A DNA stretch of 64,000 bases from Escarpia spicata. Lineage: Eukaryota > Annelida > Polychaeta > Sabellida > Siboglinidae. Shown piece by piece: positions 1 to 64,000 of this stretch (its first letter is position 1; each line of letters opens with the position of its first letter). The stretch is taken from contig OZ023209.1 of the NCBI GenBank assembly GCA_963995525.1, positions 30,574,544 through 30,638,543 of the forward strand, given 5' to 3'. The notes below the pieces were generated by a model. The model saw only the letters and a program-made list of their open reading frames with translations, made no database searches and was not told where the DNA came from. The translations under genes and the position numbers were made by a program.

Positions 1-1245
1 TGTGTCGTCTCTTCCCCCACAAGCCCACAATCACCCACCCTGTGTCCTCTCTTCCCCCACAAGCCCACAATCACCCACCCTGTGTCCTCTCTTACCCCAC
101 AAGCCCACAATCACCCACCCTGTGTCCTCTCTACCCCCACAAGCCCACCCTCTGTCCTCTCTTACCCCACAAGCCCACAATCACCCACCCTGTGTCCTCT
201 CTTCCCCCACAAGCCCACAATCACCCACCCTGTGTCGTCTCTTCCCCCACAAGCCCACAATCACCCACCCTGTGTCGTCTCTTCCCCCACAAGCCCACAA
301 TCACCCACCCTGTGTCCTCTCTTCCCCCACAAGCCCACAATCAACCACCCTGTGTCGTCTCTTCCCCCACAAGCCCACAATCACCCACCCTGTGTCCTCT
401 CTTCCCCCACAAGCCCACAATCACCCACCCTGTGTCCTCTCTACCCCCACAAGCCCACCCTCTGTCCTCTCTTACCCCACAAGCCCACAATCACCCACCC
501 TGTGTCCTCTCTTCCCCCACAAGCCCACAATCACCCACCCTGTGTCCTCTCTTCCCCCACAAGCCCACAATCACCCACCCTGTGTCCTCTCTTCCCCCAC
601 AAGCCCACAATCACCCACCTTGTGTCCTCTCTCCCCCCACAAGCCCACAATCACCCACCCTGTGTCCTCTCTTCCCCCACAAGCCCACAATCACCCACCC
701 TGTGTCCTCTCTACCCCCACAAGCCCACCCTCTGTCCTCTCTTACCCCACAAGCCCACAATCACCCACCCTGTGTCCTCTCTTCCCCCACAAGCCCACAA
801 TCACCCACCCTGTGTCCTCTCTTCCCCCACAAGCCCACAATCACCCACCCTGTGTCCTCTCTTCCCCCACAAGCCCACAATCACCCACCCTGTGTCCTCT
901 CTTATCCCACAAGCCCACAATCACCCACCCTGTGTCCTCTCTTCCCCCACAAGCCCACAATCACCCACCCTGTGTCGTCTCTTACCCCACAAGCCCACAA
1001 TCACCCACCCTGTGTCCTCTCTTCCCCCACAAGCCCACAATCACCCACCCTGTGTCCTCTCTTACCCCACAAGCCCACAATCACTCACCCTGTGTCCTCT
1101 CTACCCCCACAAGCCCACCCTCTGTCCTCTCTTACCCCACAAGCCCACAATCACCCCCTGTGTCCTCTCTACCCCCAGAAGCCCACATTCCCCCACCCTG
1201 TGTTCTCTCTACCCCCACAAGCCCACAATCACCCACCCTGTGTCC
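1..1245. repeat. 40-bp tandem array, ~30 units, with interspersed 30-bp short units
   Basis: The consensus unit is 40 bp; on the plus strand it begins CTTCCCCCACAAGCCCACAA. Shortened units recur near 131, 431, 711 and 1,101, so there is higher-order structure. The minus strand of each unit contains four G-runs with short loops, a canonical G-quadruplex pattern. The array lies downstream of or within the last known exon of the poly-EF-hand gene. The plus strand is open in all three frames because the unit has no stop codon and 40 is not divisible by 3; that is not evidence for coding. Confidence 0.95.
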
Positions 1246-1446
1246 TCTCGTCCTCTTTCTTCCCTTCCTCCTTCACCGTCTCCTTTCCAGAGGGATAAAA
1301 CGGACCAACGGGAATGTCTTTTTCCTCCCGCTGCCGGGGGTTTTCCCTGAGTTGGTGCCTGCTCGTGGCCGGGGAATGACTCAGGTTCTTCCTGCTCACT
1401 TCTTGCAGCAGCTGCAGGAATTCTGAGTAATTTATGAGACCATTTC
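1229..1446 (-). CDS. Exon 14: end of EF-hand 14 and charged tail (3' end uncertain)
   Basis: After a TCTTGCAG acceptor the exon completes loop 14 as DDNGNGLINYSE, followed by the helix EFLQLLQEV. A Lys/Glu/Arg-rich tail of about 55 residues follows, with no EF-hand 15. Three ends are possible: a stop (TGA at 1,229-1,231), giving about 629 residues; splicing at GTGGGT (exon end 1,237); or splicing at GTGAGC (exon end 1,400), with the rest of module 4 beyond the window. The last codons overlap the first unit of the 40-bp array. Confidence 0.65.
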
Positions 1447-4400
1447 CTGCAAGAGAAAATGTCAGCCATTTTTGTTAGGGCAGATGCGATTTGGAGAGAT
1501 GCAAGAATAATAATGATTTATCAATAATGATCACAGAAACTACATCAATGTCTTCTAACGACAAACTTGGTAACCATATGAAACACGTGTGTGCATTTAT
1601 CAACATAATTACATGCACTTAAATTTACTGTATATTCACTAAAAATAAATGTTAATAACATATTATTTTAATCGGATACGAACATGGAATGAGATTAAAT
1701 TCTTGTCTCACAATGATGCAATGTAAAATTACATAAAACACATTTGACAAAACCTGAAAAAAAATGCCAACTCACAGAGAAAAATTTAGCTTTTATTAAA
1801 AAACAAGGAGGTCACCATAGCATTAACGAGTTAATCAAACTGTTACTGTTCACAAACAATGTTAATATTTCAATCAGGAAGTGATTTCTGCACGCAACAC
1901 AATAAACCAGTAGTAATAGATTTAAGTACTTAGCACAACGTTAATGAGATAAGGCATCTGAGCTGGAGTGTTTATATCTGTACTTCACCATCTAGGAACA
2001 CACCATTGTCGTCTAACTTGTTGAAGTGGTTCTTGAGAATGGCTTCGCTAGTTGACTGGCCCAGGGCCTGGGTTATCCGGCGCACTTCATCGATCCCGAC
2101 AAGACCGTCCTGATCCTGGTCGAATTCCGTGAACATCACTTGCAGCTCCGAGTCTACACATGCAACACGATGCCCTCTACTGACAACTGAATTATGGGAA
2201 ATCGCCACAGTCCTATCTGTGACTGATCAGTGTTATTCGTTCACTGAATCGGAATGGACAGCATCATAGATAGCAAAGTTAATGTCAATAAATAATGATG
2301 TGCATTTTAATGTTATGTTTAATGTGGGGATTTATTACACAGGTAAGGGGGTGGCATCACTGCAGGGGTGGGGGGTCATTCCATCGATGGGGGTCATTCC
2401 AAATGGTAGGGGGCAACCAATCCAACCCATAAAACACTTGCTGCACATTTTCATTATGAATTAATATAATTTATGGTCGACCCCCAGACATTTACGATGC
2501 CTTAGGAAGGTTTCCACAGTCAACTTCTGACAAGGTATGAGAGCCAAAAAACTCACCATATCTACATAATTTATTTTGAATTAATTTAGGTATCATTACA
2601 GCATGAGAAAGATAACCAAACGAGTAAACCTATTTGCTTACCGTCGCTTGGTGGTTGGCCAGATAGCATCTGAAAAAGGCAAAGATAAAGGTTGATCTAG
2701 TGGCAAGCAAACACTACTCATTCACTTATCTCCTCCACACTCTATAACCAGGTACTCATTTATTTAGCGGACGTAATGAACATACATCTTTTCAAAAATT
2801 AGACAATTGTTAATATCTATTTATGTGATCTTTGTTCATTTGTAATTGTTCTTACTATTTTTACTTACCTATCTATGGTTTTATCAATTTTAAATATTTA
2901 TATTTGTTTAACGAATAGTTTATATAATTAAACTATTTTTTTAAATTGACTAAACATTGTAAAGCACCCAAGAGCACCTATTTGGATTGAGTGCTACATC
3001 AGAACAGTATTGAACAAGTGGGGGCGACTTGGTGGGAATGAAATAGCCCAAGCTTCGAAACAGTTCATTCTCTCACTCAACTCTGGGGTTATACCCTCCA
3101 TGCCCTGACAATCCCTATCTTGATGCCCCAGCCCCCTAATGCTGTTTCCAGCTCACCAGCCCCACACCTTCCCACAGGGAATTTATTGAAGTCAAAACCT
3201 GGTCTGTCCTGAATTGTTCTTCAATGTGCTGGCTGCCACAGGGCGGCCTTAGCTTCCATATCATCACTCTGAGTGCAATAATAATAAGGCAATTTCTATT
3301 GTGCTTAAATCCTTAGAAACCAAGCTCAGAGGCGCATCAAGAAAAAATGGTTGGTCAGTCTCAAAATCGATAAGCAGTATTTTATAAAGGTAAATTTTAA
3401 AATGATGGCAGAATTATGTAATATTTTCAACTGACGATCTGATCTAACAGTAACACTTTCCAAAGAGTTGGTGTAGCAACAGAAAAAGCCCTAGTTCAAT
3501 GTCCTACAAAATCTCTATCTATTCTCAGCATCTTCTGGGTAATTCTCTTCATATCTCGAAACAGCAACAATACCATTCTCACTTTAACTCTGCACCTCAC
3601 CAGGTAACTAGCAAGTTATTTCACACAAGGACTGTGATGACTGCAATCAAAGACAACACCTGTCGTTTACAGGTCTCTAGAAGTCTCACCTGTTGTCCAG
3701 GGAAATCACCAAGGAGTGGACACATCATTTGACAAAATTCTGAAAAACAACAAACGAAACTACTCATTATATGATAATAACAAATGTTTGACGACTGAAG
3801 CAAAATCAACAGATTGAACAGATTGAACAAATGGTGAACAGAAGAGAGGGATTTTCAAAACAAATGCTCATGTCTTAAAATGTCTTTTAGTTAGTAACAA
3901 TTAAGGGATAACAGATCTTAGTATTTAAACTGCATTTTTTACTGTTTTAAAGCAACTAGTCCTATATAATCAGCTGACCAAGTTTATGTGAATTTAGCCT
4001 AAAGATACTACCAGGGTATGTCAAATTATGTAGTAAAAATAATATTTCTATATTATAAAACAGTTCGTTCTCTGTTTTTATGTGAACCCACATCTCCGTT
4101 AGTTTTGTATGTACGGGCTGAAATTTTGCATGTGATCATCATTGAGATGGTTTGTAGATTTAGACAATTTGAAATTCGTCTGGGGGGGGGTTGAGGACTT
4201 GGGGGACTCAAGATTTCAAAAGGCTGTATGTGGATTTCCAGCCGCAGAATTTAATGTTTTTTATATAATCTTAAAGATAATTATGCCATCTACAAATATG
4301 TCACTGGATGTAAGCAGAAATTTTGAATAGTTTTTAAGTTATTGATGTCTGAAAATCAACAGCGCTTAACATGCACCAAGTCTACCTGTCGTCGGTCACG

Positions 4401-7400
4401 TCCGCATGCTTACAAGTAGCGCCCTCTTTCGCATTTCATATATTTCCTACAGATGGAGCTATGTGTCATTTAGCGACTAAATTATTGCCTGTCAAGTTAG
4501 TATTTTATAAAAAGTGAGTGTCAAAAGTTATATTGGGTAACTAAAATTATGCCAAATCTTCTATATTATAAAACAGTTTGTTCTCTGTTTGTTTGTGCAC
4601 CCACATCTCCGATAGTTGTGCATGTATCGGGCTGAAATTTCAACCCAGCATCCGCCCTCTGTCTGTTGCTGGTTACGTCAGTTACACGGGTGAGCGTGTG
4701 CAATTTCTGGCAAAAAGGTTGTCCTAGTGACCAGTTATAATGGATGGCTATGAGGTGTCCGGTGCATATGACTGCCTTTGTTCCCATGGCAACGCCAGGT
4801 AACTCAGCTAGTCATGTATCCAAATGTCTTAAATTAATAACTACATGTTTTTCTTGATTCAAATCTGTATAACTTGAATGTTTCCAAGGCGAATCCGATG
4901 TTTACCCTTGTACGCTGAGTGAAAATATTAATATTCTTAAACAGGTAGCAATCAAATTATAAAAAATGTGATTTGTTAAAACATATCCGAGTGTTCCATA
5001 TGCTAGAATATATATATATACAGGATGTGTATATATAACTGTATAATATATATATATATATATAATAGATATATTGTTCTATATAACATGATTTTATGCA
5101 AAAAAACAGACTTTTTAAAATTTTTAATCCTTCCACATGCAAGCTTAAAACTAAAACAACAGATTTTCCATCAGCCGCAAAATGAAAAAGAACCAGATCC
5201 ACATTCCACGACTCTGCTAACACGAACCTTTGTAGTGGATGTTTCCGTCGGGGCCGAGACCCGCCTCTCTCAGCATGGCCGCTATGTCATCTCCCGTCAA
5301 CACGAGACCGAGATCCTTCATCGTGTCACTTAGGTCCCTGGCATTGATGCTGCCATCTCTGTCCTTGTCGAAGACACCGAACAGCTGCTTCATCTCCTCC
5401 TCATCGGGGCCTCCTTCCAACGCGTGCTGCGTCAAGGACTTGTGTTGCTCCGCCCACGAAGCGAACTCCGTGAACTCGATTACTCCGTTTCCTGAAACAG
5501 CAGATAAGATTAAATTTATTTCCAATACAAACAAACACCCGTTTCCAACTAACTATTACTATGGTACATGCACTTTAACACAGAAGTATATATAAATGTA
5601 TGTATATATATTTATATAAATGACGTTTAATCGATTATATATTTATACCATACTGTTGTATTGCTGTTGTCATATGAAGTTTGAAATAAATAGGATTTGT
5701 AACAAATGTCCAATACAAACAACATATCATAATAGTAATACAAAATAATAATACAGTAGTATTATATTTTGTATTAGTTGCTATTACAAAAGGAATAAAT
5801 TGAAGAAAAATTCTTGGAAATATTTACCTCTTCTTTCATTATCACAATAATTTTATGCAAACATGGTATGTGTGTCAAGTCAACTTTCCTCATTAACATA
5901 TTTATTACACATCGTTAAAGTCTAATCGTTAACAATTTAACTAGAACTCACTATTACATTAATATGTTACATTTAATTCTTGTAACTATCTAGTAGCAAA
6001 AATCTCAATGGTGGGTCTAAGTCTTGTAGGTCAGTCGATGGGAGCGTTTTCAAGTTCATTCCATGCCATTTTTAAACTTTGAGGCAATTCTGCTCACCCC
6101 TCATTGCCTGTGTCTTTTGGAAGAGAAATCTGAAGATTTTAGCCCTTTTGCTTGGTGTCTGTGCCAGGGAAAGTCAACGATCCGACACAGAGGGTAAATG
6201 TGTAACCTACTGTGGATTCAGAGTTGACATCCCAACCTCTAAACTACCACAGTCCTAAAAAACCTGCCAATTATCCAGGTACAACATCTAAAATACTAAC
6301 ATCATTTTTAGCTCAATAATAGAATTACAAAAACTATGTTTGAATACATTATAAAAGCATGTATTTTATTGAAAATTATGACTTTCCTCACAGATTAAAA
6401 CCTGTCTTTCAAGCATCATCAACAAATACATGTACGTACCATCGAGGTCAATCTTGCGTACGATCTCCTTCACTTCGTCAGAGTCGACATCAATACCAAG
6501 GGAGACCATCACCTGAAGTACCTCAGCACATGTGATCACACCATCTCCATCTTTGTCGAACATCGCAAACGCAACCTTCACGTCTGTGAGACAACAACAA
6601 TGGCTATTTTAGTAAGCTTGTCGTACCTGGTTGCTAGGTCAAACGTGATGTAACTGATCCTTCAAACACTACCGGGTACTTCACATAAGTAATATATTGG
6701 CAATCCGACAGATCCTGGAATGTGAACTGGTTTACTAAAAAGAAAGAACAAGATTACATATAACATCGATAAAAACATAAGGCCCTTGATATCAATTTAA
6801 TTATTATTAAACAACAATTACCCGCGTACTTACAGCACTTGCCGCTGCAAACCAATACAAGCATTCACTATGACAATACTCGTGGTTGCAGCAACATACA
6901 CACATGCAAAATAACAAATGAATTCACAAAAATATGATCATGTATAAAGTGAAGCTTCTCATAAACAACAACAAAACGAATCAATAAAACGCAAAGGGAT
7001 TCACAAACTATGCTAAGTCATTTTTACCTAAATAAGTATCCAAAGCGATGTACGACATTGAACTAGCACGAACTAGACGTTACCATGTCTGCATGTTATA
7101 TACCTAATTAATGCAATATGCACCAAACTTCTAATTTTGTATTTTCAAATAAATAAATGGTTGCTTGGTATGTATGTTACTTGATATTGCTACTGATTTA
7201 ATCATGTTTATGTGTAAAGTGCAATTTATGGGTCTGAATAAACAACCATACAGATTTCCCGTATACAATATGATTTTTTCAGAGGACTTGACTGTAACTC
7301 ATTTTAGTAAGAATTGGCTTGAAATGAAAACATCACGATAAAGTACATATCTTCTTGTGTTCATTATACAAGTATAAACCCGACCAGCAAACTGATGTGG

Positions 7401-10400
7401 TAAAAGAAGAAATGTTGGACAGATTCCCGACAAAAACATAAGCATTTGGTTAGACGTAGGTAGGTGTATATGTTGTAGCACGGTAACTCGATAATGTAAC
7501 CCACAGGACTGCACCTGGCATGTCTTCGTGTCGTTTCACTTTCCCTTCGTCACTCAGACTCACTGAGTCAGCATCAGAGCTGCCCAGTGTCGCCATCTGG
7601 AGCAGAAAATCCTGTCACATCTAGAATGGCCTCTGGTGTCAATCAAATAGATTAAGTACACAAATACAAGCAGTTGGAAATGTATCTGTAAAGCCCGTTG
7701 TAAATACAGTTTGTATATTTCCGCACATTACAAAGTTATGTATTTTGTACAAATTATTTTGCTTAAATTTCTCTGATACATGCAGATTTCACTATTGATG
7801 GCATCAATAACCTGGGTGAGTTGAATACAAATATGAGTTTACCGATCGCTGTTTCTCGCCGATCTGCCCTGTCATCATCTGGAGGAAGTCTACAAGATCA
7901 ACAGAGAGAATGGTGGATTGGTTCAATGGACAACTACACAGACGCAGTCACAGGTCTAAGTGGGTCTTCTGACGCCCGTTTAATAAACCAAACATTTCTA
8001 CTAATAACTATTACTAATATTAACACATGGTTATGTTGTTATTAACAGTAATTAATTTCACACCACCTTAATATTGTTATACAGTGTTTTTTGCTGGCCT
8101 TTCATATGGGGAATTTACACATATGAAATCCTTCTATGCCCGTATAAGATGTACTTGTAATATTTACTGACAACATTTTAAACAAAAACAGGATTTGCCA
8201 GTACGACATTCAGGACTGGTCATATGAGTTGAATCTTAAAACACACTGGTCCTACACTAACTGGTATTGATGCAATGTGTGTTTGTTATAGAATACTTCC
8301 AATATTTATATACATAAATATTCTGCTATATATATTATTAACATGAGTCAAGGTGTTTCACATTACGATTTGACATGATTACTATCATACGAGCCATTTT
8401 TATATTTAAATTATACTGTCATGGAAATATTAATCCATCAACAACACATCACAGATAGCACTACATAACTCTGATTTTCCAATTTAAAATTCTGTGTTTA
8501 GTTGAGGGACGTATAATCTCTGTGTTTGTTGGCACACACAACCATTTGGTGTAGTACACTGACCTTTGTAGTTTTCTAGTTGTTGTCATAGATTTATTTA
8601 ATATAAAACTGTATGCGTGTACAAACATAACAAATGAGACTACAATAAATATAAGGATGACCCAAGAAAGTGAAAGCACTCATTTCCATTGTGGTCCTTG
8701 GACAGACACAGACAAATACATGACACAGTTATCAATAAATTATGACCAAACGACAAAGACTAAAATAACGATAATATAATTAATAAATACTAGCTAATGT
8801 TCAGATGTCAAAAATATTTTAATAATGATGATATTGAAAAGGGAGGGAGATTACCTCCTGATTATTAAGTCATTTGAAAACCGACTCACGAACTATATAT
8901 ACATCATACCAGTTCTAAAATTAAACACTTTGCCAAAAAATAGCGAGTCTTTATGTAGCTACAAACAAAGTTAGACTGAGCTGACCTTCATAGTAGATAC
9001 GTCCGTGTTTCGACGTGACGCCAGCCTCTCGCAACATCTCTTTGACGTCTGCCGCTGTCACTGGCATGCCGATCTCCGCCATTGTCAGCTTCAGCTCTTT
9101 GGCATCGATGTACCCATTGCTGTCTTTGTCAAATGCGGCAAACAACGCCCTCATTTCTGCATCCTCCGATTGTCGACTGACGCGCACCTCCACCATCTGC
9201 ACGAACTCGTTGAAGTCTATGAGGCCGTTGCCTGCGACACAGAAACACTAGTGTTGACGACTGGTTTAACAGATAATAATAATAATAATGCAGTCTTGTA
9301 TAGTGCTGATATCCGCCATATTGAGGCAACCATTGCATTTGCACAGTTCACTGATGATTTTAAAATAGTCAAATTAACTATTAAGAAGCGTTATTCTAAA
9401 AAAAAATATAATAAGAGTAATGCTCTAAAGATTATAAAATTAGTGTCATTATTATACATAATAAAACCAGTAACTATTATAAGATCGTTATCAAAGTAAT
9501 GTAGAATCGTAGCCAGTGGGTGACCAGTGAGTGACCACTTACCGTCCAGGTCGACGAGTTGGAATGTCTCTCGCAGTCTGTCGATGTCCGGCTGTTGCCC
9601 CATCGCATGCATCACCTGCATCACTTCGTCCATGCTGATGTTGTTGTCATGATCCTTGTCAAACAGCGAGAAGATGATCCTCAACTCTGAAACAAACACA
9701 ACGTTGATCCACACGCGGGATCGGTGGCCATGCGGTCGAGCGCCACACTGTCGATTGAGGGGATGGTGGTGCGACTCCATCTGCCGAAACTTCAGCGATT
9801 TCATTCACATCACAATGCCTTTGTCATTCGGAATATGTGACTCGCCACAGCGAAACAGGTATTAAGTGGCACGGGCCTATTCTGCACACGAAACAAAAAT
9901 AGCTGTCCAGGTCATGTTCCATCAATTTTTTATTTTTGGCAGAAATGCACAACTGATCTCATCTCCCAATGTCCAGTTTACTTTCCTCGACAAACAATCC
10001 CAAACTAATCCAAACCCGGGTTCTCTCGATTGAGCGTCCAATGCTCTAGTCAACGCGCATGTTCACTGTGTCACAATAGGACAATCTAAAAGCATTTTAT
10101 AAGTTGTTTCTTTAAAATATAATGTGTTTTACTTACCACCTTTCTGTTCTGGGGTGAACAAACCATTGCTGTTGAGAACTTGGCCAGATTTGATAAGTCG
10201 ATTCTGCATTAAAATTACAAACTCTGAAATGAAATGAGAGGACACAGGGTAAATAATGGTGCCCTGTTAATGTGTAACAACAACAGCAAATCTTGGTCAA
10301 CAGATATTTATATTTGAACTTTCTAAAACAGGTGTAACTGAATTATTTGAATACACATGCACCTGATTTATAATTTATGTTTCTGTATCTAAATACTTTG

Positions 10401-13400
10401 GAGATCTATGTATTCGTGCTAGCTCACTGCTCGTTGGGAATCTTTCAAACGAGACTGCATTAGATGTACTAGCAAACTAAGACGGTGCTACACAGACGCG
10501 CCCACAGAATGCGGTTACCTGATATATTCGAACATGGCATTTGCTATGTAAAAGTGAGCAGTTTTTTTAAACACAAATTACGTCCCCAAATGTTCATCAG
10601 ACGTCAGAACATTCAAAGAAATATTGCGCAACATCCATCCAACTTACAGTAGGAACCCTAAAACTGTTAAAAATCCTGAACCAATGTGAAATGTTGGCAA
10701 AATACAGGCGATTTATTATTCCCTGAAAGTTTATTGCCTGAGATGCAAACCGTCTTGGACCTTCGTGACGTCACAAATCCTGCGGCATGAGCTTAGCCAG
10801 ACACCCGCCTGCCTGTCTTCAAGACTGGCTAAAATGAGTAACAACAACTAATAAGACTGGTGGAATTTAGAGGGGGACAGCTGGCCAGTAGATTAACTAA
10901 TAGTTCCATGTCTAGGGGACCCACATTTATGACTATCATTGGCACAACTGCTAATGAAACAAATTGAATGGATCAATATTATTTAAATAAATGGCTCAAA
11001 TGACACTGATGTGTCTTTAAAAAAACTAAACTGGCCAATAATGGCTGTGATTGAAGTGAATGGCCTCCACGCAGGCCGCTCATGTACCAAAAGGCACACT
11101 TCTGATTAATTCAAGACTGACAGAAAATATTTCTTGCAAAGGGATTGTTCAACGGGGAACAGCCTATGATCTCGGCAGGTCTGTGACATTGTGAACAAAC
11201 CTGGGAAGTTTATCCGGCCGTCTTTGTCGAGGTCTGCCTCTATGATCATGTCTCTGACGTCCGCCTCTGACAACTCCTCCCCGAGCTCTCCCATTGTCTT
11301 GCGGATGTCCTCTCCCGTGATGTAGCCGTCACCGTCGGAGTCAAACACGTGGAATGCTTCCAGCATCTCGTCATCAGTGACGCTTTGTCGACGATTATGC
11401 GACAGCATGAACGACACGAACTCTTCAAACATGACCTTGCCCTTACCTTTGGGAAAGGTGGAGTGGCATATGCATGTTAGAGAGGGTTTCGACAAAGGGT
11501 GGTTCCATTCCCAAGGGAGGGAGTGTGCAAAATAGGTCTATTATGTCACTCAATTGTTGTGATATTACTCCGCTTTTTTCAAAATGATTCTTGTTAAACA
11601 TTCAACACTCTAAAATAAATATGCTTTACTCAATGTTTTTAATTCAAATCTAAACCAATTATTCATGTCCAATGCAATATTACATTAACCATTATTAAAG
11701 CAAGTTGCGCAGATTATTTTTAAAGTCACGTTATACAATAGTTCATCCTGAATTTATATTAGTTTTTAGTAAACAACACAAGAAACTGACTAAAGGAGGA
11801 ACATACATTAGAATGAATACACAAACCAGGTCAACTTTACCAAGACCTTAACTAAGTGGAGGTGGCAAAACATACCTCAACATGTCATCAACATTGGAAT
11901 TATAAATGATTTGCATCAAATCAGTATGTTCATGAGTATTGTAAATGCCATCCAAATTGTCTACACTGATAAGAAAGAACAGTTATGATTATATATATGA
12001 CATAGTGTCTTTATTTATTAGATTATACTTATCCACGTAATAACTGTGGCAGGGCTTAGGTAGATCCAGGGGGCCTGGGTGACACATGTCCCCCCTAGAC
12101 CTTTGGGATGTGCCCCACTAGCCTGATGTCTCCCCCCAAACCTTTGGAATGTGTCCCCATTTTTATGAGCATCTAGGGGTGTGTAATTAGAGGTTTGGGG
12201 AGAGACTCAATATTGATTTTTGGTAAGCCTCAAGGTGGATGCAATTGGAGATTTTTGCCTCCCCCCAGATTACCCTCTCTGGATGCACCCATATAGGTGA
12301 AAGTTATGAATACTGAGCACTACATACATGGCTACTGTCAGTTTTTGTTTTTCATCATATCAATTTATCAAAAACATACCGTATGTACTACATTCTGTTT
12401 TATGATTATTTAAATTTATGCAGACAACTAGTTAAGTTACATGGTAACTGTGATTCACTGACTGATTAAAATAATTATCTATCTTAATTAATACTATGAA
12501 ATTAGAGTTTAATTACCATTACCCGAACCACTAGCTTCAAGCAACGCGGCCTGCATTGCGGACGTTGTAAACAGCTGTGCTATGTTGTAATGTAGGAAAC
12601 ATGCAACGGCGGTTCAAAAGATTCTCAACTGGTTCTTCACTGCACAAAAATGCAGTAATGAGCTGTTAATTAAGGCAGCCCTGGAACAGCAACAGTGGAT
12701 GTGCGCCTGTTTCACGCCACGAGTCGATCAGACGCAACACAAAATGGCACATCTGACACTCACACTATCGTAATCAGTATCTGTGATGGTGGTAGTACTG
12801 GTGGTGGTTGTGCTACAGGTGGTTGTGGTTGTTATGGTGGTGGTTGTGGTGGTGGTGGTGGTCCAATATTCAATGACATTGAATGGTGATGCTGAAACAT
12901 GACAGGTAGCTAAATTGGGTGATCTATTTAACTATGACACGTAGCTAAATTTCACTACCAAAATATGACAGGTAGTTAAATGGCAACACTGAAAAGTGAA
13001 ACTGAAAGGAAACCCCAGTGGCTTCGCAGGCTTGGTGCTATAGATGTAAATGATATGAATGGAATGTGATTGTTTATGAAGTTCAGACAACTCATGTATA
13101 TAACTGCCGCAGGACACCTTACATATGTGAAAGTTTCTCAATGGAATAGGGAATATTCATTTAAATACAAAATGTAGACTATGAAATGTTCACAACAGCA
13201 ATCCTACAGAAAAAAGTGATTCTAAATTAAAAAAATCCAGAACTCTGAGGAAGAACACACTTAACAAGGAGTACTGTACTTTCAGAGAATTAGAAAAGAC
13301 ATGTTATCACATGTGTAAACATGACATAGGACAGTGAATGATGTTATGAACACATGTATGGCAGTCATGCAGACTTCTTTGTCACACCAGTAAATGCACA

Positions 13401-14783
13401 TGCAAGTAAGTACTACCTTCACTGTCGACATGGCGAATCATTTTCTTGATGTCGTTAGGTGTAACGTTTTGTCGTAAGCGCTGCATGACTGTCATCAGCT
13501 CATCGGACGTGATATAGCCATTCCGATCCAGGTCGAACTCATCGAAGGCCTCTTTCAGCACTGAAAACCGACCAACTATTACGTTCATTAGTGAGTGAAG
13601 TCATCAATAAAGATAAGGTAAGTTCTTATATAGCGCAGTATCATTGTGCCATGCTGTGATTTTACACTTAGATGAACAGAATACCCCCCCAAAGACCAAC
13701 GCCCCATCAACCATGACATTTAGCAAGCACAAAGGGGAAATTGCCCACCTGTGATCTACTTTTCCCTAGCTATGTAATCAGTAGTGTTAACTGTTAATAA
13801 ATGGACGGAAACACAGTTCTGTTTATATCAGTCGCTATTTAAAGAACATTTATTGCCAATCTGCCATATACAATTCACATGATTATATCATTTAATAGAC
13901 ATGTAATTTAAATGGCCAACATATATATATGTTAAACAAATTTGTCATAACTGTGATGGCTCCTATGATAGTGACAGTACGTCTTAATGGCAGCCACTGA
14001 CCCCCAATTTGTCTTAAAATAAAAAGGTGCTTTTCTTTTAAATAATTTATATACTGGTTTCAAAGATGGTGTATACATACATTATAATTATACATATATT
14101 GTATTTGTGTAAAAGCATATACCTGATATGTTTATTGTGTTAATATTTGTTATATCTTGGGGTCAAAATAAACTTCTTGTTCTATGAAGCAACTGCCATC
14201 ATTCAAAGCAAAAATGAATTTAGTAGATTTTACATGCATATAGTTTCTGACTTTCTGTCAATAAAGTCAGTTTTACTTGTGACAAGAGACTCTGACAATG
14301 TACTGGCTGACCTCTGCAGCCTTGCTATTACTTGTGGCTGGCCACTTATCTATGCTTGATATCTTTCCGGTGAACTTTCATATCAGTGCTAATTCTGCAC
14401 TTCTCCCAACATCTTATCCTGCCGTAGCTGTCGGCTTACATTAACCCCCCAGCAACCTCCCAGGCTTAAACAGGATCCCAAATAATCCCTCTAGAGCAAA
14501 CGTGAACTGCCAAAAGCCAGGAAGACTCACAGAGGCAACTTCAAATAAAAGTGAACACATTTTGATTTTCAATTACTAACTTATAGGAACAATCAAATCA
14601 AATTTATTTAGACATCACCAACCCCTACAAATAGATTTAGGGGTGTTTACAAACAAAAGCACGAAGTAAGAATACATTGCGTAAATGATTTAATAATTAT
14701 TACAATACATGTGTTACATAACATAACACTATAAAAACCACACATCTCGATTATCTATGTATGCCATATATAATATTAAAATG

Positions 14784-14815
<32 letters not shown>

Positions 14816-17800
14816 CTTTATTAAGGTAGCAGAACTCCAGTCATATCATTTTAAAATATATAAGTCACTCTCAAAAACCTATAATATTATTAGAATGACT
14901 ATACATAATTTATTCAAGAGACAATTTTTTTTGCATAAATTATGCAAATTAATACTCAAAATGTCTGCCAACGACAGAAATATATGAAATTTTTCAAACA
15001 ATATATTTTCAGAAGCATACATCATAATGATCTGAAATTTACACACAGCATTTACTACATGGTACTGTATGGGATGGTGAAAGAGTGTAACAAATAAATG
15101 ATATTGAAAAATTTTATGTGGAAAAAACTAAAATCGTAAATTGTTTTCTCCAAATTATGTATTCTGACACATGGTACACTAATTCTAAAATAAGTACAGC
15201 AAAATGCTTTGATCATCCCATATAGCCGAGTCTTGTGTACTTCTCTTTCAAATTTGAAGCAAATTCGAAAAAAAATGGCGACGCTATGATGTTTGAATTT
15301 TTAAAATAGATACACTAGAAATTATCGTATCCAAGGACAAATCACGTTGCTATGGTAAAATCTGATGTGACCTAAAATTACATGGTTACTCCATATGTGT
15401 AATAAAACTATTTTTTTATTATTATTTCACTTAAAATGTAATACTTAATGTAGGAAAACATATTTTTCAAGGTAAATATGGAGAAAAAAATATATATAAA
15501 TTTCTTCACATTTGACTGGAGGTCTGCTACCTTAAAATGAAAGGTTTTCAGGTCCCTCCTAAAATGTCCACAGGCATGTTATGTTGTATGACTATGAATC
15601 AGTACAAAATCAGCACAAAAACACCTTGATTTTCTTATCTTATCGATTGCAAATTACAACCAAATTAATAATAGGACACTTTACGTTTTAATATATTTTA
15701 GTTAGAAACCGACACCAAACATATTCTTACAAGTCTATTTTTTTTCTAAATATCATGTATACATTTTATTGGGTTTAATCAACAGATTAACATCTGTCCT
15801 ATAGATACATTACAAAATATTTCTGGACATAACCTTATGTGGGTCAAAGTTTTAGGTCCGTGTGAATACGTCTGACACTGTGCATGCTTTTCACTGCATG
15901 CCCAAACTGATTACAGAAGAGAACAAAGTCTGTATGTGATAATGATGTCACTGTTGGTTCTTATAATATCTACGACAGTAAAAAGTTATAGCACTTTCTA
16001 TCCCAAGATGCAACACGTGACTAAAGTGTCCGAAATGTATGCCAGACACTGTTAGTTCGTTGGTATATACTGGGGTAGTGGTCTCCATCCTAATGTGTGT
16101 AGCATGCCTGTCACACTGGAGGTGTTATGGCGGACAGCACGGTGTTGAATCATTTCTATTTTGTTTATTTGTGTGTATATATACGGATCCCAGACGGTAC
16201 AGCAGTTTTCCTGAATGGGTCTAACAAAGGTGAAGTAGGCCTGAGTTTTTATTTGGATAGACGGAACTTTGAGATTTCTGCGGAAGCCGATTAGCGTTTG
16301 TAGAAATGTTATTACGTGGGCATTCCACCGAAGATCTGAGGTTTTGGTGACATCAAGATATTTTAACTGTGAGATAGTTTAGACTAATGTTTGACCATGG
16401 AGCACGTATTGATTGCTTACAATAGTTTTGTTTCTAGTTACTGGTATGACGTGGCACTTTTGCAGATTTTTAACTCCATTTTCCAAATCACTACCCATTT
16501 CCAAGTTTATCAAGATCTTCCTGGAGCACAGCAGCATTTGACATGGGCTTAAGGGCTTGATACATCATGGTATCATCGGCAAATAGTCTGTAAGATGTAA
16601 TATTTTCCGGGATGGTATTGACGTAAAATAGGAATAAGCAAAGACCAAGCATGGAGCCCTGTGGAACACCTGATGTAACGGCGACCTCGGACGAAGCCTC
16701 ACCCTCTATCACAACTCTTTGGGTTCTGTTTGATAAGAATGATAAATCCATGAATTTGTTTTACCTTGGAGACAAAATTGTAATCTTTTGATCTAATAAA
16801 AACATCTTAATAAAGTAAATAGTTATGTGATCTTTAGCCTATTACCTTTAATTTAAAACAATTCCCAATGTTCTAGCACGATAATAATTTTTTTGAAGTG
16901 TGAGAGATTAAGTCTGATCCATGTTTTTAACCTGCATCTGCAAGTTTTTATAAATATTTCTAACCAGCACTGTAGAGTGTACACTTTGTGTGCGCACACC
17001 ACAACACCATCCACGAGATCATTATATACATATTAATATTATTAAGCTATTTCTTAATGACGTCATAGAGCGGGAACCCAGCACTTTTATTCATGTAAAA
17101 AGGGCCAAAGTGTTTGACCCCATGTGTTTGAGGGACCATCCCCCGACATCACAAACATGAGTTGCAGGCGGGTCTTGGGTGGTGGAATGTCCCCTAAATC
17201 ATCCCCCGAAGTGGGCAAAAAAGTACCTTTATTTATGTGAACAGCGCCAAAGCTAAAAACAATTTCAAAAGTTTCCCTGGTGTTCCCCGAGTACGGAATG
17301 ACCAATGACAGCAACTTTAAGTGGTGGAATCCCCCAACGATTGACGAAACTGTATTTATTCACGCAAACACCTAGCCACATCCTTTCCTTCCCAAGACCC
17401 TGTCGTTATGGGTGTTGTCACGTCCAACTTTTGCATTCAGGTCTGCCATGACAATTGTGACGTCATGGCGTGGTGACCTGTCAACTTCTGCTTGAAGGCT
17501 TTGGTAGAAAGCGTCCTTGTCCTCATCCTCTCCGTCATTGGTCAGTGCATAGCACTGGAGGAGGGTGATGTTTCCATGTCTCCCCTTCGGTCGAACTCTC
17601 ATCAGACTACAGCTGACAGGTTTCCACCCCAGCAATGACTTTTCCACCCCTTTCTTCATGAGAAATGCTACACCTTCGTGATGCTGGTTGTTGTATCGTC
17701 CAGAGTACAGTGCCGTCTCTCCTGTTGCTCTTGTCAGTCTTCCCGAACTGGTCCACCTGCTTTCACTCACTCCAAGGATGTGCAGGCTGTCTCATTTCTG

Positions 17801-20800
17801 TGGTTATCTGCACCACTTTTCCAGTTTCATACATGGTCCTCACAATCCAAAATGCAATCCTGTTCTTCATTTTTACTCAGCACTCCCATAATCGCCTGGC
17901 GAAGGCTAACAACCCGGTCTTGTAAAAGAAAATTATTGTTACGGAAACAGCGACGAACATAACTTTCACAACTGTGCATGAAGGCCTTCCAGAGTCAACG
18001 ACTGCCACTGGTGAAAGCCAAACGGAAGCCACAGGGCTTCCGTTTGTTTGCCCTGTGCTAAACCCCCAACCTGGAGGAACACAAAATTAAAGATACGCAA
18101 GGAAATCTCCTCACGACAGAGGAGGAGCAAGAAACTTGATGGACAGAACATTTCAGTGAAATACTAAACAGGCGACCACCAGAAGAGGAAGCTGTTATAG
18201 AAGAAGCAGACCTGGAGATAAACACAGAAGCTCCCCAGAGAGGAGAAATCATTGCAGCCATCAGGACATTAAATAATAGAAAGGCACCTAGGCATGATAA
18301 CCTTATAGATTTTGAGAAAGCCTTTGACAGCATCCACAGAGACTGCCTCTGGCGCATTCTCAGATCATACGGAATACCACAACGCATCGTCAACATCATC
18401 AAAGCTTTCTATACCAACTTCATCTGCAATGTTGGAACTGGTCAGTGATCTTCACTTTGTGGTTAAGACAGGTGTGAGACAGGGCTGTGTTATGTCAGCT
18501 GTCCTTTTCAATGTTGTCATCAACTGGGTCATGGGACGAGTGACAGAAGATGTACCAAGAGAGCTTCGCTGGACTCCCTTTTCTACACTAGAGGATCTGG
18601 ACTTTGTCGATGACCTTGCTCTCTTGTCCCACTCACAAACACAGATTTGGCCGTCAGGTTGGTTTGTGAATCAGATAAAAAGAAGACGAAAGTTGTGACA
18701 CTGAATGTTAACATGCCAGCCTCAGTGAAGATGGAGAACATGGACCTTTCCAGCACTGAACCATTCACTTACCTTGGAAGTGTCATCAGTCAAGATGGAG
18801 GAGCTGGTTTAGACACCCGCAACAGATTAAACAAGGCACGGAATGAAGATGCTGGAGGTGGATTGGACATGCCCTTCGCATGGATGCAGATGCCATCACA
18901 AAAACAGCTGTCTGGTGGACAGCAGAAGGGATGCGAAAACGTAGACGTCCAAAAACAACATGGTGGAGAACAGTGATGGCGGAGATGAGGGAAATGAACC
19001 ACAGCTGGCACCATAGACGAATGGCCGGAGACAGACAGAGGTGGAGGAACTTCGCCGCTGCCCTAAACAGGGGTGTAACGGGTAGTGAGTAAGTAAGGAG
19101 GTTCAGCTTGCGAATGTGTACAGAGGTAAAAGGGCAATACTACATTATCAAGATTTCAGGGGTACCGCATGATGTAATCGTATAAAATCGGTCTTAAAAT
19201 GTCTCTACCAGTTGCATATTCATTGTTATTTTTGGACGTTTCTACTCTCAGTAGGCATTAAATAAGTGTGTTAGCATAATAGCTTAACCTTTCTGGAATA
19301 ATTGTTAGATTAAATCAATTGTGGACCAGTGTGTTGCGGAAGTGGCTGGATGGTTGTCTAAAAACCAGTTAAAACTTAACACAGAGAAATTCGAGGTGAT
19401 CGCCACTGTGAAAAGTTGCTACTATCATACTAGAAACATTGAGCGAATTCGGCCACATCTGACGGAAGAATCATGCAAGACACTTGTTCACGCACTAGTG
19501 ACATCCCGTTTAGATTATGGGAATGCACTTCTTTATGGTCTCCCACACACGGTGATGCAACGTCTACAAAGGGTGCAGAACTGTGCCGCTCGCCTAATTA
19601 CTCGCTCGAGGAAAAACAAATACATCACGCCCATGTTGCAGCATTTACATTGGCTACCCATGCATTTGAGACCAACCTACAATGTGCTGGTGTTTCCATA
19701 TTGTGCTTTGAATGGCATAGCACCGGACTACATAAGTGAGTTAATTGGCTACCGTCCCATCAACAGAACTCTACGATCTACCTCGCATTTTGTTTGTAAC
19801 AGCCTCACAAACTGGTACTCATGGTGATCACCGTTTCGCGGTTTGCTTGGCAGTTCTACAGAACAATTTGCCTCCTACGCTCACGACAACAACATCATTA
19901 CAAGTGTTTAAAACACTTTTGCAGACTCACCTTTTTAAACAAGCATTTTTATAATTTACCAATGAGGACATTTGATGTGCTTTCTTTTGATAAATATATT
20001 TTTTTTTGGTTAGTTTCTAAGCATATTTATGGTTATTCTTCTTGTATAAATGAATGTATTTAAAGTAGTTTTTAAGAATGTCTTAATATTGTTTTTAATT
20101 TAACAGTTTTTAATGATCTCTCTTTTTAAAATTGTTTTTTAGGTGTGTATAGTTAAGGTAATGTTATATTTTTGTACATATTTATTTCTTAATTAGCATT
20201 TCTTTTTATGTAAAATACTATTATACATAATGTGTGTGCATGTATATAAAGCGCCCGTGAACAATTTTTATTGATCGGGTGCTATAGAAGTACTTTTATT
20301 TATTTAGAGTAGTGGAAAATGCATATAATCTCAAACTAATCGATGGAAATAAATGTTGATAGTGCAGTAATTTGTAACAGCCTTTATACAAACACGTTAA
20401 CTAGTTAATAAATCATTAATTGGTCCTAGGACCAAGGGCCTAGCTAGATATATATAACAAAACTGTAATTTGTAAAATGTAAATTCAATAGTATCAGTGC
20501 CAGTGGATCATCGAAAGTTTTTGATTTTTAATTAAAGTTTTGATCTTGCCAGCCCAACTGCCGATAAGGCATGGAAAATCTTTTTTTTTTAATATGTCAC
20601 TTAATATGTATTATTTGCTACTTTAAATTTCTATTAAACTTGTGTAGGTCACCCCGTCACGTAATTGCCAAATGTGGGTGTGACACTGACAGTCGGTATC
20701 GTAAATTAAAACAAACCTACTGTTAGTGTTACAAGTCCAATTACAAATTGTACGGGTTGCATTACCTGACAGCAATTCTTCCGATTCTGAAGTACTCAGT

Positions 20801-21223
20801 TCCTTATGATAAGGGCTCCGGTATATTTCTTTACCTTTAGGGGGTTTGGGGGCTTTGGCCATTTTAATCTCCCCACCCCCCAGGCCGTTGTTCTAACCGG
20901 CACAAAAACAAACCGGATGTTTACAAACCGACGTTTGGTGATCTATTTGCATCCAACCTGTTAGGCAACTTACTCCACACGCGACACTATGTCTGTGGTA
21001 AACGTATACAAATACGGATACATTTATTTAAGGTAAAATCCATAAACCGATACATACAAATAGGCCTAAAATATACATGTGTTAAAAAGTAAATAAGTTA
21101 AAATATAAATAGGTAATTAAATAAAAAATTGAAATAAATAAGTTATATAAATACATACATACATATATGCATACATATATTCATACATACATACATACAT
21201 ACATACATACATACATACATACA

Positions 21224-21257
<34 letters not shown>

Positions 21258-24200
21258 CATATATACATGCACACATACATGTTATAAACACACACACGCA
21301 CGCACGCGCACACGCGCACACGCCATCCTAAGCTACGCAGCATGGTCGTTTCCTTTCGTGATAACATGAATGGCACAGTTGTGTATGATGGTTCGACGTC
21401 GGAACCCTTCCTCGTCAGCAGTGGCGTGACGCAAGGCTGCGTCCTCGCTCCAACGCTGTTTGGAATATTATTCTCACTCCTGCTGTACTATACCTTCGAC
21501 TCTTCCTGAAACGGCATTTACATGCACATCAGATCTAATGGGAAGCTATTCAACCTGGCACGTCTGCGTGCCAAAACAACGATGACCGAGGTGTGCGTCA
21601 GGGAGCTGCCTTTTGCGGATGATGCAACATGCACTTCCCACTCAATAGAGGCCCTCCAGAGGCTGGATAATCGCTATGCAGACGCCTGCAGAGAGTCTGG
21701 ACTCACAGTCAGCCTGAAGGAGACGAATGTCATTGCGAGGGATGCAAGCCAAGTCCCCTCTATCAAAATCAATGACTACACCCTGGAGGTATTAGCAGAC
21801 TTCAACTACTTCTGGTCAAACATCTTATACAACCTTTCGCTGGACAGAGATAAACTGGCGCATCGGAAAAGTTGCAGTCACCATGGCCAAACTGACCAAA
21901 AGAGTATAGGAAAACAAGATGCTCACTGAGAATACAAAGATGTGGGTTTACCAGGCCTGTGTGCGGAGCACCCTTCTCTACGGCAGCGAATCGTGGACCA
22001 CCTACATGCGTCTGGAGCGCCGCTTCAACACCTTCCACATGCGGTGCCTCAAGCGCATCTTCGGTATCACCTGGCAGGACCGTGTCCCCTGCATACTGGC
22101 CCGTGCTAGGATCCCCAGCATGTACTCACTGCTGAGCTGGTTAGGCCACGTACGTATGCATATAAGGCGGCCAACAATCAGCACTACCAACGTCATCCTG
22201 TTTCGTCTGCTCTGGCTGTGTCAGGGACTGTCACCCCGGACTACATAGTCATAGCGGACGCTGCCACATCTCCAGAAATTGCAAACAGGGCGCATCTGCA
22301 TCGTCTCTCGAGACTATGCTCTGCCTACTAAAGAAGAATCTTTTTGACGTCCAATAGACATGTCAAGGTTTGCATAATGAATTGAGATGTAATTTAGTCT
22401 TTCACTGGCAACCTAATTTTGACGTCTTTTAAATATCAAAAAGACGTCTGTTAGACGTAAAACATACTACATTTGCTCATCGGGTAGTTGAGCAGTCACT
22501 GAAGGCCTTTGCTCCCAAAATGATAAAATCTTGAAGGACACGTATATATATATATATGACGCTGAATTACGTCATCGTACAAGGGAAGGTAGATCGTAAT
22601 TTCCGTCGTCTCGATTGATTGGTGGTACTGAAGAACTCGGCGAGCAACGCTAACGAAAGCCTCTACCACGTAACATTCGTTTGGATGTGTCAAAATAAAA
22701 TATTTTGAATTAAACAAGAACTATCCTAAAGAATGTTCAGTAAACCTAGTCCAAACTGTTCTGACGTCTCTCATTCAACCCAGCTGCTGTTGGCTCGTTA
22801 TAGTAATAATAATAATAATAATAATAAGATAACTTCTATTGCGCCGAAATCCTTGGAAACCAAGCTCAGAGGCGCATCAAAACAAACGGATTGGTCAATC
22901 TCAACATCCATAAGCAGTATTCTAGTTGTCAACAGATGGGTCAAGGCGCTAGGAAGCTACGGTGGATAAGTAAGGTTGTAAAGATAAGTTTTTAAATGAC
23001 GACGGAATTTTGTAATAGTTTCAACTGATCTAACACTAAGAGGGAGCATATTCCAAAGAGTTGGTGTAGCAACAGAAAAAGCCCTAGTTCCAATGTTAGT
23101 GTTGACTCTAGGAACAAAAAGTAGGTCAGAACCAGATGATTGAAGCTGGATAGGTTTTCTCACAGGAGTAAGCAATGCGTGCAAATAAGATGGTTGCTTA
23201 CTGGACAGTGCCTGGTATGTAATGGTACAGATATTAAATAGTATACGATATCGTACAGGAAGCCAATGCAAAGACTTCAAAAGTGGTACAGAGCGAGAAA
23301 AACGAGGAGATTTTTGGTAACTACTAGACAAATTTTGACACGCTGACGTTTTGTGATATCCTTGCTAGCAATATTACACAGGAGTAAATGAGCAAATCGC
23401 AATAGTCAAGTCTGCTGCTAACAAGCGCTGTTGCAATAGTTTTAGCAACAGAAAATGACATATACCGGCGAATACGGCGAAGATCACGAATATAATAAAA
23501 ACACCAGCGACATGTTTGAGATATGTGTTGTCGGAAATTGAAGTTACTATCAAAGATCACCCCTAGAGTCCATACCGAGGTTGCTGGCGTGATATACTGA
23601 TTCAAAATACGCGTAGGGAAACCATCCAGTTTACTACGCTGCATTGGAGTACCAATAATGATCAATTCAGTTTTATTTGCATTTAATTTCAACTTGCTGT
23701 CAGTCATCCATTGGAAGATATCTTGAAGGCAATCACTAAGTTGGTCAAGGGAGCGATTTGTATCCGGGGTAGCCAACGCAATGTAGATCTGGGTATCATC
23801 AGCATAAAGATGAGTAAGTTCACTCCTGGAAAAAGGTCGGATGAAAAGGACGATATATCCCTATCGCCGACACAGCCATACGCCACATGTATAAAACAAT
23901 ACCGACCACTGTTTGTCGTTTTGTGTCGTTTCAGATCAATTCACACCAGTTGTTGATACGAGCCACGACAAACAATTATTATGACTAGCATTACATGTTT
24001 TGTCACAATCCGAAGCAGTCTAATTGGTCTACTTGTCACTAAAACTCCTTTTGCGTGTGCATTTGTGATCAGGCACCCACTAGCCAAATCCGGAGGTCGT
24101 ACTCAAAGACAAAGGTCCCAATTCTGATTGGTACAACTCCCCACATGTGTTCACGTTCGATGGAATACGTTAGCAGCGTCAGAATATGTATGATCCGTTA

Positions 24201-24719
24201 GTGTTAGTGTGTAAGCATAATAATTAAACAATTTCCCCTAAACACTGACCGATATCAATATCAAATAAAATTTATTGGTAATATGCAATAAATAGATAGC
24301 TGGTTACAAGTTAATTAAAATATATCTTATTTTTAAATAATGGGTATTATTTGCAAACGTTAATTGAAATATAGGCCTATTATTATTATACAATAATACG
24401 CATTGTTTCAGTGTCCAAGCTCGAAAGAAAAACGCTGCTTAAGTAATCAATAGCATTGTCAATAGTCGGCAGTGAATGTTATTTACAAAATTGGATGATA
24501 TAATATTGTATATGTCTGAAACCACCCATCGCGGTCGCTACGTGTCTGATCATGTCGATATTATTACATGGCAGATAGAGGTCTATGCTAAATTGTATAA
24601 TGGCACTGGCGAACTAATGTCAGTTTTATACTACAGACGCACTGGATTACCTCAAATCATGTACACACTTGGCTGTATTATAATAGCGAACTATGACCGA
24701 GTATACGCGCGAGTGTGCA

Positions 24720-24751
<32 letters not shown>

Positions 24752-25860
24752 TCAATGTGGGTGTAATTACACTGTAGGCGTAATTAGGAGTAATTAAAAA
24801 TAGCACTTAGTTTACATAACTAACATTTATTGCAAACGTTCATCGATGGATATTTCCTCTTCCTTGGGAAGAATAGCAATGCGCTGTAAATTAAATATCA
24901 TATCGGCCCTGATTAACAACTTGTAGCGTGTATAGCTGTATACCATAAGTTTATTGTGATAAAACACACATTCAACTATTATATCTAATTGTTTTAATGT
25001 AAACCTCTAAACTTATATTATTCTGGCACAAGGATACACTGGAACTTTTCACCCGACCTGATCAGGCCAGACCAGACCAGACCAGACCAGACCAGACCAG
25101 ACCAGACCAGACCAGACCAGACCAGACCAGATCACACCAGACCAGACCAGACCAGACCAGACTCCCCGGTGATCTGCTATACTCGAAGCCGGCATAACGC
25201 CATAATCACATAAACTTGAACACTTTCGAATACATAAGATTGACGCGGACTAGCCCCGACTTAGTCGAAAGTTGTCAAGTTTACGTGATTATGGCATCAT
25301 GCCGGCTTAGAGTATAGCGCAGTTAGTGTAAGAGTCAATCGGTGTAGGGAATACACTGCAGTCGGAGGGAGTCTGATGTGGGCGGGTCTGATCGGGTCGA
25401 ATCGGGCGAAAAGTGCCAGTGTATCCCGGTCTTTATTTGCATCTAGAGTTACATACTTGGAAGGGTATCATGTCTGAGTATCTTTCCTATATAAAAAAGA
25501 ATTACGCATTCTGCATGTCGGCGTAATGTCGCAATCACGTAAACCAACCACCCAACAGCAATGCGAAGGGTAGTTTAAAAAATTACAACGAGGTTGCGTG
25601 AAACAATCTCGTGACCGTGGATAGCCACGTCGCACGCTACGACGAAGGTTATAATTAACGACGAAAGCCCGGATTTCCGACTTTAGAATTATCTGTGAGT
25701 TTCGAACAGGAGTTCAGTTAACAAATAATGGGAGCATAAAATTGGAAGAACCGCACTAATGGCTCCTAATTACAACAATAATTGATGTGTTTCCCGTGAT
25801 GTGTTCGAATCAGAACTCACCCACCATCTCGTCCTCGGTTACTTCGGCTGGTTCCTTCAT
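1229..25860 (-). CDS. Poly-EF-hand calmodulin-like protein, 14 exons (gene-level entry)
   Basis: This multi-exon gene was rebuilt from GT/AG sites and reading phase; the parts are listed exon by exon. The spliced frame stays open for about 629 residues. It holds 14 EF-hand positions, with loops at residues 23-34, 59-70, 97-108, 133-144 (module 1), 182-193, 218-229, 255-266, 291-303 (module 2), 355-366, 391-402, 435-446, 471-482 (module 3), 519-530 and 555-566 (module 4, half). Twelve loops look able to bind calcium; those at 291-303 and 471-482 lack the first acidic ligand. No signal peptide or membrane segment is visible, so a cytosolic calcium sensor or buffer is inferred. The start is the first in-frame ATG after an upstream stop (25,879-25,881), and residues 6-18 align without gaps to the calmodulin N-terminus. 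The 3' end is uncertain. Separate tandem genes with read-through splicing remain possible. Confidence 0.85.
2004..2153 (-). CDS. Exon 13: EF-hand 13 and start of EF-hand 14
   Basis: This 150-nt exon is equivalent to exons 2, 5 and 9 with two extra codons. EF loop 13 is DQDQDGLVGIDE. It ends in loop 14 after DDN plus the first Gly base. The donor is a weaker GTGTGT. Another GT (gtgaag) lies 15 bases downstream, but using it would destroy loop 14. Confidence 0.85.
2642..2669 (-). CDS. Exon 12: short linker
   Basis: This 28-nt micro-exon runs from phase 0 to phase 1 between a TTTTTCAG acceptor and a GTAAGC donor. It encodes MLSGQPPSD. Its place, phases and leading ATG match exon 8. It is predicted only because it joins exons 11 and 13 in frame with good splice sites. 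Confidence 0.65.
3260..3515 (-). mobile_element. LINE 3'-end fragment (same family as 22.8 kb)
   Basis: The plus strand starts with (ATA)n, then a segment near-identical to 22,803-23,090: ...CAAGCTCAGAGGCGCATCA... and, further in, AGAGTTGGTGTAGCAACAGA. It is a 5'-truncated 3' end, inserted in an intron antisense to the plus strand. There are small internal deletions and no intact frame. Confidence 0.8.
3690..3739 (-). CDS. Exon 11: end of EF-hand 12
   Basis: This 50-nt exon runs from phase 1 to phase 0 after a TTTTTCAG acceptor, with donor GTGAGA. It encodes EFCQMMCPLLGDFPGQQ, the F helix of EF-hand 12. Size, phases and the EF-x-QMM pattern match exon 7. Confidence 0.8.
4046..4645 (+). repeat. 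Pair of ~85-bp direct repeats, 512 bp apart
   Basis: Copies at about 4,046-4,130 and 4,559-4,644 share TATATTATAAAACAGTT and CCCACATCTCCG, ending GGGCTGAAATTT. They differ at several bases. They may be ends of an unknown element or a segmental duplication within the intron. Confidence 0.65.
5228..5491 (-). CDS. Exon 10: end of EF-hand 10, EF-hand 11, degenerate EF-hand 12
   Basis: This 264-nt exon matches exons 3 and 6 with six extra codons in the linker before EF-hand 11 (around HALEGGPDEEE). It completes loop 10 as DLDGNGVIEFTE and contains loop 11, DKDRDGSINARD. Position 12 (GLGPDGNIHYK, last Glu from exon 11) lacks acidic residues at loop positions 1 and 3, so calcium binding is unlikely, as in EF-hand 8. 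Confidence 0.92.
6440..6583 (-). CDS. Exon 9: EF-hand 9 and start of EF-hand 10
   Basis: The exon is 144 nt and phase 1 at both ends, like exons 2 and 5. EF loop 9 is DKDGDGVITCAE, an ideal calcium-binding loop apart from a Cys at position 10. The exon ends in EF loop 10 after DLD plus the first Gly base, at donor GTACGT. Confidence 0.92.
7515..7596 (-). CDS. Exon 8: inter-module linker
   Basis: This 82-nt exon runs from phase 0 to phase 1. It starts exactly at an ATG after a CTCCAG acceptor and encodes a Ser/Asp-rich linker (residues 319-345, beginning MATLGSSDADS). It contains no EF-hand. Because it begins with ATG, it could also be the first coding exon of a separate downstream product from an internal promoter; transcripts would decide this. 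Confidence 0.75.
7843..7889 (-). CDS. Exon 7: end of EF-hand 8
   Basis: This 47-nt exon enters in phase 1 after a CTTGTAG acceptor and leaves in phase 0 at GTAAAC. It encodes DFLQMMTGQIGEKQRS, the F helix of EF-hand 8. It was found because the frame needs such a helix after exon 6, and it matches exon 11 of module 3 in size and phase. Confidence 0.8.
8986..9231 (-). CDS. Exon 6: end of EF-hand 6, EF-hand 7, degenerate EF-hand 8
   Basis: The exon is 246 nt, the same length as exon 3. It completes loop 6 as DLDGNGLIDFNE and contains loop 7, DKDSNGYIDAKE. The eighth position reads GVTSKHGRIYYE(D): one residue longer than normal and without Asp at positions 1 and 3. It is therefore probably unable to bind calcium and kept for its fold only. 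The following donor is GTCAGC. Confidence 0.92.
9271..9345 (-). mobile_element. Possible L2-like LINE 3' tail
   Basis: An (ATA)n run followed by GCAGTCTTGTATAGTGCTGATA resembles, on the minus strand, the GCGCTATATAAG...(TTA)n ends of L2/CR1-type LINEs. A similar phrase (TTCTTATATAGCGCAGTATC) occurs at 13,622-13,641. There is no coding part, so the call is weak. Confidence 0.35.
9543..9686 (-). CDS. Exon 5: EF-hand 5 and start of EF-hand 6
   Basis: The exon is 144 nt, the same length and phase as exon 2. EF loop 5 is DKDHDNNISMDE; Asn replaces the usual Gly at loop position 6, which may lower affinity. The exon ends within EF loop 6 after DLD plus the first Gly base, at a GTAAGT donor. Confidence 0.92.
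10005..10062 (-). mobile_element. SINE fragment (tRNA-like head)
   Basis: On the minus strand this segment reads AGAGCATTGGACGCTCAATC followed by GAGAGAACCCGGGTT. It matches the tRNA-like head of the SINE at 46.13 kb (AGAGCATCGGACTCTCAATC). Only the head is present, within an intron. Confidence 0.65.
10137..10223 (-). CDS. Exon 4: end of EF-hand 4 and linker to module 2
   Basis: The exon is 87 nt and follows a TTTCAG acceptor. It supplies the last Glu of loop 4, the F helix (EFVILMQNRL) and a polar linker ending near TPEQKG. The donor is a consensus GTAAGT. If this intron were retained, the frame would stop two codons later (TAA at 10,129-10,131) and yield a plain four-EF-hand, calmodulin-sized protein. 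Alternative products are therefore possible. Confidence 0.85.
11201..11446 (-). CDS. Exon 3: end of EF-hand 2, EF-hand 3, most of EF-hand 4
   Basis: The exon is 246 nt and phase 1 at both ends. Its first codons complete EF loop 2 as DSEGKGKVMFEE. EF loop 3 is DSDGDGYITGED, and EF loop 4 starts DLDKDGRINFP and gets its last Glu from exon 4. The linker MGELGEELSEADV resembles the calmodulin C-lobe linker. The antisense strand also has open frames here; they are shadows. Confidence 0.92.
12051..12292. mobile_element. Degenerate hAT-like MITE
   Basis: The left end CAGGGCTTAGGTAGATCCAG and the inverted right end GGGTGCATCCAGAGAGGG share an ATCCAG core followed by G-runs, as in many hAT termini. 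The interior is C/G-run rich and non-coding. The ends are too diverged to define a target duplication. Confidence 0.4.
12785..12863 (+). repeat. (GGT)n-rich microsatellite
   Basis: Imperfect GGT/TGG trinucleotides over about 80 bp, with a pure (GGT)5 near the end. Confidence 0.8.
13417..13560 (-). CDS. Exon 2: EF-hand 1 and start of EF-hand 2
   Basis: The exon is 144 nt, with acceptor TTTCAG and donor GTAGTA, phase 1 at both ends. EF loop 1 is DLDRNGYITSDE, with acidic residues at positions 1, 3 and 12 and Gly at 6. The exon stops inside EF loop 2, after DSE and the first base of the Gly codon. The same break point recurs in exons 5, 9 and 13. Confidence 0.9.
16020..16760 (-). mobile_element. 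LINE fragment, reverse transcriptase and C-terminal part
   Basis: The minus strand encodes TSGVPQGSMLG and RLFADDTMMY, the two central motifs of non-LTR reverse transcriptases (CR1/Jockey group). Further 3' it reads LKYLDVTKTSDLRWNAHV and ends near VTGMLHTLGWRPL. Stops and frame shifts interrupt it. It is 5'-truncated and presumably inactive. Confidence 0.85.
17372..17965 (-). mobile_element. RTE-like LINE, endonuclease half (inverted)
   Basis: The minus strand encodes a piece of an apurinic-type endonuclease: VRTMYETGKV, SESRWTSSG, then HHEGVAFLMKKGVEKSL and DVTIVMADLNAKVG. Residues VMADLNAKVG fit the catalytic Asp-Leu-Asn motif of the EEP fold. One frame shift lies near 17,770. It abuts head-to-head the reverse-transcriptase half at 17,970, which is on the opposite strand. 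Confidence 0.85.
17970..19100 (+). mobile_element. RTE-like LINE, reverse transcriptase half
   Basis: The plus strand encodes FEKAFDSIHRDCLWRIL, a GVRQGCVMSAVLFN block, EPFTYLGSVISQDGG and a C-terminal MDADAITKTA...RWRNFAAAL block. There are several stops and internal deletions; for example NRKAP is followed almost directly by DFEKAF. It belongs with the endonuclease half at 17,372-17,965 but is inverted relative to it. Confidence 0.85.
19321..20310 (+). mobile_element. L2/CR1-like LINE, C-terminus and 3' UTR
   Basis: The open frame carries WLSKNQLKLNTEK, ALVTSRLDYGNALLYGLP and QHLHWLPM, typical of the region after the reverse transcriptase in L2-like LINEs. After a frame shift LQVFKTLLQTHLFKQAF follows. 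The 3' UTR ends with AAAGCGCCC...GGGTGCTATAGAAGTAC and (TTTA)n, an L2-type tail. The copy is 5'-truncated. Confidence 0.85.
21151..21322. repeat. (ACAT)n microsatellite with CA/CG-rich end
   Basis: About 120 bp of ACAT tetramers, then CACACACGCACG repeats to about 21,322. It ends next to the LINE at 21.3 kb. Confidence 0.95.
21325..22330 (+). mobile_element. Non-LTR retrotransposon fragment
   Basis: Three plus-strand frames together encode SSGVTQGCVLAPTLFGI, LPFADDATCTSHS, then RSTLLYGSESWTTYMRLERR and FHMRCLKRIFGITWQDRVP. This is the reverse transcriptase core and C-terminal region of a LINE. Frame shifts and stops are present and the 5' part is missing. Confidence 0.85.
22801..23885 (-). 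mobile_element. CR1/L2-like LINE, 5'-truncated copy
   Basis: Read on the minus strand, the copy starts near LYADDTQIYIA (around 23,800) and runs through WMTDSKLKLNANKTEL and SSRLDYCDLLIY. After a frame break near 23,330 it continues as SLHWLPVRYRILFNI and FRRHLKTYLYNLTYPP with a stop. The 3' UTR ends in (TTA)n. Fragments of the same family occur at 3.3 kb and 50.1 kb. Confidence 0.88.
24716..24752. repeat. (GTGC)n microsatellite
   Basis: About nine GCGT/GTGC tetramers. Confidence 0.9.
25028..25432. mobile_element. Foldback element with (GACCA)n arm, copy 1
   Basis: The left end is GGATACACTGGAACTTTTC and the inverted right end GGGATACACTGGCACTTTTC. The left arm expands into about 18 GACCA pentamers. 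The core is an imperfect palindrome: AATCACATAAACTTGA on the left, TCAAGTTTACGTGATT on the right. There is no coding capacity. Other copies lie at 27.5, 39.2 and 43.6 kb. Confidence 0.85.
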
Positions 25861-26700
25861 GGCGACAGGCCGAGGCTGCTACGGTCGAGTTTGGCGGACG
25901 AGAGACGTAGGATCACGTGTGACGGGAGCGTGGGTGGCGTCCGACGGTTGCTGGATGTCTACAAATCGTCACGCTTATGACTCGTCACAGCCAGTACGAC
26001 ACGACGTCGTAACAGCAGCGTCTGCAACACAATGTGGCATGCGATGTTACGGATCTTGAAAGTCTTACTACGTATCCACGCATGCCGGAAGTTGGCGTTA
26101 TGCAACACGGTATGCGCAGAACGCATTACATGTAAACAATAAAACAGTGTACTTCCGCGTAAACAGTTTAAAGTTAAAAACGTGTAAGGGTAAAAACAAA
26201 TACAAAGAACGCAGTTTACTTTACTCCTCAGCACCCGCTGTTTTCGTCGTGACCAGCGAGATCCGATAAGTTTGGCGCATATGTCTACAACTACCTGACT
26301 GCTCTCTTCTCTTCGTCATACGTTTATACCATTCGCTAGCAAGGATCAGGGCCGACAACGTGGCAAACCATGAAGTCGAGCCACTTTCGCATTGGCTGCT
26401 CGACCAGTAGGTAAGAATAGCGCCAGACCCACAGCTTGGCGAGTATTTTCAGCCCAGCGAATCCTGCGGGGCCACGACCGGCCTGTATGTTTTAGTGTTC
26501 CGTCAATTATCCTGCCTAGTTGACTCTTCTGGCGTGTTCAATAGCGTCTACAAACACGCGCAATGGAAAATCTAAATGGTTTGCACAGGAACGCGCCTAA
26601 CGAGCGCACACACACCCCCGTCGCTAGCCGATTGTCATTTATCGCGAAGACCTCGGTCGGCCGTCTCAGTCGAGCTGTTTCAAATAAAAGTCACTCGAGT
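25510..26700. promoter_or_regulatory. CpG-rich upstream region of the poly-EF-hand gene (candidate promoter)
   Basis: CpG dinucleotides become frequent around and upstream of exon 1, in contrast to the gene body. A promoter must lie upstream of 25,860 on the minus strand, but no TATA box or initiator could be named with confidence. The start of the stretch (25,515-25,545) resembles a remnant of the foldback core (GGCGTAATGTCGCAATCACG). Open frames here are shadows. Confidence 0.35.
25821..25860 (-). CDS. Exon 1 of poly-EF-hand gene (start codon)
   Basis: This exon encodes residues 1-13 (MKEPAEVTEDEMV) plus one base, and ends at a strong GTGAGT donor. The start context is GCC-ATG-A, and an in-frame TAG lies at 25,879-25,881. 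Joined to exon 2 it gives VTEDEMVVLKEAF, which matches the LTEEQ...FKEAF start of calmodulins position by position. That match and the required phase 1 are the reasons for placing exon 1 here although exon 2 is 12.3 kb away. It is too short to stand out as an open frame. Confidence 0.82.
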
Positions 26701-26999
26701 ACGATAGAATCGGGTCAAAACGTCCTATTCACCGAACCGATTGACTGATACGATTGTAATGTAGGTAAATATGATTATTATTTTGTTTATCAAAGTGAGC
26801 CGCTGTGTGCGACTTGAAATAATAAGAACGCTTGTCGAGTGATATCGACTGCCTGCTAACAATTCCATTGACGTCAGCGGTAGATCTTGAGATAGTCTAA
26901 GGTCAACACTTTGCACACGGACGTTGTGTTTGGTTATAAGAATAAAACAGACTCTTAATTAGTCCATGCTTTAGACCACTGTCAAGTGTGTTCTAATGT

Positions 27000-27440
27000 T
27001 TCAATGTGTGGCCAAATAAAAGTTTTCAAGATAGTAGTAAGACGGGCAATCTGGAGGGGTATCCTACGGCGTTTTCTGGTCATTTTTGGTTGATATTAGG
27101 GCGGTTTCGAAAGCCGCCCCCCCCCCCCCCCCCCTCCAGATTGCCCGTCTTACTACTCAAGATATTGAATGGTTGTCAGGATATTGATAGAAATATTATC
27201 TTCAAACTGAAAGAAGGCAGTATAACCAGAGGGCACAACGCAGCGTTAGTCAAGGAACAGTGTAGGTTGGATATGAGAAAGCACTCATTCTCTCAGAGGA
27301 CAATAAATGACTGGAACAAATTGTCTGATGATTGTGTTAATGCTAGCAGTATGAATATATCCCAAAAAAAAATTGACAGCTATCTGGCGAGGGCGGGTTA
27401 TACACAATACAAACATAGTGGACGGTTTCCCGAAATTTCG
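27000..27440 (+). mobile_element. CR1-like LINE C-terminal fragment (interrupted)
   Basis: The frame KVFKI, interrupted by a 123-bp MITE, continues as LNGCQDIDRN, LVKEQCRLDMRKHSFSQRT and WNKLSDDCVN. It matches the end of the longer copy at 33.8-34.1 kb. Only the C-terminus is present. Confidence 0.85.
27034..27156. mobile_element. 123-bp MITE with perfect 26-bp inverted repeats
   Basis: The ends are perfect inverted repeats starting GTAGTAAGACGGGCAATCTG. An 8-bp target duplication, TCAAGATA, flanks it at 27,026-27,033 and 27,157-27,164. Removing the insert and one duplication restores the LINE frame (KVFKI-LNGC). An 8-bp duplication fits hAT-type transposition. A run of about 20 C lies inside the right end. 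Confidence 0.92.
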
Positions 27441-27495
27441 TACCGGATGTTTGCCAAAGATTGTTTAATTTTAACAATCATTCCCAATCTAAAGG

Positions 27496-27955
27496 CCGGG
27501 ATACACTGACGTTTTTCGCCCGCCCAGACCAGAGCAGTCGGTGTTGGCTTAGGCGGGTCGGGTCGGGTCGGGTCTGTGTCAGTTGGCTAGTGTATCCACA
27601 CGTTCGGTTGTGCTCGGGGCTAATTGTGGCAGTCTGACGTAGTCAAAAGTGTTCAAGTTAACGTGATTGTTACGTCACGCTGGCGTGTTGTCCGACTCAG
27701 TCGGTGTCAGTTGGTGTAGTGTATATACTACAATTGGGGTGAGTCTGGTCTGGTCTGGTCTGGTCGGGTGAAAGGTGTCAGTGTATCCCTGGCGTTATCA
27801 GAAAGGTTTACATTTTACGTGATTGTGACGTTTCGCTGGCTTCGATTCTGACTCAGTCGGTGTCAGTCGTGTGTATACACTGCAGTCGGGGTGAGTCTGC
27901 TCTGGTCTCGTCTCATCAGATCGGGCAAAAAGTGCCATCGTATCCTGGCCGTTAC
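27496..27955. mobile_element. Foldback element with (GACCA)n arm, copy 2 plus extra half
   Basis: It starts GGCCGGGATACACTGACG and has an inner right end GTCAGTGTATCC (about 27,790) preceded by GGTCTGGTCTGGTCTGGTC. Another right half then follows, with TTTACGTGATTGTGACG and a second GGTCTGGTCTCGTC arm, ending AGTGCCATCGTATCCTGGCC. It is a composite of one full copy and a second right half. Confidence 0.82.
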
Positions 27956-28020
27956 ATGTGTTCTCTGCGATTGTTCCAAGCTACGTAAACCTGGCTAGTC
28001 GTGGCGCGGTTACGTCAATT

Positions 28021-28215
28021 TGAACCAGGATACATGAAACAAGATCGAACAACCAGGATATAAAAAACAAAATAGGAAAACCAAGATTGAGGAAACAGGA
28101 TCGGACAACCAGGTCATACGAAACAGGATATGACAACCATGATACAGGACACAAAATAGAAAAACCACGATACAGGCCACAATATCAGACAACCAGGATT
28201 CCGAAACCAACGTGG
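28021..28215. repeat. Degenerate minisatellite
   Basis: Diverged repeats of ACAACCAGGATACA and AAACAGGATCGGACAACCAG spaced about 20-45 bp apart. No gene was recognised. Confidence 0.6.
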
Positions 28216-30025
28216 ACTAACCAGATTTCAGAACAAAATAGGCCTATATATAGATCAACGGTGACGAGTACGGATGCACGCAGCTGTGACTAAAGACTGT
28301 GGAACGGAAACTGACATGTTCTATCGACTTAAAGCATCCTCGCAAGCCAGGGCTGTTTGCCATGCAAAACTAGCCCTGGCAGATCTCCTACGCGAAATGC
28401 GGAAGTTTGTCAAACTAGTCATTCACTTCGCCAGTCGCGACTGCGTCACGCGTGAGAACAGCCCCAATTTGAAGACGGATAAACGACTTCAGGGAATCCC
28501 AATATAATGATCCGTTCGTCCATTAGCACGAGCAGCTGACTGGTATTGTGTATTCGAATAATTGCTTCTACTTCCTAAACATTGCATGTGACACGAGCCA
28601 CGGTTGGTTGAAATGAGTGAACTGCCGCTAACCACTGATATAGTGAGCGATTTCATAGGCTCAGCTTAAATTCAGAGTTTCGCAAAGCGAACAGCCAGGG
28701 GGTACTGCTGGCTGGCACTGACGTAATAAGAAGCAGCGACCCCTGGCGCGCGAGGATGACTTGAAGCATTAGAGAGACGACAATTAAACCAGCTATGTCA
28801 TAAACCTGCCCAACCATAAACCGTCCGACGAGAGAATAATTAAAACGAGATTTAGTCGATATGTTGATGGTAGCCTAATCACGGAATAGGCGATCCCATG
28901 CACACAAGGCATCTGAACCTAATAAAAGATTATGGTTCTGACGAGGAGTCGTTACAAAATTCCGTAACCGCTCGGAAATGGAAATCTGACATCCTCACCC
29001 TCATGTAACGCATTAAAACATCTAACACCTTTTTTCTCTCGGAAATCTGACACCCCCTACCCCATGCAACGCAACTCTGAAAGTACGTAAAACCTAACAC
29101 CCCCACGATCAATAGACTTGTCCTCGGCTTCAAGTATAAAGCCCGTCTGGACCCTATTGTCGTGCTATTAAGAAAATAACCTATACATTGCCTTTCAGTG
29201 GTGCTCTCAACGGCTTAACGAGAAACTTAAATGCACCCCGACACTGAGAAGTGTCCGACTCGTTATAGTGTACCGATGAAATAATAATGTGTGGTCTTTT
29301 ATTCTCCCATTATCCGCTTTTGCCAATTAAGGTGGCCATAGTGTTGTTAGTTGCATTACCAGAGCACGTTTTGGCAGTGGCTAAATGCATCGCCTGAATG
29401 TGTTTTTGTAGAATGATTTGAGACCATTAACTCTGAGTTCACGACAGGTTTTACACCCATTACCCGGTGTGTGATAGTTTATTTACCTTGGCATAAGACC
29501 ATTCATTGGAAGGTTTTGAATTGGCTCCTTGTGGTAAATTCCAATTTACCATAACCGTTACGCATAGTTCCTTTCTAAGGCGCTTCTTTGATGGTGTATA
29601 TTTACTAAGTAATTTGTTAAAAGCGCTTGTTTACTTGATTATGATTGTAAACATCGAGTGCGCATTGCGATGTTCTAAATGGAATAACAGGTAAACACGC
29701 ACCGAATATTCGTTGGCTACTGTTATTAGTATCGGTAGTTCGCGAGGCGCATACTAGGCCCAATGTGTGCTTTGAAATATGATATTTTTGTTGCACCTAA
29801 TCCGTTTGAGTTATTCTAGGCTCGTGCGTCATAACTCATTTATCTAAGTCAGTGGCCTTGTTGAGACAAGGTCAATGTCGCACGGTCGGTTCTATTTGAC
29901 CATGGACGAATGTCCTCATTGGCATGACTGGATATTGCAGTTCACTCCACTTATCATTTCCACTCATAGGTCTGCCATTACAAATAGTCTTTCAAAACAT
30001 GGTTTTAACACGTTTTCTGATTGAA
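28216..30025. other. No gene recognised
   Basis: Mixed-composition, CpG-containing DNA. A diverged tandem pair of about 66 bp lies at 28,971-29,103 (GGAAATCTGACA ... CTAACACC, twice). No convincing exon, RNA gene or element was seen. Confidence 0.4.
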
Positions 30026-30029
30026 TCGT

Positions 30030-30275
30030 AGGTAGACCCTATGGTTGGTTGGGTTTGCTTATCCATTTCCAGACGTCGCAGCCTTGATGGATTGTCTATA
30101 GACAGCTCTTTCGTTTGCCAGTCTCCCCACTCGCCAGTCGTCGACTCCCATCCATTCCTTTATATGTCCTTCTCCCATTGTCTCCTAGGTCTTCCTCTGC
30201 TTCTGCTGCCTTCCATTTTCCACTTATTAGCAGGTAGTGTGCTGAATCCCTTGTACATCGTCCCAGTTTGCGGTT
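30030..30275 (-). mobile_element. LINE C-terminal fragment
   Basis: The minus strand reads, in shifting frames, GFSTLPANKWKMEGSRSRG, GRPRRQWEKDI and GEWGDWQTKELSIDNPSRL. This basic GRPR..W block is usual near the C-terminus of RTE/Jockey-like LINEs. The fragment is short and broken. Confidence 0.6.
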
Positions 30276-31020
30276 AGACATGTGGAAACACCCAGAAATC
30301 AAACGTGTTTGATGGAAGAGACTCCTGACTCCGTAATAAATGCCAATTCTAGTGTTAAGAACATTACGTTGAAAGATAAGGATCAGCCTATATGTATTTA
30401 ACTTCACAATTGTCGACATTAATAGTATTTATTAGTATAGAGCGGACGAGAGAGGGACTGGGATCAAAGCGTGCACACTAGACCCTAATTTTAAAAATAA
30501 CGGTCGCATGTGAATTGTCTAACTTTAGTAATTAAAATAAAAGTTTGCAAGCATTACATAATGCTGGCTGTTATTATATGTCTTTTGCATGCATCATGTC
30601 AAAACACTGTTTCATGTCTTTCAATTTGGACAATAATAAATAGTTTAAAGTCCAGCGGGATAAATTTCGACAACTGTGAACGACCCCTTAGCAAACAATG
30701 ATTACAGGCTTCCCTGGAGCTGAACCAGGCTTCACGCCGCGTTACACATTGGAAAATAAGTGTTGACTCCTTGAGTAAACAAACAAGCAACTGCATGCCT
30801 CGAGTGATGCGTCGTTTGGAAATAGAATCACGTATTTGTGTTGGTAAACGACCGGCGAGACGCCAAAACTTCTGACAGGTGAACAGAGAGTGTCTTTGCA
30901 TACGTAGCCATGAGTTACCCTGCGCATTAGCTGAACCGTGTGCAGAACGCACTGACCTATTTACTAGACGGGCTGCTTTGGAAAAAATTATAATGTCATT
31001 TTACACCGAGTAGATTACAA
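30276..31020. other. No gene recognised
   Basis: AT-moderate DNA; open frames on both strands carry no recognisable motif. Confidence 0.4.
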
Positions 31021-32394
<1,374 letters not shown>

Positions 32395-32755
32395 AAAATA
32401 TGAGGACCATAGCCTACAAGCATGGCATCCGACGCAGATTCATATTCAATGGTCTGAGCCGGACCTTCAGCACGACTCTAGTCTCGCTTAACCGACTTTC
32501 GCCTGGCTGTGGGACTTCGCCAGGAAGATAGTCTGGCTCAGAGTCGCGTTTTGACGGCCCACTTGTTGACAGCCATGAGAGCTGCCACCTAGTGAATATG
32601 CATGTGATTAAAAGGCACTAAACTACGAAAAAAGTTTAACGTCGGTTTATTTTGTGTGTGACATGTTTCAATATAAGTTTAATGTTTAATAATTGTTATA
32701 GTATAGTATTATCTGATAAATGTGTATCCTTATTTAATTTGTTATTTCATAGGAA
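32395..32755 (+). repeat. Dispersed repeat, uninterrupted copy
   Basis: This segment matches, in reverse, 37,198-37,362 and 37,955-38,070, including GATAAATGTGTATCCTTATT and GACAGCCATGAGAGCTGCC. It ends next to the LINE at 32.95 kb. No coding capacity was seen; the family is unknown. Confidence 0.75.
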
Positions 32756-32954
32756 TGAATTTAGCAAAGATAGACTGGAATAACACACTGAAGAATAAGA
32801 CAGCAACAGAATGCTGGAATATCTTAGAGTGAAATTGAATGCATCATTTGTTCCCTTAAAAAAACACGGGAAACGGTCCAAAAAGAAACACTTATCGAAA
32901 GTAGCCATTAGAAAAATTAAAAAGCGAGGTCATGCTTAACAAATATGTTATGTT

Positions 32955-34086
32955 TTTATGTTTTGGAAGATATCACTAAGTGGGTAGATGATGGATCACC
33001 AGTAGATATCATCTACTTAGATTTTCAAAAAGCTTTCGACAAAGTGCCACATCAAAGATTACTGCTTAAACTAAAGGCACATGGCATAGGAAATGGTATA
33101 ATTAACTGGATATAAAAATGGCTGATTGACAGAAGACAACGGGTAGTTGTTGATGGGGAGGCTTCAAACTGGAAATAAATTTTGAGTGGGGTTCCACAGG
33201 GATCAGTACTGGGACCTATATTATTCTTATTATATATAAACGATTTGGACGATGATATAGCTAGCAAGATGTTGAAATTTGCAGATGATACAAAAGTGTT
33301 TAGAAGGATTAAAAGTGATGGAGATAGACAGCATTTACAAGATGATCTTGACAGGTTGATCAGATGATCTGAAAAGTGGCAAATGTTGTTCAATTTTGGG
33401 AAATGTAAATGCCTTCACACAGGACACGGGAACGAATATGTAGAATATACAATGGGGGGAACTGTATTAAGTACTACTGTAAAAGAAAAAGACTTAGGGC
33501 TGACAATTAGTGCTGACATGAAGGTTTCAGAGCAGTGTGGAATTGCAGCTTCAAAAGGAAATCAAATCCTTGGATTGGTTAGGCGAAATATAGCATATAA
33601 AGAAAAAGAACCAATAATACCGCTGTACAAAACAATAGTTAGGCCTCATTTAGAATATTGTATACAAGCATGGAGGCCATACCGCAAGAAGGACATAGAT
33701 ATGCTAGAAAGAGTACAGAGGAGAGCGACTAAAATGATACCAAAACTGAGGGATCTTAGTTATGAAAAACCCTAAAAGAATGTGGTTTAACAACACTAGA
33801 GACCAGGAGATTGAGAGGAGATCAGATAGAAGTGTTTAAAATAATAAATGGTTATGAAAATATTGATAGAAATAAGTTTTTTTTCAGTTAAAAAGATAGA
33901 AGGACCTGAGGACATGAAGTTACATTAGTAAAGGAGCAGTGTAGATTAGACCTAAGAAAGTTCTCATTTTCACAAAGGACTGTGAATAAATGGAACAGAT
34001 TATCTGATGATTGTGTGGGTGGTAGTAGTGTGAATATATTTAAAAATAAAATCGACACATACCTCAGAAAGGCTGAATATATGTAA
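32955..34086 (+). mobile_element. CR1-like LINE, 5'-truncated copy
   Basis: The frames encode [49 protein letters not shown], then KDLGLTISADMKVSEQC, IVRPHLEYCIQAWRP and LSDDCVGGSSVNIFKNKID before a stop. This is most of a reverse transcriptase plus the C-terminus. In-frame stops (near 33,113, 33,176 and 33,365) and frame shifts make it a pseudogene copy. Confidence 0.92.
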
Positions 34087-34169
34087 ATAAAATTGGTTGG
34101 TTGGACTCTCGACAAGCCAAAGGGCTTCCTTGTCCACCTGCCATATAGAGTTAATTCTCTGGATGACAA

Positions 34170-34815
34170 TCTTGTTAAATCTTGTTAAATAGGTGGCCTA
34201 AGAGCCAATCAACGTCTCTACCCGAATCTGGGGTAAAGCCCCCTACCGGTAACATTGGCAGGAGCTTACTAATCCAGGTCGTAGTGACGGTGTCGCGCTT
34301 ACATTTATCCGGGCGTTAAATAATATCCGGGTGACGTTTCTGCGCGTGCGCGTATCTAGGGAAATGTATTTAGCAACAGCTATGACTGTCGTGTTTTCAT
34401 TTGGACCATTATGTATGTTTATATGTATATATATATTTACATATATGTCTATATATATATACATAAATTATAAAATGTTTGCTTCCCACAGACATAAACA
34501 ATTTATGTCGTAAAACAGTTTCTTCTCCACGCAAATGTCACGCGACTTACTCTTATACGTTGTCGCAAATCAGAAACAGCAAATTATAATTATATACTCT
34601 ATACACTATAACGCTCATATTATGACAACAAACGAAACATATTTAACTACTGGATATTATTTATCACTACGTGATCTACTGGATATAATACAAATAGTAT
34701 GCCTTACATATGCAAATAAACATCACCCGGATAACATTTAACGCCCGGATAAATGTAAGTGCGACAACGGACCAATGCTGCCACTTCACAGCGGCTGGAA
34801 AATCGAGGCTAGCAC
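34170..34815 (-). repeat. Dispersed repeat carrying a nested 476-bp element
   Basis: 34,190-34,290 plus 34,767-34,815 match the reverse complement of 37,058-37,200 (for example TACCGGTAACATTGGCAGG and CAATGCTGCCAC). The two parts are separated only by the inverted-repeat element at 34,291-34,766. Confidence 0.8.
34291..34766. mobile_element. 476-bp non-autonomous DNA transposon with 4-bp target duplication
   Basis: The ends are inverted repeats: TGTCGCGCTTACATTTATCC on the left and TGTCGCACTTACATTTATCC inverted on the right, continuing through GGGCGTTAAAT. ACGG flanks both sides (34,287-34,290; 34,767-34,770). The paralogous sequence at about 37,100 has a single copy of this tetramer (AGGG), so the duplication is supported. 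The interior is AT-rich and non-coding. The superfamily is not assigned. Confidence 0.88.
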
Positions 34816-35595
34816 GACTCCGCTGTCTCGGCTGGCTCGTCTGATGACATTTGAAGACGGGGGAGGTAGGAGGGGGGGGGGGGGGGGGCGATGCTGTTTA
34901 ATTTTTTTCCGGCACATTCCAAAGGTTTAGGGGGAGCACTGTAACCGCATTCTAAAAGGTCTCCGAAAACGCTAAATTACAATTACAAACGCCCCCCCCC
35001 CCCCCCGATCCGCCTATGACAAGGACGGTTTAACAATTGTATCTATATTTAGACCTGACCGAGAAGAACAGGTCAGCTTATGCAGTCCCTGGTAACACGT
35101 TCACCGGTCGCACATGTGCGGGACTGATGAATTTCGATAATATCTTTAGTAAGTGTGCCAAACGGTGGAAATTAATCAAATTAATAATTCATTTTGTGAT
35201 GAAACCGTGCTCCCTATGCAGCCGTAGGCCACGGTGGCAAATTCTGTTGTTGTGTTAAACCATCGGATGATTCCTGGTGTTGAGTGCGTTATTGGATGTA
35301 TGGGTGGATACGATTGCAAAGAACATGCGTTTATCAAACCGATGTAAGAGAAATCGGCGTCAAAGTCATTCGCTAGATGGCACCACCATCGCGACGGCTT
35401 GCCATTTCCACTAAATTCACTAGTACGTTTGCGACCGACGTAAGCGTTTTGTTATTGGGATCCGTCTGCCTGCACAATACAATGGTGTTGCGGCGACCGA
35501 CTTCACAAAATGATGCTACAGTTCATTGTAAGATATTTAAGTCGGGTCTTGGACACCATATCGCGTAACCACGTAACAAGACATAGATATACGTC
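34816..35595. other. No gene recognised; G-run/C-run pair
   Basis: A G16 run (about 34,873-34,888) and a C15 run (about 34,992-35,006) enclose about 100 bp with CACATTCCAAAGGTTTAGGG, a phrase also found inverted at 12,137-12,157. The right side reads GATCCGCCTATGAC, like a hAT-type end. This may be a small MITE. The rest shows nothing. Confidence 0.35.
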
Positions 35596-35597
35596 TT

Positions 35598-35890
35598 TTG
35601 AAAGCGACATCCATGTGTGTACGCCCATCCTGCGGCATGTCCAAGCCAGCACGGAGGATCGGACATGTAGAGAACGTGCAGAAGTTGTGTGAGGTAAGGT
35701 TGACAAAGAGAGCGTGGGAAGGAGAAGAGGAGGACCACATTAGGATGGAGAGACAGTGTCACGGAAATATCGAAAGGGGAGGATGAACAGCCAATATTGG
35801 AAGACAGTTGCTGATGATAGGTGAAGGGCTATTGTCGAGTGTGCGTAACCGACCGAGTGACGTCACGCCCACCCCGCAAGGGGTTAATGG
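35598..35890 (+). mobile_element. Possible LINE C-terminal fragment
   Basis: The frame RRIGHVENVQ...LTKRAWEGEEE and a following QLLMIGEG block loosely resemble the basic C-terminal end of RTE-like LINEs. It is short and broken, and could be chance. Confidence 0.35.
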
Positions 35891-36970
35891 AGAAGCACGT
35901 AGCCTGTTAAAATTATTTCATAATTATTCTCTCCTTTTTGGGTAATTCAAATTAAATAAGGTCACGTCACACATTTACGTTGTCGTCTACCTAACCAGAT
36001 TTTCACACAGTCATTTGTAATTATTCTACCATTTGTAGAGCAACGGCAATCGCAGTAGGGCCTAATATATCTTGATTTTTCTAAAAGGAATTTCCTCGCA
36101 AGAACAGAAGAAGCAGCAACAGCGACAATTAAGACGAAGAAGAAGTAGAATACAGAAGAAAAAGAGCATCAAAAGCAGCAAGAGCCGGCGGACCCTAATT
36201 AACTTCGGTTTTGTGAACTATGCGTGACCTCTCAATACACTTCCCGCGAGTGATTGATTGACAGCTGTCACCCAACAGCGTGCGCGACCTGTGACATTAA
36301 GTTATATATCAGTAGCAATAACGATCGATAGATTGGCAAAATACTCTCATGTGCAGAGGCGATAATATCATATGGTAAATAATCTCGCCCGCCTGTAGAT
36401 TAACAGTGGCGGGCCGTTGGCCGAGTTATTATCCGGATTGTTTCGTCTCAGGCGATCACGTCAATAATGTAATATTGTCCGTGCCAACATTGGCGCAACG
36501 GCTATTTGTGTGATTGCAAAATAGAGCAGATGTGACTGCATGCTTAATTCAGAACGACCATTTATTTGTCTACGTTTAAGCCAAGCACCATGCCCGGGGG
36601 CGTGATTAAGAGATGTAGGTGCACGTGCGGTGCTGGGGACTCCCGTAGTTTCAAGTCGCAAAGTCGATGGGCCTATCGGAGGCGACGCCTAGCGATGTTC
36701 CGGGAACTAACGGAGGGTACCGCTCGCTAAACGCATCGCACATTTCTTAGCTATCCGCGCAAGTCAACTGTGCTATTTGATACAATGCCTCTGGTGGATA
36801 TCCTACGCAATGAATGGAAGTTCGCTCAATCAGGTGTACGTCGTCCTAGTTATTTCCGCCTATCACGAGTGTGACCGTTGGAACCACTCAAATGCCTACG
36901 CCCCATATCAACGAGAAACTCCAGGAAACCCCAATAATTACCAGACCGACCATTCCGTTATAGTGCATTT
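35891..36970. other. No gene recognised
   Basis: Includes a purine-rich GAAGAAG stretch near 36,100-36,190. No exon or element was supported. Confidence 0.35.
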
Positions 36971-36974
36971 TCTA

Positions 36975-38490
36975 CTAGCCTCGATTATTCAGGCGCGACG
37001 ATATGGGATCACCGTAGGGCTCCCGTTATACCTCCTGGAAGGTAATACTGGTTTTCATAGCCTCGATTACCCAGGCGCCGTGAGGTGGCAGCATTGGCCC
37101 CTCATTACGACCTGGATTATTAAGGCCCTGCCAATGTTACCGGTAGGGGGCTTTACCCCAGATTCGGGTAGAGGCGATGATTGGCTCTCAGGCCAACTAT
37201 GAAATAACAAATTAAATAAGGATACACTTTTATCAGATAATACTATACTATAACAACCAGTCAACATTAAACTTATATTGAAACACGTCACACACAAAAT
37301 AAACCGACCTTAAACTGTTTTCGTAGTTTAATGCCTTTTAATCACATGCATATTCACTGAACTGTGGAATATTTTCCTGCATAGAGGTAACCACAAGACT
37401 GAAGAAGAAGCAGAAGAAGAAGAAGAAGAAGCAGAAGCAGAAGGAGAAGAAGAAGAAGAAGAAGCAGAAGAAGAAGAAGAAGAAGAAGAAGAAGAAGAAG
37501 AAGAAGCAGAAGGAGAAGAAGAAGAAGAAGAAGCAGAAGAAGAAGAAGCAGAAGCAGAAGAAGAAGCAGAAGAAGAAGAAGAAGAAGCAGAAGAAGAAGA
37601 AGAAGAAGCAGAAGAAGAAGAAGCAGAAGCAGAAGGAGAAGAAGAAGAAGCAGAAGAAGAAGAAGCAGAAGCAGAAGAAGAAGAAGAAGAAGCAGAAGGA
37701 GAAGAAGAAGAAGAAGAAGCAGAAGAAGAAGAAGAAGAAGCAGAAGAAGAAGAAGAAGCAGAAGAAGAAGAAGAAGAAGAAGCAGAAGAAGAAGAAGAAG
37801 CAGAAGCAGAAGAAGAAGAAGAAGAAGCAGAAGAAGCAGAAGCAGAAGGAGAAGAAGAAGAAGCAGAAGCAGAAGGAGAAGGAGAAGAAGAAGACGACGA
37901 AGAACAAGAACAAGAAAAACAAGAACAAGAAAAACAAGAACAAGAAGAACAAGAAGGTGGCAGCTCTCGTGGCTGTCAACAAGTGGGCAGTCAAAACGCG
38001 TTTCTGAACCAGACTATCTTCCTGGCGAAGTCTCGCAGCCAGGCGAGAGTCGGTTAAGCGATACTATGGTTTTCACTGTACGACACTGATCCCGGTTTAC
38101 CATGAATTCGGGTAGAGACGATGATTTGCTCTCAGGCTAACAATAAAACTAAAAGTTGAATGTAAGAGTCAACTTATATAAGTTTATGCTACGCATTGGA
38201 AACTTTGGTTATATTGACACAAGTGATAAACAAAAAAGTTAAATCCTACTTTATTTTGGGATTAAGAATTTCGACAACGACGCTGACTGGATGCTCGTCC
38301 AAAACATTTGCTGCTGCCAGCGTACGCAAAATGGATTCGCGGGTAGCGCTAGCCTCGATTATCCAGGCGCCGCGAGATGGGAGCACCGTAGGAGCGATAT
38401 TAGATGAGTGCATTCATAACGCGTGTTCTCGGCCAGACTCTGTTTCCCGGCGAAGTCACGCAGCCGGGCGAGAGTTGGTTACGCGAGACT
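36975..38490 (+). repeat. Composite of dispersed repeats interrupted by a GAA-rich expansion
   Basis: The segment TAGCCTCGATTA(T/C)(T/C)CAGGCG occurs three times (36,979, 37,060 and 38,348). GATTCGGGTAGAG...GATGATTGGCTCTCAGG at 37,155-37,190 recurs in diverged form at 38,105-38,140. CCTGGCGAAGTCTCGCAGCC at 38,021 recurs as CCCGGCGAAGTCACGCAGCC at 38,445. 37,198-37,362 and 37,955-38,070 are the two halves of the repeat seen whole at 32.4 kb. No coding potential was recognised. Confidence 0.7.
37399..37953. repeat. ~555-bp GAA/GCAGAA-rich microsatellite
   Basis: Almost pure purine sequence of AGAAGA and GCAGAA units, with pure (GAA)n runs. The 218-codon Phe/Cys-rich open frame on the minus strand is low complexity. 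Confidence 0.97.
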
Positions 38491-38499
38491 AAATTTCTA

Positions 38500-39230
38500 C
38501 AAATTATTTCAACTGCCAGACATGTAACACCAGCCACGATTGGCCCAAACCAAAATCGCCATGACTTGAATGGCAACAAGGTGACTGGACAACGGGCTCA
38601 ACCAGACTTTAACATTTCTACAAGGCAATATGTCAGTGAGACTGGTGCAGTGAGAAGATCCCCTGGTCCGCGAGGATGGACGTAACTCAAGAAGATAGCT
38701 CAACATACCTTGCTGTTGTGTGTACTTTGTTCTCCCGGTGGCATCGTATTATCTGTCATAGCTCAAATTGTCGTGATATTGTGCATCGCCTTATTACGTG
38801 TCAGCCACATTTATATTGAGCTTAAACACATAATCAACAATTACACATTTTAGAACCTTTCACAATGGTCCTACGTTAGTCATATCATCGACTAAGCTAC
38901 TATAAAAGCCGCCTCACTGTCGATTAATGTATGCGCGTCTCTGGGTAATCATTTATAGACGTGACACGATTTTGCAATAATACCCGCGACAGGAGCGTCG
39001 TCGTTAAGCGCAGCCGATGTCCACAGGTCCATATTTCATGACGCCGTTTCTGGTGACCAGTACGACGTTGGGGATATTACATCGATCGACCGGTCAGGGC
39101 AATCAAATATGAGTAGGCCTATTGCCGTATGCAACAGCCAACCATTCAGGGGTAGGCAAATGAGAGCTGAGAGCGCAGATGGTTTTCCCATTGGCGGCAA
39201 TGTTATAGTTTTCTCAGATTTTAAGAGAAC
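38500..39230. other. No gene recognised
   Basis: Mixed sequence between repeats; nothing supportable. Confidence 0.35.
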
Positions 39231-39232
39231 TT

Positions 39233-39602
39233 AAAAGGCGGGATACACTGGCACGTTTCGCCCGATCCGATCAGACCAGACCAGACCAAACCAGACTCAC
39301 CCCGACTGTAGTGTATACGCTACACCGACTGACAGCGACTGAATCATATTTGAAGCCGGTGTGACATCTAATCACGTAAACTTGAAAAATTTCGAATACG
39401 TCGGGACTAGTCGCCGTCAGTCTAACCTAGTCGAAAGTGTTTTCAAGTTTACGTGATTATGACTCACAAGCTTCAACTACGACTCGGTCAGTGTCAGTCG
39501 GTGTATTGTATACTGTCGTCGGGGTAAGTCTGGTATGGTCTGGTCTGGTCTGATCTAGTCTGGTCTAGTCGGACGAAAAGGGCCTGTGTATCCCGGTCTT
39601 AG
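39233..39602. mobile_element. Foldback element with (GACCA)n arms, copy 3
   Basis: The ends are GGCGGGATACACTGGCACGT and, inverted, GACCGGGATACACAGGCC. Both arms carry GACCA/TGGTC pentamers. The core has AATCACGTAAACTTGA and its inverse TCAAGTTTACGTGATT, about 60 bp apart. It is the most symmetric of the four copies. Confidence 0.88.
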
Positions 39603-40820
39603 CATATCCTGAATCTTCTTCACAGCCACTGTAATCAAACAAATTCCTGTCTATATATTACTCATGTATTAAGTTAGGCCCTACTGCGTCTACGTGTGCT
39701 GTGGTAAATAAATGCCAAGAATCACCCCGCCTATTAAACGCCCTAAAATGCATCACTTTACTGCCAACTAACACCCCCACGCAGTTGCAGACATTTCACA
39801 TCAAAAGTGCTTCGTAATATTCCATCAATCATATTTGACTAGGTCCTACATTCTGTAACAAATAACTGGAATGTTAACCGAGCTCTGGCGGCATGAGTCG
39901 GCAACGGAAACACGCGACGTTTAGGAGAACGATTAGGGAGTTAAGACCGCCTCAGAATCTTTGCCTACGACCAACATAAATTACCGGTTTCGACGGCACA
40001 ATTCACAGTTATATACTGATAAACAAAATACATGACACCATTTGTGAAAAATATAGGTTTTCGTAGAGCTGTAGCGTAGTTCATGGTTGACGAAGTAACA
40101 ATTAACTCGCTGTCGTTGTTGTTAATTTAAATTATATTATATGATGACTTACTGTTCCGTATGCGAACCGAATGGCGACAGCACGGATATCACAACGAGG
40201 TGTCTTTTAGACTGAATGTTCGGCTGCTTCAAAGAGTTGAACTAATTCGGCTTAAACCATAATGGAAACTATGTCAAGCGTAAAGCCTGAAAGATGTTTA
40301 TAATGTAATGACACAATACCAGTTATACGTTGGTTTAATGCGTACAGACAAACGGAGGTATCAAGTGGAAGACATCGTATACACCATTCAGAGGCAAAGG
40401 TTTTTTGGCAACATTCATACGTAATAAAACATTTATGTATACACCTGCTAGATTTGTGTTTCAATCGACTCGATGCATAGACAAAAGCAGGGAAATGTCA
40501 AACAGTTTCTCAGTACACATCATTACTCGTCTGACTGATTGTTTCAAAACGTCGCGAAGGGCAATTGTCACGGATGGAAAGGTAAACATATAAGACTTAA
40601 CGTAACAAAATTTCTCGATAGCTCTCTTCTAAAGAACACGTTGCGTCATCAACACCTTACCGGTAGAAACGGCTACACACACATACACACACCGGAAGCC
40701 GGGATAATGCTCCGGTGGTTAACTGCTTCGCCATCAATCACCGTGCAACATTACGCCAGACGTTTGCAGAGGAAACAATTAAGTCTTTGACACTGCCTCC
40801 GCGAGCTTGGAGTTGAACTA
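39603..40820. other. No gene recognised
   Basis: No exon, RNA gene or element could be supported here. Confidence 0.35.
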
Positions 40821-40823
40821 GGT

Positions 40824-42173
40824 CAGCGTTCCGCAAATATTAAAGGTGCGAGCCAAACCCGGGGGGTGCACTACCTATAGTATACTAGCAGTACTGTGGA
40901 TGTGCCGACTTCACGGGTCGTTTTTTTTACCGAGGCTTCCTAGATCAAGGGTCTGTTTTTCACATGTTCACCCTAGAACAAGGGCCAACATTATACAGAA
41001 GTCCCCTAGACAGGGGTATCATTTCGAGCGACTCTCCATAGAACAAGCCACAAGGCTATGTTTTTATCGCAGCATTCACGGTTACCTATCGCGTATTATA
41101 TTTCGGTATATATTGGCAACTACTCGGGGCATAATATGTATCGGAATACACACACATATAGATATGTTTATGTTTATATGAATTAAATACTTACTTAAAA
41201 ATTGTGTCTTTCTTAAATGTGTCCCTAGATCAAGGGTATACTTTTTAATATTGGATCAAAGCAAAGGTAGGGGTATGTGACCTTCGGCTGCACATCCCTA
41301 CCCGCATGTAAGGGTAATGCCTCCCGGGGGCCAACATTTGCCCGGTTATCTCTCTGCGGGCCAACGCTTTTAATTAGATAAGCCATACATTTTTGTGGGT
41401 GCTCGTAAAGAGTACATGTTTTGTCTTAACCAGAACCACATCTAAACAACAAATAAAAACACGCTACTTAATTTTAAACGCCACGTTATGTAATAGTCTA
41501 AAAACTAAACACATGGTGACGCTATGTGTTCTTCTGCAAACTAGGCCTACTACTCCCTGGAGAGAGCAGATTTATTGCAGGTCGCGAAACAACATTCAAG
41601 CGATATCGAAGGTGTTCTTGGTGTGACTCGTCGTTAGGAATAACATCAATAAAATGTTGCCGAGAAGTACGACCCATTTCTGCGCTGCTCAAGCCTGAGT
41701 CAAACAATGCTGAAAATCGGCACGTTTAGGGCTCATAAATTTCTTAGTGAAACATACTTCTATCAAACCCTTAAACCCCTATAATGTTGCAGTTTTTATA
41801 GAGATTCCCCTGCAAAGCAGCTGTGTTGTGTACGAACAATTGCGACAACTTCGGCAACGTCAGGCTGAGCGGTAAACGAACTTGCAAAGAAGCAGCGAAT
41901 TCGGCAAATCGACTAGTGACGGTGACCTGTAAAATGTCGTTTGTCTTCCCTGAAGCAGCACATTCAACGTGTTCAAATGTCGGAAAATGAGTGTCAGAAC
42001 GCAAAGCTGAACTCGAAGCTCAGTACCTTCCAGCAGAGCGACCGGCCCGCCAATTTCATGGACACAACTCACAATAGTCGCACATATCTTGCCAGAAACG
42101 CGTGTTTCACGGGCCAGCTGGAAATCGTCCGCGGGCCAAATTTGGCCCACGGACCAGGGTTTGCGGAACGTTG
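40824..42173 (-). mobile_element. hAT-like DNA transposon, 1.35 kb, decayed
   Basis: The terminal inverted repeats are CAGCGTTCCGCAAA (left) and CAACGTTCCGCAAA (right, inverted). Flanking 8-mers AACTAGGT and AGCTAGGT differ at one base, fitting the hAT 8-bp duplication. Inside the right end is GGGCCAAATTTGGCCC. A minus-strand frame near 41,900-42,060 contains LIFRHLNTLNVLLQGRQTTF, resembling the HLNxLNxxLQG segment of GTF2IRD2/ZBED-type hAT transposases. It is only a remnant; the catalytic regions were not found. The left part contains several short CCCTAGA(T)CAAGGG palindromes. Confidence 0.72.
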
Positions 42174-42181
42174 AGCTAGGT

Positions 42182-42965
42182 GAACTCTCCAAAAAGTCGC
42201 TGTTTGGTGTGTCGTGAATGTACATGTCACCATAGGCCTAACCGTCGTACATAATACATAATAAATAAACGGTCAGAAGAAAATTAACGTGTTTAAAATA
42301 AAAATATTTTCCTGCCGCCAGAGTCTGGTCAGCACTGAAAATATGAGTGTAGCATTTAATAACACAACTTCATGCCGTGTCTGCTGCTGAGTGAATGCGT
42401 AGGATCGGCTACGAATCTGTGGACATCCTTTGTTAATAATAGAACACACATCGTATATCACATACTACCTTCTGGATTATATTTCACGGCACACGGGTAG
42501 TATTTTAGAAACAGTAAAACGATATAGCAAGTGTGTCATAATCAGTAACTGTAATAAATCCGGTTCGCTGGAAGTCAATTAAGTATAGGTAAACGTGCGC
42601 GCACGTTGGGGTGGAAGCGTGCCAGTAGGCATACAGCGCGGTCAGGCACGCACGGCGAGTGTGCTTGCGTGTGAAGTCATTTTGGCACCTGATTCCGTTT
42701 CTTTGAGCAATTAATATGAACAGCTGTTACGATTGCATCCAACCTCCTGGTCTTAGCTCCGGATCCAGGCACACATCCGGAACACGTCCCTCGTAAACAA
42801 CTCTGCTAAATGTCGATGTCCGTTTCCCACTGTAGGTCAACACATGTGTCCAATCTATCGTGTGATTAAGAAAACAAATTTCCATTTGTTTTGTTTAATT
42901 GGTTGTACTAGCAGAACTGTCCATTCTCCGTGTGGCGGTACATCGGCCACACGTAGACGCAAAAG
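42182..42965. other. No gene recognised
   Basis: Between the hAT-like element and the 45-bp array; no supportable feature. Confidence 0.35.
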
Positions 42966-42967
42966 AC

Positions 42968-43562
42968 GGTTTCCCGGAGTATTTGTAAATGAGGTTTATT
43001 ATTACGTAATTCGGTTTCCTGGAGTATTTGTAAATTACGTTTGTTATTACGTGATTCGGTTTCCCGGATAATTTGTAAATTACGTTTATTATTACGTGAT
43101 TCGGTTTCCCGGACTATTTGTAAATGACGTTTATTATTACGTGATTCGGTTTCCCGCAGTATTTGTAAATGACGTTTATTATGACGTGATTCGGTTTCCC
43201 GCAGTATTTGTAAATGACGTTTATTATTATGTAATTCGGTTTCCCGGAGTAATTGTAAATTACGTTTGTTATTACGTGATTCGGTTTCCCACAGTATTTG
43301 TAAATTACGTTTATTATTACGTTATTTGATTTCCCGGAGTATTTGTAAATTACGTTTATTATTACGTAATTCGGTTTCCCGGAGTATTTGCAAATTACGT
43401 TATTATCACATGATTCGGTTTCCCGCACTATTGGTAAATTATGTTTATTATTACGTGATTCGGTTTCCCGCAGTATTTGTAAATGACGTTTATTATTACG
43501 TGATTCGGTTTCCCGGAGTATTTGTAAATTACGTTTATTATTACGTGATTCGCAACGTAAAT
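42968..43562. repeat. 45-bp tandem array, ~13 units
   Basis: The unit starts GGTTTCCCGGAGTATTTGTA and ends ATTACGTGATTC. Because 45 is divisible by 3, the array gives long 15-residue-periodic open frames on both strands. These are artefacts unless transcripts show otherwise. Each unit holds a TTACGT(A/G)A-type motif. Confidence 0.95.
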
Positions 43563-43571
43563 TACGTATGA

Positions 43572-43894
43572 AGGCCGGGATACACTGACACTTTTCGCCC
43601 GACCAGACCAGACCAGACCAGACCACATCACATCAGACCCCCATTAGGCGTCACCAGACTGCAGTGTATCCGCTACAGTGGCTACACCGACCGACACCTA
43701 CCGCGCTGTAATGGGAGCCGGCGTTACGTCATAATCACGTAAACTCGAAAACTGTTGAATACGTCAGACCGACACCGACCAGCTCAGACTAAAATCGACG
43801 TAGTGGAAAGTTTTCAAGTTTACGTGATTGTAACGTCACGCCGGCTTCTTGCCTGGTCGGGCGTAAAGTGCCAGTGTATCTTGGCCGTAACGTG
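43572..43894. mobile_element. Foldback element with (GACCA)n arm, copy 4
   Basis: The left end is GGCCGGGATACACTGACACT and the inverted right end GGCCAAGATACACTGGCAC. The left arm has GACCA pentamers; the right arm is shortened to one CTGGTCGGGCG. The core again pairs AATCACGTAAACTCGA with TCAAGTTTACGTGATT. It lies 10 bp after the 45-bp array. Confidence 0.87.
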
Positions 43895-44139
43895 CCTAGC
43901 TGATCAGTGGATTATTCACGTGACTCCGAACAATCGCAGAAATCACGCGTAACGTCATCAACAATGGATCTATATGTCAGTTTAACGTCCGTTACGAACT
44001 CTAGGTTGTTACAAACCCTTAACCAACGGGGGATTTGAAAAAAATAAGGTTTACCTTTCTTCCGAGGTGTCGTAGATTAATCCATAAAAGTTTGGCGCTC
44101 GGAGTGTCTAGAAGGTAAACGTTAAGATATCCGCACACA

Positions 44140-44525
44140 TACGGGCTACATACACACCTACGGGCTAGGTACACACCTACGGGCTACGTACACACCTACG
44201 GGCTACATTCACACATACGGGCTACGTACACACATACGGGCTACGTACACACCTACGGGCTACGTACACACCTACGGGCTACGTATACACCTACGGGCTA
44301 CGTACACACATACGGGCTACGTACACACCTACGGGCTACGTATACACCTACGGGCTACGTACACACCTACGGGCTACGTGCACACCTACGGGCTACGTAC
44401 ACACATACGGGCTACGTACACACCTACGGGCTACGTACAAACATACGGGCTTCGTACACACATACTGGCTACGTACACACATATGGGCTACGTACACACA
44501 TACGGGCTACGTACACATATACGCT
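44140..44525. repeat. 19-bp tandem array, ~20 units
   Basis: The unit is CACACCTACGGGCTACGTA, with a C/A polymorphism at one site (CCTACGG or CATACGG). It has a palindromic TACGTA at each junction. Confidence 0.95.
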
Positions 44526-46125
44526 AGCAGGATTGTTGTTAGATGATGTTTGCTTTATTTGTCTCCTGATCCAATGTTAACTGTATAAACGCATTACACC
44601 TTTCTCTTTCTAACAACTAATAAACGCTGTATCCGAACAGTCGTTATTCTGCAGAAAGCACCAATGTTTCTAAATCCGTCACCAGACTGAGACGATATTC
44701 AGGTGTATCGGGTTTGAGTGGATTTTTCTGAAAAATTAGGTATGGCATTTTCACGAATTCCCCACACGACATCAGTTAATTGTACAGTTTATAGAAAATA
44801 TTTGTGGGTGCATTTTCATCAACTGCAGGAAAAGCTGCAATGGCCGCCTCTGTAAAATCTTACGTGGTCTGACTTCTAATGTGGCATCTTTTGGTCAAGC
44901 TTTTCACCGTAACCTTCAGCCATAGACAGATCAACCTGATATCGGCCCGGACTGACTGTCCAACCCATCTCCGCCACAAAACTGACCGTCTATCTGGAGA
45001 TGACGTCATTCTCAGTAGACGTATGTTGCTCTTGGCCCGAGGGCCAGGAACATCGCAGCAAGTATAATACATCCGAACGTGAAAGTAACCGATGCGAGCT
45101 GACATATGGCCGGAGGACAGACGCCGGACCACATAAATACGTTAGCGGCATTAGCGCGTGTGTTGCCGAGGTTAGCCGGCAGCTGATACACCGCCACGGA
45201 ACAGAATCGGGTGTGGAGCGGACGAGTGCATTAGGCTAAAGGCCGATTTGCACGGACACCGTCATCTACTCAGACCTGGCTTTGCATCTTATCAGACTTG
45301 CAGAAATTAGGCGACATCGATTTGTCGGGTTGTTTTGTGACGGACACCAACGCGAAGATAGAAGTCTGTGTGGATATAGGACATACGGTGCAAGGATGGG
45401 ACAGAACTGATAATGCGGATGTGGTTTAACAAACAGATCACGCAGGACCACGTGATGCTTGCATAATGCGACAATTAGCACGGGGTGATAGAAGTGTGTT
45501 TGTGGTGTAACAAGTGAAGAATTAGAATTTAGGTTACCGCGCTGATGTCGGCAGATTTCCCCGTTTTGAATCTGATGCAGTAACTGTTACTTACTGACGT
45601 ACCTGATTCGTTTTACGGCAACCCTGGAAAAACCTAGTGGCAGGTTGTTAACACTGCCTGACGCTCACACGTACGCACTAACACGCACACGCACGCACCC
45701 TTTACAAATACTGTACGTGGTAACTATGCATAGCGCGTAAGGGCAGGAACAAGAATGCCCCAAACCCCAAGTGCGGACATATAACCCTGCCGCTGCTCAA
45801 ACACCCAACGAACAGGAAGCTCCAACACTAGACTCACGATCCATCGATCCAAATTTCACATGACTGAAACAAATCCATTATATAAGAGACAGTGTGCATC
45901 GACACATCGATGCTCTCATTTCTAGACAACGCATTCGGCCCCACCACAACGCATGGGTCCATGATTAGTTAATTAAATTAACTGTATGTATGAAGCGACT
46001 CGCACCATTAGAGTGTGAAGGTCGGACGCGACGGTGAACTGAGCAAGGGCAGCGATAAAGGCCAGTGCGTGTGCCCTCTACGGCCTTGGTCAAGAGTTGG
46101 CTTACTTGTCATCAACGCATGTAGA
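44526..46125. other. No gene recognised
   Basis: CpG-containing sequence with several 60-90 codon open frames on both strands; none has a recognisable motif or splice structure. Confidence 0.35.
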
Positions 46126-46127
46126 GT

Positions 46128-46348
46128 GCAGTGGCGAAGTGGGTAGAGCATCGGACTCTCAATCGAGAGAACCCGGGTTCGAATCCTGTGCTGTGGTGCC
46201 GAACCTTGGGCAAGTTCGTTCACTCTATATTGCTCCAGTTCACTCAGCTGCATGAATATGTACCTGGTTATAGACAGTGGTGGATATTTTGTGTACGAAT
46301 AATCTTCGCATATTAATTGCAGCGTAACTGAATGCTTCCCAGAGAAGT
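46128..46348 (+). mobile_element. tRNA-derived SINE
   Basis: The head carries a pol III A box (GTGGCGAAGTGG) and B box (GGTTCGAATCC, 46,176-46,186). A central region CACTCTATATTGCTCCAGTT follows, then a tail ending GAATGCTTCCCAGAGAA. There is no proper acceptor stem or 7-nt anticodon loop, so it is not a tRNA gene. The tail is shared with 59.9 kb and the head with 10.0 kb. Confidence 0.85.
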
Positions 46349-47358
46349 CGCGATGGTGTTTGATCAGGTCTGCCAGGGAGTAAGGTGTAACGCGGACCCC
46401 ACAAGTACAGACGAATTAGACACGGGAAGCCTGAATCCTGATGAAGGAAAAGTGTGGTGAATTTGTGCGGAAGAAAAGACACGCCACATTTGAAATTCGA
46501 CAGCGCAATGATATGCATACATTTTTAGGAATGTGACGCGGCTAAATGACGATGACGCGACCAGGTCAGGTTTACGCAATCCTCTCTTATGACATACAAT
46601 TTACCTAGTGTTCTTCTAATATATAGTGCTTCTCAGTTGTAGATATTGCAACTAGTGTAAATTTACACTTCCCTACAAATGCTCTTCAGTTGTCAATATT
46701 ACGGGTGGAGTAAACAATTATGTTGTAAAGTCAGGCAGTTTCTGTTATATAGTTGCTCATAACGTCTTTATGTTGCAGCTATGGTTACTAAGACCGACAG
46801 CAAACACCTGGAAACACAGTCTTCCGTAGATTCTTATTCTTATGGATAGCAGTTCTCTAACTGGAAACAGAAACATGGTAAGCATAGATCGCGTGAATAA
46901 CTGAAAACATGCTTCAGACGTCAACACGTTCATGCGTCGCATTCTGGGCACGACCCGAAAATGACATAATTGATGCAGTTACGATCGAGCGAGCGTGAGA
47001 CATAAGCTGCGATTAAACGTCGAATACATCTCAGTGGCGTCATCGTCGGAACACATAAAAACCTACCATTACTGTCCCTACCATACCTCACGACCGTTCC
47101 TTCATCAACCTCGGACGCACCCTAACGACGCATGACTGCATGTGCTGTGCGTGCGTCTGGTTTATTTCACGCCCCGTCTCTTCCGCCCACACTCTCTTCC
47201 CGGAGGTTAGCCATCGTCGGCTTCACCGCGGGGTCCCGTCCGTCATCCCGTCACAGAGCCGTCGGTGTGCAGTGTTTGCCCGGGGCCCAGCGAGGGCGCA
47301 CGGTCGACTAAATGCACCCAGAACGAGAGTGTCAAACCGGTGCATCTACGGCGTTAGG
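46349..47358. other. No gene recognised
   Basis: No feature was supported. The GC-rich stretch 47,140-47,340 gives an Arg/Pro-rich open frame without motifs. Confidence 0.35.
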
Positions 47359-47645
47359 CAGTGTCGGATTTAGGACTGCGGAGGCCCCGAAACATGATTG
47401 ATCGGGCTTTGTATCACACAAGTTCTCACTCCACCCTAGCTTCTACAACAGTGACTTCACCGCAAAATATGACTTTTGCCCATTTAACACACACATTTGC
47501 ACCACACTGAAGCACTCAAATTTTGTCTATAAACATTTCGACCCCCAAGATATTACACAAAAACCGTATTGTGGGTGCCCCAGTAAAATTTATTGTGGGG
47601 TAGCTGGGCAACTGCTCCATCGGCCTTGCCATAAATCCGATACTG
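47359..47645. mobile_element. 287-bp hAT-like MITE
   Basis: The ends are CAGTGTCGGATTTAGG and, inverted, CAGTATCGGATTTATGG, with GGCC further in on both sides. The CA-G start and size fit hAT-type MITEs. The flanks (GCGTTAGG and GTTAGAGG) do not form a clean 8-bp duplication. Confidence 0.6.
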
Positions 47646-49040
47646 GTTAGAGGGCTCGTTTTTTCCCAATTAGGCCGAATTTCTGCTCATTTAATGAGAC
47701 GGAAGAGAATTCGTGGAACAGCCGCTGACTTAGGATTCTTTTTTACATTTAGTACCGTCGCAACGAACACAATCGTCGTCATCGTCCCCGTCGTTAACCA
47801 CTATTTATGTAGCCGTCACGTAACCTATTTCCTAGTAACAAAGTCCGTCAAGTTTGCAAAATGGTTAACGAAGGACGTTTCGTCGTGTTTTTCTCTGCGA
47901 CAAAAATGTCATAGGGCAAAGCTTTTTAACGAGAACTGCACACGAGGCATATTGATTCAACAGGCGTCTTGTCGCGCAAATAATGTATTACACACATTGA
48001 CATATTTTTGGCAATTACGCTTGACGGAGATCATGATTGTAGCGGCAGTGATTACAGTGATCCCGACGCGTAAATAATTATACAAATACGAGCATAAATA
48101 TATTGGCAGACATAATTTTATAATTTAGGTGGTCCTGTATTTTACAGGATATTCCCATTACGAGTAAAGAAAATGTTGCTGCTGTCATAGGCAGTTTTGT
48201 CATTTCTTTGTTGTCTATCTCAATGTTGCGATTTCAGATTTGGTCGGTACGAGGTAACACCTGATCGTGGAGCAACAGACGAACCGCGCCAGTACGTGTA
48301 GATTTGTACTTAAACTCGTTTCCGCTAGCTATTAGTTTCTACTGTCGCCAATGACAACAACAACAACAACAACACGGTAACGACAGCAATAACAACAATG
48401 TAATGGAACAGTGACGCCCTCTGGGGAGTAGAGCAGCATTTCGTGAGCGCAGCAAATATGTAAATAAATAACCGTAAATAACTACTAACTAACTAAATAT
48501 TTTGCAAAGTGTTCTTTTAAATACATCGCCAATTGGTAGATGAGAGACCAATGGTCCAAGGAAGAGAATGATCGTGGACCTTAGCACCTGTATTGTAATA
48601 TACGATGGTGTGCCGTGTGCGTGGGAAGAGAGAGAAGAATCACAGCGAGTGTTGAGAGGTAGAGACCCCGCGGTCAGACACACTCAGCCAACCGCTATCG
48701 ATCATTGAAATGACCAGTAATTTCCATGAATGTTTAAAGGCATTTCTGAGATATGATCGATCGGCGAAAACGACTTGGTCGTCATCTTGACCTATTTCCG
48801 TAGCCAGTCGGTCTTACGCCAAACAATGTGTCCGTGTTGGCGAAAGATAATACACAATAGCCTCTTTCATGTTATATAGATGATGTTGGTAAACTTCAGG
48901 CAACTTACTTGTGATGTGATAAGATCAATTTCTGACTTATATAGGCATTAAAAGAAACAGTATCGCTTGTGCTATGACGTCGTAATAATTTATATTTGGA
49001 ATAGTTTTTATTTTTTTATTAGGTAGGTGCTGACGTGTGT
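47646..49040. other. No gene recognised
   Basis: No supportable exon or element. There is a short (CAA)n run near 48,355-48,373. Confidence 0.35.
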
Positions 49041-49042
49041 AA

Positions 49043-49440
<398 letters not shown>

Positions 49441-49684
49441 TTTTACGGAAAGTAAGTTACCACCGTCCCCGCGCTGAAGTACAAAAGACAATCGATGATA
49501 AGAAGAACCACTGGTGGCCAACAAATGCCGATGAGAAGCAGGAATGTGCCGATACCAACCAGACGTGTGATGTATTCTCACATTCCTAGGCTATATGTGG
49601 ACACCCGCGCAGACACGCCGCACCTTTCCGCACTCGCCCTACTTAGATGTATTCGAAATTTCGTACTTTTTCATACTTTTGTAC

Positions 49685-50110
49685 ATTTCGGGCTGTTGTT
49701 CTGAAGCTAACGAACATCGATCCAACCAATAAAGCAAAATATGTTGAGCTGTTAAAGCTAAGCCTCCCTAGAGCCAAGTTGACATTTAAAATGATCATCA
49801 GCGTTGACCTTCAGTGCAGGAAGGATTGCGTTGTTGTCGCCCACTCTGTTCGAGATCAGAATACGCTCTGTGTCCTTGCAGATGCTTATAAACTGTTCGG
49901 ACTCTTAGTCAATGTAACCAAACAAGCATTCTACATCTACGTAAACCGGCACAACCATCAGCCCAACACCACACCAAAATATATTCATCGAAAGCATCAC
50001 TCTTGATAACGTCGACCTTTTGGCTTATCTAGGAAGCAACCATGTACCATTACCACCCACAGAAAACAACCTTTCCAGTTTAGCAAACATAGCTGTTGAG
50101 ACCCCAGACA
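49685..50110 (+). mobile_element. LINE reverse transcriptase fragment
   Basis: The plus frame reads VVVAHSVRDQNTL, DAYKLFGLLVNVTK, and after a frame shift LLAYLGSNHVPLP. This is the part just after the catalytic motif of a non-LTR reverse transcriptase. The ends are broken. Confidence 0.7.
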
Positions 50111-50111
50111 T

Positions 50112-50304
50112 AAGAACAAGAACTTATCTTCACAACCTTGCTTATCCACCGTAGCTCCCTAGCGCCTTGACCCATCTGTTGACAACTAGAATACTGCTGA
50201 TGGATGTTGAGACTGACCAATCGTTTTGTTTTGATGCGCCTCTGAGCTTGGTTTCTAAGGATTTAGGCGCAATAGAAGTTATCTTATTATTATTATTATA
50301 ACAA
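50112..50304 (+). mobile_element. LINE 3'-end fragment (22.8-kb family)
   Basis: It encodes the terminal YLHNLAYPP-stop and continues with GATGCGCCTCTGAGCTTGGT and (TTA)n. It is the reverse complement of 22,801-22,990. It is fused directly to a different LINE fragment on its left. Confidence 0.85.
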
Positions 50305-50532
50305 TGTGTTTATTTTGACCCCTAAAGAGTAACAGTATATCACAGTATCGTGTACTTCAACTACTAGTAAACATAACTTAATTACAACTAATTAAAAACA
50401 ATGTAATAACAGAAAGAACAGTGAAATGGGGTCAGTGACTCCTGTTAAAACAAAACGTGTCGCTATCACAGGAGCCACTCATAGTATAACAAACATTTTA
50501 GTGACCTCTCTTCATATGAATCTATTTTATAT

Positions 50533-50664
<132 letters not shown>

Positions 50665-50999
50665 TTAATACGGTGTCTATCTCTATAAATGTAGCTGTAT
50701 CTGAAGTGTATGTAATGGTATGCTTTTTTATAGTACAAGTAGAAATACTTGAATGAAGATTCCTAAGTACGCGTATGTATAGATTATTTATGCATCTATC
50801 CATATATATGTGTATTTTATTAGTTTTGGAGATTTAACTGACATATGTAACAGTTTGATTGCGTGCATGCGTTTTTATATTTTTGTAAGATATTTTTTTT
50901 AATAGTACGCAAACCCACATAAACTATCAGTAAATATTTTTTATATAATTAATTCTGGAGTATCATTTATAACGTGAGGCAAATTGTATTTGAAGCAAT

Positions 51000-52720
51000 T
51001 TTTTGGCAAATTCATGTCTTGTCATATGTGTAAATGTGTAACATTGCGAGTATTATGACTGTGTATATTATGATTTGGGATAATTCTCCAGTTTAATAAA
51101 TAAACTGGCAAATTACCATGACTGTATTTATAATAAAATTTCAGTTCTTGTAACTTTAACTGATCTTCTATTTTTTTTAGTATTTCAGGTTTAAAAAAGT
51201 GGTTCTGTATGTGAATTATACCTGTTCAATGGTATTATTCGAACTGCCTTTTTTGAATTCTCATTATCCGACTGCCTTTGTATCCCCAAGCCTTAATACA
51301 ATAATTAATATGTGATAATACTAAAGAATTGTATAAAAGTTTCTTTATTTGTAACGGTAGTACATGCTTTAATTTGTTTAATATACTCGTAGTTTTAGAA
51401 CATTTATTTGCAATTTTGTCTAAATGTTTTTTTAGTGTTATATATGTGTCCAGAGTTAAGCCTTGAAGATTAAATTCATCCTCTCGTTCAATTTTGATAT
51501 TATCTATTTTAAGAGTAGGAATTTGTGTCTCTTTGTTAGATACATGAACAATATATTTTATATTTAGATTTGTCCTTGTTTAATGATAATTTATTAATGT
51601 TTAGCCATTCAATAACTTTAGAATTCATTGTTTATTAAAGATTCTATACTTTTGTTTTTATGTTGTGTGCTATCACTAAAATGCTTTAATGTGCTGGAAG
51701 GTGTTGTGTCATCAGCATACATAATGAAGTTAAATATATTACTAACTTGTGGGAAATATCATTTATGTAAATAGTAAGCAATAAAGGTCCTAAACTTTAG
51801 CCTTGTGGAACACCAATTTGCATTGGTAGTATTTCTGATTGAATTTCATCCATTTAAACATACTGTCTTCGGTTATTTAAATAATTTTCAAATAAAAGTA
51901 GTGTTGAACCATTCAGGCCGTAGTATCTTAATTTATATACTAAAATATGATGGTCAATGGTATCAAAGTGCTTCGATAGATCGAGAAATATATTAATTGG
52001 CACCTCATGGCTGCATACTCAGTGGAGTGTCTAGGTCTAAAACCATATTGATTATCGAACAGAAGTTTAACTTCATTAAAGTACGACGATAACTGAGTAA
52101 AGATACCTTTCTTTAGTACTTGTGATATTGGTGGGAGTAGAGAAATAGGCCTAAACTTTTCAATGACGTGGGATCTTCTTTTTTAAATATTGGAATTACT
52201 TTGGCAATTCTAAGTTTATCGGGAAAAATCCACAGTATTTAGCACTTGATTTATTAATAGTCAATGGCTTTATTATTGCAGGTTCAATTATTTTAAACAA
52301 TTTTGAAGAGATACCATCGAAACCACAACTATATTTTGTGGGTAGATCGTGTATTATTTTCTTTACTATTTCTTCATCTACATTTTCAATTTTAAAAGCT
52401 GAGTTTATTTGTTTATTCAGTTAGTAACTACAATCCTTGGTACCTTTATTTGATATCAGTTACAATAGTCTGAATTATATTTGTGGAATAATTATTAAAT
52501 GTATTTGCAATTATTTGTTTGTTTGTCATTTGTGTGCCGTTGTCTTTAAAATAAGACGGGAAACTTGTTTTAGTATGTTTTTTTGAGATTCAATTATTGT
52601 TTTCCAGGTATTTCGTATATAATTTCTAAAAAGAGAGAATCGCGATTCAAAATACATTTGTTTAGCTGCCCGAATGTTTTTCTATAATATCGAATTATAG
52701 GTTTTTAGATTAATTTTAAT
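51000..52720 (-). mobile_element. Decayed non-LTR retrotransposon
   Basis: The minus strand reads, across many stops and shifts, a YYGLNGSTLL block, IGVPQGSILGPLLFTIYI (one stop inside) and FIMYADDTTPSSTL, then INKLSLNKDKSKY. This gives the reverse transcriptase core in the right order. It is AT-rich and strongly decayed; the borders are approximate. Confidence 0.75.
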
Positions 52721-53554
52721 AGTTTCATAATTTGCTGAATTGCAGTTCTTACTAACGTGCTATTATGTGTGAAAGCATGTTCGTAAGTAGAGATAAGCAT
52801 CGCATTGTTTTCAATGAGAAAACATAACAAAAAAAGAAGAGAAAAGCTAATTAAGGTCTGGGTTAATGACATCAAGAAATATTCACGGGAAGGAAATAGT
52901 TAAATTAAATATGTTCTTGGACGACTTAGGTTAGTGTTCACAACTAGTTTGTTATCATAGCAAAGTTCTAAAGCTACCGTCATCATTGAGATGTTTCAAA
53001 TGTAAAAATAATAGTACTAATAAAAATTATGTATATCTGCATATAATGATAGCAACAAATCGGTTGAAAGGACTGATATACCAAAGTCACAATTGATATA
53101 ACCAAATTAGAGTTTAGTTTGTTAATCCATAAAATAACAGCCCTTAAAGTAGTGCTGTTCAAATAAAATATTATTTATAAATAATGTTTTTATTTTAAGT
53201 AACGTAACAAAATAAACGAATAATAACACATTACGTCTGTCAGCTCATAATTATACACTGACATACCAACATCAAAGTTGATATTGTTAGCAGTAGGGTC
53301 AGTGCGCAAGGTTACGTGTAATGCAGTGTACGGATGTTAGTCCGTAGATGTTTACTCCTCGTGTGTAACAGAGCTTTGATATCACACATGGCTAGTGTAA
53401 AAAGCAGCAATAATTATAATTATTATTATTACACATATCTGCATATAAATATTGCTTACTATCAACAGTTCCATTGATGATACTTATATAGGCCTGCAAA
53501 ACCCTAATGTTATATAATAAACATAAGTTTCATTATGGTGATGTTCTGTCGTAA

Positions 53555-53735
53555 TAATCATGATGCCCCTGCCGCCTTCGGAAGACTGAAAGCCCATATT
53601 TTCATAGAGTACTTACTTCGTATTTCCCCTAACACTCGTGTCTACTGTAACAAGGCTGTTGTTTCCCCGTCTTCTATACGGCAGCGGAACAGGGGCAACA
53701 TGCCGTCGTCACACCAAAGCTCTTGAACAATTGAC
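53555..53735 (+). mobile_element. LINE C-terminal fragment
   Basis: DAPAAFGRLKAHIF, then in a second frame TRLLFPRLLYGSGTGATCRRHTKALEQ. These match the AFGRL...LLYGSE..YRRH..ALE pattern that follows the reverse transcriptase in several LINE groups. Short and frame-shifted. Confidence 0.6.
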
Positions 53736-54035
53736 CTATCATCCATCACGTGACCTGTTGCCTAGCACTAGCAAAAATTCCGTCAACTCATCAAAAATTG
53801 TTGCCGAACTGCCCCAAAGGTTTTCTTTATGACAAAACAGGTAAAGTTGTTAATGTGACAGCTGATGCAGGAATGTTTGAGCTGGGAGATGGTATGCCGC
53901 AATAGTAATGTAATTCACAAATATAATCGTTATCAACATTGTTGGCAATGAAAACGTTTGACGAAGGTCACGCACAAAAATGTTGATTGTTACATAGGCA
54001 AATCGCAACGTGGCGGATCCGTTAATTACGACAAA
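53730..54035 (+). repeat. Dispersed repeat, copy A (see 55.3 kb)
   Basis: Shares ATTGACCTATC(A)TCCATCACGTGA, GCCGCAATAGTAATGTAATT and TTATCAACATTGTTGG with 55,330-55,665, in the same order and orientation. The family is unknown; no coding capacity was seen. Confidence 0.75.
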
Positions 54036-54618
54036 GCACGTACAGAGCAGCTGTCCTTAGTATCCAGTGGCTAGACTGTGAACAATCATTCGTGACATTC
54101 TTGAACAGCCACGCTCCCTACATCGGCGCGCCTGGTTAGAACATACAACACTGGCTGGCGCACGTCAGAAAACAGAGTACCGAAACAGCTTTTATGCCCA
54201 GCAAGCAGCCTACCCGGGGTAGCAGAAATGCAGTAAATATCAAATGCAGGCGAACAAGACGAAAGGAAACCCAGACCTAAACACGTGATCCAGAAGACAG
54301 TGTCTGTGGGAGGTCAATCAGCAAGACTGATGTACGACGTTCAAAACGAGGCTGGGTGTTTTGAACTTACTGCACCGGCATGTAGCATTTTGAATAAAAA
54401 CGTTTTAGTCGTGGATGGAAGGATCACTATACACAACTGTTCAACACAATAAGAGCGTCACAGGGGCGACGACGACCGCGACGTGCGAGAGCGTATGTGA
54501 AGCAGTTTCCGCGTATTATATCATAAATTGCCTTGTTCCGTCACCAGTGCATTTAACGCGCATAATCGCAATAGCAGTATCGTTGTCGTGGCTGTGTCTC
54601 AGTATACTCTCAGATGAT

Positions 54619-54862
<244 letters not shown>

Positions 54863-55329
54863 AGGGGTATGACTAAAATGATAAAACACACATATAATGT
54901 TTGAACTTTGAATACGAATTTAATATAAATATATGCTTGGTAATGTCTTAAGCACGTAACATGTTGAAGTCCCTCTTTAATTCAATGCCACATAATCAGA
55001 AAATAGCATTATTTTAAACAAAGTATTTGTGCTACTAAATGCAGCATAGATTCATGGTGGGCGGGTTGACGCCATGGTCGACATGAGTATGGCCTAAGTG
55101 ACCGAACACCTGACGTTGCAGTCCAGCACGCACATTATTCCTGTGATATATAGAAAGCATCACACGACTACCGGGCAACATGTGAAGTGCACACAAACGC
55201 GAGGCCAATATTTCAGAGGAGAACCATACTTTTGTCGCAGTTTCAACGTCTTATCTCAACAGTAGATTTACGTATAATTCACTGTTTAGTCAAACGATCA
55301 TTGATAATTTCCAAACTTCATAATACACG

Positions 55330-55665
55330 TTAATTGACCTATCCATCACGTGAATTGTTGCTTAGCAAAAGCTCCGTCAAGCCATTAAAATGGTTGCCGA
55401 ACACGTGGAACGTTTGACATTCAATTGTATATTTTGTTGACATACTGGTCTCCAATTATGACCAGACATAAAGCAAAATTGTTTTAAAGTGACAACTGCA
55501 TGCGGAAATGTTTGATATCGGAGATTTCATGCCGCAATAGTAATGTAATTCACTTTTATAACTGTTATCAACATTGTTGGAAAACACAAACTTTGACGGA
55601 GGCAACGCGCGTAATTTTGATTGTGACGTAGGCAAATTGTGAAGTAGTAGATCCGTCTCTTTCCG
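55330..55665 (+). repeat. Dispersed repeat, copy B (see 53.7 kb)
   Basis: Diverged copy of 53,730-54,035 with small insertions. The flanks are unrelated, so this is a repeat family rather than one segmental duplication. Confidence 0.75.
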
Positions 55666-56198
55666 CACCGCTGCCAATTTTCATATGTGGTCCTTCTACG
55701 TAGAAACGAGATACGTCTTCTAGACAACTGCGATGTGTATCGCTGGTCATGGACAAGCAATCTACAACGCTGCCGCCTGTGGGAGACTCCGCGTGCCTGG
55801 ATAACAGCGCACCTACGCAAATCGGCGTTCTCTGACGTCATATGCGCAACACCGGCGGCGTCACACGGAGGCCGGATCATTAGTAATCTCCCGTGCCCAA
55901 GGTAGTCGTACACATTGACGGCAGTTTTGAGGCGATGCCTCATTTTCTAGGATTTGTTGCATTCTAAATATAGCTTTTGAAGATGGAAGGGACAGATTTT
56001 AGGATTACGAAGCAAGTGCTGTGCACCGATGTTTGGTGTGTGGTTGGCAAGGTTCCGCGTCAGTGACGAAATTGTCCCCTCCTACGGCATCGACTTGTTG
56101 TTACCGACGAACAGAGCAAGAGAAGTTTCTTGAATACGAACACAAACTTGTGGGATTTTATAAAACCTCTGCTGCATGTGTAAGTGTCATGACAAAAT

Positions 56199-56455
<257 letters not shown>

Positions 56456-56862
56456 GGCCGCTAGTGCTGACCACCCCACACCTCCACAAACACGTGTCGT
56501 TGTTATTAATTATTAATACATGGGCATTCAGTAATTATTTCGGACGGTAAACCTGTAAAAACAAAATAAGCCATTAAATTGTGCATGAAATATATATATC
56601 CTATCATAGTTGTAAAGGAGACGGAAACATGTGAAGCCGTACGAACCAGCATTGCTGCAACCCGACAACCCCACATGCAGCCTAATCCTCCTAACAACTA
56701 CACAATTGCACTAACACTACGACGTCTCACAGTGTCCTAAACGCTAGGGTCATTGTTCTGTAGAAGTCCATTGTTCATTGTAATTTGGTGGCCACCAGCA
56801 TATCTTTCAGATTCTTGTTCTTTGAGAATGCTGTTATAAATCTCGGCGTGTATATTTCTGGA

Positions 56863-57475
56863 TTATGAGGTTTGAAGCAGTTTATAGGTGGCTTTAGCTA
56901 GTTTAGCAATTCTTAGACCCTGGTGGGAGAAGCGAATCACAAAAGGTATACTATCAAAAGAGTTCCCTCTCTTTCTAACATTCGGTCCCCCTGGCTGCGT
57001 AGTTTTAAGTCTTATAATCCATTTTGATTCACAATTCCGTCTGTAAATGGTTTCCAGTGAGGCGACGTCAGAAAATGGCCCTGATTCCAAGATTGTAATT
57101 CGCAAATCGGATATTGAGTGACCGGCTCCGTTAAAATGCTTGGACACTTGTGTGTCGTTGTGATGTCGTATGTCCGTCCGATCTGTGATTATTTAGACGT
57201 GTTAGGAGTTGAATGCTAGTCTCACCCACGTATCTTGCGGGGCAGGCGTTGCAGGTAATTAGGTAAACAACGCTGGATGTACCGCAATTGTTGATTTTGC
57301 CCTGTGGTGGCCTCCTTGTGTTGTTAGTAGGTGTGAAGTCTACAAATACCGTACAGGCTAGACACCTTTTCACCTGACATTTCACCGCTTGTTCTTTTCT
57401 GTTCTGATTTTTAATGTCCGCTAGGGTAGTGTTTTTTTAATGTGCCTTAAAACGCGATGTATAATAATGTATGTA
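56863..57475 (-). mobile_element. Penelope-like element, C-terminal GIY-YIG endonuclease fragment
   Basis: The minus strand encodes a Cys-rich lead (CQVKRCLAC) and then VVYLITCNACPARYVGET, a GIY-YIG-type core with the CxxC seen in Penelope-like endonucleases. After a frame shift VSKHFNGAGHSISDL follows, the downstream H..GH segment. The frame break near 57,165 looks like a 4-bp tandem duplication (GGAC). The reverse transcriptase is absent. The plus-right end borders a TATG microsatellite. Confidence 0.85.
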
Positions 57476-57918
57476 TGTATGTATGCATTTATGCATGTAT
57501 GTATGTAGGTAGGTAGGTAGGTATTTGAGAAAAATGGGTGTACTGGGTTCAAGTATCCTCTGTTAAGGATTTGGAACGTGAACGAAGACCCTAATGCACT
57601 GGCAACGGAGTATAGGTGGCGAATGTGAACCCTAAACCCAGACATCTGATAAAATCAGTTTAGTCCTTTCGGGTAGATGGTCTTCTCTGCAAAACAATTT
57701 TGGTAAATTAAACCTAAAAAACAAAAACATGTATGATTAATGGTACATCTAAATAACAACTATCTGTCTACAACGGAGACGAGAATGCGTGATTATCCAG
57801 TCATGGCACAGGGATGCATTCAGCCGTTGCACGTTCTTTCCTGTTCTGATTTTTAATGTCCGCTAGGGTAGTGCTTTTAATGTGCCTTAAAAACGCGATG
57901 TATAATAATGTATGAATG
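57395..57918. repeat. Direct duplication of an ~80-bp Penelope segment
   Basis: 57,395-57,475 and 57,838-57,918 are nearly identical (TGTTCTGATTTTTAATGTCC ... GCGATGTATAATAATGTATG). Each runs into a (TATG)n tract at the same point. The second copy holds only this segment, so it is a severely truncated Penelope-like copy. Confidence 0.85.
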
Positions 57919-57919
57919 C

Positions 57920-58024
57920 AGGTAGGCATGCATGTATGTATGTATGTATGTATGTATGTATGTATGTATGTATGTATGTATGTATGTATATATGTATGTG
58001 TGTACGTATGTACGTATGTATGTA

Positions 58025-58076
<52 letters not shown>

Positions 58077-58105
58077 TATTCATATATATATATATATATA
58101 TATGT
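57920..58105. repeat. (ATGT)n-(AT)n microsatellite
   Basis: ATGT tetramers to about 58,026, then AT dinucleotides with interruptions. Confidence 0.97.
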
Positions 58106-58430
58106 GAATGCGCTAACTTTGGGGGCAGTCTGGCTGTATCTCCTGCCAGGTGTTGAGGTTCACTCCTCACTTCTCTCTACATTCATTCGCCTCCTTGGAT
58201 AATTAGCTTATGATTTACACATCGGCGTTGTTTTTTCAAACAAAATAATTAAATATGAAGGTAGTTATTTGAATCATTGACTCAGGCCTACTGCGTATTT
58301 TGCTGTGGTTTTTGCATTCGCTTTTAAACTGGATATATTTTACTAAAAATATTTAGAAATATTTTAACATGCGTAAACTGCACGAAATTGATGTTGTGGG
58401 GTATGGTTCCCACGAGGATAATGTAAATGT

Positions 58431-58630
58431 NNNNNNNNNNNNNNNNNNNNNNNNNNNNNNNNNNNNNNNNNNNNNNNNNNNNNNNNNNNNNNNNNNNNNN
58501 NNNNNNNNNNNNNNNNNNNNNNNNNNNNNNNNNNNNNNNNNNNNNNNNNNNNNNNNNNNNNNNNNNNNNNNNNNNNNNNNNNNNNNNNNNNNNNNNNNNN
58601 NNNNNNNNNNNNNNNNNNNNNNNNNNNNNN
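58431..58630. other. Assembly gap of 200 N
   Basis: Exactly 200 N, so probably a placeholder of unknown true size. Frames drawn across it are meaningless. Confidence 1.
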
Positions 58631-59890
58631 GGTTATTTTCATTCGTTGCATTTTGTTTGAGTCTTCTTTGTTTTGTTTTTTAGGATTTTTCTGGATTTTC
58701 TTTCCAGCGGCTATAAAAGATATTAAACAAATGACACAAAGTAGCATTAATTATTGAAAAAACAGTAATTTTAAAATTGTAAACATTATACACTGGACGG
58801 TAGTGATTACCACAGAGCACTATAAATGAATTGTACCAAATATGATTATATGATTACATATATATTATTGAAATTCTTGCAGCGTCAGTGTTTTTTTAAA
58901 TATTGATAAATATGTCATATATATATATTATATACAAAATGAGAAACAAAAAGGATGCGGATAAACGTGGCGTGAATTGTGAGAAGTCAATCAGCACGTT
59001 ATAACACACTCTCTGTTTCAACGTCACAGTAACCAGTTTAGAAATACGTATCAAAAGATATGTGGTTGTATGAAAATTAACATTATAGTCAAATTGGATA
59101 TAGTTAACATTTCACAGCTGGATATCATAAATATACATAAATATAGTGGTGTATGAGATGAATCGAACACATCACCAGAAGAATATGAAGTATATTGTGC
59201 GTCTTGAAGGCACTACCGATTAACACTGAAGATGTAATTAACACCGGTTTATCTTATCTTCATAGTAAGTTTAGCTACTTAGTGATTTCGATTGTAATAG
59301 AAATTATTGTCATTAATTTCAGATGTGAGATACATAACGAATTTACCCTCAATCCTAAATGTTGTTTTTTTAAAGTAGTAATCCATTAAGGCAATACGCA
59401 CGGATGTATTCTACTTTGCGATTACGCAAACTGTATCGATTTGTCACTTATGTGCACTGACTATGTATTTCCGTTCTGTCGCGCGCCGTTCTGCCCGTGA
59501 TTTTATTTCCAGCGCCATTAACGCCATGGGCGCGGTTTGCGCATACGCGAACGCCGAGTTTGATAGTGAGGTTGGTGATAACCTTGTGTCCTACCACTAA
59601 ACAAAAATATGTGTAAGTTTAGTTGCATTTGTCGATGTTACTATTTAATGTAGTTGGTAACACATTTCTCCCAGTACGTGATAATAGGTGACAATATTAA
59701 CGTTTTTGCACTATCTAGTAAAGCTGATAAATATCAGTTATTGTCTACTTTCATGATATCCACATTTATTCTGGAGAAATAACTGTTGAATATCACACAC
59801 TGTCTAATCACCATCATTATTAATTCGTCCTAGGCAACACTAGGCCTACACTACAATAAATTACGCTATTATGGTTATTTAATTATTATT
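58631..59890. other. No gene recognised
   Basis: AT-rich DNA with a short AT run near 58,917-58,931; nothing supportable. Confidence 0.35.
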
Positions 59891-59892
59891 AA

Positions 59893-60002
59893 TTCACCCA
59901 GCTGTATAAATAAGTACCTGGCAATAGGCAGTGGTGGCTATTTGTGTGCGGATAGTCTTCGCGCATTACTTGTAACATAGCTGAATGCTTCCCAGAAAAC
60001 AT
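59893..60002 (+). mobile_element. SINE 3' part
   Basis: Shares CACCCAGCTGTATAAATAAG, GTACCTGG, AGACAG/AGGCAGTGGTGG, TCTTCGC and CTGAATGCTTCCCAGA with the tail of the SINE at 46.13 kb. The tRNA-like head is missing. Confidence 0.78.
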
Positions 60003-63075
<3,073 letters not shown>

Positions 63076-63079
63076 GAAA

Positions 63080-63605
63080 CAATGTACTTCCGTGAGACAT
63101 CCATTGCTGCCGGTTTATCAGAACAACGTACTTTCCGTAGGGCAAGCAATACCGCCGGTCTAGCGGAACAACGTACTTTCTCAGGGCAACCAAAGCCGCA
63201 GGAGTATCGGAACAACGTATACTTCCACGGGACAACCAATGTCGTCGGTCTCTCGGAACAACGTACATCCTCAGGGCATCAATTTCCGCCGGTTTATCGG
63301 AACAACGTATTTCCTCGGGGCATCCATTGTGGCCGGTCTGTCAGAACAACGAACTTAAATGGGCCATCTATTTCCACCGGTGTATCGGAACGTCGTACTT
63401 CCTCAGGCCATCCATTGCCACCGGACTATTGGAACAACGTACTTCCTCGGGACACCCATTGCCACCGGACTATTGGAACAACGTACTTCCTCAGGACATC
63501 CATTGCCACCGGACTATTGGAACAACGTACTTCTTCGGGGCATCCATTTCCGCCGGTTTATCGGAACAACATACTTCAGCGGGTCACCCGTTATGGCCCA
63601 TCTGT
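63080..63605. repeat. 44-bp tandem array, ~12 units
   Basis: The unit contains GGAACAACGTACTTCCTCGG and CCATTGCCACCGG; the central units are nearly identical and the outer ones diverged. 44 is not divisible by 3, so all plus-strand frames read the same peptide in rotation. A protein-coding role is not supported. Confidence 0.93.
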
Positions 63606-64000
63606 CAGAAGGACATACTACCGAACCATTCTAAACACCTTTGACAGATTGGCACTTTGTGTTGACCACGCATAATTTGAATTGTTTGTTGTCCGTCGAT
63701 AGCTACCAATAACGTGCATCGATTGATTTTCATATCCAATTGTACTAATAAAAGCAGCTTGTTTGTGTGCTGTAATAATGCTATTTACGAAGATGCCAGT
63801 AATGGGAGACAAACTCGCTGTACGGCGAAGTGTGAGCGATTGCTGTCCTAATGCATTCAACCGTATCGATGCGTGCCTATCTTTAGCGGTGTGGAAGGAT
63901 GTCACTGAATAAATTCATAGACGGTGCAGAGAATGTCATGATGAAATTGATCGTGTAGCGTTTGTCATCTTCGAGTGCAAGCTCTGAGACAGGGTCTGTT
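63606..64000. other. No gene recognised
   Basis: No feature was supported up to the window end. Confidence 0.35.

Follow-up and report, generated by a model that had tools for sequence, protein, structure and literature searches.

A predicted annelid gene of 25 exons for a single chain of about 22 calmodulin-like EF-hand positions

Textbook EF-hand sensors carry two to six hands, and calmodulin has about 149 residues, four canonical loops and a nearly invariant sequence. A 64,000-nucleotide stretch of the Escarpia spicata genome (the whole stretch analysed, hereafter the window; C5:30574544-30638543, as placed by a search of its own assembly) holds a long run of calmodulin-like exons on its minus strand. 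The locus raises the question of whether these exons form one gene for a single chain or several genes in tandem, and of what a chain of this kind would do in the cell. The best overall explanation, to which we assign a probability of roughly 0.8, is a single chain of about 22 EF-hand positions acting as a multivalent Ca2+ sensor.

Results

Gene model

Fourteen minus-strand exons were modelled in the window, from exon 1 (25860-25821) to exon 14 (1446-1237). All 13 introns between them have GT-AG ends, the phases are consistent and the joined exons give 627 codons without a stop, which bears out an earlier sequence-only reading in which the exons had been joined in one frame. More exons lie just past the low edge of the window, where 11 (exons 15-25) extend the gene to its end at C5:30555023. 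The complete model has 25 exons and 24 GT-AG introns over the 45,381 bp of C5:30555023-30600403, and predicts 1038 residues followed by a single terminal stop; the mRNA would presumably be spliced as modelled. The features are given below, with the residues identical to those of P0054, a Lamellibrachia protein described in the following section.

Exon 1, 25821..25860, minus strand: candidate start codon (MKEPAEVTEDEMV), open frame, donor GTGAGT; 2/13 residues identical to P0054
Exon 2, 13417..13560, minus strand: module 1 EF1 and start of EF2; 31/48 identical
Exon 3, 11201..11446, minus strand: module 1 EF2 (degenerate), EF3 and start of EF4; 68/82 identical
Exon 4, 10137..10223, minus strand: end of module 1 EF4 and linker to module 2; 24/29 identical
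Exon 5, 9543..9686, minus strand: module 2 EF1 (near-canonical) and start of EF2; 44/48 identical
Exon 6, 8986..9231, minus strand: module 2 EF2, EF3 and start of degenerate EF4; 76/82 identical
Exon 7, 7843..7889, minus strand: end of module 2 EF4 and linker, weak donor TCG/GTAAAC; 15/16 identical
Exon 8, 7515..7596, minus strand: linker, first codon ATG, kept in Lamellibrachia; 22/27 identical
Exon 9, 6440..6583, minus strand: module 3 EF1 and start of EF2; 47/48 identical
Exon 10, 5228..5491, minus strand: module 3 EF2, EF3 and start of degenerate EF4; 70/88 identical
Exon 11, 3690..3739, minus strand: end of module 3 EF4 and linker; 14/17 identical
Exon 12, 2642..2669, minus strand: short linker, opening ATG, which is serine in Lamellibrachia; 4/9 identical
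Exon 13, 2004..2153, minus strand: half-module 4 EF1 and start of EF2; 46/50 identical
Exon 14, 1237..1446, minus strand: half-module 4 EF2 and long linker, donor AGG/GTGGGT at the minisatellite edge; 50/70 identical
40-bp minisatellite, 1..1253, no strand assigned: start of intron 14, running on past the window; its unit repeats the exon 14 donor
Exons 15-25, C5:30573176-30555023, minus strand: past the window start

Exons 7 and 14 have donors that agree with the consensus at only 5/9 positions, and so do five more of the 24 donors. Exon 1 sits 12.3 kb upstream of the others and is a candidate first exon, as yet unproven; a tblastn search of the window with the N-terminal 75 residues of P0054 gave no convincing match to a conserved first exon upstream of exon 2. 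Intron 1 contains reverse transcriptase fragments at 16491-16751 (minus strand) and 18312-18698 (plus), both below the Pfam curated cut-off. The window also has an assembly gap of 200 N at 58431-58630.

Pfam EF-hand_7 (PF13499) matched the spliced translation of the window part in seven stretches (E 2.8e-97; 319.6 bits against a cut-off of 30), the check that the sequence-only reading had proposed. Its count of at least 14 EF-hands stands as a count of positions. When a loop is called canonical only if all six scored residues are present, just 10 of these 14 are canonical, one is near-canonical (DKDHDNNISMDE) and three are degenerate, namely EF2 of module 1 and EF4 of modules 2 and 3. A strict loop pattern, which misses loops split by introns, gave seven matches in the six frames of the 64 kb, all seven on the minus strand and between 2086 and 13534. 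In the whole protein, a profile built here found 20 EF-hand rows, 14 of them canonical, and two degenerate positions added by eye bring the number to about 22, more than five times as many as in calmodulin. They are arranged as five four-EF-hand modules and one half-module, the fourth, joined by non-EF linkers. The three full modules and half of a fourth that had been read from the window are retained as a layout, with the correction that module 4 is itself a half (EF1-2 only), in this gene and in Lamellibrachia alike. The predicted protein has a pI of 4.8 and contains 5.3% Met overall.

A related chain in Lamellibrachia

Protein searches, in which about 8000 candidates each were scored within a length limit, gave as the closest named protein among those scored a 'putative calmodulin-like protein 2' of Lamellibrachia satsuma (P0054, 1292 aa). 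The sequence-only reading had pointed to a mollusc; this origin is ruled out by the best named match, which comes from a siboglinid annelid. P0054 is 84.8% identical over window residues 13-405 and 77.3% identical over residues 392-626, linkers included. Across exons 2-14 it keeps 511 of 614 residues, and even the linker exons (4, 7, 8, 11 and 12) keep 79 of 98. Exons 15-25 were found as well. The modules follow in identical order in the two proteins, the linkers are shared, and the EF4 loop is degenerate in modules 2 and 3 of both worms. Colinear modules and shared linkers show that the gene, as judged from the predicted proteins, is a member of the P0054 family.

The two proteins differ in their N-terminus, and P0054 carries an insert, a tandem repeat some 200 residues long, before the equivalent of exon 10. 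The repeat, at P0054 residues about 434-636, has a unit of about 14 residues (GNGVIQFGVFGAVS) that is similar to the start of exon 10, and is absent from the window; the insert may be minisatellite DNA that was taken for coding sequence. P0054 itself comes from gene prediction, and its single chain is a prediction as well.

The conservation also bears on the idea that the locus is a decaying pseudogene. Decay would suit the large minisatellite at the exon 14 donor and the loss of ligands from some loops. Against this, 25 of 25 exons are open with GT-AG sites and most residues of exons 2-14 are those of Lamellibrachia, which makes decay very improbable. Of the 40 listed P0054 matches in the genome, 11 fall at this locus (C5:30.558-30.586 Mb), 6 resemble other EF-hand genes (37-56% identity) and 23 are chiefly to the P0054 repeat insert; an intronless copy is absent among these 40 (36 of 952 candidates scored).

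Evidence for a single chain

Little weight for a single chain can be placed on the open frame by itself, since the phase-1 symmetry of most exon units would let tandem genes join just as well. We therefore considered the module junctions one at a time, together with the rival explanation that the locus contains two or more tandem genes, most plausibly an 8-EF-hand gene (exons 1-7) and a second one that begins at the exon 8 ATG. At junction 1/2 (exons 4 and 5) there is no stop ahead of a good donor, and exon 5 starts without an ATG. Exons 8 and 12 each begin with ATG after the acceptor, as separate or fused genes would show, but at junction 3/4 the exon 12 ATG is replaced by serine in Lamellibrachia. 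Exons 15-17 and 21-22, at junctions 4/5 and 5/6, have no opening ATG. Separate genes split after exon 4 or exon 11 are ruled out by the lack of an ATG at the start of exon 5 and by the serine in Lamellibrachia.

Junction 2/3 is where tandem genes have most in their favour, since the exon 8 ATG is the sole internal opening ATG that is kept in Lamellibrachia, and an unspliced exon 7 would run into a stop after 12 codons. In addition, the named chains P0003, P0008, P0009, P0011 and P0129 look, in our reading, like tandem calmodulin genes merged by annotation. However, the intron between exons 7 and 8 is only 246 bp long and has neither AATAAA nor ATTAAA inside, and three relatives, P0001, P0005 and P0007, cross the equivalent of this junction in one ORF. 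A split after exon 7 is thus unlikely, and tandem genes as a whole are a decidedly improbable account of the locus. Poly(A) signals do not discriminate elsewhere, because AATAAA turns up in many introns, among them the ones that follow exons 4, 6, 9 and 11; it was not seen in the 479 bases examined after exon 25.

The CpG content points the same way. Low CpG is a mark of methylated gene bodies in invertebrates, and the observed/expected ratio had a median of 0.58 over 44 one-kb segments of the gene (24-26 kb left out), compared with 1.04 over 38 segments upstream. There were exceptions, with segments at 5 and 9 kb near 1.0 and some upstream segments below 0.6, and the rise starts within intron 1 and not sharply at exon 1. 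The contrast fits a single gene and is supportive only.

Further relatives were found as unnamed ORFs. Two from Logan, P0001 and P0002, are 1029 and 1032 aa long in contigs of 3363 and 4274 nt and are 92% identical to each other. Each is one uninterrupted ORF that encodes calmodulin-like modules, the EF4 loops of the middle modules being degenerate as in the window gene; they differ in having six full modules (24 EF-hand positions, 17 canonical) and only 36-37% identity to the window protein. A continuous ORF means that one chain is encoded, whether or not the contig represents a transcript. Together, the conserved linkers and the relatives that read through the junctions support the single chain that the sequence-only reading had proposed, and one 25-exon, 45-kb gene very probably encodes a single chain of 1038 residues.

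Comparison of the lobes suggested how such arrays have changed. Reciprocal best lobes with this protein numbered 6/11 in P0001, 5/11 in P0004 and 3/11 in P0006, and in P0001 the N-lobe matches of modules 2 and 3 were out of order. A tree of 27 C-lobes placed the last one of this protein with its last-position counterparts in P0001, P0004 and P0006 (95/93), its third with the second of P0001 (92/91, on a long branch) and its second among several middle lobes (90/91); the first and fifth had no supported placement. The lobe matches and the tree suggest that the array has kept part of its order between distant relatives, and that modules have been gained, lost or reshuffled.

Predicted activity of the chain

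If the chain is made as predicted, Ca2+ would occupy the live loops, and the lobes would then open Met-lined clefts in the manner of calmodulin. A string of such lobes could bind several targets, or several sites on one large target, and the outcome would be a multivalent Ca2+ sensor that buffers as well. We scored Met at the positions that we take to line the calmodulin cleft, using simple pairwise alignment. The C-lobes have Met at 18/20 of these positions and the N-lobes at 10/24. The corresponding counts for C-lobes and N-lobes were 18/24 and 14/24 in P0001, 13/20 and 6/16 in P0004, and 14/20 and 7/16 in P0006.

These counts bear on the possibility that the single chain is chiefly a Ca2+ buffer, with many loops and no target binding. 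A buffer would be consistent with the low pI, with about 14 canonical loops on a single chain and with the modest Met content of the N-lobe clefts. A pure buffer, however, needs no clefts, and the C-lobe clefts are rich in Met compared with the protein overall, even though EF4 of modules 2 and 3 is degenerate. The retention of cleft Met in the C-lobes therefore favours, if indirectly, lobes that bind targets, and leaves a mainly buffering role unlikely, while still the strongest of the functional rivals.

A third possibility is that the chain is built into cilia or another filament as a structural component. The model here is EFCAB6, described in PMC8595878 as a long chain with multiple EF-hand motifs that is built into mammalian doublet microtubules; it is like the predicted chain in its length and its many EF-hand motifs, and was matched at E 1e-17. 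The match extends to 22% identity over 31% of P0054, which does not indicate orthology, and similarity of about 22% is what EF-hand proteins share in general. The loops of EFCAB6 are also mostly non-canonical: by the same profile, the penguin protein (P0137) has 10 EF-hand rows with 2 canonical, compared with 20 rows and 14 canonical here. A structural role is accordingly improbable, and we favour, with moderate confidence, a sensor over either a buffer or a structural part.

The structure model of P0001, built from seven sequences, is weak (mean pLDDT 64, pTM 0.23), and its packing is not reliable. Helix-loop-helix units recur along it, and the segments that separate the modules are of low confidence, as would be expected of beads on a string.

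Discussion

Calmodulin is the nearest familiar system. Its four-EF-hand module of EF-hand pairs recurs in the predicted chain, the lobes of which are 31-48% identical to calmodulin lobes, and the best solved-structure matches were calmodulin constructs. It differs in having one four-loop module, compared with five and a half here, and in lacking the degenerate loops and long linkers; with 1038 residues, 22 positions and lobes at that level of identity, orthology to calmodulin fails.

The sequence-only reading had called a chain of this kind unusual, and this was overstated, for other long EF-hand chains exist. Besides EFCAB6 in mammalian cilia, LOC119680298 of Teleopsis dalmanni (P0128, 1219 aa) is likewise a predicted single chain, with 25 EF-hand rows of which 20 are canonical; it comes from a fly, its repeats are of another EF-pair type, and it looks like an independent expansion. 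Long EF-hand chains also occur in oomycete proteins among the matches listed. Among the papers listed in the literature searches, which covered few subscription journals, none dealt with a calmodulin-like chain this large. As far as these sources extend, long EF-hand chains are already known and the new feature is a calmodulin-like chain of about 22 positions.

If the prediction is true, a chain of about 22 hands in which linkers are conserved and dead loops fixed would lend itself naturally to multivalent Ca2+ sensing, and would offer a system for asking why evolution fuses calmodulin-like modules rather than using several calmodulins. It would also illustrate how phase-1 exon units can duplicate in frame, and why tandem calmodulin genes that were annotated automatically should be checked.

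The minisatellite at the start of intron 14 adds a possible level of control. It has 32.4 copies within the window, and the exon 14 donor recurs in 45 exact copies within a 2.1-kb part of the intron, which is 2.6 kb long. There is a human precedent for a minisatellite with repeated splice donors in the interferon gene 6-16. If the first donor of exon 14 is left unspliced, an in-frame TGA follows after two codons, and use of a downstream donor would thus truncate the chain to 14 EF-hand positions. We put forward, as a speculative proposal, an undescribed 'poly-calmodulin' family of 22-24 positions, in annelids and probably wider, with each module keeping a set pattern of live and dead loops and the product being a multivalent Ca2+ sensor or scaffold; in this worm the donor copies, at least 45 in number, could balance the full chain against the truncated 14-EF-hand form. 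Short tandem repeats are also found at another exon of the gene, exon 24, which they adjoin on both sides (C5 about 30557900-30558550).
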